A DNA stretch of 64,000 nt from Forficula auricularia (Eukaryota; Arthropoda; Insecta; Dermaptera; Forficulidae), in NCBI GenBank assembly GCA_024734495.1, contig JALMQS010000061.1, positions 10,708,616 through 10,772,615 of the forward strand. The letters run 5' to 3'. Position numbers and translations under genes: made by a program. The notes under the pieces are model-generated. The model was not told the origin of the DNA and searched no databases. It worked only from the letters and a program-made list of their open reading frames with translations. Of the stretch, positions 1 through 64,000 are shown one piece after another; the stretch's first letter is position 1, and each line of letters begins with the position of its first letter.

Positions 1-536
1 CCAAAAAGTGCCATTTTTTTTGGAAGTGCGTGCGGATGGATGGATGGATGTATGTTATCGTTTTTTTCGTCCACGATTTTTTCCACACCTTTTCACCGAT
101 TGAAATGAAATTGAAAACCTACCATCATTTTAACAAAATGAAGCGCTGATTAGTTTTTGGTACATATCGGCCCACAAACATTAGTATTATACAACATTAT
201 TTATTTCAGTACTTTTTTAGTTTTTTCTAAATATCTTTTAAAATGACTTAACCAATTTTGATGAAATTTAATATCCTAATTAAGTACCTTGGGGCCGACA
301 AAAAAGGTTAAATAAAGTTTTTAGTAAAATTATATTTTAAAGTACTTTACTCTAGAGTAAGATTTTGAATTCTTTAAAATTTATTCATTTGATCTGTTTA
401 TGGTAATATAGGACTAATTTAACTTAACTAAGTAAGAATGGATAGGCTTTTCTCTGTGAAATGCTAAAAATTTGGGAGGAAAGTTTATAAGTACCTAACC
501 ATAGCAACTGCGTTCTTTTCTTATCCGTTACCTTTA

Positions 537-1780
537 TAGAGGAATCGACTTAAAACCAAAAATAGCGATTGATTCTCATCTAGTACTTGAGGAATAACCA
601 TTCTATATTGGATTTTTGACGTTTCGGGTTTTATTGGTAACCATTGCTGAAGACATAGAGGAATCGACTTAAAATCAAAAATAGCAATTGATTCTCATCT
701 AGTACTTGAGGAATAACCATTTTATATTGGATTTTTGACATTTCGGTTTTTATTGGTAACCATTTCTGAAGACATAGAGGAATCGACTTAAAATCAAAAA
801 TAGCGATTGATTCTCATCTAGTACTTGAGGAATAACCATTCTATATTGGAATTTTGACGTTTCGGTTTTTATTGGTAAACATTGCTGAAGACATAGAGGA
901 ATCGACTTAAAATCAAAAATAGCAATTGATTCTCATCTAGTACTTGAGGAATAACTATTCTATATTGGATTTTTGACGTTTCGGGTTTTATTGGTAACCA
1001 TTGCTGAAGACATAGAGGAATCGACTTAAAATCAAAAATAGCGATTGATTCTCATCTAGTACTTGAGGAATAACCATTCTATATTGGAATTTTGACGTTT
1101 CGGTTTTTATTGGTAACCATTGCTGTAGACATAGAGGAATCGACTTAAAATCAAAAATAGCGATTGATTCTCATCTAGTACTTGAGGAATAACCATTCTA
1201 TATTGGAATTTTGACGTTTCGGTTTTTATTGGTAACCATTGCTGTAGACATAGAGGAATCGACTTAAAATCAAAAATAGCAATTGATTCTCATCTAGTAC
1301 TTGAGGAATAACTATTCTATATTGGATTTTTGACGTTTCGGGTTTTATTGGTAACCATTGCTGAAGACATAGAGGAATCGACTTAAAATCAAAAATAGCG
1401 ATTGATTCTCATCTAGTACTTGAGGAATAACCATTCTATATTGGAATTTTGACGTTTCGGTTTTTATTGGTAACCATTGCTGAAGACATAGAGGAATCGA
1501 CTTAAAATCAAAAACAGCTATTGATTCTCATCTAGTACTTGAGGAATAACCATTCTATATTGGATTTTTGACGTTTCGGTTTTTATTGGTAACCATTGCT
1601 GAAGACATGGAGGAATCGGCTTAAAATCAAAAATAACGATCGATTCTTATCTAATACTAGAGGAATAACCTTATTGCATTCCATTTTTGATGTTTTGACT
1701 ATTAATGGCAACCTCTGCTGAAAACGTGGAAGAATCGACTTAAAATCAAAAAGACTAAATTCTTTTATGGCAAACAACTC
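537..1780. repeat. 120-bp tandem repeat array, about 10 units
   Basis: A unit beginning agaggaatcgacttaaaatc and holding the phrases tctcatctagtacttgagg and ttttattggtaaccattgctg recurs at about 537, 657, 777, 896, 1016, 1136 and so on to about 1740. Copies differ by single bases (taaccattct or taactattct, tttcgggttt or tttcggtttt). The last one or two units are clearly more diverged. Confidence 0.9.
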
Positions 1781-2210
1781 AAGTTTGAGCGATAATCAAG
1801 TTTGAGTTGTTTGCCATAAAAGAATTTAGTCTTTTTGATTTTAAGTCGATTCTTCCACGTTTTCAGTAGAGGTTGCCATTAATAGTCAAAACATCAAAAA
1901 TGGAATGCAATAAGGTTATTCCTCTAGTATTAGATAAGAATTGATCGTTATTTTTGATTTTAAGCCGTTTCCTCCATGTCTTCAGCAATGGTTACCAATA
2001 ATAATCGAAGCGTCAAAAATCTAATGTAGAATTGTTATTCCTCGAGTATTAGATGAGAATCGATGGCTATTTTTGATTTTAAGTCGATTCCTCCATAGTC
2101 TTCAGCAATGGTTACTAATAATAACCGAAACGTCAAAAATCCAATGTAGAATGGTTTATTCCTCGACTATTAAATGAGAATCGATCATTATTTTTGAATT
2201 AAAGTCAACA
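1741..2210. repeat. Inverted continuation of the 120-bp array; hairpin centre near 1790
   Basis: A palindrome around 1750-1850 (ctaaattcttttatggcaaa ... tttgccataaaagaatttag) turns the array round. About 3.5 units then follow in reverse orientation with more divergence (ttttaagtcgattc, cctcgagtattagatgagaa). The array is thus a lopsided inverted repeat, with about 10 units on the left arm and under 4 on the right. Confidence 0.85.
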
Positions 2211-2729
2211 TGAACTGCAAATTGCAAGTGATATCTGATTAATAATAAAGGAATAAACATATTATTTTTTTATTGTTAAAGGATAAATAATTAATATATC
2301 CAGTACACACCAAGCCAGCAAAACATATTAATATTTCAAATGAATTTGGATAAAGTTTAGCAACGATCCGTTGCAGTTTATTTCTTTTGTAAATTTGTGG
2401 AATATGGTCGAATCGAGTTGTCCATCTGAAAAAAAAGATTGAAAATAATATATTTTATAAAATTATGAAATAGAGAATATCTTATATGGAGAATTAGAAT
2501 TACTATCATACAATATTAATTTATTTAATTATATATTCTAATAATTTCATGTATTTCTTTTCCAGATCACTTGCTGATTTAATTTCCTGATGGTTACTGT
2601 TCATCTTCAAGAAAACTTTTGATATATGATATGTATAAGTATAAATAATCGAATTATATATTAGGTATATATGTTTGAATAATAATTGATGTGTATGTAT
2701 AAAAAATAATTGAATAAATGATATTTTTT

Positions 2730-2945
2730 AAAAGAATGTTGTTATTTCGAGATATTTATATTTTTACAAATAATTATATTTACGTATATATTTTGACAAA
2801 TTCATGAGGGTATTGTACTCCATTGACTGGGGTATTATAAACATGAAAAGTAGACATCTATGCCTAAGTAAAACTGGCATTAATAATTTTTTTTTCAAAA
2901 TTGAACTTAGGCCACTTTCAAAATAAACGGCTCATTTTGGTCGAT
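2730..2945 (-). mobile_element. MITE copy, same family as 9403-9661
   Basis: Reading on the minus strand, this stretch starts with gagccgtttattttgaaagtggcc and matches the left part of the 9403-9661 element, including agacatagatgtct and gagtacaatac(c/a)ctcatgaa. It lies inside the composite element at the window start. The other terminus is unclear. Confidence 0.55.
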
Positions 2946-4243
2946 TCATTTAAGAAATATAATTATTTATACATATTAATATAACTCCCATTTTAAATTC
3001 CCAATGTGAAAAAACTAATTAATGTCAATAAATTCAATTCTAAATTAAAAACATTTATTTTTTAATAGGATCGGAAAGGTAACTGTTTTAATTTTAAAGA
3101 AATTATCATAAAGTGAAATTTTCTAACTAGCATAACTAGAAAGATGTTAATGTTTATGTGTTGATATTTTCGTTATTTATTTATATAATTTACCACTGTA
3201 CTGTCCAATGTATTTATTAATTTGGTGTTATATAATTAAAATAATGAAAAGTTCTAATAAACATCCAATTTTTCTCACAAAATTATAAAATTAATTCAAA
3301 TACGAGAACAGTGAGAAATGAGCGGATTTAAACATTTGTATATATGTATCAATTTTCTCATACACAATAATGTAATATTTCAAGTGTGTATAATAAATAT
3401 AAATATTGTTATTTTTTAAAACCACCGTGGACTGCTTTCATCAACATCCAATTGCATATTTATACCAGTCCGTCTCCTAAGAGAAAAACTCTATCAAATA
3501 AATATTGTACCAATAAATTATAATAATAATTTCAAACAATAAATCTTTAACAAATCTGTTTGTAAAATTGTAAAGACATAAGTTTTTCTAAAATTTGTAT
3601 ATACCTACTCTATATTTCTCTAATATCTAATTGAAATAAAATAAACTGCAACGGATCGTTGCTAAACTTGATCCAAATTCATTTGAAATATTAATATGTT
3701 CTAGAGTAAAGTACTTTAAAATATAATTTTACTAAAAAACTTTATTTAACCTTTTTTGTGGTCCCCAAGGTACTTAATTAGGATATTAAATTTCATCAAA
3801 ATTGGTTAAGTCATTTTCAAGATATTTAGAAAAAAACTAAAAAAGTACTGAAATAAAGTATAGCCTATTTGTGGACCGATATGTTCCAAAAACTAATCCA
3901 GCGCTGTCACCTTGTTATAATACTGGTAGGTTTTCAATTTCAATTCTAATCGGTGCAACGGTGTGGAAAAAATTCTGTGGACGAAAAAAACGATAGCATA
4001 CATCACATCCCCACGCACTTCCAAAAAAATGGCACACTTTTTGGCCTCTCGACGAGATTCGGAGTAATTTTTGTCATCCAAAACCGTCACGTGCTAAAAT
4101 TCAATCTAATTGAATACTTCGATTTGTGACCTTAATTGGAGTCCATGGGTTCCGTAGTCTTTACCTGAGGACCCTTTGAGGTCGCGCTTGCCGCGAGACG
4201 ATTACAATACTCTTTATGCTTCGCATTGGATAAAGTAAAAAAA

Positions 4244-4349
4244 ACTTATTTAGGTGGGTATTATTTTTTTATTTAAATAAAATTCTGGCAACCTTCCAGT
4301 CTGGTTCTTTGAGCCAACGTTTAAATGAATCTAATCCGTAGGTTTAATT

Positions 4350-4380
<31 letters not shown>

Positions 4381-4966
4381 TCTCCTGAGTCATTTAATTT
4401 GGCAAGGCTAATATCCGAAGCTTAAGAGTTTTTAGACTATATATTCTTACTAACATATCATATTCAAAAATCTATTATCATTGAATCATTGAATAAAAAA
4501 TTAAAAAAAAAAAATTGATGCAATTGCAAATCTCTATTACGATTCAAAATATTAAATGTATTTAATATATTAAAAAAAAAAAATTATTTAAATTTGATTT
4601 TTCTTCATGTGAAGTTGAAAATTCTTCATGTTAATGGTATAATTTCTTTTTTATAAAGGTATCTGTTAATCGTATATGTTAATATATTATTAGAAAAGAA
4701 AATGATCCAAATGTATAGGCTCATCAGTTTTGTAAATATGTTCGTTTTCTGCTTCAATTTAATCACAAGCTTTAAGAAATATAGTAAAATCAATTTCGTT
4801 ATATCAAAATCGTAGTTTTTTAATAATAATCAAAATAAAATTTTATTATTATTCCAAACGTTTCGGCAGAAATTCTCTCTTTACAATGAAAAAATGGAAA
4901 AATGCAGTTGCTTTATAAAATAAGCAGATTGAATTGCCAATTTTTCATTGATAAAGGAGGATATAC

Positions 4967-5014
<48 letters not shown>

Positions 5015-6618
5015 TTGTCCAAATTTTATAGAACTCTTCCAAACCAACTTGATGGAATTTCTCCTTTAACTATGTATCACAACAAATTTCACAATGTTCC
5101 ATTTGTAATAATCCTGGTAATAAATTCATGTCTCCGCGAATGGCGTTGCGAATGCTCAAAAAAGCACATGATGTTTTTTTAAAAATCCAGAAATCGATTT
5201 TCAAATTCGAGGTTTACGTCCAGATATCAAAGAAGCGTATTTTTCAGCCGCTTTCTGTGGGTAGTTTGATTGCAATGATAATGTAAGAAAATGAGTAAAG
5301 GTTTTTGTCCACAACTGTTGTTCCCAAAGGCCAAGTTTCATTTGAAATGCAAAAATATGATCATACATCTTATTAATTAATTAGATCTTTCCCTTGTAGA
5401 CGAGTATTAACGGGATATTTAAAATATCTCAAACCAATGAATTTTTCAAAAAATGCGAGAAATTTCAAATTTCTATTAGCTATAATTTAAAAATATATGA
5501 TACGAACGACTCATGATGTAATGCTCTTTTGGTGGTATGTACAATAAAGTTAACATTTATGTTCATTTGACCCAGCTCCGCGGGCCGCAACATGGCTCGC
5601 CTCGTGTTGGCCACCTCTGATTTAGAGAGAATAAATTCGGTATTTGTTTTGATATAAAGCGAAAAATTTAAAATGAATATAAAGGGTCTCCCCTGCGGTC
5701 TGAATCTTTGATTTTTATAGAAAAATAAAATATTAATTCGATATATCTTTATCGATTTTAAAAATATTTTAATTTACATAATTTATTTATCGATTTTAAT
5801 AGATGAGTATTAGAGAGAAGTCATTGGGTATTTGTTTTATATAAAGCGAAAAAATTTAATTTTGACACCCTCGAAAAATCTGAAATGAATACAAAGTTGT
5901 TTTCGTTAATCTACAAATCTGCTCTAATCTTTGTCAAAATTACAAAAAGAAGAATAGTCAAGGAACCCTGTTTTTTTTTTTTTTTTTAATAAATAGTTGA
6001 GAAAGGTTTTTTCGCACGATAATTAAGTGAAAATTCTTAAGTCTATTATTAGAATTTTCAAAATTGAATTATTTTATTGATTCTCTATTTCCACTAAAAT
6101 ATTAACATGTGTATACAGAAAAAATATTTGATCGTAATCTGTTACCAGTAATCTAATCAAGAAATCGAATAGCAATCAGATTTCTTTTGAAGATTACTTT
6201 TAATTTCCGTAATCGGTTACAGATTATGATTAGTAATCGGTAATCTGATTGAGTAATCTGATTACTTTCAATCGATTACCGACCTGCTCTGATGGGGGGG
6301 GGGGACTTTATAAAATAGAAGGGGTGCAGGAGACCCATACTCACGTTTGCTCAGGCGCCCGAAATTTCTCTGCCGGCTCTGTCTGTATTTAATTCTTTTC
6401 TAAAATCCAAGCAATAAAGGGATTTCGCATCCCAACATGTCAATATGCGACACGGAAAGAAATCAACAATTAAAATTAGATATATTTAGTTTAAATATTT
6501 GTAGTCAAAGTCCTTGAAAATTATCAATTCCCTCTAATTTTCATCTTAATTTATGTTTAGAAATCTCTGAAACATGGAGAAATATTACTTTCAAGCCTAC
6601 AACCTACAAAGTTCAGTT
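4244..6618. other. Intergenic, no gene seen; simple repeats and old transposon pieces
   Basis: AT-rich DNA with (TA)n at about 4359-4380 and a longer (AT)n tract at about 4972-5011. About 5574-5626 (cgggccgcaacatggctcgc, ggccacctctg) looks like the end of a decayed hAT-type element. A 12-base G run stands at 6294-6305. No exon-like coding was found. Confidence 0.5.
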
Positions 6619-6756
6619 GTTCTAGACCAGTAGTTCCCAACCTGGGGGCGATCGCCCCCCCCCCCAAGTGGGCGATTTGGGTTATCAGAGGGGCGATAAA
6701 TAAGTGGGGGCGATTGGGGGCGAGAAGAGTATTCAAAGGGGGAACAATTAAAATAC

Positions 6757-6895
6757 ACTCACGTGCAAAGAAATGGAATCTCTTCCCTTGCGAGTTGTTA
6801 AATGTAATTTTCATTCTCAAATATAAATAATTGTTATATTAATTTTTTAGAAAAAATATTTAAATTTCTAATAAATTACAAAGAAACATACTGTT
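6757..6895. repeat. Partial copy of the Tc1-like repeat seen at 55144-56044
   Basis: tacactcacgtgcaaagaaatggaatc followed by cttgcgagttgttaaatgtaattttcatt and gaaaaaatatttaaatttctaataaattacaaagaaacatac is shared with 55144-56044. There the same blocks are separated by extra sequence. The right terminal repeat is missing here. Confidence 0.6.
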
Positions 6896-8678
6896 GACGA
6901 GGTGTCTTTATTGATCGCTAAATGTGGTAAACCTCACATAATTGGCGAAACTCTTGTTTTACCGGCTACCAAAAAAATTGTTGAAATCATGCTAGGGGAG
7001 GGCCCTAGTAATAAGATAAGTCAATCAATTCCTTTGAGCAACAATACTGTTTCCAGGCGAATTGATGAAATGGCCACGGACGTTCAATCCAAACTCACAA
7101 ATTTGTTGAAAAAAAGTAAATTTGCATTGCAGATTGATGAATCAACTGTGATTGATAATAAAGCAATTTTATTAGCTTATGTGAGGTTTATCAATGAACA
7201 AAAGGAAATTAGCGAGGAAATGTTGTTTGCTAGAACTTTGATCACTGATACGGAAGGAATCGTCGATTTTTAAAGTGGTGCAATATTATTTTGAGGAAAA
7301 AGAGATTTCCCTAACAAACTTGAGCGTTTGCGCAACAGACGGTGCTCCTGCCATGTCAGGTCGATCGACATGCTGGGTTTCTAGCCCACCTTAAGAAACA
7401 AGTGCCAGAGGTCACACTATTCACTGTGTCATTCATCGTCAACACTTAGCTGCGAAAAAATTGAGTGGTGTCCTGCATGAAACCCTACAACTGCTTATTA
7501 CTGGTGTCAACAAGATCAAAGCTAATTCCTTCAATGACCGTCTTTTCCGACAACTTTGCCATGAAAATGATGAGCAATTCGACGCTTGGTTCTAAATACG
7601 GCAGTGAGGTGGCTTTCCAAATGAAAGAGTTTTCGCCGTTTCTTCGAATTATTTGACATAGTTACTGAGTTTCTCGACACGTCTGATCCTGTTTTAGGTG
7701 AGAATTTGAAGCATCGCAAGTTGGAACTTGCGTATCTCACAGATATTTTTGAAAAAATGAATAAAGTCAATATAAGGCTTCAAGGAAACAAGATGAACCT
7801 TATCAAGGCCAAAGGAATTATTTCATCATTCATCGCCAAGTTTGATATTCACAAGGTAAATATTGGCCGTAAAGAGCTGATTCAGTTTCCGACCTTTAAA
7901 AAGTGTTCAGTGTCAGATAACGAGACTCCTGATCTCCTAGAAGACAAAATCCTAATTTTTTCACTGATCACCTTGACCAGTTAAAAACTGACATGCAATC
8001 AAGATTTGTAGATTTGACCAAGTTACAAATTCCTGATTGGATTCTAGATCCATTCTAGTTTGAAGCTGTGGATAAGCTTGATAACTCTTTGCAGACGGAG
8101 TTTCTAGATCTGAAGTATATCTGTGAGGCGAAAATAATTTTCAAGCAGAGCGGTTACGAGTTAGCCTGGGTAAAGCTTAGGGACACTTATGCACAACTGT
8201 GGGGGAAAATTAAACCACTTCTCATCTCATTCCCGTCAACATATTTAGTCGAAACAGGCGCGGATCCAGACCTCTGTTTTGGGGGGGGGGGGGCGGTCGC
8301 CGGTATATAAGATCTACTTTTAATCTCGGAAGTGTGGCGCGATAGAATTGCCCAAGCGGGGGGGGGGGGGTCAGAGACGCTCTCCACACATAGAACTTTT
8401 TCTTCAATTTTAAAATTTAATGTTATAAAAAAATTAAATAAACATATAAAAAATGTTGATCTCCAATGCTTTGGGGGGGGGGCGACTCGCCCCCCTGGAT
8501 CCGCGCATGAGTTGAAAAAGGATTTAGTTCTGTTGTCCAGCTCCTCACAAAACAAAGAAATAACTTGGACATTTGCCTCAAAGGAGACTTGCGCCTGAAC
8601 TTGACGAACATAAAGCCGGATATTGAAGCTTTAACTAAAATCAACCAAGCACAAGGCAGCCATCAAAAGATAAAATAA
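6890..8678 (+). pseudogene. Broken hAT transposase (ZBED5/SCAND3-like)
   Basis: The protein can be read in pieces. 6890-7273 gives an N-terminal part with FALQIDESTVIDNKA, a DDE-domain-like core start. About 7264-7470 in a shifted frame gives SVCATDGAPAMSGR and a decayed cysteine/histidine-rich stretch. About 7471-7984 has further shifts (LELAYLTDIFEKMNKVN). 8068-8250 ends in ISFPSTYLVE, the start of the hAT C-terminal dimerisation motif. The reading frame is then cut by the 255-bp insert at 8255-8509. It resumes at about 8533 with RNNLDICLKGDLRLNLTNIK and stops at 8678. Frameshifts, at least one in-frame stop and the insertion make it non-functional. Family assignment rests on motif order recalled from ZBED-type hAT proteins. 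Confidence 0.85.
8255..8509. mobile_element. Nested hAT-like MITE with G-homopolymer runs
   Basis: Terminal inverted repeats CAGGCGCGGATCCAG (8255) and CTGGATCCGCGCATG (ending 8509) match except for one base. Flanks agtcgaaa (8247-8254) and agttgaaa (8510-8517) are an 8-bp duplication with one mismatch. The 255-bp element has no coding capacity. It holds three runs of 10 or more G, near 8281, 8361 and 8473. It splits the transposase of the host hAT element. Confidence 0.8.
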
Positions 8679-9402
8679 AACCATAACAAAGTTTTCAAAC
8701 TTTCATTTATTTTTTCAAATTTTAACTGTCAACTTTCTTAATTTTTCCAGATTCCAATTTAAAAATGAAAACATGTACTCATGTTTTTTAAATGTACGTC
8801 AATGATCTTAGTTAATTATTTTACTTCTTTGTTCTTAAAAAAAATCTGTAAAAAATGTACATTTTAATTTTTTTTCTATTTTATTTAAGAATGACCGGAT
8901 AAAACTGCTTTGGTTGTTTTATATACGGTAATAAAATTGTTTAAAATAATACAACTGCTTTATTATTTACACTTTAATTAAAATTAAAATTAGGCATACA
9001 ATGAAAATGAAAAGGGGCGATAGGTGTTAGTCAACCTCCAGAAAGGGGCGATGGGCCACAAAAGATTGGGAACCACTGTTCTAGACCCACAACTACGTCG
9101 GATTCAGACCCAGTCATATTCTTTTCTTTTAGCGAAGCACAAATCACTCCAGAGCTATAGAAGTTACAACTTCTTGGTGTAAAAAAAAGATAAAAATAAT
9201 AATGAAGGATATGGAAAGTGAGACTTTTTGAGAAGGGAACCAGTCTTAGGATTATACACTCTATGATGATGAAGATTAAATAATATTTTAACAATTATTG
9301 AGTATATATTAGAGAACAATTTATTTCTATTTTTAAAGATATATGTATAAACATAAATACATTTCCTCTTAAAAATATGTCTATTCTTTTTAATTTCTAT
9401 AA

Positions 9403-9661
9403 TTGAGCCGTTTATTTTGAAGGTGGCCTAACTCCAATTTTGAAAAAAATGAGTTAATGAAAGATTTAGTTAGACATAGATGTCTTCTTTTCAAATTTAT
9501 AATATCATAGCAAAAGGAGTACAATATCATCATGAATTCGTCAAAATAAACACATCAAAATATATATAAATAATAAATGTATGTATTTATAAAAATATTA
9601 ATACAAATATCTCAAAAAAACAAATAATGGACTTTGGCGACTTTCAAAATAAACGGCTCAA
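9403..9661. mobile_element. Short MITE with terminal inverted repeats TTGAGCCGTTTATTTTGAA
   Basis: The left end ttgagccgtttattttgaag (9403) is mirrored by ctttcaaaataaacggctcaa ending at 9661. The interior is AT-rich and non-coding. A second, reversed copy lies at 2730-2945. The superfamily is not determined; the flanks (ataa / ttat) give no clear target duplication. Confidence 0.75.
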
Positions 9662-10751
9662 TTATACAAATAATAGAAACGGGGTTTCTATATGTTGTAA
9701 TTGAAATCTTGTTTTTAATGTTACATTAATTTAAGAGAACTTATCTAATAATGGAAGTACATCAAGGCGATATCCTTATCGTGGTTTAGGTCAAATTCAT
9801 CGCGGGCGATTCCAATTCATCCTATTTTTGTCTGGCCATTTTGAAATATATAAAACAGAATGCTAATATACATTTTGCAATATATTTAGAGGATAAAAAT
9901 CAAACCAAAAATGAAGGAATGGTTAATGGAAAAAATAAAATATATCTAGCAAGGTTATTTTTTTCTTATTTTTGTTAAATTTATTTATTTTTTTAAAAAA
10001 GAAGTAATTTCTTTTAGTTTTTCCTTTCATGAATGAATTGTTTTTAATTTACCATAAGAAGGCTGGGCACTTATTAAAATATTATAAGAATTTAAAAATC
10101 TTGAAAAATAGTATTTTAAATAACAAGTTCTAATTGATTTTTCATATACAACTTCATCTTTTCGTTGGTATGTTTTAATTCAAAATCTTAAATAAAAATA
10201 AATTAAAAAAAAAAACAAAAAAAAAACGTTTAAATATTGTGGAAAATTTTTTAATTGAATTTTCTTAATTTCTGTTTTAAGACCATATGTTTAGTACGTC
10301 CCAGTCAAGGGATTACGGCCCGTTGTTCTTTCGAAAGGCCAACTTCTGGGTCCCAGGCCCTGTATAGATTGCCGACACTTGAGGGGGCTTTTTGTTGCTA
10401 AAAGCGTGTAATAAATATTATTATGACAAGTTGTTTTGACGAACAAGTGCCTCAGTGTACATAAGTTTATCGATTGACAGTGCATATGGTCAATCCCCCC
10501 ACCACTCATATGTATGTGTGAATGTGAAAATAAATTGGAAGAGAAAGACAGGCAGTTGAAAACCAGAGTTGCTAAAAGATGGTTGTTACGAAGTATTAAT
10601 TAATGACGATGTTTTAAGATCATTTACCCCTAGAAATCTGTAAACCCCCTTTTTGTAAATAAATACTTTTACTTATAAGTGTGTTATTATTTGACCCCTA
10701 TGAGCAAATAAAGTGAAATCTCCCCCTACAAAATATTTTATTTTTTCAATT
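9662..10751. other. Intergenic, no gene seen
   Basis: AT-rich sequence with poly-A patches near 10207-10226. 10280-10510 is less AT-rich but shows no exon structure or recognisable protein. Confidence 0.4.
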
Positions 10752-10765
10752 AAGCATAATTATTC

Positions 10766-10905
10766 GGGGGGGGGGGGGGTCGGATATGCTAGGGGTTAGC
10801 GTGTCAGCCTGCTAACCAAGTGGACCCGGTTTCGAATCCGACTCGAGGCATCCGGCTAAAACCCGACCCTGGGGTAGAGACAAATTTAAAAAAAAAAGAA
10901 AAAAA
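10766..10905 (+). mobile_element. tRNA-derived SINE with 14-bp target duplication
   Basis: Flanks aagcataattattc at 10752-10765 and 10906-10919 are identical. Inside are a 14-G run, a tRNA-like head (gctaggggttagcgtgtcag resembling box A; ggtttcgaatccg resembling box B), a short body with cccgaccctggggtagagac, and an A-rich tail broken by one G. This is the classic anatomy of a tRNA-type SINE mobilised by a LINE. The internal promoter boxes suggest RNA polymerase III transcription. Confidence 0.85.
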
Positions 10906-10919
10906 AAGCATAATTATTC

Positions 10920-11176
10920 TCTTGATGAATCTTCCCTGTGATGAATTTGCCGGACCAGATTTATTATATTTTATAAAAAGAAAAAGTAAATCTAAACGAA
11001 TATTTGATGAGTTTATTTTAAATTTCATAGGGTTTAAAATATTAATTCAAATTTTCAAACTTTTTTTATATTTTTATATAATAAGAAAATAATTGATTTT
11101 AACAAAACTAATGTTTATTCTCATATTTCTCATTTATTTAACAATATAAATAAATAAAGTTTTTTTAATAAGTTTA
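10920..11176. other. AT-rich stretch after the 3' end of the carboxypeptidase gene
   Basis: On the minus strand the stop codon of the gene is at 11177-11179. Downstream, about 11150-11170 read in reverse contains aataaactt- and ttatttatttatattg-like polyadenylation-type A/T sequence. No other gene is visible. Confidence 0.35.
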
Positions 11177-11264
11177 TTATTCTACATGCATCTCACTAGA
11201 ATTAGATTCAGAAGATTCATCATCATTAGAACGAATACGTTTTCTAGGAGTGTTGAGATCATAT
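11177..11264 (-). CDS. AGTPBP1: Carboxypeptidase exon 21 (stop)
   Basis: tttcag acceptor. Codes [20 protein letters not shown] and ends at TAA after MHVE. A basic-then-acidic tail, not catalytic. Confidence 0.85.
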
Positions 11265-14200
11265 CTGAAACAATGTTAAAGTGTAATTTACTGTCTAATA
11301 AAATAATCACGTACTTTTTTTCTCAACAATTTTGCTCGTATTATTTCAAGAAATTATTTTAGCTCATTGAAGAAATGAAATCTCTTAGCAAACCTTTAAA
11401 AAGTAAATAAAATAATTACAATCTTCAATTTCTCAAGATCAACTACACGAGTAGTTTTGACTCACACCCTGAAATTTTTCCAACTTCTTTTAAAAATGCG
11501 AAATTCAATCCTGATTTACAGATGTTACACGATTTTTCATTTAAACATTAAACAAACAGCCCAGAGCAGTAACTTGAAATGATATTAGTTTGTTGAAGTT
11601 TTTTAAAATTATTATTTAAGGTAGTTGTTCCGCCAAATGCGTTTTCTTAGGATTTTTTTGAAATTTAGACAGATTGTTATTTAAATACTTCTGCATCGAT
11701 TGGGGACAAAACGAAATTTATGAACAATAGAGTTCCGGAGATTTAAATTTCAAAAATCGAGCTTTTCAGGCTCTTTAACATTGCACTATACGGGATATCG
11801 GAAAATTTACATACATATTTAATTATAATTAAGAAACCGTTCTTACCATTTTTATAAAAAACTAAACCAACATTAAACAATAACCAATACATATTTTAAG
11901 ACAATTTTGATTCATAGTTACAACACAGTTTCTGAGATAATAAGGAATAAATAATAAAAAATGTATAAAAAAAAAATTTACCCTAAAAACAATTTGGCAA
12001 CAGCGCATTTATTTAACCAGCGAAAGATGTATGAAGCGCGCATGAGATAGATTTTTTCAAAATTATAATTTTCATAAAATGTAACGTAAGCGTTGATTAC
12101 ATTTGTTAAAAAATAACAAAACGATTTTTATAGAAATATTTTAACTTTTAAAATGTATTTTATCTGTCATTTTAATATAAAAATATTCAATCTCTCACAA
12201 TGGTGCCAAATTTGTCAAACGAGCACGGGATTGGCTAGAATTGGTACATAAACAGCAAAAAGTTTTGGGCTTATAAACTATGAATCCTTATTGTCTGTTC
12301 TATATACTCTAGCATTAACTTTTTGCTAGTATTGTCGCGAAACAGCTACCTTAAGGAGGTTCTTTCGCGACAATCCACACAAAAAGTTTTAGCCTCGTTT
12401 TAGACTATATAAATATGAATGGAACTAAAATTTTAGGTTATGTTTTTTTAACGTGACTGTAGCACTCACATTACGAAATCTCTATATAGATACACACATA
12501 CTTGCCGGATCGTTTCCAAGCCATTGTGCTTATATCTCCTCCACTAAAAATAATCACCCAAATATGTTTATTTTTTTTTATTTTTTATCAAAACTACGAG
12601 GTAAATAATTTCTATTATTTTTTTAAATTACTCCGAATATATTATTCTAACAAATATTAGTTTTTCATCAAGATGGTGAAAGTCCTTCAATGAAAAAAAA
12701 TAAAATAATGATTATATCCCCACCCTTTCCCTATCTAAGTAAAAATGTCATTTTTAATTGCAATTATTTCATGTTTGGTGTGGTAAATCGTCTTCAAATT
12801 TTAACAGTATGTGTATTATTCTTTTAATGACTTATATTCCAAGTTTCAAAGACTTCTTGAATTTTTGTATTTGTGAAAGAACTACCTTAAGTAAAATCTT
12901 GAGAAAATTAAAATATTTTAGTATTATATGTATCACTAATTCAATTCATATTATTATTTATTATTTTATAAATTCCTATACCATCACCCATCTCTATTAA
13001 TGTAATCAAGACTTGTAACATTAATGTTACCAGCTGTAATATGAAAGAGCTTTTGAAATATTACCAGCAAAATCGTTGTCAGCTTTCAGACGATTATATT
13101 AAAATAAATAAATAAAATTAATATTATCAACAATATATTAGATATCACATGTTATAAAATCAAAAAAAAATCACAACATATATGGTTAAAGTAAATTCAA
13201 ATCATTTTAAACAATCTTCTTGCATTACATGCAAGATTTGAGAGCAAGAATGGTTCAGAATTCCATGTTAAGGTTTTATTATATTTTCTACTGGAAACAC
13301 AATAAAATCACAATCTCACTAGAATGCATCATGAGGAAATGATTAGCTAGCATATCATCATTAGCAAACATTTATTTTCAAGTTTAATTTATTATATTAA
13401 AATGAAATTCGTTTATTTTTCTAGGAAGCCAATTTAAACAGAGGAAATAGAAATAAATGGCTGTATAAAACTTGCCTTGAATTAAATTATATAATATATA
13501 TTTAATAATCCCTAGAAGTTATTTTTTGTCTAAGTTGAAAAAGTCTTTTTTCCGCTTCCTCTTTTGTTATCAAATCACAATAAGTTGAAGAACTGCTGTT
13601 ATATTAAAAAAAATATAGATACTTATATATATACATAACTTTTTAAGAGACAATAGTTAAATTAAATCTGATTATTGGGTGTGTTTTTATTTATTTTTAA
13701 GTTGTAGCTAATTCTGAAGAATCTATTTCTTAAGTTTGAAAGTAAAAATACATTTTAAAGGTGGTGCAAAATAAATATTATGAATACAATAAAGAAGAAA
13801 AAGAACTGTTAACTTATGGAATCCTCTCCATTTGTGCTGGTTGGTTGACCTTGTTTTTAAAGTAACAATACAAAAATAATTCGAATGGGATCAAATCCTA
13901 ACTCCTGAGAGAATAGTTGATGTTACCTCTCCAATAAATTAATTTTTCAGGGTACATGTGTTTCTCAACATCTAGAGCAGTGTTCCTCAAAGTGTGTGCA
14001 GCGGCACACTGGTGTACCGTGATCATTAGTTGGTGTGCTGCGGAAAAATGTAAAGTTTTGTGAAGATAATACACCTAGCTGAGAGTTATGCGAACAGCCT
14101 TATCAATGATTGCTCCAAATTTTGATCGCTTGTGCTCATTAAATAAGCAGGCTCTCATTTCTCCTTAAACATCTTTTCATATTATAAATAAAACCCGAGA

Positions 14201-17200
14201 ATCTATTATTTATTATTAAAATGGACATAAACCAACTAAATTTTTCATATTATATTGATTTTAATAATAAATAAATATTAAATAAACATTAGTTTTTTTC
14301 TTTGGTGTGCCTCTAAAACAGGGGTATCCAACCTTTTAGCTTCCCTGGACCACATTGGAAGAATATGAGCTGTTTTGGGCCACGCATAAAATACACTAAG
14401 GCTAAAAATAGCTGGTGAGCAAAAAAACGTGGAATATGTACTTAATATACTTAAGCTTTATTACTTTATATTTTTTTTATTATAAAAGTAAGAGACAAAC
14501 CAGCAACATAAAATTAGAGTGAGATGTTTGTCATTGTTTTTGGGACAGTAATCCGTCGATATTTGGCTCAAAAGAATTCTCAGTGAATTCTCAAAATGCT
14601 CATCAAATATTTTGAATCTTGCTTCATTCTTTGTATGTTTCATACTTGAAAATAGATGCTTGAATAAATAAAATTATTTAAAAATCACTTTATGAATATC
14701 TCATTGCAAAATAACCTGTTAAATTCAAAAATTCATTACTCATAAATTAATAGCAATTTAAACATATTGTATTTTTAGTAATATCACTGGAATTTTTAGT
14801 CTCAATCTAATAAAGTTTGTAAGTTTGCGATTTTTTGTCGGGCCACATTGAGCCATCTTGGGCCGCAAGCGATTGGACAAGCCTGCTCTAAAATTTCCTA
14901 CCTTGAACACAAAAAATTTGAGGAACACTGATTTAGAGCATCCTTCGACCTATGTAAAAGATTACAGGATCTTGTTGAAACAATTGTTGGTTTGGTATCC
15001 ATTCAAAACCCGTGAATGCAAATCAATGAGATTCGCGGCATTTCAATCTGAACCAATTGTTAGTCCACGACATCAATAATCCTCAAAAAAGTCATCGTTC
15101 GTGCACGATGTTTTTTCATGTATCTTATGGAATTAAATTGAAAATATCTACCACACAAATCAACCAATATCAACCAAATCAAATGGAAAGCTATCATTTG
15201 AGCACAAATGGTCAGGATTTCACAAGCTATCTGGTAAATATTCAATATCAGATCGAAAAGTGCCAACATAATGAGAGTCAATTTTTGTTTATTTCAGCTA
15301 ATATAATTTAAAATAATAAATCAATTGTAGGTTTAAATGTAAACGGTAAGGTCAACTAATTATGTAAATAAATAATGAGGGAAGAAATTTAAATGAAAAA
15401 ATATAATTATAAGCAAATATTACCTGGGATCATGTATGTTTTTAGACATCATGTTCATTCGCCATGAGGTTTCATCGCGTAAACATGCAAGCGCTTGACA
15501 TAAATGTGAGCCCATTTCTTGCAAGTGCCAAGTATTAATAGATAATCCCTTGAAATTAAATTGTTAGTATACAATTTTAAAAATTAAAATTTAAGAATTA
15601 CCACAATTTACATCGTATCTTCCTTGATCAAATCCACAATAGCTCGTTTCCATAGTATAACTCCGTTTAACTTTAAACTCTCGCCAAACGCAAACTCTTG
15701 CTGTTGATTCTCGAGCTTTTTCAACTTTAAAGGATGATAGATGCATTGCAAAAGCTGGTGCTAAATGTTGTAATAAATTTGGCAACATTAAATAAAAAAT
15801 TATAAATCATATTATTTTTTCATTAAATATTATTTTAAAAAGTCAATAATTTATTTAATATTTTGGTCAAAATGTGGAACATTAATACTTTTATTACCCG
15901 ATATTACGTTCGAGAGAAAGGCAGGCTTTGCCCTAATATTGAATTCACTAGAAAATAATTTTTGCTCATTAAGTTAAAATATGTATGAAACGTGGAGAAA
16001 TTCATTTTCAACCTCGATTTTTTCTGTTTGTATATTACGTATCTGTCTGAATTCTTAAAATTACTCAACAACGGTAAATCCTAGCATCGCGTTCTGTAAC
16101 TAAAAGAATTTAGGCTATCTAGCTTCAGAAATTCCCGTTTAAAAATGCAGAAAATATATTTTTTGGATGATTTCATTGAAACTATCAGGCATAGATGTTA
16201 AAGGCAAAAACAAAATAATCAGGTGTTTATTAATAAGATTATGAATTTATATTAAAATCCACTACTAGTTTATTACGATTAATAAATTAAATAATAATAT
16301 GTTATATAAAGTAAAAAATTAAGAAAAGGAATTTATGTTAAGATAATTAAATTTTATGAATATATCCAAGCTTACTGGACTATTTTCAGTCTTCGTTAAT
16401 ATTTATTAATAACATTTAATGAAATCGAAAATCATTACATGTTCGTATTTATAAATGTCTGAAAAGTGGAGAAAAATCATTTCTAACAACCTGAATTTTG
16501 ATATTCACAATAACTTAAAGAGTAAAAGTTGTGCAAAGTTCATCCCCTCCCTCCCTCCTCGTTATAGTCTAAATTTATGGAGAGCGCAGAGAGTCTTAAG
16601 AGTTTCTACTTTTTACTAAGTATAGTGAGTGACCCATACAGGGTATGGTCAAGTATTGTAATCGTGCATGAAAAAAGTGTTTTTTCCTTCTTTTTTTCGA
16701 AATATCTCAAAAACGATAGGAAGTATTTTGAAAAAAATTGAGGGAAACCATAGCATTTTGGTCTACAAAAGAGCTCTAATAAGTGAACATCGAAAAAATT
16801 ATATTTTTCGAGATAATAATTGTTTTGTCAAAATGATCTGTTAGTCTGGTTGTCTGTTAGTTAGTCTGTGCGGTTGGTTGTCCGTTAGTTAGTCTGTGCG
16901 TTACCAAATTTTTGTGGACGAGCTAGCTCAAAAACTAGTGGGAATATCGAAACCAAATTTCACACGTAGTTTTGGTCCATTGTGATTAATAGCTGATTAG
17001 ATTTTGGTGCATATCGACCCAAAACTAAGGCGGGTGGAGGTGGGGTTAAAAATTAAAAATCCAGGCCATTTGAGCAAACTCAACCAAATTTTGGATACAT
17101 AATCAGTGGACCCCAGAAGTCTAAAAATGCAAAAACTAACCGCCCAAAATGGGGAGGGGGGTCAAAAAATGAAAATCTAGGCTCTTGTACCAAACTCAAC

Positions 17201-20200
17201 CAAATCTTGTATACATATGGTAATCAGTGGGCCCACAGTAATCTAAAAATACATGATGGTAAATAATTTTATTAAATATAAGTGAGGGGCCAGGTTGTAT
17301 GGTAAAGTCAAGTGGATGGCCACATCAGAACACGTCAGCTTATTTTCCCTAAATTAACCCTCCATTTTAAAATGATTCGAATTTTGACGACATTCAACTT
17401 TCGTAATTTTACAACCTAAGAATGTATTAAAATAAAAAACATTGTTGAAATTTACATATGATTTTTGATAAGATAATATTAAACCCTGTAGTTTTTCCTA
17501 GTTTCCCGTTGGAGATATACTCATGTACTTTTAACTATAATTATATTTTAAGAAAAGTATAGTGAGTGACTCATGCAAATGAAAAAATTGGAATCAAAGA
17601 AAAGTGCTTAAAAAATGTTAATACAAAGTTAACTTACTAAAAAATCAACTGGATTATCCTTTGTTTCTTTGTCCACTTCCCACCAACTTCCCTCATTACA
17701 ACATCCGTAAAGAAATACATTTTTTCTTCTAGAATGCCCATGGAAGTCACAGTAAACATAAGGAACTTTATTTAAAACGCGAACGCTGTATTGCATCAAG
17801 CCCTATAACAAAAGAAGCATTGAAAATTATTAAGAAAATTTTGATGAAATTATAAATTTTATCTTTGCATTTATAAAAATTATTCCAAATTAATTAATTA
17901 ATGTAAATGTATACGTCGTAATCGAAGAAATAAAATATATTTTATATTGATATTAGACTTCCAAAGTTAACAAATTCTTATAAATCAATATAAAATTATT
18001 TAGTTTTGTTTATTAAATGTTTAAAATGATTACTAATTACTTTTGAATGAAAAATTACGGGATGTAAATTCTTGTTTGGGTGACTCCAACGACGATTAAG
18101 ATCCTCATCCGAAAGACCACAGCGATAACTAAGAACAAAGAAATATAACATTTAATAAATTCAATCGCGAAAATATAAGCTTTAACAGCTTCATATTTAA
18201 TAAAGAAATATATTTTGAGTTGAGATGTTTAGTGAGGTACTGGACGCCCAATAAGCAGTTGTACGGCCCTGGAGTAAATGATACAATGTCTTCTTTCTTG
18301 GAATTTTTTTTTCTTAAATTGAATGTTTTTTTCCGAGAGTAGCAGAATTTTTATAAATTGAAGGAGACAATAAAAGAGTGTATCTTCTGCTGGAATTATA
18401 AATTTTTAATTTATTTATGACGAGACTATAGTTTCGAGAGCTTTGCCCTCTTCATCAGTCTATTACAAATGATTCACATACATTAATTCCTGTGAATCAA
18501 TTGTAATAGACTGATGAAGAGGGCAAAGATCTCGAAACTATAATCTCGTTATAAATAAATTAAAAAATTTTAATTCCAGCAGAAGACATACTCTTTTATT
18601 GTCTCCTTCAATTTTTTTTTCTTTATTACTGGTTAAATTCAAATTTGATCCTTGGCGGTCTGCGAGGCTTCTTCTGTACCTCCTTTTTCCCCCACCCCTC
18701 TGGAGGTGAGAGGTCGTCTTTGCCTGTCTACCAAGTTCAGTCGACTCCGTTCATTCGTTGAAGGCTCTACTTTCTTGCTTACTTTCTATCCTTACTCTTA
18801 CTTGATTTACTTAAGACAACCCTTGCTACTCCTAACGCCCTTCTCTCTCGGATATGACCCCTGTTACTCCTGCACAATCTTCTCTCGTCGGCCGATCCTG
18901 CTTCTTATACGTTTCTTTCTCTCCTTACAAAAACCCTGCCACGTACCACCTGCCTTTCTCCCGTAACTGACCCTGAGCGACACCACAAGCTTTCTCGATA
19001 CCATTGGCTTGAATAGAATCATTCATTGTATTTATTTATCCCTTTATAATAAAAGCGAAGTGATTTTATATATGAAGTGTATTTATTTGAGTGTTTTCCG
19101 CCCGGTTTAACTACAATTCTACCCATTCTATCCGGCACGGACCCTATTTCCTACAGTCCACTAACATCAACCCTAATAAATCCCCTTTTTGGATTTAATC
19201 AATTACTTTTGTACTTATGATATCCCGTATGGAAATAAATAGATTTTCGAAATAAGTTTTTTATATATTTTTCGAAAATATATTAAAAATATAAAAATTT
19301 TGTGTTAAATTTATTTAAAATTATATTAGAGCGACATAAAAATAATTATATTTTAAGAATATATAGAAAACATAAGCTTTATATAAATTTAACACAAAAA
19401 TTTTATTTTTTTAATATATTTTCAAAAAATAAATAATCTATTTATTTAGGGATAGAGACGAGTTTCGACATTAATTATCTGTCATCATCAGTCTGTACAG
19501 AGAATTGATGTCGAAACTTGTCTCTATATCATAAGTAATAAAAAAAAATTTCCAAGAAAGAAAATATTGTATTATTTACTCCAGTGCCGTACAACTGCTC
19601 ATTGGGCGTCCAGTACCTCACTATACATCACAACTCAAGATTTTCCCATTCATAGCATTTTTTTAATTTGAAATATATTTTGTTTTGCTATAAATTTTCC
19701 GATCTTGAATAATAAGAAATAAATTACCATCCATTGATTACGCCTTCTGGATTGAGCATAGGAACTACTTTAAAAACATAAGTGCTACGAAGCCAACAAG
19801 CAGTACTTGAATTCGAAAGTAGATTCATTAGTGTACCAAGCATCACCCACGAAGCATTGCTTTCGCCAGGATGAACTCTTCCAGTTAAAAATATTATTTC
19901 CCGAGACTATAATATACACAAATATAGATGAATAAATTAGTAAATATTAAACACATTTAATTATTTAATGTGTACCTCTATAGGATTTGAAGACGTATTC
20001 GGTGCTGTGATCGTTATTACCGGAGTATCATTATTATTTAGGGTAAGACAAAGGGATTCCGCTCGATATATAATTTGAGTTGGTTCCACTTGAGTAGACC
20101 AATTCCATATACTAGTCTAAAACAAAAAAAAATTCTGAAATGTTGAAGAGTTTCAAATTTTTTTCCGTATGAATATATCTTAAGAGTTTAATAAAAGAAT

Positions 20201-23200
20201 ACATGATGTCTGTTGTCCAAAATAATATGGATGAATAAAAATACTAAATTAGATATTTTAGATATTGTTTTGTGCTTTAGAAGCAAGTATTGTTTATTTT
20301 TTATTATTTCAGTAGGTAAGTTTATAAATACATGAATGAATAAAAATGATTACCAATAATTGCGAATATGTATATGGGTAATGGTAAGCAATGTAAACCA
20401 CATCACTAGCATATGGAAAAGTAATAGTGAATGTAGCAGTTAAATATTCTCTTCGTTTATTTCCTGGACTAGTATAAGAGTTTCGGAAATAGCAAATATC
20501 TGTTCCAGCTCGGATCCATCCTGTTTTATTTCTTTCCCAATCAAGAACACTGAAGACCACAGGTCTCATTCCTACAAATCAGAATATAAATTAATGTTCA
20601 ATATTTCTACTATTTTTTATTGTAAATTGGTATACAATAATAAATGACTTTATAAAATAAGATTTCATTTCTGTTTATTAATATAACAAAATTAAAGTTT
20701 AAATTTTCCTTTATTCTTAAACTTATGGCTGGCATCTGTGGAGAGGGGCTGCCAAGCATTCTCTTGGCACCCGATTCAATTCAGGAGAGAGCAATTAAAT
20801 TAATAGGAGACACAGCCATATCACCCCTTGATTTCCTGGCTCAACATAGAACCGTTTCCATTCTTTCCCACTACTATAGATAATATCATGGTGTTTGTTC
20901 TGATGAATTAAAGCTAATAATTTCCCCCACGCTCCCCAAAGGCTTATTTATTTGAAACATAGAATTTTCTAACGCTCAACATCCCTTCGCTGTCGATTTG
21001 GATAAGAATCGAGCCAACGCTTCTATCTCTATGACCTGTAGAGTGTAGAGTGGAACTCTCTTCGTGGTTCCTGCCACCGTTTTTCAGCTATATAAGACCC
21101 TCATCCACAGATACCTTCTACTACACAACCCAGCCCATGAAATCTCTTCCTCTTCTTCTTTTCTAGAGCGTTTAAAGGAGATGAACCTTCTTGGTTAACT
21201 CCTTCTCGCATCAATATCATTAAGAAAAAAAAAGAAAAAAAATAGGTTAAAATTTAGAATCATTTTTAATCGTAATCATCATAGAGTATACAGTCCTAAG
21301 ACTGGTTTGAAACAACCAGACGCCTCCATTCAACTCTTTTTCTTTTTGATGATCTCTCCTCTGATAGCCGGAGAGATCCGAACGGAAGGCTAGTTTATAG
21401 AAAATTTTACCTGAAGACGTACCATAATGTTGTGTAATATAGTGAACGTAATGTACTGGTTTCCCAAGGCTTTATATATTGTAAGATGTTGAAAGTGTCC
21501 GTCACCCCCATTTTAGGAAAGATTAGGATATAAAAGAGGAGCTGATATAGATGGAATAAGGGTTAGGACATACGGCTCTCGGCAATACGATGTGTTAGAA
21601 ATAAGAGCAAGTAGAGTCGCTATCCCTTTAGTAGATCTCTCCTTAACAAAGATCTTAAGAGTTTTTAAGGAATTTGGTGTTGGTACTTGGTGAAACATTT
21701 TTTAACATTATTGGATAAAAAATACTTGGTAGGTTTCACATTAAGATATAAAAAATAAAACGAATTTATTTTTGGAGAATCTTTAATCTCGATATATATA
21801 TTTCGGGTGACTAACCCATCTTCAGGAGAAATAGAAAGTAACTGACCTGGATAAGTCGAATTTGAATACAAGTCAATGGTAAAATTTATTTTTAAGATAA
21901 CAAAAGGGTAAATATTTAAAATTAGTGGAGGGAGAAAGGTAGGAAGTCTATTTTGTTTCATTTTGAATGGCCTTCTGAGAAATGAGGATTTACACTCAGG
22001 TAGGTGTAGGGGTAATGAAAACAGTCACCCGAAATATATATATCGAGATTAAAGATTCTCCAAAAATAAATTCGTTTTATTTTTTATATCTTAATGTGAA
22101 ACCTACCAAGTATTTTTTATCCAATAAGATCTTAAGAGTACACACCCGCTACGATGGAAAATATTTATGAAATGAAAAGAAACGGAAATAGATAATTAGA
22201 AGAGATCTTAGGGTTAGGAAAAAGTTGAGAAGAGGAAGAATTCATGGAATACGTCCCTACGTCGAATTATCACGTAGTTACTAGTTTCAAAAACTAGTAA
22301 TCCATGCAATAATTTTTTAAATTCAAAAAGAGATGTAAGAAGTATATATATATAATGGGAAATACCAACTACCTCCCTCAAATAATTCTTAAAATGACAT
22401 CCTCGCTCACATCCCAAAGCATGTCCATTAATAGTGAAAGAAATCTACACATTAATTTCAGAAGTTATAGCAAAAAATTCCGCAGCTATTAAACTTTAAA
22501 GCTTTAACTCAAGCACAGTAAATTAATTGAAAAGTTTTTGTTTTGCCGAGAGTAGCAGAGTTGTTGATTCACTAAGAGAAACAAAGAGGTTGTCCTCTGC
22601 TTGATGCAAATAAACATACACACATATATATCGAAATTATATATCTGTATATATATTATTTATTTGTTTGAGACTATAGTTTCGAAGGCTTGGCCCTCAT
22701 CATTAGTCTTTTTAATTATAAATATTATTTTTCATTAGATCAGTATCGCGTGGATATTGAAAAAAATGTTCTCAAACAAATAAATAATAATATATACAGA
22801 TATATAATTTCGATATATATGTGTGTATGTTTATTTGCATCAAGCAGAGGACAACCTCTTTGTTTCTCTTTGTGACAGTAAATTAAAATTTAAATATTGA
22901 CTCACCAAAATTAAATTGACTTGCATGTTTTTCACAATTTACAATATTAAAAATATAAGGCTTATTTGCTTCCATATTAGTAACTTCAAAATAAAACCAT
23001 TGATGATGTCTTGTAGAATTAATGTCGGGCATTACAACTAAATCATATTCATGGCCATTTGCCTATAAAATATTTTTAATAAGTATAATTTGCTTGAATT
23101 ACTTTATATTATTTTTAATATAAATTATGAATAATAATAGACTATAATAATATAATAACACGATGTCCATAAATAAAAACAACTATGTTTAACTTACGGT

Positions 23201-26200
23201 AACTTGAATAGCTTTTCTTAAATTACCACTTTCGAATCTAGATTCAAAATGTAATGGCCCTCCAAAATATGTAGGATTAGATGTGACATATTCTAAATCC
23301 TTGTTTGTCAGATACGAATGGCTCTTTTCTTTTTCATTATTCTTTTGATTTTCTTGGCTATTGTTTGAAGCAATTAATAGATCAAGGTCATAAACAATTT
23401 TATGCATTAATAGTCCAGGATGCAAACCTCTGTCAATTGAACGAAGTAATTTTGCTCTACAAATATGAATTTATTATTAATATTATTCACTCAGTAATAA
23501 TTATTAAACTATCAAAATTAATTAAGATTATAATAGCAGAGACAATAATCTAGATTCAGAATTCTGTTTATCTGTCTAACCAAGGTTTGTAGCTCGAAAA
23601 CTAAATATGATAAAAACTTGAAATTTACAAGCCAAATGTATTCATTTTTCACAGAATCAAAATCCGGAATAAAATTTTAATCAAATTTTTTTTTTAATTT
23701 TGCTTTAAAATGTCAGGGTGTGTGAGCTCCAAATTGTCAATTTTTAGGTGATTTTTATACCTGTCAGTATTTGGAAATGGCTTAAATTGATATTATAAAA
23801 AATCCACAAATTCTCACATTCTCTCTTTACCAAAGATAAATATGAAGAATGATATCTTTTAGTATAATCAATTTTCTGTTGCCTGACGGTCTTTGGGCGG
23901 GTCTGACGTTTTGAATTTCCAGAACGACCAGCCATTAAACTAATAATATACATATCTGACCAAAAACATAAATGTGAAAAAGGGTTCAAGTTCGGTACCA
24001 ACGGCTTCGCCGACAAAAGAGTTGAGATCTAAACGGGTACCAAGTTCCATAGCAGTTGCAAATCATAGCTATAGGGATGAACAACAATCTTCAATTGATT
24101 TAAAAAAAAATTTGTTACTTTCTTTGATATTAAATTTATAAAACTGCAAGTTATAATAGTCAATAAATTACGTTTAACGTGATGATATTTAATACAAGCT
24201 TAAAATTTATGTAGTTCTTATTTTATACTACAAACAATTTAGTTGGAAATAAAACTTGCCAAGTTATAAATTTAATATCAAAGAAAGTAACAAATTTTCT
24301 TTTAAATCAATTGAAGATTGTTGTTCATCCCTATAGCCATGATTTAAGCAGCTGCTATGAAACTTGGTACACGTTTAGATCCCAACTCTCTTGTCAGCGA
24401 AGCCGTTGGTACCGAACTTGGCCCCTTTTTCACATTTATGTTTTTGGTCAGATATCATTAATATTTGAAAAATTTTATCCTTTAATTTATCTAAATAATT
24501 ACATTTAAACATTTATATTAATAATAATTAAATATTTCTCATAAAATATCTGTTAAAAACCCGGTCGGTTTTTCATAAATTTCACCCCTTCATTTCGGAT
24601 CCCGAAGAAGGAAAGTTTCGGTTTTTCAATTTCCTCCTTTATTAATGTTCCAAGCTTTACCAGTATGCCAAATTTCAGAATTCTAGCTTGATTGTATTTT
24701 CACTATATGTTAATTAAGCCTATAATCAATTTCACCCCTTCATTTTAGGTCCTGAAAAAGGGAAAGTTTCGCTTTTTCGATTTTTCCCTTTAATTGTAGC
24801 CCAAACTCTACCAGTATGCCAAATTTCAGCATTCTAGGATCAGCGGAAGTACTTTAGGTTTTTGATATGTCAGTCAGTCAGTCAGTGTTAAAAATGGCAC
24901 TTTTCAGAGCTTAATAACTCAAGAACTATATTAGATTTATTCATGAAATTTGGGATTCTAGGTGTTCTAGTGGGTCTTATTAGGGATGCAAAATTTCAAA
25001 TGTCTAAGTCTAATAGTTTTTGAGTTATGGGGGGTCGAAAGTAGCTTGAAATGGTTCGTGTAAATAAACACATGGCCGGTGCGTCGCCCGTTTTTCCGAA
25101 CATGGCTGGCACACTGCCGTGTGTCTAGATATAATTCCCTATACAGAACCCTCTGTATGTAAGTCCGGCTAGCAGTTTCGCAGAGTAAAAATTTGCAACC
25201 ACTCTATTTACCCTACCAAGGACATTATGTATTTGTATTTATGTTTGATTAAATCATTAGTAATCATTTTCTTAAATTTTTAATTTTCATGAAACCACTA
25301 CTTTCATCATATTCTCTTTTTCCAAATTAGGAAGATTTTGATGGAACTTAACCCTCGCGAATATAGAGCTTTAACTAAATAAAAATTAGAAGATTATTTT
25401 TATTTAATACTGAAATAAAATTTAAAAATTTACCAAATTTATTTATTCATCACTTTTATAATAATTTGATAACTTAATACAAAAATTTAAAAAAATTCTA
25501 AATTGACTTACCTACAAACTCTCCGATCTTTGATATTTAACGGTTCAGGTTGAGCATAAGATGGAGAACCAACCATATCAGGAAAAGCTACTTTTACAAG
25601 AGGTATGACAGCACAAACACGAGATGCTATTTGATTATAAACTTGTTCCCGGGAAGCAGATAAACCTAATCCTTCAATCGCGGGTAATCCTTGAATCATG
25701 GATTCTCCGGGATTTGGAACTCTTAAATAGAATAAAATTATTAAACTTAATTAAAATATTTTGTTTATCAATATTACTCATAATAGAAAAATACTAACAT
25801 ATTTCCATATTTACATGAACGAATGATAAATTCTCCGGAAAGGGGCTTAAATCTTGTAGCATTAAGATCTTGGTTATTGCAATTGATTTCTTTTGTAGAA
25901 GTATTCATTTCTTGTAAATAGATCTCATTATTAACATTCATCTCTTTGAAGTGATTTTGGTAGCTATTTGTGAAAAGGGAGTAAACTAGTTATTAAATTT
26001 AAAATAACAATCAAAAAATAAATTAATTGCAAATTTTGATATATTTAAAAGAACTAGTAATTACAATGAAAAGTTAATTTTAAATTAAATACGGGCTAGG
26101 TATATCATATAATATACAGGGTGATTCACGGTCGATGGCACGTTAGACGTTTATGGAAAACGGAAAGCAGGATTTTTCTGAAAATTTAGCACCTTACATT

Positions 26201-29200
26201 TTCTTACCTGTTCTATCGATCTAAAATATTTTCAGCATTGCGACGTTTCGGCTTCCATCGAAAAGTCATTAGCAAATTTATTTTTTTAAATGGAACACCC
26301 CGTATATTAACACGTTTTTAGAACCGCCCTTTAATTAAAATACATTTTTGTTAATATTGTCCTATACCTATCTCTATCGGTTTTCGAGATAAAAAATAAT
26401 TTGTGTTAAATATGGTCCAAAACATGGCCCTAATTAAACTTAAATAAATTAGTGCTCTCAATTCAAGAAAAGTTGATATTTTGGTGGTAGTTTAGATACA
26501 CCCGAAGTATTTAATTTACGTCGAAAAATCGACTCCATATTATACAGGCCGTGCTAAAATTACTATTATTTCCGTTATTTATAAAAGGGTCAAAAGTTCG
26601 GTTTTTCAAATAAGACCCCCTGTATATTACTCAATAAATTGAAAGACGAAGAAAAATGCTTTAAGAGGATATATCATGTCCCTATATCTAAAACATCAAG
26701 TTTTCTTAATAGAGGCACTTTTTCGTGAAAAATTACTTCTTAATTAATTTAATTTTAACTAACTATGGCAATATCAAGCTTATGACAATTTGTTGACTAT
26801 TTATAAGAAAGTTATAAACAGTTTATTGAAGGTGTTCAAAAAAATCTCCCAAATGACGGCAAATATTGATTATTCAAACGAAGTTCTTATGAAATTATTT
26901 ATTTTGTACTATAAGAACTTCGTTTGAATAATCAATATTTGCGATCATTTTGGGAGATTTTTTTGAACATCGTCAATAAACTGTTTTTAAGTTACTTATA
27001 AATAGTCATGAAACTGTCATAAGCATGATATTGCCATGGTTAATTAAAATTAAATTCATTAAAATGTAATTTTTCACGAAAAAGCGCCTTTATTAAGAAA
27101 ACATGATGTTTTAGGTATAGGGACATAATATATTGTCTTAAAGAATTTTTCTTCGTTTTTCAATTTATTGAGTAATATACGGTGGGTATCATTTGACAAA
27201 ACAAACTTTTGACCCTTTTATGAATAACGGAAATAATAGTAATCTTAACACGCCCTGTATTATATGGAGTCGATTTTTCTGCGTAAATTAAATACTTCGG
27301 GCCTGTCTAAACTACCAGCAAAATATCAACTTTTCATGAATTGAGAGCACTAATTTATTTAAGTTTAATTATGGCCATGTTTTGGACCATATTTAACACA
27401 AATTATTTTTTATCTCGAAAACCGATAGAGATAGTAATAGGACAACATATTAACAAAAGTGTATTTTAATAAAAGGGCGGTTCTAAAAACGTGTTAATAT
27501 ACGGGGTGTTCAATTTAAAAAAATAAAGTTGCTACGACTTTTTGATGGAAGCCGAAACGTCGCAATGCTGAAAATATTTTAGATCGATAGAACAGGTAAG
27601 AAAATGTAAGGTGCTAAATTTTCAGAAAAATCCTGCCTTCCATTTTCCATAAACGTCTAATGTGCCATCGACCGTGAATCACCCTGTATATGGGTAGGAT
27701 AAAATGTAATTCTAATTTTATAAGTTTTTTTTTTTAGCTAGACTACCCAAGATCTAATAAGAAAATGAAATAAAATGTTTCTATTAAGTAATTTCAAATT
27801 CTATTTTGTGAGAACCGTTTTCTTTCGTTATTGTTATTCCCAAGGCCTCAAAATGATAATCCTAAAGCGATTTTTAAAAGTAAAAAAAAATTTTTTTAAG
27901 AAGTATCTTAAACGTTTTATTTATGTAAGACTATGAAATGTTTAATTTAGTTGAAATAATTGAAAAGATTTTGTTTTGCCGACAGTAGAAGAGTTATTGA
28001 TCCATAAAGAAAAATCAATGTGGTTGTCCTCTGCTTGATGGAAATAAACGTAAACATATATACGAAATATAAATATGCTTATATCTATATAATTTATTTG
28101 TCTGAGACTATAGTTTCGACGGTTTGACCTTCATCATCAGTCTTTTTAATTGGAAATATTTTATCTGTATTTCTCATGGGTTCACTTATCCAAATGAATA
28201 TATGTGTAGAAAAATTCGTTATGTTGTTATAGCAAGTTAGCCAATTGTTTATGTGGCGCTTATGCCTAATTTAGAGTTCAACATGCAGTTGTTTTCCATA
28301 GGAATAGTTTAAAATTAGGAGCTAAAATTATGCTATGATTGCTAGTTAATAAATTTTCTTTGAAATAAGAATGAAGAAAACTTCAGTAATTTTTAAAAGT
28401 AAGAGCCGAGTTTGCAAGAGTTATTAAATGATTAATAATACTCATTTTATATATACCAAAGTTTAAGATCTTCAACATCTCTCATTTGAGGAGTTAAAGG
28501 TATATATCCGGTTGATTTAGTAGTGCCAGGATCTCCAGCAGGCTCATCAACAACAATATCATCCCCTAAATTTTCCTCGTCGGGTGTACTTTCTTCTTCA
28601 TCATCTGATTCTGGAGTAGAATCCCTTAATAAATTTGGATTTTTATTGTTTTCTAAAAGAAGAATTTCTGATTCAATTATAGAATAAATACTAAATAAGT
28701 ACTGCTTATTTGTATTAAATAAGTACTACTTATTTAAGATTAATTTAAAAATTCAATTATCCTATTGATATGAAAAATAATTCTTAGGCATCTGAACAAT
28801 ACATACCAGCAGTTTGGTCTATTATTGTATCGGAACAATTTAAACTTATTTGAAATTTGGCAGGACTCCGAGTTTGGTCAATAGGTAATGGTAGTTTGTC
28901 AATACAATGACCTATTATTGCACATGCGTGTGTTAGTGTTGCATCATAGGCCTTATCATCAGGGCAATTCGTACAAAATTTATATAATAAGGGCAATCCA
29001 CCCTGGCTAACAACAGCCAAACGCCCTGTCTCTAAATAAACAAAGATTAAAATAATTCAATTTTAATATTATCTAATAAGTTATAATAAATTAATAAGAA
29101 GATTTTACTTAAAGAAATAATTTTATGAATAGTCGTTATAATATTAGCGCAAATTTTCAAACGAGTTCTTCCGTCATATCTTTCCCATCTCTCAAAAATT

Positions 29201-32200
29201 TTTAAAAGTAAGTTAATCAAATTTCCAGTTTTCAATATTCGTGTTTGACCATTTTCTGTAAAGAATATATTTCATAAATTATTGATAAAAATATTTTTAG
29301 AATTAAAACATAATAGATTGTGAAATAAAGAGATAGTTATCATAAATTAAATCTTACTATGGAGAGTAGTGTAAGAAGTTTTGAAAGTTATAGAATTTAA
29401 ATTAGGAAGATGGAAGAAATTAATTAAATTATATTTTTTATGTCCTTTATTTTTTTGATTGATTAAATGGACGTTTCAGACACCTTCCCAGGTAGCACAA
29501 GAATAATCTATAAATATTCTGATAATATCTTCTCTGGATATTGGAATATCCTGTGAATAATCTTTCAATCTTCGTAGATATTCTGGGAATTTTCTTAGAA
29601 CTAAAATATTCGTGTAGGACATTAAATTCCCTTTCCCGGTATATTCCTAGTTGCGCATTCTTGGAATATTCGGAAAAGAATATTCTCAGAAGATTAACGC
29701 CCATACAAATATTCTGTGGATCTCCTGGAGATAATTGGAATATATATGTCCTTTAAATAACTTCTTAGAATATTCTGGGGATATTGTGTGTTACCTGGGT
29801 TTAAGTGTCCATCCTCAGCACACTATCAATTTTTAATCAATTTCTTCCATCTTTCCGATTTAAAGTAATCAAATAGGAGTCTATAGAAATATCTATGAAA
29901 ATTCAAATAGTTATCAGTATAAGGATGAGAAATAGGTCTTAAGGACGTTAAGAACAAATGGATAACAGATTATTAAAGAAAAAAAGAGAGAGAAAAGACC
30001 TGAGGAAAATGAAGTAGTGAAAAGTGGATAATTAGGTGAGAAGTAATAATTGAATATGCAATTTTGAAAAGGGTACATCTCGCATATTTTGACAAATACA
30101 CTTTCATATAAATATAATCTAAAAGTTTCCATTCACCTACTATGCTCGAAAAAGGCACAACGTTGGTATTAATTTCACTGCTCCCAAAATGTAACACAAA
30201 AATAAATTTTACACTACTTTAGAAAATAATTAGTTTTTTCATTTCTGAACATTTTAAATTTTCAGACATGTGCCCTTTTAGAAATTGCATATTCAATTAA
30301 AAAAATAATAATAATAATAATAAAAGTATTTGGAGAAAACTTATTAAAAAATGAATCTTAAATTTTAGTATATTTTATTGTAAATAATTTGTGAAATAAA
30401 TAAATAAATAAAACCTTACTATACTTAGATATTAAAGATATAACATGAAGAACAATACGAAGCTTTGGAGAAGGTGAGAATCCAATACTTAAAAGAACCT
30501 TTTCTAGAGTAGATAAAATATTATCTTTGAGTATGGGTTGTATTGTGTTGCCTATAAAAAAAATGTAAAAGTTATCTGTAGTTAAAATTTCATCTGAATA
30601 TAAAGAATCAAAGTTAATTACCATTTTTAACTAAAGCTTTAATTATGAGAAGGAGAGGAATTACAATTTTTGTATTATTGAAGTATGTCCTTAAAAGAGT
30701 ATGAAAAGGTTTCACCCCTCCACTCAAGCGGATTTTTGTAGCAAACTTAGGATCTATACAACAAAAGTAGATTTGAATTATAAATTATTTACATTTAAAA
30801 TTAATTAGTCAAAAATTTAGTTGTTTACATTTGTAAAACTATATGGAAATATTCAATACCTTTTTGAGAAAGTTGAGACAACACACAAATACATTCGATA
30901 AGTAGTGTATCCGTGAGTTGTCCATTTGAATTCTGGTGATGAATAATCAAGCGAACCATGGATTCCGTAGCGTTTAAAGCAATTAGTTGTGCTATTGTTC
31001 CCTTGCGGTTTTTACCTTCCAAAGGATCTATTAGTTATTAATTATTTGCAATAATTAATAATAGAATAATTAATAATAGAATAATTAATAATAGAATAAT
31101 TAATAATAGAATAATTAATAATAGAATAATTAATAATAGAATAATTAATAATAGAATAATTAATAATAGAATAATTAATAATAGAATAATTAATAATAGA
31201 ATAATTAATAATAGAATTTTAAAAACATTAGAAGTCTTACATCCTTTAGGAGAAACACTCTCATGAATAATTCCAGCTAGGCTCGCTGTAGTCATTGGGT
31301 CTCGAATAATCTAAAAGAAATGAAAAAATTACATTATATGTATAATTTTTATAAAAAAAAAATAAAACCGACTTCAAAAAAATTAAATGCAACAAATAAA
31401 ATAATAATAACTCAAAAATCAAATAAAATACACTAAAAGGTATAAAATAATTATCTAATTTAGTTAACACGAAACGATGAAATTGTTACATGAAATCACT
31501 TATTGAAGTCGGCGCCAAACATACATTTTATGAATCGCACTTGACGGATCTTACTTAGTACGTATGGCGGGTAAGCTCGCTTACCTATATAGTTTGTTTG
31601 GCACCGACTTCAAAAAGTGATTTCATGTAACAATTTCGTCATTTAGTTTTAACTAAATAAAATAATTATTTTATACCTTTTAGTGTATTTTATTTTATTT
31701 TTGAGTTATTATTATTTTATTTGTTGCATTTAATTTTTGTGAAGTCGGTTTTAATTTTTTTTTATAAAAATTATTTTTATTTTTCTCTTTTTAGTGATGT
31801 TAATAATAGTGACTTATGATAATATCTTCCATGCATCTCGTAAGAGAAAGTATCGGGCGAATGAATCAGAAAATGATAATAAAATTCAATTCATAAATAT
31901 AGAAATTCTCTCGAAACGGTTGCAGGTTTTAAATGAATGTTTTAAGTGTTTTTTTTATAAAAGATTTTATTTATTATATTATAATTTCGATTATTTGATC
32001 ATATCATCAGAACTTGACCAAATTAGTATGGGACCACCCCTAAGGTACCCCCTTTCCAATAAAAAAAGAATCATCGAAATCGGTCTATGTGGCAAAAAGT
32101 TTTCGCTGAACATACATATAATAAATAAATAAATAAATAGGTATCTAGACTACCTTGGACCTATACTTATCCAAACGCAGAAAGAATCATTAAAATCGGT

Positions 32201-35200
32201 TCATAAACAAAGAAGGTATGCGTGAACATACATAGAAAAAAAGGTCCAATACCAATGAAAAAAAACGGGACCAATCGGAAACTATACTGAACCCAATGCA
32301 AAAAAAAATCAAAATCGGTTCACAATTGGCGAAGAAATCAGGTAACATAGACACAGAAAAAAAATCAAATGAATTGATAACCTCCTCCTTTTTTGAAGTC
32401 GGTTAAAAATATCTTTTAAAATATTCTATAAAAATTATGTATTTAAATAAAAAATAATATTAATAATAATAAGTTAAGAAATAAATTTTAATCAAATAAA
32501 AACATTATCATAAAGAACTTTTTAGAATTTGGAGTGTTACTTGGGTCCGTTTACTAGTTCTTTTTACGATATTTGGATAACTTTTTGAATTAATGGATTT
32601 TAAACAAAGAAGCTCATCGGATCATGCAGAATTGTGGATTTGATATAACTAACAAAATTAAATTAAAAGTTTAATATCAAGGAACTGAATAATACCTCCA
32701 TTGTCGAAATAAGGAGTGAAAACACCTCGTTGTTTCCTTTTGATATACGTTCAAGGGTCTTTTCACGAATGATTTTATCTAGAAAAAAACAAAAAATTAT
32801 ATCTAATTTGCACGAAATTTTCTCTGGAGAGAGACGGACTACCAGGTAGAACTTTTAATTGAAAGTAATGGAAGGCAGACTCACTATCCCCTAGGCTGCC
32901 TTACATTACTTTCAATTAATTATATCTAATATTTTCTCTGGAGAGAGACGGACTACCAGGTAGAACTCTTAAGTGAAAGTAATGGAAGGCAGACTCACTA
33001 CCCCTGGGCTGCCTTACGATTACTTTCAATTAATTATATCTAATATTTTCTCTGGAGAGAGACGGACTACCAGGTAGAACTCTTAAGTAAAAGTAATGGA
33101 AGGCAGACTCACTACCCCTGGGCTGCCTTACATTACTTTCAATTAATTATATCTAATATTTTCTCTGGAGAGAGACGGACTACCAGGTAGAACTCTTAAG
33201 TGAAAGTAATGGAAGGCAGACTCACTATCCCCTGGGCTGCCTTCCATTACTTTCAATTAATTATATCTAATATATAATTGAGATAGATAATGGAAGATAA
33301 TGGAAGCAAGAGTTATTCTATGGTTATTATTAGAATTATTAAATTTTGTAATTTTTATAGATTTTAAATATCTCGGTGTGATATAATTTATTTATCCTTC
33401 TCCCGACATTTCAGTTCCTCATAAGTATCATTCTTCTGGGCCTATATATTTTTTTCTCAAAAATAGAAACGTGATGTCACCTATTTATTAACATATTCAC
33501 ATAAGAGAAAATAAGAATGAAAATCAAAGTGTCTGCTACTTACAGAGGCTAGTAATCAAATATTACAATTACTTAATCACAACTTTCGAAGGCATTCTCA
33601 CTCCGACCCCACTTAAATGATTGAACAGACCGTAACAGTAAGAGATATACTTTCTCACCAATGGCAGCAGATCTATTAAACTTTATTACTCCATGTGCCA
33701 GAAAGGCAGGCGAACCCTGACTGCCGACAGGCCATAGTTTTAAATTCAATGAATATTTATTTTGCTCATTGTGTATAAAAATGTTTAAAACGATTTTGCC
33801 CTTTCCCTGTACTACAGATACTATCATGGTGTCTGTTCAGTAGAGCTGAAATCAATTATCCCCCTAGAGCCCTCTTTGCTAGAAACACGCGGTTTTCGAG
33901 AGCTCAACACCCCTTCGCTGTCAAATTGGATAAAAGCCGAACCAACGCTTTCGACAACTCTTTTATCCCTATGACTTCCAGAGACTGGAATTCACTTCCA
34001 GCCACCGTCTTCCCACCAACTTATAGCCTTCAACTGTTTAAAGCCCGCATCCACAGATACCTTCGACCCACGCCCAGCCCATAAAATCCCTTCTTCTTCT
34101 TTTCACGATGGAGGGGCCAATCCAGGCCTTTAGGGGATGCACCTTTTTGGTGTATCTCCTTCTCACATCAATATCATTAAAAAAAATATTAAAAAATAAA
34201 ATAAAAACGTGAAGAAAAGTCATTTTCAACCAAAAATTTTTTCCCCACAGGTATGCTTGTCTGTCTGGATTCAGATAGTCACGATAACACAAGACCAAGT
34301 CGTAGAATGTTCGTTTTGGAGTCAAAATTTTTGTATTTCCATCTCAGAGAACTGTTTAGATTTTGGGCTCTTTAGATTCAGAACTTCGGGTTAAAAGATG
34401 CAAAAAATACCTTATTTTGAGTGACTTAAATGATATTTTAAAACTTTGTTATGATAAAAGAATCTGAAGTGTAATCAATATAATTATATAATATATAGTC
34501 AAAACTCAATCTCAAATAAAAGAATAAACAAATTAATAGTTTTTTTTTCAATTTTCTTTTATGAATTAAATGGTTTATTTATTTTAAAATTGATTAATAG
34601 TTAATTATAAATATTACTACATTATATCGAAATTAAGAAAGTGAAATTGTGATAAGAGATAAAGTCAATAATCGGCGCAAAAGCCTTATTTGTAAGAAAC
34701 ATGCGTTTACGAACGCTCATCAACCCTTCGCTGTCAAAATGAATAAGAAATGAATCAATGCTTTCGCCAAATCGTTTATCCCTGTGACCAATAGGGACTG
34801 TAACCCGCTTCCAGCCAACGTGTTTCCCGCAACCCTTCGACTCCAATCGAGCCCATAAAATCTCTTACTCTACTTCTTTTTTACTTTATCCAATGCGAAG
34901 CATGGGTAAAGTATTGTAATCGGTCTCGCGGCAAGCGCGACTTCAAAGAGTCCTCAGGTAAAGATTAGGAACCCATGGACTCAATTAAAGTCACAAATTG
35001 TAGTATTCAATTAGGTTGAATTTTAGCACGTAACGGTTTTGCCAAAAATTACATGGTGTCTCGCCGAGAGGCCAAAAAGTGCGATTTTTTAAGGAAGTTC
35101 GTGCGGATGTATGGATGTATGTTATAGTTTTTCCGTCCACGATTTTTTCTACACCGTTACACCGATTGAAATGAAATTGCAAACGTACCATTATTTTAAC

Positions 35201-38200
35201 AAAATGAAGCGATGATTAGTTTTTGGTACATATCAGCCCACAAACATTAGTACTTTATTTCAGTACTTTTTTAGTTTTTCCTAAATATCTTGAAAAAGAC
35301 TTAACCGATTTTGATAAAATTTAATATCCTAATTAAGTACCTTGGGGATCACAAAAAAGGTTATATAAAGTTTTAAGTAAAATTATTTTTTAAAGTACTT
35401 TAAGAACTCTAGAGTTGGATAGTACTTTTTTTAATTCTTTAAAATTTATTCATTTGATCGGTTTATTTCACGATGCAATGGTCTCCTCGATTAAACTCCT
35501 TTTCGCACCAATATCGTTAAAAAAAAATTAATTAAATCAAAAAATAAATTTTGAATAGTTCATTACATTGAAATTTATAAATAGAACAGTCTTAAACATA
35601 GCTGGGTGCGATAGTTACTCCTCTCATGACTATCTGCAAAATTTGAAGAAAGGGCACAGAATCTTGAAAAAGTATTCACTTTTTACTCCAATTTGAAATC
35701 GATGACGTAACTAAATATATAGTTTCATGGATTTTATTTTTGGTACCTTTTTTTTTTAATATAATATTAAAACAAAAACGATTGTTTATTAAACAAAATA
35801 GAAAAGGAATTTAAAAATATTGTATCAGACAATCTTTTTTTGCAAATTCATTTCTGAGCCTCCCCCCTCTTGGGCCTTGTGCCTATGCACCTGTCTAAAT
35901 AGATCACTGTCAACAATAATCTAGCTTCAAACATTATTTTTTCTTACTTTTTAATTACAAATAAATATTCATTCAATCGGTCATTGAAGTTTAAAATTAG
36001 AAGAAAAAAATAAAATCTTCCTGACTTGGACAAGTATCATTAATTCAATAATTTCACTAAATATTATTTCGGTTTGATATAGTATATTTAACAGGCAATT
36101 TCTGCCAAGAAAAAATAACGTCGAGTGTGACCTAGTTTAATTTTGCAATGTTTATTATTCAAAATAAAAAAAAAAAGTCAAACCAACAGTTATACTGTCA
36201 TTTAAATTAAGATATCCATTTCAAAAATAATTTATATATCCTACAGAATTTAGTAAAGGTATAGATTTATTATGTTTAAAGATCGTGTTATTCATACAAT
36301 AGTTCAATAGTATCGTTTAAATCTATGGTATTATTATTTATTTATTTATCTATTCTCATCCAATATTCATTTATATAATTAATACTTTTAAATCTTATAA
36401 ATTTCAAATAAGAATGAAAATTTCAATCCAGACGGCTTTATTAACTTGATAGTTGATATTAATTACTGCAATATTACCAAGGACTTTGGCTGAATGACAA
36501 ACTGTTTTAAATGATCTTCGAAGTTAAAAATACATTTTTAATTTTAAATCATGTGTGTTTACAAATTGATTATAAGTCTCGGATTAAAATTTATGTTTTT
36601 CTGAAAATCGGATCAATTTATTAGTTTTGATTTATCTAAATTAAAATTCTACATTTATAGAAAGATTATTTGAGAAAATAATTTTTTTTTATTTTATTAA
36701 ACCAATTATTTTACATGAATTAATGTATACATTGTATTTGAGCTTCGACTTCGGAGATTACTTCTCCACCATCGACTGTCCTTGATCATCTTTTTAGTGC
36801 TTGTTTTTAATAAGAGGAAAAAGCTAATTAAATAAAAAAAAACCTCTTTTTCCGATAATTTATAATTCCAATATTCCATATTATTTATTCATTCCTTTAT
36901 TCGAGAAAATAATAATTATTTTAAACAAATATATGTATACAAGTTACAGAAAATTATAGTGGAATTTATAGAATTAATATCCTGTTATGTTTATGATAGT
37001 TTGGTGTGAATTAATAAAACTATTAACTCAAAGTAGCGTCTTTCATTGATGTAATTTAAAGCGATAATTAAAAGATAAGAGGCGCGCGAATTTATTAATG
37101 CAGTTATTGGATTTCGCAAAATCGTTTAATATCAAATTAGAGAATAATAATAAAATATTGTATAGACAAAAAGATTTAGCCGTAGCGTGACTTTAGACTA
37201 GTACCTCAGTTAGTTGGAACTTCACGTCGCTTACAAGGTCTTGGGTTCGAGGCTCGAGCGGTCCTTTTGCTATAAATATTTTTATCTTCATTCTCTAATT
37301 TGATTTATAGTTGCCTTTAGACGAGGCTTCGTTATGATTAGGCCCCAGGGCTGATGAGAAATAAATTTTCCAGCTTTGGGTGCTATGATTAATAGGAAGG
37401 TTTTTTAATATAACTTATTAAATATGGTTCTTCCGAAACTTAAGTAAATTATTTAGTCTAGTAAATCTATGAAATAAATAGTGTTAATTAACTGAAAATA
37501 CTCTATTTGTTTAATTTGTGTAACTAAATAAACCCTAAAATTTATAAAATTATTAAATATGGTCCTCAGTTTCAATTAATATTAAGTTATATATAGATTT
37601 TGATTCATATAGTTGTGTAAATAAAATTTTGGAAATTAAATTGATAATTACCATAAATAATTAATACGACGAGCTATAAAGATTTTTATTAAAGTTATAT
37701 GCACCTAATTATTATAGAGAACATAGCGGACAAATTAAGATTTGTTCTGTCTTAATCTATATATATAAAATTAAGGTTTTGTTTGTACATTGCTCCAAAT
37801 CAGACCAAATTTTGGTTGCACACGTTTCAAGCAAAGTTATGAACGAAAACACCCTCAACAAAATTCCTGTCTATCTGTCTGTATGTTTCCGTGGGTTCCG
37901 CGAAAAGTTGCTCACGATTCACGTAAAAACGGCTGAAGGGATTATGAAATTTCATATTTGCATCAGATGTCTTCTAACTTACGTTTATTGCTATATAACG
38001 TTTTGATATTTTGACCCCAAAAGGGTGTTCGGGGGACGCACGAATGGAAATGATCAAATAACTCCTAAAGTATTAACTCTACATCAAATTTTCTTATGAG
38101 CAAAGTTGTAGGGGATGTGATTTCTGACAACTTTTGTTTAAAAAATTCCCCCCAAAAACCACTCAAAAGAGGGGAGGGTGAAAATTGTAAATTCTTGCCC

Positions 38201-39652
38201 TTGGAACAAACTCAACCAAATTTTGTATAAATAATCTGTAGGCCCCTAGGGAGCTAGAAATGCAAAAACTAACCACAAAAAATGGAGGAGGGTCAAAAAA
38301 TGTAAATTCTTGCTATTGGAGCAAACTCAACCAAATTTTGTACACATGATAGTAATGCAAAAACTGGGTGCGGGGGTGGGTGGGGTGCGGGGTGTTGGTG
38401 CGGGGTTGGTGGAGTGGGGAGTTCGGGGCCCAGAGGGCATAGCAAGGGGGTGTGGATAGGGTGGCGTAGCGGGGGCCGGGGTGCTGGATGGGGTTCGGGG
38501 TGGCGGTTGTATGATAATAAAAATAACAAAGAAATAGTTTTTGATTAAAGCCAAATTTAAATTAAGCAGTAATAAATGTTAAGATGTTTACTTATTTACT
38601 TATGCAACTTAAGACCAATTTTTATTTATTTAAATGTTGTCGGTCAAGTTCATTTTCGAATGAGATGCCAAAAAGGTCTTCATCGGGCAAGAAAGAATGC
38701 CAAGAAGGTGCTTTCATTTCTATTCTTTTTAACAAACATAATATGAAGATTATCTTTAGAAAAAAAAAAAACATTTGTTTTACGTTAAAATATTTCTTGT
38801 TTTAGCCGAGAACTTAAAAAATGAATGAAAACTGTGTATTTGTTTTATAAGATATTTAATTTGGGGATAATTTATATTTAAAATGTGAGTTAGAGGAAAC
38901 ATGTTGTATTTTCAATTTGATCGATGATCAAAGATCCATTGGCTAAAAATAATCCCGATGCTTCAAGTAAAAAAAGAGCAATAAATTAAACATAAACAAA
39001 CAATTAATGATAGGTTTTTAAGACTAACCGGAATATTAATCATAAAGTGATACTTTTGACTTACATAAAATAATATAAATATATTTGCGTGAGAGAATAA
39101 TAATTAATAAACTTATTTCGATGAACATATATTAATAATTAATAGATTGTGATGTTGGTGCAAGGTGAAACATCTTTAATAAAGATAAAAGTAAATAAAT
39201 ATTTTATGAAATATTCATTTACTATGAGTTAGGTTTTCTAGGTCACTTGTTTCACGTTAAAAGATATATTAATTAGACTGATGCCCCCTAGTTTAGGAAC
39301 CAGTGTTTTAGACGATAGTGGTATTTTATAGAACAAAAATTAACATCTATTGAGATTAACAACAATAGAATTTATTTTAATCGTACTATATATAGTGTTT
39401 CTTATCAGAATATAGAGTATAAGTTTTAAGAATACAGTATGTTACAGATCCTTAATATAATGTTTACAAAAATCTTTAATTCATTTTTTACTTAAATAAA
39501 TAAAATAAAAATAAAATACCTTGTGAAGCTGATCGACTATGAAGTCGAGCGGCCACCGATCGTAAGGGTTCAATAAATTCATTTGGGTTAGCCGCATACT
39601 GTTTTAATCTTTCAATGAGAATTTCGCTAACATCTTCTGTGGTGTTGGCCAT
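11177..39652 (-). CDS. AGTPBP1: Cytosolic carboxypeptidase 1 (Nna1/AGTPBP1-like), 21 coding exons
   Basis: A member of the M14D family, metallocarboxypeptidases that trim glutamates from tubulin tails and other proteins in the cytosol. Exons (minus strand, 5' to 3'): 39652-39520, 32778-32696, 31310-31241, 31027-30860, 30753-30622, 30551-30420, 29255-29109, 29031-28807, 28652-28457, 25963-25799, 25721-25512, 23456-23198, 23062-22906, 20571-20354, 20116-19976, 19906-19728, 18128-18041, 17802-17638, about 15788-15612, 15548-15424, 11264-11177. All phases join to 1085 residues, compared with about 1200 for vertebrate CCP1. Residues 1-430 are helical repeat-like with an acidic linker ([13 protein letters not shown]). 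Residues 555-690 hold the CCP N-domain ([16 protein letters not shown]). The peptidase follows, with RVHPGE (two zinc ligands), [18 protein letters not shown] (third ligand) and [11 protein letters not shown] (catalytic Glu). Introns are full of transposons. All splice sites seen are GT-AG except the acceptor of exon 19. Confidence 0.93.
11616..12354. mobile_element. TTAA-flanked MITE A
   Basis: TTAA at 11616-11619 is followed by ggtagttgttccgcca. The other end is gtcgcgaaacagctacc followed by TTAA at 12351-12354. The ends are imperfect inverted repeats of about 20 bp. The 739-bp interior is non-coding. TTAA target duplication suggests piggyBac-like or Kolobok-like mobilisation. Confidence 0.75.
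12351..12890. mobile_element. TTAA-flanked MITE B, sharing its TTAA with MITE A
   Basis: Left end TTAA-ggaggttctttcgcgacaat; right end tttgtgaaagaactacc-TTAA (12887-12890). Related copies sit in the TM2D3 gene: about 60640-61140 (reversed) and 62579-62982 (same orientation, right TTAA kept). No coding is visible in 540 bp. Confidence 0.78.
12891..13969. other. Intron sequence of the carboxypeptidase gene, nothing further seen
   Basis: AT-rich intron between exons 20 and 21 without recognisable elements beyond short A/T runs. Confidence 0.4.
13978..14930. mobile_element. Non-autonomous hAT element carrying a second one
   Basis: Ends cagtgttcctcaaagtg (13978) and ...tttgaggaacactg (14930) are inverted. 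Flanks atctagag (13970-13977) and atttagag (14931-14938) form an 8-bp duplication with one mismatch. The interior right part is interrupted by 14319-14885. Confidence 0.85.
14319..14885. mobile_element. Nested non-autonomous hAT element
   Basis: Ends caggggtatccaacctttta (14319) and gcgattggacaagcctg (ending 14885) are imperfect inverted repeats. Flanks ctctaaaa at 14311-14318 and 14886-14893 are identical 8-mers. No intact transposase. Confidence 0.85.
14939..15423. other. Carboxypeptidase intron, nothing recognised
   Basis: Less AT-rich than its surroundings at 14940-15300, with short open frames but no known protein similarity. Confidence 0.35.
15424..15548 (-). CDS. AGTPBP1: Carboxypeptidase exon 20
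   Basis: ttcaag acceptor, CCAG|GTAATA donor. Codes [20 protein letters not shown], the last helix of the peptidase fold. Confidence 0.9.
15612..15788 (-). CDS. AGTPBP1: Carboxypeptidase exon 19 (catalytic Glu), acceptor not AG
   Basis: Contains [24 protein letters not shown] and [15 protein letters not shown] (catalytic Glu). Donor GAT|GTAAAT, phase 0. No AG precedes the conserved LPNLL start. The intron seems to end in ...ttatttaatg (TG) before TTG CCA, and an in-frame stop lies further upstream. The exact 5' edge (15785 or 15788) is uncertain. Confidence 0.85.
15789..17637. repeat. Carboxypeptidase intron with an unclassified interspersed repeat
   Basis: About 16645-17560 has the style of the Helitron-like family in this window (caaaactaaccgcccaaaatgggg at about 17128; taatcagtgg(a/g)cccac). 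It is bracketed by imperfect direct repeats aagtatagtgagtgac(c/t)cat at about 16618 and 17556. A microsatellite-like gttagtctgt repeat lies near 16840-16905. Confidence 0.45.
17638..17802 (-). CDS. AGTPBP1: Carboxypeptidase exon 18 (third zinc ligand)
   Basis: ttatag acceptor, TTTTTA|GTAAGT donor, phase 0. Contains [20 protein letters not shown]; the His of CDFHGHS is the third zinc ligand. Confidence 0.95.
18041..18128 (-). CDS. AGTPBP1: Carboxypeptidase exon 17
   Basis: ttcttag acceptor, AAAA|GTAATT donor. Contains [14 protein letters not shown], with the substrate-binding Asn-Arg pair. Confidence 0.93.
18422..18461 (-). ncRNA. Hammerhead ribozyme core, family B (minus copy)
   Basis: On the minus strand: CTGATGA, stem II AGAG-loop-CTCT, GAAAC, TATA, GTC. 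All invariant core positions are present. It forms one arm of the palindrome at 18318-18612. Confidence 0.65.
18509..18550 (+). ncRNA. Hammerhead ribozyme core, family B (plus copy, ATC site)
   Basis: CTGATGA at 18511, weak stem II, GAAACTATAATC. The cleavage triplet is ATC instead of GTC, still an NUH. Mirror of 18422-18461 with small changes. Confidence 0.5.
19452..19497 (-). ncRNA. Hammerhead ribozyme core, family C
   Basis: Minus strand: AGA-CTGATGA, stem II GACA...TGTC, GAAAC, TC, GTC-TCT. AGA and TCT form the inner base pairs of stem I. Unrelated in stems to families A and B. Confidence 0.6.
19728..19906 (-). CDS. AGTPBP1: Carboxypeptidase exon 16 (HPGE zinc site)
   Basis: attatag acceptor, GATG|GTAATT donor. 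Contains [17 protein letters not shown], giving the His and Glu zinc ligands, and [14 protein letters not shown]. Confidence 0.95.
19976..20116 (-). CDS. AGTPBP1: Carboxypeptidase exon 15
   Basis: ttttag acceptor, AGAG|GTACAC donor. Codes [20 protein letters not shown], the strand before the first zinc motif. Confidence 0.9.
20354..20571 (-). CDS. AGTPBP1: Carboxypeptidase exon 14
   Basis: tttgtag acceptor, ATTG|GTAATC donor. Contains [22 protein letters not shown] and [13 protein letters not shown], at the junction of the N-domain and the peptidase. Confidence 0.93.
20727..21240 (+). pseudogene. 3' end of a LINE (fragment)
   Basis: Decayed coding similar to the C-terminal end of insect non-LTR retrotransposons ([11 protein letters not shown]; later a region related to [15 protein letters not shown] at 33930-34010). 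It is followed by tctcgcatcaatatcattaag and an A-rich tail at about 21220-21243. Members of the same family lie at 33810-34200, 34680-35527, 41640-41932 and 55161-55535. Confidence 0.65.
21250..22460. repeat. Carboxypeptidase intron with a Penelope-derived hammerhead repeat
   Basis: About 21715-21850 is partly mirrored at 22025-22128 (cccgaaatatatatatcgag, ccaaaaataaattcgttttat, aagtattttttatcc). This gives an inverted pair that includes the family D hammerhead. The remainder shows no gene. Confidence 0.55.
21787..21834 (-). ncRNA. Hammerhead ribozyme core, family D
   Basis: Minus strand: TCTC-CTGAAGA, stem II GGGT-tagtc-ACCC, GAAA, an AU-rich stem III, ATC-GAGA. TCTC pairs with GAGA as stem I. 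CTGAAGA satisfies the CUGANGA consensus. A half copy without the CTGAAGA box is at 22025-22050. Confidence 0.65.
22526..22874. mobile_element. Short fold-back Penelope derivative with 11-bp target duplication
   Basis: Starts attgaaaagtttttgttttgcc and holds gaaacaaagaggttgtcctctgcttgatg, whose reverse complement ends the element. Flanks acagtaaatta at 22515-22525 and 22875-22885 are identical. The 349-bp interior contains a hammerhead core but no protein. The ends match those of the Penelope-like element at 52479-54847, so it probably moves with that element's enzymes. It lies about 30 bases from the donor of exon 13. Confidence 0.85.
22670..22712 (-). ncRNA. Hammerhead ribozyme core, family A (one core base changed)
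   Basis: Minus strand: CTAATGA (consensus CTGATGA), stem II GAGGGC-caa-GCCTTC, GAAAC, TATA, GTC-TC. The G to A change in the box probably inactivates it. Confidence 0.6.
22906..23062 (-). CDS. AGTPBP1: Carboxypeptidase exon 13
   Basis: ttatag acceptor, TTTG|GTGAGT donor. Codes [20 protein letters not shown], matching the N-domain motif HxQWFYFEV. A Penelope-derived insertion ends only about 30 bases beyond the donor. Confidence 0.93.
23198..23456 (-). CDS. AGTPBP1: Carboxypeptidase exon 12 (start of CCP N-domain)
   Basis: ttgtag acceptor, TACC|GTAAGT donor. Contains [18 protein letters not shown], a signature of cytosolic carboxypeptidases. Confidence 0.93.
23946..24462. repeat. Long inverted repeat (~190-bp arms) in a carboxypeptidase intron
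   Basis: atctgaccaaaaacataaatgtgaaaaagg (about 23955) is mirrored by ccctttttcacatttatgtttttggtcagat (about 24423-24453). The arms continue through ggtaccaacggcttcgc and gatgaacaacaatcttcaattg to a loop near 24170-24250. Probably a hairpin MITE; the interior is non-coding. Confidence 0.75.
24555..25130. repeat. Unclassified interspersed repeat
   Basis: Two internal direct copies of tttcaccccttcattt..gg.tcc..gaa.aagg.aaagtttcg (about 24580 and 24730), then ccagtatgccaaatttcag twice (24660, 24813), then (cagt)4 at 24870. The end ggtgcgtcgcccg...acactgccgtgtgtctag (25079-25131) is less AT-rich. No coding. Confidence 0.45.
25512..25721 (-). CDS. AGTPBP1: Carboxypeptidase exon 11
   Basis: tatttaag acceptor, GTAG|GTAAGT donor. 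Codes [20 protein letters not shown]. Confidence 0.9.
25799..25963 (-). CDS. AGTPBP1: Carboxypeptidase exon 10
   Basis: aaatag acceptor, ATAT|GTTAGT donor. Ends [20 protein letters not shown]. The upstream intron holds the 1.57-kb palindrome. Confidence 0.85.
26117..27686. mobile_element. 1570-bp near-perfect palindrome (hairpin DNA element)
   Basis: The left terminus cagggtgattcacggtcgat and its mirror ending ...atcgaccgtgaatcaccctg enclose two arms of about 775 bp that are inverted copies with a few per cent mismatch. The centre is near 26900 (agaacttcgtttgaataatc). TATA flanks both ends. No transposase frame is visible. It lies in the intron between carboxypeptidase exons 9 and 10. Confidence 0.85.
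27965..28200. mobile_element. Left half of a Penelope-derived fold-back element
   Basis: gaaaagattttgttttgccgacagtag..., ggttgtcctctgcttgatgg and a hammerhead core follow the pattern of 22526-22874. The mirrored right half is missing. Confidence 0.7.
28104..28145 (-). ncRNA. Hammerhead ribozyme core, family A
   Basis: Minus strand: CTGATGA, stem II GAAGGT-caa-ACCGTC (one mismatch), GAAAC, TATA, GTC-TC. All invariant core bases are present. Confidence 0.65.
28457..28652 (-). CDS. AGTPBP1: Carboxypeptidase exon 9 (acidic linker)
   Basis: tcttttag acceptor, TTTG|GTATAT donor. An acidic, probably disordered stretch ([19 protein letters not shown]), typical of the linker before the CCP N-domain. 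Confidence 0.88.
28807..29031 (-). CDS. AGTPBP1: Carboxypeptidase exon 8
   Basis: tatttag acceptor, GCTG|GTATGT donor. Contains [20 protein letters not shown], well conserved in the CCP1 N-terminal half. Confidence 0.92.
29109..29255 (-). CDS. AGTPBP1: Carboxypeptidase exon 7
   Basis: tttacag acceptor, TTTAA|GTAAAA donor. Codes [20 protein letters not shown]. Confidence 0.88.
29487..29799. mobile_element. MITE with CCCAGGTARCACA ends
   Basis: cccaggtagcaca (29487) and tgtgttacctggg (ending 29799) are inverted. The 313-bp interior is full of gaatattc-type words (tggaatattc, agaatattctggg), so it is internally repetitive. The target duplication is not clear. It lies in the intron between exons 6 and 7. 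Confidence 0.72.
29800..30419. other. Carboxypeptidase intron, nothing recognised
   Basis: AT-rich, with (ATA)n at about 30304-30322. Confidence 0.4.
30420..30551 (-). CDS. AGTPBP1: Carboxypeptidase exon 6
   Basis: ttatag acceptor, TATA|GTAAGG donor. Codes [20 protein letters not shown]. Confidence 0.88.
30622..30753 (-). CDS. AGTPBP1: Carboxypeptidase exon 5
   Basis: tatag acceptor, AATG|GTAATT donor. Codes [20 protein letters not shown]. Confidence 0.88.
30860..31027 (-). CDS. AGTPBP1: Carboxypeptidase exon 4
   Basis: aatag acceptor, AAAG|GTATTG donor. Contains [20 protein letters not shown], an armadillo-like helix pair. Confidence 0.9.
31037..31218. repeat. 15-bp tandem repeat (about 12 units)
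   Basis: The unit aataattaataatag is repeated almost perfectly from about 31051 to 31218. It fills most of the intron between carboxypeptidase exons 3 and 4, starting right after the exon 3 donor region. On the minus strand it reads as an open (LLIII)n frame that is clearly not a gene. Confidence 0.92.
31241..31310 (-). CDS. AGTPBP1: Carboxypeptidase exon 3
   Basis: tcttttag acceptor, GGAT|GTAAGA donor. Codes [21 protein letters not shown] 15-bp tandem repeat starts about 20 bases inside the following intron. Confidence 0.85.
31362..32407. mobile_element. Element with gaagtcggtt ends and a ~390-bp palindrome
   Basis: aaaaccgacttcaaaaaaattaaatgc (31365) mirrors gcatttaatttttgtgaagtcggtttt (about 31725-31755). 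The arms meet near 31560. A second block continues to ttttttgaagtcggtt at 32392-32406, with repeated aaaatcggttca words between. No transposase seen. Confidence 0.6.
32696..32778 (-). CDS. AGTPBP1: Carboxypeptidase exon 2
   Basis: tttctag acceptor, GAG|GTATTA donor. Codes [20 protein letters not shown]. Separated from exon 1 by a 6.7-kb intron full of repeats. Confidence 0.85.
32816..33280. repeat. Four tandem ~115-bp units, each containing a hairpin
   Basis: The unit starts attttctctggagagagacgg at about 32816, 32930, 33046 and 33161. Within each, attgaaagtaatggaaggcag is mirrored by ctgccttacattactttcaat about 30 bases later. The transcript of the array would fold into four successive stem-loops of about 20 bp. 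It sits just upstream of exon 2 in the first intron of the carboxypeptidase gene. Confidence 0.88.
33810..34200 (+). pseudogene. 3' end of a LINE
   Basis: Reads [20 protein letters not shown] then [20 protein letters not shown] and [14 protein letters not shown] before a stop, typical of the last residues of insect non-LTR retrotransposon ORF2. The tail cctttttggtgtatctccttctcacatcaatatcattaaaaaa is shared with 21205-21240 and 55485-55535. Confidence 0.75.
34680..35527 (+). pseudogene. LINE 3' end split by the ~590-bp repeat unit
   Basis: 34680-34870 is the same LINE tail ([15 protein letters not shown] decayed coding; cttcttttt). After an insert at 34871-35465 it resumes with cacgatgcaatgg...ctccttttcgcaccaatatcgttaaaaaaa. 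This fixes the limits of the inserted unit. Confidence 0.65.
34871..35465. mobile_element. Solo copy of the ~590-bp repeat seen inverted at 1-423 and 3705-4243
   Basis: Begins actttatccaatgcgaagcatgggtaaag, holds ggccaaaaagtgcgatttttt and ttttggtacatatc, and ends near catttgatcggttta. It interrupts a LINE tail, so it is mobile by itself. Superfamily unknown; no inverted ends seen within the unit. Confidence 0.65.
35528..37150. other. Carboxypeptidase intron 1, nothing recognised
   Basis: AT-rich sequence without recognisable repeats or exons. Confidence 0.4.
37170..37300 (+). mobile_element. tRNA-like SINE head
   Basis: tagtacctcagttagttgg (box A-like) and gggttcgaggctc (box B-like) are separated by about 35 bases. 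They are followed by ggtccttttgctataaatat and unrelated sequence. Target duplications were not found, so the limits are approximate. It does not fold as a clean tRNA. Confidence 0.45.
37756..38515 (+). mobile_element. Helitron-like element with G-rich block
   Basis: Starts tctatatatataaaattaagg, like the TC-starting 5' ends of insect Helitrons. It contains aatctgtaggcccctagggagctag, caaaaactaaccacaaaaaatggagg and a very G-rich block (38362-38512) shared with 47500-47610 and 50455-50760. A CTRR 3' end was not found. Confidence 0.5.
38516..39519. other. Carboxypeptidase intron 1, nothing recognised
   Basis: AT-rich; no repeat or exon recognised before exon 1. Confidence 0.4.
39520..39652 (-). 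CDS. AGTPBP1: Carboxypeptidase exon 1 (start)
   Basis: Begins [20 protein letters not shown] and ends in donor AAG|GTATTT, phase 1. The start is the first ATG in frame after the putative acceptor. Confidence 0.85.
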
Positions 39653-39721
39653 TAATAATAGACTCTTGAGAAATTCAAGCTTTTAAAATCGACTTCTTCG
39701 ATAAGAAATTGATAATTATAC
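39653..39721 (-). other. AGTPBP1: Probable 5' UTR part of carboxypeptidase exon
   Basis: Upstream of the start codon (minus strand) a cttttgcag acceptor ends at 39722. This suggests that the start-codon exon extends to 39721 and that a further non-coding first exon lies upstream. No promoter motif could be singled out. Confidence 0.45.
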
Positions 39722-40370
39722 CTGCAAAAGTAGAAATACTTGAATTAATTTTAAGAATATATTTAACATTTTACTAAAATTTCTATCACCTCCTTACTCC
39801 TAAAGGTGTGGCACATTTTTGTAATTCGACCATAAAGATACAATAAAGTATACACCTTAAACTACTGGTTATAATAGATAATTATTACTGATATTCAATC
39901 ATGGGCGCCAGTACATTTTTATCATCGAAGGGAAAGGGGGGCAAATTGATAATTAAAGAACGGAAAAGATTTCGTAAATTTTATCGGTGAAAATTATTAT
40001 AAGTAATCATTTCTAGCTACAAGGTTGCTAAATTAGCATCCGTGGTTACAGTAAAAGAGAAGGAACAATGTTTTACGTAATTCCACGTATTAAGTCAATG
40101 TTTTTAAATGCGAGAGAGAATAAGGGTTTCTTGTAGTGATATAAGTTTCATATTTAAAAATAATGATCTTAGATAATGAAATTGTGAATAATGAAACGAG
40201 GAGAATAAAAATGACAATAAATAAATAAATAATATCAAATCTAGAAGATTAGAGGATGATAATCTCCCCCCCCCCCCCCGCATGCGCTTATATCTCAAAT
40301 TAATTGAATCATGATAAACATATAATTACATAATGGAAAATAAAAATGATTGTATAATCTTTGTCAAATA
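39722..40370. other. Upstream region of the carboxypeptidase gene
   Basis: Should contain a non-coding first exon and promoter. No TATA or initiator could be chosen with confidence. A 15-base C run lies at about 40266-40280. Confidence 0.35.
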
Positions 40371-40798
40371 TAATTGAAAATATTTTGTTTTGGCGAGAGT
40401 AGCGGAGTTTTTGATTCATAAAGAGAAATCAATGAGGTTGTCCTCTGCTTGATGCAAATAAACATATACCTACATATGTATATGTTTATTTCCATCAAGG
40501 TATATATACTTAATATAAATATTTACGTATATATAGTATATACACCTTGATGGAAATAAACATACATATATAGACTATAGTTTCAAAGGTCTAACCTTCA
40601 TCATCAGTCTTTTTAATTAGACGTATTTTGTTGTTATTTCTCATGGGTTCAATTACCTGGTTGGATATAGAAAATTGGTTTGGTTGTTATATCAAGCAAG
40701 ACACATAAATGAATCGTTTGACGAAACTGTAGTCTCAAACAAATATATTTATATATGTATGTTTATTTGTATCAAGCAGAAGACAATCTCATTGATTT
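40371..40798. mobile_element. Fold-back Penelope derivative
   Basis: Left end attgaaaatattttgttttggcgagagtagcgg; right end mirrors ttgtcttctgcttgat. Flanks tttgtcaaata and tttgtcatata are an imperfect 11-bp duplication. Contains one good hammerhead core on the minus strand and a degenerate one at about 40725-40742. Confidence 0.75.
40571..40612 (-). ncRNA. Hammerhead ribozyme core, family A
   Basis: Minus strand: CTGATGA, stem II AAGGT-tag-ACCTT, GAAAC, TATA, GTC. All invariant bases present. Confidence 0.68.
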
Positions 40799-41157
40799 AT
40801 TTGTCATATACGCCTAGATAATATAAAATATGATTTATCAACAAGTGTTGACAGTTGAAATTACACATCATTTTATCTATGGGCGTAGCTACTGTGTAGC
40901 AATTTTGGGGAAGTTTACTCCAAAAATATTTTTATAAGCATTTTCTTATAATAAAAAACTAAATATTTTAGTATTCCCTTTGACTTTTCATATTTCTGAT
41001 TCCAGAGAGTATACATTAAAAATTTAACATTTTATACACTCAAACTATTTTTTTACTTATGGAAAGTGGTGTAGGTTTTAGGTGAAACATGATGTTAATT
41101 AATAGAGTAAAGGGTGTGTAGTTTCACAGTGAATGAAATAAAACTCAAAGAGGTTTA

Positions 41158-41212
41158 TACAAACTCAATATATTTCGGATTATTAGTCCATCATCAGGAG
41201 TTTACAAGTTAT
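41158..41212 (-). ncRNA. Hammerhead ribozyme core, family E (minus)
   Basis: Minus strand: AAACTC-CTGATGA, stem II GGA-loop-TCC, GAAA, TATATT, GAGTTT. AAACTC and GAGTTT give a 6-bp stem I. All invariant core bases are present. Confidence 0.72.
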
Positions 41213-41217
41213 TAACT

Positions 41218-41268
41218 TGTAAACTCCTGATGATGGACTAATAATCCGAAATATGTTGAGTTTGTATA
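41218..41268 (+). ncRNA. Hammerhead ribozyme core, family E (plus)
   Basis: AAACTC-CTGATGA-TGGACTAATAATCC-GAAA-TATGTT-GAGTTT. Same fold as its mirror; one base differs in the stem III region. Confidence 0.7.
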
Positions 41269-41639
41269 AACCTCTTTGAGTTTTATTTCATTCACTGTGA
41301 AACTACACACTTTTTACTCTATTAATTAACACTCAAACTAGTAAAAATTAATAATTTCTAAAGAAAATGTTAAAAACAAATTTCGCCAGATGTCTTCTTT
41401 GGAGATTTTTATGCTAACTCTAATATTAAATTAGCTGCACTTTAATTAACTAAATGGATGAATAAATAAACCATGTGGCGCACCGATGTTATTGCTCCAA
41501 AGCGCTGAATATGTAGCTACGCCACTGATCTTTTCTTAAAAATTCTTAAATTTAAAACACTTGTTAATAAAAAAAGAAACAAAAACAATGAATTAGTTTA
41601 ACAAAAAATCTTCAAAATGTTAGAACTATTTTTTGCTAG

Positions 41640-41932
41640 TCTAAATTGATAAATTGACGATTTTCAAACATTCAACAGCCCTAAGCAATTAAATAAATTA
41701 GTCGAACAAAAGCATTCACCAACTCGTTTATCTATGTTTTCTAGAGACTGGAATTTTTTTCCAAATATATCTTTTCCGGCGATATACAACCTTCAGTTTT
41801 TTAAGTTTCGGTACCTTCAAATACTATTCAATCCCCGTGAAATGAATTATCTTTCTTATTTTTACGATGCAAGGGTTCACCCTGGACCACATCTACTTGC
41901 ATAAATATCATAAGAAAAAAATTGAATTTAAC
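41640..41932 (+). pseudogene. LINE 3' end, decayed
   Basis: Matches the 33810-34200 tail in order: ccctaagcaattaaat..., gttttctagagactggaat, caaccttcag, cccgtgaaatgaatt, cgatgcaagggttcaccc, cataaatatcataagaaaaaa. Confidence 0.6.
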
Positions 41933-42636
41933 AATTAATTAGAACACCATGAGAGTTTATAAATATAAGATAAAACAAATTTTCTTTAATCTCGTAAGAC
42001 ATCGGGACTATTAAAGTCTTAGTGGTAAAAAATAGTCATTTATATTTTTTTCTCATGATATCCAAAATAAGAATAATTATTTAAATATAGACTTGGTAAA
42101 AAATACACTTTTCAAAAAAGTAATCAAATGATTTTTATATAGTCATTAGAAATATAGTGGAAAGAAACTTGGCAGATGAAAGAAATTTACTGACAACAGA
42201 GTGTAAAAATATAACTAATGACCATTAGTTAGTTAACTAATTTTTTGTAATTAACTGAAAATATGGGGCATAAATATGCGCAAGAATTTAGAGTTAGTTG
42301 AGCTCTATGCCTTTTAAGATCAGTTATTAATAATTCAAAAAGAATAAAAACACTAATAAATTCTCTATTTAATCCTAAAGTTTAATTAAAAAATTTGGCT
42401 TAAGTTTTATAATAGGAATTAGGAAATTTTAACATCTAAATTAAATTATTTATGATTAGAAGGAATCAAAAGAGAAAATAAACCTTAAGTAAATTAGTAT
42501 AAATAAATAGATATAGTCAAATGTGAATGAAATTATTGATAAGCACACCGATTTTGAAAAAATCTAAAATCTTTTTGCGACAGGTATAATCAACTTCCCT
42601 CCTTTAATAAATCTTATATTATTAAATGAGCAATTC
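41933..42636. other. Intergenic, nothing recognised
   Basis: AT-rich; no gene. Confidence 0.4.
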
Positions 42637-43206
42637 TTGTAGATATATATAGAATCGGGTTCTCGAAAACGGCTTTAACGATTTCGCTAAAAATTGGTGA
42701 ATTTATCAAGTCTCATTAGTGAGTTATTAGTCGTGTATAAATTTTAATTCGATTGAAATAAAGGAAGGGGGTGTAAATTAGTCATGTCGCAAAATAAATA
42801 TTTAAATCGTTCATATCTCGTCTTCGGAAAGTTGCAGAGCCTTGAAATTTGAAACTTAAGCTATCTAGAGGCTACATTTTAAGTACCACAAGATTTTGGC
42901 TAAAATAGAGGTACCGGAAGTTGATGTTTACTTACGTAAGAATGTACCCCCTGCATTTCGCAACCATAAATCTCAGAGCTACGAAATTCGAAACTTAAGC
43001 TCGATATAGACTAGAAGGGGTAAGTTTTTGCTTGAAATCGTAACACCGGAAGTTGACATTTACATGAAAGATTTTTCGTTTTTTTTTTATTTTCTCAAAA
43101 ACAACACTAACGATTTTTTAAAATTGGTGTACTTAGTGTCAAGAGTTATTAAGCTATTTAGAGACAAAAAGTTACCGAGCATCGATGCTCGGTGCTCCAG
43201 GCACTA
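42637..43206 (+). mobile_element. Helitron-like element with 3' hairpin and CTAA end
   Basis: The 5' region tatatatagaatcgggttctcgaaaacggct resembles Helitron starts. The 3' end has a perfect palindrome accgagcatcgatgctcggt (43173-43192), then 10 bases and ctaa at 43203-43206 followed by t. A stem-loop just before CTRR is the Helitron 3' signature. A related hairpin end occurs, reversed, at about 47400-47440. Confidence 0.6.
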
Positions 43207-44683
43207 ATCATTCAAAATAAAATGTATGACATTTAAAGAACAAAATCAGATAACACTTGTTAAGTACAGGGTATTAAAAAAATCATTAGAAGCATTTAAA
43301 AAAAAGGACTATTTTCTCTAGGTCGATTCTTGGTAAAAGTTTGCTCTAGTAATCCTAGCTGATACCGAGGGGTGAACCGGGATTGGAATTAGGTGTACAC
43401 CGTCTTTGGAATAACTTTGGAATTCATTAGATAATCTATTGTCATCTATTGTTTTCTACTTGGAAATGGAAGTAGAAGTAGGTGTACACGATTTTAGGTC
43501 GAGGTTCACCCCTCGGCTGATACTTAGCTCAAGTTTTGAATACGTTGATCTGTTATTAATCTGTCATCAGGAGAGCACTAACGAATGAACAGACCAATGG
43601 GTTCTTTGGCATTTTGGAACTCGGGAAACCACAAAACACACTTTTTTTCCAAATTTGATTTCTTTCTTTTAAAGGTTATTGTTTACTTCCACTCAGAATC
43701 GACAAAGTCAAAGTTAGAAGACCATGAGAGAGGGATGCAATACTTTAATTTACGTTATTGTAAGAGAAAGTAAAATTCTGGGTGATTTACGCAATAAATA
43801 TTCACGAAGACATAAAAACATATTTTAAAAATATTTTTTTTTTAAGAAAATGAGAACTTTTACTGGCAAAAATAGACCAGTTGTATATTATTTAAAGTCA
43901 TTGGTTATTAATAAACTTTCAAATAAATTTTAAATGACCCTCATTTTAAAGATGGAAATTTTTTTTTTGGTTTAGACCACAAATAGTTTAACTAGCAAAT
44001 AATTTGATTTTTTTACCCAACATTTCTGGTTTTACCTATTTTGAGATTAATTTCCAAGTTAGAACTGTCTCGCTCATTTATCAGATGCTGTAGTAGGGAT
44101 TGATAAAGGCAGCTTTTAGTTTCGGTTTGTCTAGAGTGATTTGTTGGGACGTAAACTCGCAGAAAGATGGAAATATTTTATTAATTGACAGATTAAAAAA
44201 AAAAAAAAAAAAAATATTATAATATGAAAATTTTGTTAACAAGATGTTCTGCTTGAAATCTTTTTCAAGAAATATATTTATTTATAAAAAATAACTCTCG
44301 CTTATCATCAAACTTTCTAATAATAGATTTACAGATAATATCAAATTTTAAAGGGTTGAAAAGCAGAAATTTTGAAAATTTACCCTCTAAAAATTATCTA
44401 AATGACAGTGCAGAGTAAATCGCTTTAAACATCAAACTTTCAATGGAGTGTTCGCTGGCCTTTTGGCTGATGATCTGGACAAAATTCGGATAGTTAGTTA
44501 CTATTTTGGACCCCGCAGAGCTATCGGCGCAAAAGTCAGCTAACCAAAAAATGGGGAGGGCAATCCAAAAAAATAGCTCAGAAAACTGAAATTTACTCAT
44601 GAAGGAAGTCATTTATTTAAAAATGTGATTATTTTATTAAGAGCTAAAAATAAGGGAGGTGTTTCAAAATAAATAAATAAATA
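43207..44683. other. Intergenic, no gene seen
   Basis: 43370-43520 has a short inverted pair (gaggggtgaacc at 43368, mirrored at 43504). 44194-44213 is an A-run. Nothing else recognised. Confidence 0.4.
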
Positions 44684-44695
44684 AAAATATTATTA

Positions 44696-45092
44696 ATTGA
44701 AAAGTTTTTGTTTTGGCGAGAAGTAGCAGAGTTGTTGATTCACAAAGAGAAACAAAGAGGATGTCCTCTACTTGATGCAAATAAACATACACACATATAT
44801 ATCGAAATTATATATCTGTATATATATTATTTATTTGTTTGAGACTATAGTTTCGAAGACTTGGTCTTCATCATCAGTCTTTTTTAATTATAAATATTAT
44901 TTTTCATGGGGCCAATATCCATACGGTATTGACACCATGAAGAAAGACCAAGACTTCGAAACTATAGTCTCAAACAAATAAATTTATATAAAATAAATTA
45001 TATATATTATATATATATATATATAATTTCGATAATTATGTGTGTATGTTTATTTGCATCAAGCAGAGGACAACCTCTTTGTTTCTCTTTTT
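44696..45092. mobile_element. Short fold-back Penelope derivative with 12-bp target duplication
   Basis: Same ends as 22526-22874. Flanks aaaatattatta at 44684-44695 and 45093-45104 are identical. A perfect hammerhead core lies on the minus strand of the left half, and a degenerate copy is mirrored at about 44937-44976. Non-coding. Confidence 0.87.
44841..44882 (-). ncRNA. Hammerhead ribozyme core, family A (perfect)
   Basis: Minus strand: CTGATGA, stem II GAAGAC-caa-GTCTTC (6 bp, perfect), GAAAC, TATA, GTC-TC. Identical in core and stem II to the one ending the Penelope-like element at 54720-54762. Confidence 0.75.
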
Positions 45093-45104
45093 AAAATATT
45101 ATTA

Positions 45105-46271
45105 AACCTCAAAGCTAAGTAAACAAAGAAACATTAAATATAACAGATAGGAAGTAAATATTCCCTAAAAAGAACAAAATAAGCAAGGTTTAAAAAAAAT
45201 AAAACGATTATAATTTCAAAACTCAGAAAAAATAGAATCTTAAATTTAGTAGGGATATTAGGTCTTTTTTAAAAGTGAGAGGGAATATTCCCTTCGGGTC
45301 TGAAACGTGTGGGGTGAAGGCGGATAAAAATCGAAATGATATAACTTCAAGCAAAAAATCAATAAATCGTATATTTAGTTGGGAATTAGACTCTTATTTT
45401 AAAGGATATGCTAATAAACTCATAAATGATATATAGGTATAAATATATAATTATTCAATTTTATGATGTGCTTATAATTGGGTACAATTTTAATATGCTT
45501 GGCGTTGGGGCGATCTCGGTCAGGGTCGAGGCCATCACACTCTCGTGGAAGGGAGTGTGGTGGCATAAAGCAGTGGAGTCCCTCATCGCCCTGAGTATAT
45601 CCCAAAAAACAACAAACAATTTGACATATAGGCGATGAGGGGATCTCTCCTTAATTTTTACACTTTCAGCAGAAGAACATATAGAGCGGGTAGCGTATGA
45701 TTATTTTTTGTAAATAGAAAAAAACAAAAAAAAGAAATGTGAAATGTGAGTCCGGATTAATCCTGGTTCTCTCAGCCACCCGCTCTGAATCTGAATTAAT
45801 TTGTTCTGAAGCTGAAAGTGTGAAAGATTTGTAAATAAATTTGTGTAATGGTCTTTTGTCTTGTAAGAGGCGGCCGCTCCTCCGAGGCCCAATAAACAAA
45901 ATAAAAAATAGTTCTTATGACGCAATGATTGAATATTTATTAAATTAAATGTTTCAACTGAAACCTCTTAGTAAGGTTTTTGATAAGATATTCCAATCAT
46001 CCTAATCCTGGAGTCAAAACGTATAATTTAATAGGAATATATATATATATAATAAAAATATCTAATTTATATTTTCAGTCATAAATCTTTAATTGAAATT
46101 GAATACATATATTTAGAATAAATATAAAGTAGGTATAAAATTAAATAATTTGGTTTATTAATTTAAACATAAAAGCGCCTTTAGGTTAGTGACTATAGCG
46201 ATTGACTACCCTTTGTGTTCCAGTACCGGCAAGCAAATATTCAATGCTGACAAAAATTAACGACACCTCAT
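45105..46271. other. Intergenic, no gene seen
   Basis: 45495-45645 is less AT-rich (gatctcggtcagggtcgagg, gagtgtggtggc, with inner inverted words cactctcgtgg / ccacactcc) but codes for nothing I recognise. Confidence 0.35.
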
Positions 46272-46274
46272 TAA

Positions 46275-46480
46275 GGGCCAGTTGTATGTCGGTTGGTAAA
46301 TTCTTTGTAAAAGTTGACAAAGGGTAAAACCTTAGAATTCACCTTGTGCTCGACCGGATGGCCAATCAGATCACACGCACTTTCATCTGATTGGCCATTC
46401 CGCCGGGCACAAGGTGAATTCTAAGGTTTTACCTTTGTCAACTTTTACAAAGACTTTACCAGCAGACATACAACTGGCCC
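46275..46480. mobile_element. PIF/Harbinger-type hairpin MITE
   Basis: gggccagttgtatgtc (46275) and gacatacaactggccc (ending 46480) are perfect inverted ends, each flanked by taa (46272-46274, 46481-46483), a 3-bp TWA-type duplication. The arms continue inward almost to the centre near 46378 (aaggtgaattctaaggtttt). Confidence 0.8.
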
Positions 46481-46483
46481 TAA

Positions 46484-47828
46484 GTACATTCGAAGGAAAC
46501 AGGAAACCACCTCAGTGAATACTTAGGGTTTAAAATTCAGAAAATGATTTTTTTTCGATGAATGCACGGATTCTGGAAGTTAGAGTGATAGAAAACTTCA
46601 TGTTAAATTGATTTTTCATTGTTCCTAGAGCAGTTACAAAATAAAGCAAAGAAAGGAAAGAAAAAGAAATACCAATGTTTGTTTTAATTTGAGATTTAAA
46701 GTAAAAATTGACAAACACACGGATTTAAATGATGTTCAGCAAGAAGTTGTTTTGCTAAGTGGCTGCAGCTGTTTCGACGAACGGGTTCGTCCTCGAACAC
46801 AATATTAACTAGAGCTTGTAAACTAAAAGCGCTTTCAAGAAATTTGAGGGGAAGATATACCGAACGCCAAATAATAATTAGCAAGTGGCCTTATAGAGGG
46901 CATCTAACATCAGGAAGAGATCTTTTATGTGTATTTGAGGGAGGTCCCTGGTGTATTGATATATGTATTAGAAAGATATAATTAAAAGTAATTATAATTA
47001 GTGAAAACAAGTTAGTAAAATCGAAATAACATTAAAATATTCAATTCTCAATTTTTTTAATATATATAATTAATATAAAATTATTAGTAATAATATGTAA
47101 TTTAGGCACAAAAAATTTTAAATTTATACCTACTTAAAATTGTTCTGAATAAAATAAAAATAGAGACCTTTATAAATAACTTGTGAAGGGAAATTTAAAT
47201 TTGTAAATAACAAATCAGATATTTTTATTAAATGTTTTTGTTTTTAGAAATTTTAAAAATAAAATCGAAAAAATATTTTTTTTGACTGTAGGTAGGTATG
47301 TAGGTAGTTATTTAATAGAGCCTGATGAAATCCAAATAAAGATCAAATGCACATAGATTAAATAAGCATTTTATTTATTTGTCCCTTTAACCTATGAGAA
47401 CCTGGAGCCACCGAGACGATGCTCGGCAACTTTTTGCTTCAGATAAAAGTTATAGGTATATTAATATTATTTTTAATTTAAAATTCTGATAAAAACCACC
47501 TCGTCAGTGCACCCCACCCCCATACCACCCCGCTACGCCACCTGGACCCCCGCCCGTACAATCCCGCACACCTCACCCCCGCTATGCCCCCTGGACCCCC
47601 ACCCCCCAGTTTTTGCATTTCTAATTTTCTAGTGGCCCACAGATTATGTATATATAGGGATATAAATAAATTCCGTATATTCATTTTTTTGATTAAATAA
47701 CAATTTATCGAGTTTTATAATAATCAAATAAATTGGCAAATTCCAATATATATAATATTTGTTATTAACTTTTTGTGGGATTTAAAACTCGAATTTATAA
47801 TCAATTAAATTGTTTAATTTTAATATAC
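46484..47828. other. Intergenic with a reversed Helitron-like fragment
   Basis: 47400-47660 reversed carries the G-rich block (cgctacgccacctggacccc) and the ctagaaatgcaaaaact words of the 37756-38515 element, plus a decayed gag-catcg-ctc 3' hairpin near 47418. The rest is AT-rich. Confidence 0.5.
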
Positions 47829-47841
47829 ATTAATATTTGCT

Positions 47842-49406
47842 TCGATGGTTCGATGATGAATGCAAGAACATTATAGAGATGAAAAATAAAGCCAGAATGA
47901 CAATGCTACAAAATCCGAGTGAAGAGTCCATAGCCAACTTAATAATCTTAGAAATATTGCCAGAAAAAAGCTAAGAAAAAAGAAGAGAGATTTTCAGATG
48001 AGGAAGTTTATGGAGATTGGAGAAAGTCATAGAGAAAACAACATCAGAAAATTCTATAAAGAAGTGAAAACTATTAAAGGTGGCTATAAACCAAGAAGCC
48101 TAAACATGTTAAAAAGAAAGGACGGAACTCTAATTTCTCATAAACAGGAGATCTTGAACACCTGGAAGGATTACTTCGACATACTTCTAAACAAAAACAC
48201 AATCGACGAAGAGGAAATTGACCTTCGGTTATAATCGCAGATGAAGTGGAAGTGGAACACCCCACACTGGAAGAAACAATGATGGCAGTGAAGTGCCAAA
48301 AAAATAATAAATCCCCAGGGTACGATTCAATAACAGCGGAGATGTTAAAATACGGAGGCGACTCACTTCACATGGCAATTCACACCCTTATAAGACAAGT
48401 ATGGCAAAGAGAAGAAATACCGGAAGAATGGAAGAAGAGCACTATAGTATAAGGTAGATGGGCAACTTCAGTGAACCGTTTGAGGTTACAAACGGTTTAA
48501 AACAGGGTGATGCTCTCTCGCCGGTGCTCTTCAATTTGGCGCTTGAGTGGGTGATGAGGAAGATTCATGAGACTCCAAAGATATTTACTCCTCGGGGAAC
48601 CAAATTGACCTTGGCCTATGCCGATGATATTGACATCATAAGTGATAATTTAGAAGAGGCAATGAAGACTTATAGGAGACTGGAAGAAAGAGCCAAAAAA
48701 ATCGGCCTTACTATTAACGGGGCAAAGACTAAATATATGCATGTAAAGAGATACTCTACATTAAGAACTCCATCTAACTTGAGCATAGGAAACGCCAAGG
48801 TGCAAAAGATCCACGAATTTAAATATCTCGGTACACTTATCACTGATGATAATGTAACGAGATGTGAAATACAGGAGAGAATCCAGAACAGCTGGAAATG
48901 CATATATGGCTTAAAACAACTTCTTAGGTCCAAAGCCCTCCGCCGAGCTGAAAAAATTACGATATATAAGACCATCATCCAGCCAATAACAATGTATGGG
49001 TCTGAAACCTGAAAAGATTTGAACGCAAAGTCCTTAGACTAATATATGGTCCAGTCAGGGATCAAGAAAGGGGCGAGTATAGAATAAGGACAAATAGGGA
49101 ACTTCAAGGACTCTACCAACAACCTGATATTGTTCAGCTAATTAAAGCCAACCGGCTTAGATGGGCTGGACATATGCTACGCGCCGATAAAGAATAGGGA
49201 GAGTATGGGAGGCAACACCATGTGCAAAAAGACCCTTAGGACGGCCGCGTATGAGGTGGAGGGACAACATCCAAAAAGACCTCAGGGTTCTTGGAGTCGA
49301 TGACTCGGAAACCAGCGCCCAAGACCGTGGAAGATGGAGACAAATCGTCCATGAGGCCAAGATCCACAACGGATTGTAGCGCCGAGGAGTAAGTGAGTAA
49401 GTAAGT
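47842..49406 (+). mobile_element. 5'-truncated, internally deleted LINE with 13-bp target duplication
   Basis: Flanks attaatatttgct at 47829-47841 and 49407-49419 are identical. Coding pieces: 47845-48235 (region after the endonuclease, ENNIRKFYKEVKTIKGGYKP); 48243-48452 (KNNKSPGYDSITAEMLKYGG, RT motif 1); then a jump to 48458-49012 (GLKQGDALSPVLFNLALEWV and LAYADDIDI, the RT active site). A frameshifted tail reads RLRWAGHMLRADK, and the element ends in a gtaagtgagtaagtaagta tail. About 110 residues of RT between PEEWKKS and GNFSEPF are missing. Dead copy of a LINE common in arthropods. Confidence 0.88.
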
Positions 49407-49419
49407 ATTAATATTTGCT

Positions 49420-50052
49420 ATAATATATTCGTGGGTTTTAAAATTAAAAAATCAATTAATAAATAAAAGATAATTGAACGAAATGTAAACAAACTTTTTT
49501 ATTGACATTTTCATCTATATAAATAATTACTTTAATTAATAAAAAGTCAATTAAGATGAATTTTTGATGAGGTCCAGATCTAGCCAGATCGCTTTCTCAT
49601 CCTTAAAACTTGTTAATAGTTTTTTCATTAAAATCGGTAGAGCCGTTTTCAAAATAGAAAAAAATACAAACAAATATATATATACAATTTTTGCTCGTTT
49701 AATAAGTGTAGATTTAAAAACAATTCCTTTAAAGAAAATAATAAGGTCTATTGTGTTATTTTAAATTAGTGGTAAAATATTAAATAATTATTTGGATCTA
49801 AAAATTAAATGAATTAGAGAATAAATAAAAGTAATGTGAAATAAAATTATATTAAACATCTAATCATCTTCCTAATTTTAGAATATTAATAGTGAAAGAT
49901 TTATTAATAAAAATAGCATACCTCATTTAAGAAAAAAAGATGATAGGATATCATATATATTGCCCCAAATATCTTCATTAATTTATATATACCTTGTGAA
50001 TGATTAAGTTAAATAAAAAAGTAACATTTTAAAAATAAACAAATATAATAAA
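49420..50052. other. Intergenic; partial Helitron-like words
   Basis: 49570-49700 has aaatcggtagagccgttttcaaaatag...tatatatataca, the reversed start of Helitron-like repeats. No gene. Confidence 0.4.
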
Positions 50053-50450
50053 TATTTATTATATAAAATTGAAATGTCTATCTAAGATTGAAATTAGAAT
50101 TTGTTTTTACTTGAATGACAATCAGCTGTTGAATGTCAAACAATTTTGACATTTACAAAAATAAATTAAAATTGAAAAAAATAATAATAAATAAAAAATA
50201 ATAATAATCAAAATTAAAATCAAATCCTTAAATTGTAAGTTACAGCTTCACAGATTATTTTTTTATTAATTATGTTATTTATTTTTACTCGACCCTCAGC
50301 CATAGTTATATTTAGATTTCAAATATTGGTTTATTTTTTAGTGAGCTCCGAGTTCAATTTAAAATTTCTGTCAAAACCCAACTTTTTTTCTTTAAATTCT
50401 CTGGATATTTAATTTTCGTTACCCAATTTTATATGAAATGTATTTAAAAT
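50053..50450 (+). repeat. Upstream copy of the FASTKD-like gene's 5' region
   Basis: Almost identical to 50801-51203, including tgaatgacaatcagctgttg and tttagtgagctccgagttc. Both end in atgaaatgtatttaaaat, so this copy carries the start codon (50438-50440) and the first codons of the downstream gene. It then runs into the G-rich block instead of the gene. Confidence 0.92.
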
Positions 50451-50800
50451 ATGGGGTGTGGGTGGTAGAATGGGGGTGGGGAGGGAAGCGGAATAGGGAT
50501 TCAGGGTGGGGGTGCAGAGGGGGTTGGAGGGCACGGGGTGGTGGTGCAGGGTTGGTGGGGTGGGGGGTTTGGGTGAGGATCTAGAAGTGTAGGTGGGGTG
50601 GTGCTACGGGGGTGGGGGTGCGGGGTGAAGTGTTGGGATGGTGGTGTGGGGGCGGAGGTTGGGCACGGGTGCATGGTGCGGGGGTGGGGGATGCTGGGTG
50701 GGTAGGAGTGGGGTGTGAGGGTGGGGTTCGTGGGTTGGGGGTCCAGGGGGCGAGTTCCCTGGCTAGCAAAAGGGACGCCGAAGGCGGGCCTTGCAGCTAG
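50451..50800 (+). mobile_element. G-rich Helitron-like fragment ending in CTAG
   Basis: Highly G-rich (gggtgggg words) in an AT-rich genome; the same block type lies at 38362-38512 and 47500-47610. It ends gacgccgaaggcgggccttgcagctag followed by t, like Helitron 3' ends (small hairpin then CTAG, insertion before T). It separates the two copies of the duplicated 5' region. Confidence 0.6.
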
Positions 50801-51190
50801 TTTATTATGTAAAATTGAAATGTATCATTTATCTAAGATTGAAATTAGAATTTGTTTTTAATTGAATGACAATCAGCTGTTGAATGTCAAACAATTTTGA
50901 CATTTACAAAAATAAATTAAAATTGTAAAAAAAAATAATAATAAATAAAAAATAATAATCAAAATTAAAACCAAGGCCTTAAATTGTAAGTTACAGCTTC
51001 ACAGATAATTTTTTATTAATTATGTTATATATTTTTACTCGACCCTCAGCCATAGTTATATTTAGATTTCAAATGTTGCTTTCTTTATTTTTTAGTGAGC
51101 TCCGAGTTCAATTTAAACTTTCTGTCAAAAACTAACTTTTTTCTTTAATTTCTCTGGATATTTAATTTTCGTTACCCAATTTTATATGAA
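50801..51190 (+). promoter_or_regulatory. Probable promoter and 5' UTR of the FASTKD-like gene
   Basis: Second copy of the duplicated 400-bp block, directly upstream of the gene. It includes cagctgttgaatgtcaaacaattttgaca and tttttagtgagctccgagttc. No TATA box can be asserted. Conservation of both copies shows the duplication is young. Confidence 0.5.
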
Positions 51191-52460
51191 ATGTATTTAA
51201 AATTACTGAAATCTAGAATCCAAAATATCAGTAATTTAATTTTTAATAAATATGCTAATGCCAAGTTTTTTTCTCAAAATTCTAATTCTTCATCCGGACT
51301 TGTTTTTGCACCATTTAAACTTCAAACTAAATTGTTAAATTTTTTCCAATCCAAGGCTTCTTATGAAAATAATACTCTACAAATAAATAATCAACAAAAG
51401 AAGAAAAGTGACAAAGTTAATTCACAAATTTGTGGTCAAATTATAGAGAGGAACAATTTTAACGAATTAAATAATAAAGAATTGACATTCTTCTTTAACG
51501 AATTATATTTCGATTCACCAAAATTGAAAAATATTTCAAAAACACTTCAAATTCTGGATAGAGAATGTTTTAATAGATTTAATCAATTATCATTAGAAGA
51601 AATTTTAAAAATACTTGATGCCTTCTTACTTTTAGATTCCAGAAATTTCACGAATCTAAACTTTTATAAGAAATACTTGGATTTTATAAAGAATTGCAAA
51701 TATAATAATATTTGTAAACGAAATTTAATTAAATGTGTGTTTTATTTAGGATTATCGAAAAATCTTAAAATAGGACAGGATATCTTTGCAAATCCAAATT
51801 TTTTTAATTTTGTTGATTTAATGCCGGAAGAAATGTGTGTGTTTTTGGATGCTTCATTTAAACTAAATTATATATTACCTGAAGAGGTCTTGAACAATAT
51901 AGTTGAAGAATTTTCAAAAAATTCATTATTCTTTTTTGAAGAGCCATCTTATTTAGTTGTTTTGGCTAAAGTTTTTAGACGTAATAACAAATATAAAAAT
52001 TATAGTTTTTTAAAAGACTTATCTAATTATATTTTAAAATATGATACTCTAGTAAAAAAATTTACTTTCACTGCAAATGCTCATATTTTAGCACTTTTTG
52101 CTCAAAATTATTTTTATGAAAAAAAAAGTTTTAATCTTTTAATTGATGTTAGTAATCAAGCTTTAAAAATGGATTCAAATAAGGATTTAAATGCTCATTT
52201 TTCAAATCGAATTCGTGCAAAAGATATTTGTCGAATGTTGTGGTCAATTTCTCATTTCGGAATTTGTCATGAAGAAGCCTCAGAATTTATTGATCGACTA
52301 TTATTAGAAACACATAAACGATTTAAAATAAATGAGTTTCAATCTCATGAAATGCTTGGATCTTTACTTTCATTAGTCATGTTGTGTGACCCCATTAATA
52401 AACCACTTGAAACTCTGCTGGATGAAGCATTTACGGAGAATCTAATCGATGCTGTTCTGG
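51191..52460 (+). CDS. FASTKD-like exon 1
   Basis: Starts at ATG 51191, the first in-frame ATG after the 5' region; an identical ATG lies in the upstream duplicate at 50438. Ends CTGG|GTGACT, phase 1. If not spliced, the frame would stop at 52471 after GDY. Confidence 0.85.
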
Positions 52461-55400
52461 GTGACTATTAATTTTATTTTAATTGAAAAGTTTTTGTTTT
52501 GCCGAGAGTAGCAGAGTTGTTGATTCACAAAGAGAAACAAAGAGGTTGTCCTCTGCTTGATGATGAAATCCACACCTGGTTGACAGAAATCCTTCATGCA
52601 TGCCAATTTGATATTAAAGATTGTGAAATAAGAGATAGGGTTGAATTTTTAATGGTTAAAAAACAAGCCAAATTAGACAATAAAATTAAGAATCTTAAAA
52701 CAAATAAAAAAATTAAAAAACCAGAAAAACATATAGAAGCAAAAACAAGTAAATTCAATGATAGAGTAAAAAACTTCTCTAAAGAAAAATTCGATAAAAT
52801 AGAAATAGAATTATTGGAAAAAGGTTTGAAACACTCAGTGGAAACCCCAATTAATAGAAACATTATTGAAGACATCGTAGTAAGCGACAAAGGAAATTCA
52901 GTTGTAATTTTAGATCAAAAAACATACATAGAAAAAACCGAAGAATTCATAAAAGCACAAAAATTCGTAGAAATTAAAAACCCGGTCAATAAATTCAGTA
53001 AAATCGTTAAAGAAAAAATCAAAAGTTCAGAATTACTTTCAAAAAAAGAAAAATACATTCTAACAGAAAGAAATCCACAATGCCCAAGGTTATATGGACT
53101 TCCCAAAATACACAAGTCAGAGGAATTAGAAAAAATTCCCATTAGACCCGTCGTTTCTTATATAAACTCATCAATAACAAAACTTGCAAAAAAACTAAAC
53201 AACATTTTTCGAGAAAGAACAAAATTTAAGGCAGAACATTCTATTCAAAACTCAATCGAACTTATAGACAAAATTAAAGATATTAAAATTCCTAATAATG
53301 CGAAGCTTCTATCCTTAGATATCACGAGTCTTTTCACTAATATACCGCCAAACGAAACAAAACAATTAGTAGACAAAATTATTTTCAGGTCAGTGGGCCT
53401 AAACAACCTGGAAAAAATGGATCTAAGCAGTTTGGTCCACACATGTATCAACCACAATTTCTTTCAATTTGGGAACAAATTTTATGAACAAAGGGAGGGA
53501 TTATCAATAGGATCTCCATTGTCTCCGTTATTAGCAGAAATATTCTTAAATGATTTTGAAAATAAATCTTGACAATGAAAAATATTCAAAAAACATTATA
53601 TACTATTATCGATACGTAGATGATATAATTTTACTATTGGGAGGAACAAATAGACAATTAGACACATTTATAGAATATATAAATAATCTTCATGAGAAAA
53701 TTAAATTCACAGTAGAGAAAATACTAAATTTTTTAGATTTAAAAATAAATATCTCCGGAAATAAGCACACCTTTGAAATTTATAGAAAACCCACAGCTAC
53801 TGACATGGTAATACATAAAAATTCTTGTAGACCAATGTCACATAAACACGCAGCCTTCCATTCAATGATACATAGACTAATAAATATACCTCTATCAGAA
53901 AAAGCATATTCACAAGAATTAGAGACAATTAAAGAAATCGCGGTAAATAATGGGTACGAAGCAAGCCTTATAGACCAAATGTTAAATAAAAAAATTGAAA
54001 AATTAACCCTGGAATCAGTATATTCACAAAAGAATGAAAAAGAAAATCCTAGAATAGTTCTCCCATATTATGGACAAATTTCGGAAAAATTAAAACAAAA
54101 AATGAAAAAATTAGGGTTCAAAACAGTATTCAAAACTCCAATTACTATAGGAAAAGATTTAGGCTCAAATAAAAAAGACAAATTACCAAATATAGAAAAA
54201 GAAGGGGTTTATAGTTTGAAATGCAAAGATTGCGAAGCAATATATGTAGGAAAGACCGAGAGAAATCTGAAATTCGATTAAATGAACACATAAGAGACTT
54301 TAAAAATAAAAAGTGCGAAAATTCTTTTGCAGAACATTTAAATTCAAACAATCACTCCTTCCCAGAAGGTTTTAGATTGATAAAAGGAGAAAAGAACCCA
54401 AAATTAATTAGCGCAATCGAATCTTTAGAAATTTTGAAATCATTCAATAGAAATTCAAAACTCTGTTTGAACAATCAGATTGAGTTGTCGAATAGTAATG
54501 TGCTTAAGATGTTTGCTAACAAAAGATAAAAGGAAAAAAACCCTTTTTTTGTCAGCCTTTCTAAGGAGAAAGGAGAAAGGGAAACATATTGTTATATTTG
54601 AATGTAAGCCCAGATAGAATGTCTTTATTAGTTCCTAGCCCTCCAGCAGTGACGAAAGAACACCAAGTTTTCAATATCCATATGATATTGACTCCATGAA
54701 AAACATTCATAATTGAAGAAAGACTGATGATGAAGACCAAGTCTTCGAAACTATAGTCTCAAACAAATAAATAATATATATCATCTCGATATATATGTGT
54801 GTATGTTTATTTGCATCAAGCAGAGGACAACCTCTTTGTTTCTCTTTATTAATTTTATTAACTTAAAATTTAAAACTAACATTACATTATACTAAGTGGA
54901 TATTGATGAGGTAGTCCAAAAAAAAGAAGATAATTTAAACTATCTTTTTATTCATAAACTGACGTTTCGGAGGCTTTTCCCTCCTTCGTCAGGGTTTTGA
55001 AAAGTCAGTGAAGGAAATCCAATGCGACATTCCCCTCTGTCTCCTCTTTGAGTGGCAGTAACAATAATATATTGTATTTCATTCTCAGCAGAATTATACA
55101 TCATTACTACATTATAATTCTGCTGAGAATGAAATACAATATACACTCACGAGCAAAGAAATGGAATCAGACCGTAGTATTAAGGTTGTCATCGATGGAA
55201 TATCATCTTTCCCCTTCCACACCAACGCTGGAGTTCCTCAGGGATCGGTTATCTCCCCCACGCTTTTTCTTATCTATATCAACGACCTTCTAAACTTGCC
55301 CTCCAATCCGGTACATTGCTACGCAGATGACAGCACCCTACATAACGCCCCTGCATCGCATAAAAACCGTGCAGACATTGCTTCCTCAATTAATTTAGAC

Positions 55401-58400
55401 TTATGCAAACTTAAAAACTGGGGATCCCAAAACTTAGTTAACTTCAATGCAGTGAAAACTCATTGTTGCCTTATTTCTAGGCGCGTCGCTGCACCTTTTT
55501 GGTGTAACTCCTTCTCTCATCATTTTCATAAAAAAACCTACCTTGCGAGTTGTTAAATGTAATTTTCATTCCCAAATATATATAATAATTACAATATAAT
55601 ATATTTCCATTAGGTTATCATTCTACATTTATTTTATGCCTCCTCTACACTATGAGCCAACTTGGCCCAATTCAAGCCAATGTCAATGTGTAGAGGGGGG
55701 TTGGCTTGTATTGGTTGACGCTGGCGATGAGATTGGCGATGGTTGGCCTTCGAAGCGGATTTTTCGATATATCAAAGAGGGCCAATGTTACGCAACGAAA
55801 GTGCCCAGTGGCTAGGTGTCGTTTCCACAAGGCCATAGACATTGGCCCAACTCTTGAACCACTGTGTGGAGGCACCGTAAAATTAACTCGTTTTACTGGT
55901 GGCCATAGTGTAGAAGGCTCATTAAATGCTGAAAAATGAAACTTGTAGAAAAAATATTTAAATTTCTAATAAATTACAAAGAAACATACAAAGTATCATT
56001 GAATTAATGAAAAGGGAGTGATTCCATTTCTTTGCTCGTGAGTGTATATTATTGTTACTGCCACTGAAAGAGGAGACCGAGGTGAATGTCGCTTTGGATT
56101 TCCTTCACTGACTTTTCAAAACCCTGAAAAAGGAGGGAATAGCCTCCGAAACGTCGGTTTATGAATAAAAAGATAGTATAAATTATCTTCTTTTTTGGAC
56201 TGCCTCATCAATATCCACTCAATTTCACTTATCAGTCCGTCTCCAAAAATTGCTCCAATCTTATTATGACTAATTTATGTTTCTCGGATAATTGCTTAAT
56301 TATTCGGGATACACGGGAGGACGATTTTTTTTTTTTATAATGTCTAAAATTTCTAAAAAGAGAAAAAAAAATCATTTTTTCTGAATGTGTGCCTTAATCT
56401 ACTATGTAGACACTCACAAATGGAAACTCATAAAAAACAGAAACTCATAAAAAGTTCGTTCTAATGCTTAAATATTTATATTTTCAAAACTAATAGTTAT
56501 TAAACTGCTATATTTATATCTTACATCTATATCCCAAATATTAACTCAATAACTTAAAATTCATCAAAGATCTGAAGCCTTTTGTGTTTAAGGCCCCGAA
56601 ATCAAAAATTCCTTATTTTCAGTTAACGGGTCAAATTTTGAAAAAATGAAAAGAAAAATTCGAGATATTTTATCAATTAACATATGTATCAAAATTGAAT
56701 GCTAAAACTCAAAAAACCGAGGAGATATAACACTATAAAAATTTCAAAAATTTACCCCAAAATGACTATATCTCTCTTTTAGTGGCAAATAAAACAAAAT
56801 ATCCAAATAGTTTTTTTTTTTCTATTTTAATGCTTCACCGTTCTAAACTAAAACCATTTCTTTTTTTTGAATTTTGGACTGCCTTATCAATACCACTCTA
56901 TTCAGTTATCAGTCCTTCTCCAAAAATTACTTCATCTTATATTATAATATACACTTTCAATTACAATAATTAAGATTAAAATGTTCCGATCTATCTTATT
57001 TGATGTATTTTTTCTCCAATGTTTCTATTGCTGCTTGTAGAATCTTTAGTTTTAATAATGTAAATTTATTAATGAAAAATTGTAACTTATACTATTTTTA
57101 TATATTATACCATATAAGATGTTTTACCTTAGGCCGGTTCATGAGGCTGACTTTTACTCAAGGTCTTCCGCTGCGCAGAAATTGTGCAGTGTGGACCGGA
57201 CTTTAGGATTGTAGACAAAAAGTATTTGAGAGTACAATAGAAAAATAAATTTTATTTATAGAAATAAATTTACACAATAATTATAACAATAATCAAATTA
57301 TGATAAATATATATTTGTTTTAGCTAGGAACAAGATACGATATGATGCAAGGCTCCGCCTTTTATTAAAGTGTCTTAAAATAGAAAAACCTCATTTAATA
57401 AATTTCCCACAAAAGAAAATATCTAATAGAGTCAAAAGAGAAATAAAAAATGAGCTAGAAAAACGAAAAGAATTAAGACATATGTGGTATATTATGGAAA
57501 AATATAAGAAAAAATTGTCATTTTCACATGTTGAGTTGAGGCATTTTATCTCAAATATATATATTTGTGGAATCACAGCATATTCTTCAAAAAGGTAAAT
57601 TTGTTCTTTTATTTCTGAAAATAATATATACATTAATAAAAAAATAAAATACAGTGCAAATATTGAATGTATTACAATTAAAATGTTTATAAATGTTAAT
57701 TTTTTCATTTCATTCAGTCATTAAATTGAAATAGTAACTACAAGATTTAGATATAACTTTTAAGGAGTTAGGTGTTGGTTCTAGGTGAAACATTTTAATA
57801 TAATAATAAAACTTGAGCAAGAAGCGAGGTAAATTTCACAAAAAAGAAATAAAACAAAATTGAGTTTTGAATTAGATAAATTTCGGGGCTGAGCCCATCA
57901 TCAGGAATCAAAGAAAACTGATTATAAATTGTAAAAATAATTTTTCAAATAAAATTTTTTTCTTAGAAATATATGTGGTTAGGGGAAGAGGAGAAAGTGT
58001 ACTAAGAATTAATATTTTCAAGAAATGGAACAATTGAGTTTTTAACCAGCTGATACCAACTATACCTGCTATTATAAGAAGGAATGGGAAAGTACCTGAA
58101 AGGGTACTATTACCCTAATATCAATAATCAATGTGCGAACAATAGAAGGAATGTTTAGTTAATTTATTATAATATATAATCAATAATTGTATTTTTACAC
58201 TTCTAATTGGTTATTTAAAATATTTGAATTTTTTGAGAGGGCTATTTTAATTTCGGTGGATTCTAAGAGATCCAATTTAAGGCCTTTTCTTTCGAAATGA
58301 ATGGGGATAGGTTTATTATTAGAGGTTGAATGATTGGATTCATGTAAGTGAATTGCGAAGGCTGAGGTCGAATCTAAATTAATGTTATCTGATCTATTGA

Positions 58401-59665
58401 GACGATTAAGAGCTCTTTACATGCTCAGAGTAACGTGTTTTGAATGAGAGACCTGTCTGCCCTATATAAAAAGCATCACAATCGTGACAAGTCAATTTAT
58501 ACACTCCTGATTTGGCAAATTTAGTATTAATGGGGTGATTAGATGAGAAGGGAATGACAGTGTCCGTGAAAGTGGGTTTTCTGTATATTTCATAGTGTAA
58601 TTTTTGAAGGTCCAGGAAAGCGAGAGTATTATTTGTACCAATTTCAGAAGTGAATTGTATATTTTTATGGAGATTAATAATATATTTGTGGAATGGATCA
58701 ATTTGTCTTAAAGTGCCCGACCATATGACACAAATATCATCCACATATCTACGCCAAAACACAATGTCTTTGACATAATGGTTGGTTGGATTAAGAATGC
58801 TTTGTTCTAAATGGGACATATAGATTTCTGAAACCAAAGGGCTAAGGGGACTACCCATGGCTAGATGTTTTTGTTGTTTATAGTACTTATTGTTAAAAAT
58901 AAAATAATTTTGGTTTAGGCATAGGTCTAGTAATTGACGAATATGATTATTTCGAGATGGGTCTGTAATATTTGTGAAACCTACCTCACATCTTGCTCAA
59001 GTTTTATTATTAAGATTTTCTTCTTTGAGTGCCATACCCGAAACGGGCGTCGGCGCCTCTCCACATATACCTGTGCTGAGTGTGTTGTTTTACACATATA
59101 TACGGGACCTACTTTTTAACGCCGGTTCCGAAAGTCTAATTTGGAGAGGTTGACTAGGCAATTATACTCTTTGTAGGTTGCCATTACTTTCCAAGATTAA
59201 GATTTAGATAGTTTAAATCAAAGCTGAAATTTAATTTTTTTTTTATTTTTTTAATAAAACCATTAATCCCCCGAAAGCCTTATCCTACTAACTTCCTTTA
59301 AACAACAAATAGAGTTCTATCAATCACTCTTTCTTTCTAGAGTGCACATAGGAATTTGCAACATTATAAAAAAAGATATATTTTTTTTAAATTTCTTTAA
59401 ACAAGGCAAATCATTTTAAACATTAAAAAAATTGGTAATATTTTTCCTAATTATAAAATAAATACTTATTTTTAATTAATATATAAGTAATTTACTTATT
59501 AATTTATAAATAATGTACCTCTTCTTCTTCTTTAGACTGCCGATTGCTATTGAACTACTTGATAACGAAGTCTGTCTTTATGGAACTGAAAGGCCTAATG
59601 GTCTTATGAAGCTTAAATTAAGATTACTTCAATCCTTGAAAAATCAACATATAATTTTGGTATAA
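51191..59665 (+). CDS. FAST kinase domain-containing (FASTKD)-like protein with RAP domain, 3 exons
   Basis: FASTKD proteins act in mitochondria on RNA processing and translation. Exons 51191-52460, 57324-57594 and 59536-59665 join in phase to 556 residues. The N-terminus (MYLKLLKSRIQNISNLIFNK) is basic and hydrophobic, as expected for mitochondrial import. Residues about 90-420 are helical (RAKDICRMLWSISHFG resembles FAST repeats). Exon 2 has RYDARLRLLLKCLKIEKPHL. Exon 3 has LPIAIELLDNEVCLYG and GLMKLKLRLLQSLKNQHIIL, matching a RAP domain. Exon 1 appears to end at TAA 52469, but CTGG|GTGACT at 52460/52461 is a usable donor, and both downstream exons follow tttag acceptors in the right phase. 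Intron 1 (4.9 kb) hosts a Penelope-like element; intron 2 hosts another. The paralogue (FASTKD1-5, TBRG4) is not decided. Confidence 0.8.
52571..54529 (+). pseudogene. Penelope-like reverse transcriptase with GIY-YIG endonuclease (two frameshifts)
   Basis: 52571-53560: RT fingers with PRLYGLPKIHK, RPVVSYINSS, LLSLDITSLFTNIP and EGLSIGSPLSPLLAEIFLND. The frame then shifts near 53555-53575, and 53570-54270 gives the active site YYRYVDDIILL, FLDLKINISG and the C-terminal GIY-YIG start GVYSLKCKDCEAIYVGKTER. A second shift near 54265-54275 leads to 54529 with LNEHIRDFKNKKCENSFAEH, which includes the catalytic Arg/Glu region of GIY-YIG nucleases. Domain order RT then GIY-YIG defines Penelope-like elements. 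A restored frame would be about 650 residues. The start is unclear, as the 5' terminal repeat runs into the frame. Confidence 0.9.
54720..54762 (+). ncRNA. Hammerhead ribozyme core, family A, in the Penelope-like element
   Basis: GA-CTGATGA at 54723, stem II GAAGAC-caa-GTCTTC, GAAAC, TATA, GTC-TC. Complete core in sense orientation near the 3' end of the element, where hammerheads of Penelope-like terminal repeats are known. The short palindromic stem III (CTATAG) suggests it works best as a dimer. Confidence 0.78.
54957..55003 (-). ncRNA. Hammerhead-like core, family G
   Basis: Minus strand: AAACC-CTGACGA, stem II GGAGG-loop-CCTCC, GAAAC-GTC-AGTTT. Stem III would be only C-G, so activity would need dimerisation. 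AAAC/GTTT can form stem I after one mismatch. The mirrored copy at 56108-56155 has CTGAAAA and is broken. Confidence 0.4.
55161..55540 (+). pseudogene. LINE reverse transcriptase fragment joined to the LINE 3' tail
   Basis: Contains NAGVPQGSVISPTLFLIYIN and HCYADDSTLHNA (RT palm motifs with YADD), then jumps to gctgcacctttttggtgtaactccttctctcatcattttcat and AAAAAAA, the tail of the 33810-34200 LINE family. It links that 3' tail to its RT and shows a large internal deletion. Confidence 0.8.
55640..55925. mobile_element. Small MITE with CTACACTATG ends
   Basis: ctctacactatgagcca (about 55642) faces tggccatagtgtagaag (ending about 55919). GC-richer than its surroundings, non-coding. Exact ends and target duplication not determined. 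Confidence 0.5.
56223..57323. other. Intron 1 of the FASTKD-like gene, nothing recognised
   Basis: AT-rich; about 57130-57200 (aggccggttcatgaggctg...agtgtggaccggac) looks like a decayed hAT-like end. Confidence 0.35.
57324..57594 (+). CDS. FASTKD-like exon 2
   Basis: ttgttttag acceptor, AAAAG|GTAAAT donor, phases 1 in and 2 out. Contains KKISNRVKREIKNELEKRKE and HVELRHFISNIYICGITAYS, the region just before the RAP domain. Confidence 0.78.
57867..57914 (-). ncRNA. Hammerhead ribozyme core, family F
   Basis: Minus strand: CTGATGA, stem II GGGC-tca-GCCC, C-GAAA, TTT, ATC. TTTGA before and TCAAA after can pair as a distal stem I. Located 3' of the Penelope RT fragment in the same orientation. 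Confidence 0.65.
58406..58858 (-). pseudogene. Penelope-like RT/GIY-YIG fragment
   Basis: Minus strand: GSPLSPLVSEIYMSHLEQSI, FWRRYVDDICVIWSG (RT active site), LHYEIYRKPTFTDT, then a jump to SGVYKLTCHDCDAFYIGQTG and YSEHVKSS (GIY-YIG). The segment between RT thumb and nuclease is deleted, and the 5' half of RT is missing. Sequence differs clearly from the 52571-54529 copy, so it is another family. Confidence 0.88.
59021..59535. other. Intron 2 of the FASTKD-like gene, nothing recognised
   Basis: AT-rich before the exon 3 acceptor; 59030-59110 is GC-richer without a known motif. Confidence 0.4.
59536..59665 (+). CDS. FASTKD-like exon 3 (RAP domain, stop)
   Basis: cttcttctttag acceptor. Codes LPIAIELLDNEVCLYGTERP through QHIILV and TAA. 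Strong match to the RAP pattern of an IAIELLD strand, a GLMKLKLRLL helix and a final strand. Confidence 0.82.
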
Positions 59666-59801
59666 ATAATTTGGAATATTTTTCATAATTCAAAAATAAT
59701 GACTAGAATTCTTTGTAGATTAAAAATAGTGAATTACAAAAATGTGCTTATAAATCAGATTTAATAAATCTAATTGATAATAAATTAAAAATAATCAACA
59801 A

Positions 59802-59937
59802 TTAAATGTAAAGGGAACCATCTGCTGGGCCTAAATAATGTAAAGCTATAAGGATAACATCAATCAAAGTCCAAACTCCAAGACCACCAAAACTGAAGAG
59901 TTTACCAATTCCTTCTTGCCAATGGCCAAGATAAAAT
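59802..59937 (-). CDS. TM2D3: TM2D3 exon 5 (end of TM2 domain, stop)
   Basis: ttacag acceptor. Codes FYLGHWQEGIGKLFSFGGLG and the second membrane segment to GSLYI and TAA. Confidence 0.95.
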
Positions 59938-62900
59938 CTGTAATAATTTTTTTTTATTATTATAATATATGTATATATTATTTTAAAACTTTAATTGACT
60001 TACCTGTCTGCTCCAAATCCTCCTAATGTAATACTAAGAAGTAACGCTGTTGACCATCGATGGCCACCTGTCCAATTACACGGCAAATTTTTTAAAAACT
60101 TTCTATGACCCAAACAAAGTATATCCCTATTTACAGTACAATTTGTTCTAAAAGAGATAAAATATATGATATTTTAAAATTTGTATTAAAAAAACTCCAT
60201 TTAATAATAAATTTTGACCACACACGAAGGATATGGAATAAAGGAGTTTTGGAAAGTGAGTTGATATGAGATGTCGAATGGAGGCAAGTGGTTCCGTCTA
60301 ACCAGTTTTAAAATTATAACTTTATTATGCTAATAAATTTAAAGATATACCTATAATATGATCTAGGAGATGCAAGAGAATCACAGTTTGCTTTTAAATC
60401 GCAATGGTGTTCCCAATGTTCTGTTAAAAAACAATATCTACATATTAATGTTCGCTCAAATTGATTATTACCCTAAAAAATATATTAATTAGTATTTTAT
60501 TACCATTTTTTTTCTTTAAATAATTTATTTAAATGACAGTCAAAGTCCCTTATCCTAATTTTCAGTCTTCGGGGGAATATTTATTTATTCCTTATATTGA
60601 AAATACATAGTATCCTATTTGGGTTTAATACATACAATTTATACAAATGTTTTCGAAACTTGGAATATAAGTCATTAAAACCATAATAAACACACTTAAA
60701 ATTTGAAGACGATTTACCACATCAAAAATGAAATAATTGGAATTAAAAATGAAATTTTTTACATATGGTAAATTGGGAAAGGGTGGGAAAATGATCATTA
60801 TTTTATTTTTTTTTCATTGAAGGACTTTCACCATCTTGATGAAAAACTAATATTTGTTAGAATAATATATTCGGAGTAACTTAAAAAAAAATTGAAATTA
60901 TTTACCTCGTAGTTTTGATAAAAAATAAAAAAATCAACAACATATTTGGGCGATTATTTTTAGTGGACAGGATATAATATCGATGGCTTGGAAACGATCC
61001 ATTCATAAAATAGGATATAGTAGTGTGAGAAGTATAGTATGTTAAAAAAACATAACCAAGAATTTTTGCACACTTCATATGTATAGAGTGGTTTCGAGGC
61101 TAAAACTTTTTGTGTGGATTGTCGTGAAAGAACTACCCTAAAATAGAGATTCTTCGTCAATCTTCACATTCATCTTTTCTTCTTCTTTTTCCTTTTCTTA
61201 GATATCACTTCCATTTTTATGCAAATGCCCACCACACTCACTCGGCCTCTCAATATTTTCACTTTCTCTTCCATTTTGTTCTTTATTTTTATAAGGTCAG
61301 AAACTCAAATTCTCTTCTACCATCTGTCTCATACTCGAATACTCCCATAGAAAAAGGAACATCGACAGACTCCACATGCTCAACGTGTGCTATTATCCTA
61401 CCCCTCCCTAGCTATTATTCCTCCCCATCATTTTCATTTTTGAGCCAATTCCACTCAACAGACAGCCTTCAAGTGGAAGTCTTTATTTATTTATACCTAC
61501 TAGAGAGAGGTAGTTATTTAAATCTCCAAATCGTTTGTATATCTTGCTCCATTTTTTTACTAATTGCTTCAAAGGTCATGGGTAAAGTAAAGGTTCTCGA
61601 ATGATCATTGAAGTTAGAGAACATTAAGCATGGCCAGTACTTGGATGGATGCCCACTTGGGTGCACAATGTCTGGATTCCTGAACCAGCCCAGGTGGAGT
61701 GTAGGGTGTTTTTGGCCTGTTGCTGTTTATTCGTTGTTTATTGATATGAGTGCATGTGGAAATTACCGGAAATGACATTTTGATCAACTAGCCAGAGATG
61801 CTAAGAAAACTACAAAGGAGACTGATGTTCAAGTCCCGGCTTCTGATTTTATTCCTGTGATGAGAGAAGTAATATAATACAAATAGGACAAGAATGGACC
61901 AATTCTAGTAAAATTAAAGGTTCTTCGTTATTCAATTTAATGCCATTAGTTCCAAATAAACCATGGTTTAATGATGTAAATCTCTGCAGAAAAATAATCA
62001 CCCTTCTTATAAGATTGAGAATTGGACACACGGCAACCCCTAAACATTTATTTAAAATTAAAATGAAAGAAAATCCCTTCTGTGAATGCGGAGAAAACAT
62101 TGTTGGAGGTCTTAATCATATTACAGTGGAATGTAAAATGATTAAAAATAAAATTGATAAATTTATTTACAAAATCAGACACCACATCGAATTACCTATA
62201 AATTTGGAATTCCTTTTATTCTACCTTTTCAATAATAAAGATGAATTATCTAAAATAATTTTAAAATTTATAATATCATTAAAACTTGATAGCAAGCAAA
62301 AAATAAGTATAAAGATAAATAAATATAAATTATTAAGCTGGCCAAATGAATTTTTTCCGAGGCCATATAAAAAAAAAATTGATATAAGTGAGATTTCTCT
62401 GCCTGTTTGCTAGCTCGAGTACGAGGTTTTTTACAGCCTTTGCAGATTTTTTTGCTTAAGCACTCTTATATTCTATAACCAAACAAAAAATTAGGTCGTA
62501 TTTAGGCCTAGCATATGAGTCATATCACCAATTGTTTTTAGGAATCAGAACAAAAAAAAAACGAAAATTAAGTGAGACATAGACACACATACTTGCCGGA
62601 TCGTTTCCAAGCCATTGTGCTTATATCCCCTCCACTAAAAATAATCGCCCAAATATGTTTGTTTTTTATCAAAACTACGTGGTAAATAATTTCTATTTTT
62701 TTTTTAAGTTACTCCGAATATATTATTCTAACAAATATTAGTTTTTCATCAAGATGGTGAAAGTACTTCAATGAAAAAAAATAAAATAATGATCATATCC
62801 CCATCCTTTCCCTATCTACTCTATATTAAAAATTTCATTTTTAATTGCAATTATTTCATGTTTGGTGTGGTAAATCGTCTTCAAATTTTAACAGTATGTG

Positions 62901-63367
62901 CATTATGCTTTTAAGCATTATGCTTATATTCCAAGTTTCAAAGACTTCTTGAATTTTTGCATTTGTGAAAGAACTACCTTAAGCAAAACTTGCGTGAATA
63001 AGGAGCTCTGACTGTATTTAAAGATATAGATATATACTTACAACACATTGTATACCCTTAACTGCCTTACAAGTGACATTGCTTATTTCTCCATAGATAC
63101 AAGATTCGTTTAAGGCACAGTTGATACAATCAACAGCTAATTTACTGCATTCGACAGTGCGAGGGCAATTTTCAGTATATTTTTTAGAATCAGGATCAAT
63201 TTTTGGTGAATTGGACTCTTCCTCTAAAATTAAAATAAGAGTTTAAAAATTGATATAATTTCAAATAGAATATAAACATATATATATATACCAGATTTTA
63301 AGAAATGAATTTGATTAACAACCAAACAAAAAAGTAATAAAATAAGTTTTGATATGGACTGGTACAT
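59802..63367 (-). CDS. TM2D3: TM2 domain-containing protein 3 (almondex), 5 exons
   Basis: TM2D3/almondex is a two-pass membrane protein linked to Notch signalling in insects. Exons (minus): 63367-63292, 63223-63042, 60472-60351, 60147-60004, 59937-59802; phases join to 219 residues. Residues 1-25 (MYQSISKLILLLFCLVVNQI) form a signal peptide. Residues 30-150 are cysteine-rich and luminal (CPRTVECSKLAVDCINC; CNWTGGHRWSTALLL). Then comes the TM2 domain: a first membrane segment, the conserved GGFGADRFYLGHW turn and a second segment (WTLIDVILIALHYLGPADGS), ending exactly at the family's typical GPADGSLYI. All splice sites are GT-AG. Convergent with the FASTKD-like gene; the two stop codons are 136 bases apart, so the 3' UTRs may overlap. 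Intron 2 (2.6 kb) is filled by transposon pieces. Confidence 0.95.
60004..60147 (-). CDS. TM2D3: TM2D3 exon 4 (start of TM2 domain)
   Basis: cttttag acceptor, ACAG|GTAAGT donor. Codes CNWTGGHRWSTALLLSITLG, the first membrane segment. Confidence 0.95.
60351..60472 (-). CDS. TM2D3: TM2D3 exon 3
   Basis: ttttttag acceptor, ATAG|GTATAT donor. Codes CRYCFLTEHWEHHCDLKANC. Confidence 0.9.
60640..61140 (-). mobile_element. Reversed copy of MITE B in TM2D3 intron 2
   Basis: Minus-strand match to 12351-12890: ttctttcacgacaatccacacaaaaagttttagcctc, catcaagatggtgaaagtcc, tggtaaatcgtcttcaaatttt. The end that should carry TTAA reads ctaccctaaa, slightly decayed. Confidence 0.75.
61850..62413 (+). pseudogene. 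LINE ORF2 C-terminal fragment
   Basis: Reads LIRLRIGHTATPKHLFKIKM then NPFCECGENIVGGLNHITVE and CKMI, the cysteine/histidine-bearing C-terminal region of jockey-like non-LTR retrotransposons. It stops at 62413. 5'-truncated, no A-tail seen. It lies between two inverted MITE B copies. Confidence 0.65.
62579..62982 (+). mobile_element. Direct copy of MITE B in TM2D3 intron 2, left-truncated
   Basis: acacacatacttgccggatcgtttccaagcc onward matches 12489-12890 closely and ends gaaagaactaccttaa with the TTAA at 62979-62982. Confidence 0.8.
63042..63223 (-). CDS. TM2D3: TM2D3 exon 2
   Basis: ttttag acceptor, TGTT|GTAAGT donor. Cysteine-rich: CINCALNESCIYGEISNVTC. Confidence 0.9.
63292..63367 (-). 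CDS. TM2D3: TM2D3 exon 1 (signal peptide)
   Basis: ATG at 63367; LILLLFCLVV hydrophobic core; donor TCTG|GTATAT. Confidence 0.9.
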
Positions 63368-63900
63368 AATGGTATAAATAATCAAAACATTTAGAAAAAG
63401 TTTAAAATGAGCAATTATTTTATTAAAAATCTTAGATTCATATTATATTTAATTGTCAAAATATTTAAAGGATATTTATCTTGACATGAGACATTTGAAG
63501 TTTGCAATGGATTATTATTAATTATTATTCATAATCAGTGTTGCCAACGATTTGATTTATAAAACCGCTAGATCGGTCTTTCAAAATAGCCAGAAACCGC
63601 TAGATTTCCGATCCAAGCGCCATCTAGCAGTGACTCAAAAAGTGAATAATTGCTCTCACAAGAAATCCAGTGAGAATATTTTTTTTATGTGATTTAAATT
63701 TACTTATCACGATTTTTTATCTATTAGCCGACTCTATTGCAATTTGAAATGTTTGGCTTGGCGCTGATTGGCTCCTGACACAATCGATGACGTCACAATA
63801 GCGCCAAACCAAAGGAATTTGAATTTAAAAACAGTACAGTGGAAATAATTTAACGCAAAAACGCTTAACATGAAAAATCGCTTAACACGAAATAATAATG
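63368..63900. other. TM2D3: Upstream region of TM2D3
   Basis: Probable 5' UTR and promoter just above 63367; no motif can be asserted. 63535-63650 (cagtgttgccaacgatttg, two cgctagat words) looks like an old repeat end. Confidence 0.35.
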
Positions 63901-64000
63901 CGATAAATAAATGACTAGGTATTTTTGCCCCCCCCCCCCCATTTTGGGTGGTTAGTTTTCGAATTTTTAGACTTATAGAGGCTCACTGATTAAATATATA
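63901..64000 (-). mobile_element. Start of another Helitron-like repeat at the window edge
   Basis: ccccattttgggtggttagttttcg is the reverse of the aaaactaaccgcccaaaatgggg words at about 17130, and gaggctcactgattaaatata matches taatcagtgggcc reversed. Cut by the window end. A 13-base C run precedes it. Confidence 0.5.

What the first reader, a model, noticed from the sequence alone, without database searches (positions are those of the whole stretch)
18422..57914. About a dozen hammerhead ribozyme cores of at least six families in one 40-kb stretch
Cores CTGANGA - stem II - GAAA - short stem III - NUH occur at 18422, 18509, 19452, 21787, 22670, 28104, 40571, 41158, 41218, 44841, 54720, 57867 and perhaps 54957. 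Stem II sequences differ between families while the invariant bases are kept; stem II of 44841 and 54720 is a perfect 6-bp helix. Hammerheads in Penelope-like elements are established knowledge. The diversity in one locus, and their spread to non-coding derivatives, is the most system-like signal here.
Basis: partly seen in the sequence, partly recalled or inferred. Interest (0 to 1): 0.85.

Follow-up and report, generated by a model that had tools for sequence, protein, structure and literature searches.

The report
Penelope retrotransposon ends with mini-hammerhead ribozymes
The dozen hammerhead-like RNA motifs are real, but they look like the small ribozymes already known from the ends of Penelope-like retrotransposons, here mostly in short, folded-back and partly broken copies.

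Summary
The motifs are real. All 13 listed sites hold a hammerhead-like core (10 on the minus strand, 3 on the plus), and 12 of 13 keep the invariant CUGANGA...GAAA. A descriptor scan finds 12 in the window against 0.46 per dinucleotide shuffle. They are minimal type I hammerheads in the pseudo-LTRs (pLTRs) of Penelope-like elements (PLEs): two decayed PLE coding units lie at 52568-54511 (+) and 58960-58201 (-), each with a hammerhead downstream. I see four sequence families rather than six. Only 7 of 13 pass a simple structural checklist, and Rfam's hammerhead models give no match up to E 10. The 'non-coding derivatives' are mostly head-to-head inverted pLTR pairs; two of family A, one of family B and the longest PLE unit are flanked by 12-14 bp repeats that look like target site duplications (chance 0.0046 per locus). 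In the four pairs folded, the ribozyme is buried in a long hairpin, so 'a dozen ribozymes' overstates likely activity. Minimal PLE hammerheads, many families per genome, and head-to-head pLTR palindromes are in print (PMC6155905, PMC7229834, PMC3846280; passages seen). New members of a known kind.

The parts
52479..54846 (+). Longest PLE unit (family A): inverted pLTR end, 5'-shortened RT and endonuclease coding region, 3' pLTR with hammerhead; flanked by a 13-bp repeat (52466-52478 and 54847-54859)
   Evidence: tblastn of PLE proteins 52568-54511; RVT_1 Pfam match; 13-bp flanking repeat
52568..54511 (+). PLE-A coding region, broken by frame changes; C-terminal endonuclease part recognised by homology only (no Pfam hit on 53550-54278)
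54714..54764 (+). Hammerhead A54724: intact core, 6-bp stem II, stem I 2 bp
44837..44887 (-). Hammerhead A44877: intact core, 6-bp stem II, stem I 2 bp
44928..44975 (+). Inverted partner copy of A44877 lacking the 5' catalytic part
   Evidence: (E 1.4e-4)
44697..45092 (.). Non-coding head-to-head pLTR pair, family A, between 13-bp repeats (44684-44696, 45093-45105)
22666..22716 (-). Hammerhead A22706, core broken (CUAAUGA)
22527..22874 (.). Non-coding head-to-head pLTR pair, family A, between 12-bp repeats (22515-22526, 22875-22886)
28100..28150 (-). Hammerhead A28140: intact core, one stem II mismatch; no inverted partner arm found
40567..40617 (-). Hammerhead A40607: intact core, 6-bp stem II, stem I 1 bp; partner arm found only from 120 nt downstream of the core
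18418..18468 (-). Hammerhead A18458 (subfamily A'): intact core, 6-bp stem II
18501..18551 (+). Hammerhead A18511, inverted partner of A18458; mismatches in stem II and stem III
18355..18614 (.). Palindrome holding A18458 and A18511 (arms 124 nt, 94% complementary, 12 nt apart)
19451..19501 (-). Hammerhead D19491: intact core, 4-bp stem II, stem I 3 bp; inverted partner lacks the 5' core
   Evidence: (E 9e-5)
21787..21829 (-). Hammerhead B21825: intact core, 4-bp stem II, 4-bp stem I
21663..22125 (.). Head-to-head pLTR pair, family B, between 14-bp repeats (21649-21662, 22126-22139); partner arm starts inside loop II
41161..41207 (-). Hammerhead B41197: intact core, 3-bp stem II, 9-bp stem I
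41217..41263 (+). Hammerhead B41227, inverted partner of B41197
   Evidence: 41093-41331 is 97% self-complementary
57870..57912 (-). Hammerhead B57904: intact core, weak stem II (3 of 4) and stem I (0 bp without mismatch)
58201..58960 (-). PLE-B coding remnant (RT end and endonuclease-like end) upstream of B57904
54955..55002 (-). Hammerhead C54992: intact core, 5-bp stem II, mismatch at the base of stem I
   Evidence: (E 0.007)
56112..56160 (+). Second, inverted copy of C with broken core (CUGAAAA)
   Evidence: (93% identity)

Best explanation
These are minimal type I hammerhead ribozyme motifs that belong to the pseudo-LTRs of several families of Penelope-like retrotransposons in an invertebrate genome. 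Shown here: the motif, its excess over chance, PLE coding units beside two of the motifs, inverted pLTR pairs, and flanking 12-14 bp repeats at four loci. Inferred from the literature: in a transcript that runs through tandem pLTRs, two such motifs, or one motif helped by the PLE protein, cleave the RNA just after NUH and so trim element-length RNA. The non-coding copies arose as short PLE insertions in which reverse transcription produced two pLTRs head to head. In most of these the motif is damaged, or paired with its own inverted copy, so I expect little or no cleavage at most of the 13 sites; the best single candidate for activity outside a palindrome is 54724, and even there stem I is only 2 bp.
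For: Excess over shuffles; stem II double changes; a family A model finds D and C independently; RT matches in both coding units and PLE relatives among 368 protein matches, best 120 listed; pieces of PLE proteins map 5' of hammerheads 54724 and 57904; inverted pLTR pairs in 7 of 8 loci aligned; flanking repeats of at least 12 bp at 4 of 9 loci tested against 0.0046 per random pair. Literature, passages only: all available PLE sequences carry such minimal hammerheads lacking helix III (PMC6155905); minimal motifs in PLE pLTRs in tandem may cleave as dimers (PMC7761336); the Anolis PLE hammerhead cleaves only with its protein (PMC11167929, main text read); head-to-head pLTR palindromes in a rotifer (PMC3846280). 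In 9 of 13 listed sites the stem III segment is self-complementary, as dimer cleavage needs.
Against: No Rfam hammerhead match up to E 10. Family B scores at background with the family A model. Stem I of family A is 1-2 bp in all 7 copies, short for an active hammerhead. The isolated minimum-energy fold of 54724 and 54992 is an extended hairpin, not the hammerhead. No family C or D coding unit was found. The window's own endonuclease stretch gave no Pfam hit.
Confidence: 0.86

Rival explanations
1. The motif is kept as a structured hairpin (for binding the PLE protein or as a DNA palindrome for self-priming), not as a ribozyme. In family A the segments AGACU and AGUCU, and in family C CUGACG and CGUCAG, pair around stem II and displace the catalytic core.
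For: Minimum-energy folds of 54724 and 54992 show this helix; stem I of the hammerhead form is 1-2 bp in family A; the core-broken copy 22706 still has both pairing segments.
Against: Unpaired hammerhead bases (GA after N7, GAAA) are kept across families that share little else; family B has no such helix; PLE hammerheads cleave in vitro in another species (PMC11167929).
Confidence: 0.12
2. The non-coding copies form a separate ribozyme system, like metazoan retrozymes that spread as small circular RNAs, independent of PLE ends.
For: Short, non-coding, hammerhead-bearing units with flanking 12-14 bp repeats.
Against: Units are inverted pairs, not direct tandem repeats; their ends match the ends of the PLE-A unit; one hammerhead per arm on opposite strands cannot release a unit-length RNA circle by two cuts of one transcript; the only nearby tandem arrays (536-2206, 32817-33273) hold none of the 12 descriptor matches.
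Confidence: 0.06
3. Chance matches in AT-rich DNA.
For: The window is 70% A+T and Rfam models see nothing.
Against: 12 against 0.46 expected; the copies lie in defined repeat families with PLE coding units.
Confidence: 0.01

Closest known systems
Minimal type I hammerheads of Penelope-like elements (Cervera and de la Pena 2014; Lunse, Weinberg and Breaker 2017; both not held, known to me by title, by later papers and by recall)
   Same: Location in pLTRs of PLEs, short or missing stem III, self-complementary stem III segment, many damaged dispersed copies.
   Different: All 12 descriptor matches here were best fitted with one extra nucleotide between A9 and stem II; I could not compare this with the published PLE consensus. 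Family A has an unusually short stem I.
PLE of Anolis carolinensis, PAc (PMC11167929)
   Same: Hammerhead at the pLTR-ORF junction; PLE with RT and endonuclease.
   Different: In PAc activity needs the protein and is not needed for insertion in vitro; not tested here.
Penelope families of the rotifer Adineta vaga (PMC3846280)
   Same: Inverted, head-to-head pLTRs with palindromes at the junction; target site duplications of 8-10 bp in the passages seen; sequences caught between pLTRs.
   Different: Here the flanking repeats are 12-14 bp and three of the four repeat-flanked units have no coding region between the arms.
Metazoan retrozymes (PMC7229834)
   Same: Short non-coding units with type I hammerheads and many families in one genome.
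   Different: Retrozymes are direct tandem repeats with fuller hammerheads; these are inverted PLE ends.

Membership tests
Hammerhead ribozyme, type I | Invariant core CUGANGA ... GAAA ... NUH | tested here: met
   12 of 13 listed sites keep the core, 22706 does not
Hammerhead ribozyme, type I | Stem II pairing kept through compensatory change | tested here: met
   3 of 6 stem II pairs with changes on both sides in 7 family A copies; two of five measures there do not exceed shuffles
Hammerhead ribozyme, type I | Open-ended stem I of several base pairs | tested here: inconclusive
   More than 3 unbroken bp in 3 of 13 sites
Hammerhead ribozyme, type I | Score with curated covariance models | tested here: not met
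   No Rfam hammerhead match up to E 10; I attribute this to the short stems and extra nucleotide
Hammerhead ribozyme, type I | Self-cleavage after NUH | not testable with these tools
   Needs transcripts
PLE minimal hammerhead | Sits in the pLTR of a Penelope-like element | tested here: met
   Shown for A54724 and B57904 beside coding units and, by sequence similarity, for other A and B copies; C and D have no coding unit in the window
PLE minimal hammerhead | Reduced stem III, suited to dimers | tested here: met
   Self-complementary stem III segment in 9 of 13 sites; cleavage as dimer not tested
Penelope-like element | PLE-type reverse transcriptase | tested here: met
   RVT_1 in 52487-53569 and 58409-58996; nearest relatives are PLE-like proteins
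Penelope-like element | GIY-YIG endonuclease | tested here: inconclusive
   C-terminal parts of P0002 and P0004 map there and P0004 is named a GIY-YIG protein by its source; no Pfam hit on 53550-54278
Metazoan retrozyme | Direct tandem units of about 150-400 bp each with a hammerhead | tested here: not met
   Hammerhead pairs are inverted; tandem arrays found do not hold the descriptor matches

The most novel reading that the evidence does not exclude
The repeat-flanked head-to-head pLTR pairs (22527-22874, 44697-45092, 21663-22125) are a distinct non-autonomous class moved by PLE proteins: short inverted units that keep one hammerhead and a truncated inverted copy of it, so that the transcript can switch between a ribozyme fold and a self-silencing hairpin. 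In 5 of 7 pairs the partner arm lacks the 5' catalytic part, which could be selected rather than accidental.
Probability: 0.12. Interest if true: 0.45.

Novelty: new member of a known kind. Interest (0 to 1): 0.24.

Why it matters
It turns a striking list of ribozyme cores into an ordinary account: several PLE families in one repeat-rich stretch. It offers a concrete, testable reason why minimal hammerheads are found scattered in non-coding animal DNA (PMC7761336): short inverted pLTR insertions with flanking duplications. It also warns that counting cores overstates activity, because inverted pairs are predicted to hide the ribozyme.

Tried and rejected
Rfam at gathering and at E up to 10: no hammerhead; the matches listed were AT-rich or palindromic hits to microRNA and snoRNA models below their cut-offs. 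Rejected as evidence either way on its own.

Search for close copies elsewhere: the family A pattern had no exact match in viral contigs or genome contigs; PLE loci: 2 weak ones in genome contigs and none in viral contigs, without a core of the form searched.

Extra nucleotide between A9 and stem II: patterns with and without it matched 64 and 25 stretches in viral contigs. The two patterns differ in length at the 3' end, so the counts are not comparable; I only note that both forms occur there. These loci were not tested as hammerheads.

Partner arms start at the ribozyme cut site: rejected as a rule. Of 7 pairs one (22.7k) starts within a few bases of it, ambiguously; 21.8k and 19.5k start in stem-loop II, 44.9k has lost the core, 40.6k starts 120 nt downstream, 18.4k and 41.2k run past the core. 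An eighth locus (28.1k) showed no partner arm.

Flanking repeats: 9 loci, of which 4 reach 12 bp; A28, A40, A18, B41 and C gave 6-8 bp and are not claimed. One search tried 10 more boundary pairs (some the same loci with other ends): two gave 12-13 bp, one inside the 32817-33273 tandem array and one about 30 bp away from the right end of 18212-19641; both set aside.

Six families: set aside for four. 55241 (minus) and 51293 (minus): treated as chance.

Naming the host gene at 51149-52471: it looked FASTK-like to me from memory, but no Pfam or PDB match supports it, and the one relative has no name.
Full report
What was checked. The window is 64,000 bases, 70% A+T, with no tRNA and broken reverse transcriptase frames of several kinds. 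Its nearest named relatives are invertebrate: the PLE protein search lists beetle, damselfly, fly, ant and other animal proteins among the best 120 of 368, and a LINE-type RT at 48458-49009 has aphid and spider proteins among its named matches (107 matches). The host species stays unknown.

The motifs. All 13 listed sites show a hammerhead-like core: 10 on the minus strand and 3 on the plus strand. The descriptor scan (core, optional extra nucleotide, stem II, GAAA) gives 12 matches against 0.46 on average in 100 dinucleotide shuffles, maximum 4. Eleven of the 12 are listed sites. Every one of the 12 was best fitted with one extra nucleotide between A9 and stem II. Natural hammerheads with an extra core nucleotide are in print at least by title (De la Pena and Flores 2001, seen in the reference list of PMC6155905).

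How intact they are. With an intact core, stem II without mismatch, NUH, at least 1 bp of stem III and at least 2 bp of stem I, 7 of 13 pass: 54724, 44877, 18458, 19491, 41197, 41227, 21825. The other six fail on core (22706), stem II (28140, 18511, 57904) or stem I (40607, 54992, and also 57904). Stem I is 1-2 bp in all 7 family A copies. Stem II in family A has double changes at 3 of 6 pairs; of the five summary measures, cells paired, cells with double change and covariation score exceed all 500 shuffles, the other two do not.

Covariance models. Rfam's hammerhead families give no match in the window up to E 10, nor in two short stretches around 54724 and 41227. A model from the 7 family A copies finds D19491 (9e-5), a truncated inverted copy at 44928-44975 (1.4e-4), C54992 (0.007) and 31971-32020 minus (0.022); B41197 is at 0.46 and the other three B sites are not listed up to E 10. 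So A, C and D support each other; B stands on its own core, its stem I (9 bp in 41197 and 41227, 4 bp in 21825) and its PLE-B neighbour.

Families and elements. Self-comparison and the model search give four families. A: 54724, 44877, 22706, 28140, 40607, and the subfamily 18458 and 18511. B: 41197 and 41227, 57904, 21825, in three subgroups 62-65% alike. C: 54992 and the broken 56124, 93% alike and inverted. D: 19491. PLE coding regions map to 52568-54511 plus, in more than one frame, and to 58960-58201 minus; hammerheads A54724 and B57904 lie downstream of them. The PLE-A unit (52479-54846) sits between 13-bp repeats, just after the stop codon of an unnamed gene at 51149-52471 whose single relative is 69% identical.

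The non-coding derivatives. Of 8 loci aligned against their own right-hand side, 7 show an inverted partner arm. In two (18.4k, 41.2k) both arms hold a core; in five (44.9k, 22.7k, 40.6k, 21.8k, 19.5k) the partner lacks the 5' catalytic part. The arms of the A pairs end in the same sequence as the left end of PLE-A. Of 9 loci tested for flanking repeats, four have 12-14 bp: 22.5k (12), 44.7k (13), 21.8k (14) and PLE-A (13); random pairs reach 12 bp with frequency 0.0046 (5000 pairs). These look like target site duplications, so these pairs are insertions in their own right. This matches the head-to-head pLTR palindromes and 8-10 bp duplications reported for rotifer Penelope elements (PMC3846280, passages).

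What the folds say. In the four inverted pairs folded (six folds), 19-31 of 28-31 core positions pair with the other arm. Outside pairs, 54724 keeps stem II but its minimum-energy fold closes an extended helix in place of the hammerhead core; 54992 does the same; 57904 keeps part of stem II; the 201-nt stretch around 21825 does not form stem II. Energy folding does not model the hammerhead's non-standard pairs, so this counts against easy folding, not against the motif.

How it works. Shown: the motifs, pLTR context, inverted pairs and flanking repeats. Inferred: transcripts through tandem pLTRs are trimmed by paired or protein-assisted hammerheads. In the Anolis element cleavage needed the protein and was not required for insertion in vitro (PMC11167929, main text). 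For these copies I expect little cleavage at most sites.

What is known. Passages seen: minimal hammerheads in all available PLEs (PMC6155905); scattered minimal motifs in non-coding animal DNA and in PLE pLTRs, possibly acting as dimers (PMC7761336); more than 6000 type I motifs in 16 families in one coral (PMC7229834); PLE hammerheads in Terminons (PMC6431247). The two founding papers are not held; from recall only, Lunse and colleagues report about 150,000 such variants. A search for non-autonomous, inverted-repeat, hammerhead PLEs (35 papers hold at least 4 of 5 terms, 20 listed) showed none by title, which is not proof of absence.

Limits. The whole-genome search did not answer in ten tries, so copy number, tandem arrangement and local excess are untested.

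Noticed in passing
536-2206: 119-bp tandem satellite (about 10 copies, then 3 inverted) carrying GAAACGTC and CTGAAGAC on opposite strands; not a hammerhead on one RNA, but reminiscent of the two halves.
   Followed up: partly
51149-52471: Open frame of 440 aa with one relative (69% identity) among 5.8 billion proteins and no Pfam or PDB match; the PLE-A insertion's flanking repeat covers its stop codon, in the same orientation.
   Followed up: partly
54895-56219: Inverted family C copies (93% alike) enclose about 1 kb with an RT fragment (55068-55553) of a different, LINE-like kind; could be a captured or nested sequence.
   Followed up: no
26112-27691: 1.6-kb near-perfect palindrome (92% self-complementary), unrelated to the hammerheads.
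   Followed up: no
18212-19641: 101-nt inverted ends (91%) enclose both the 18.4k palindrome and hammerhead D; possibly one composite element.
   Followed up: partly
32817-33273: Four copies of a 114-bp tandem repeat, 97% alike.
   Followed up: no
   Followed up: partly
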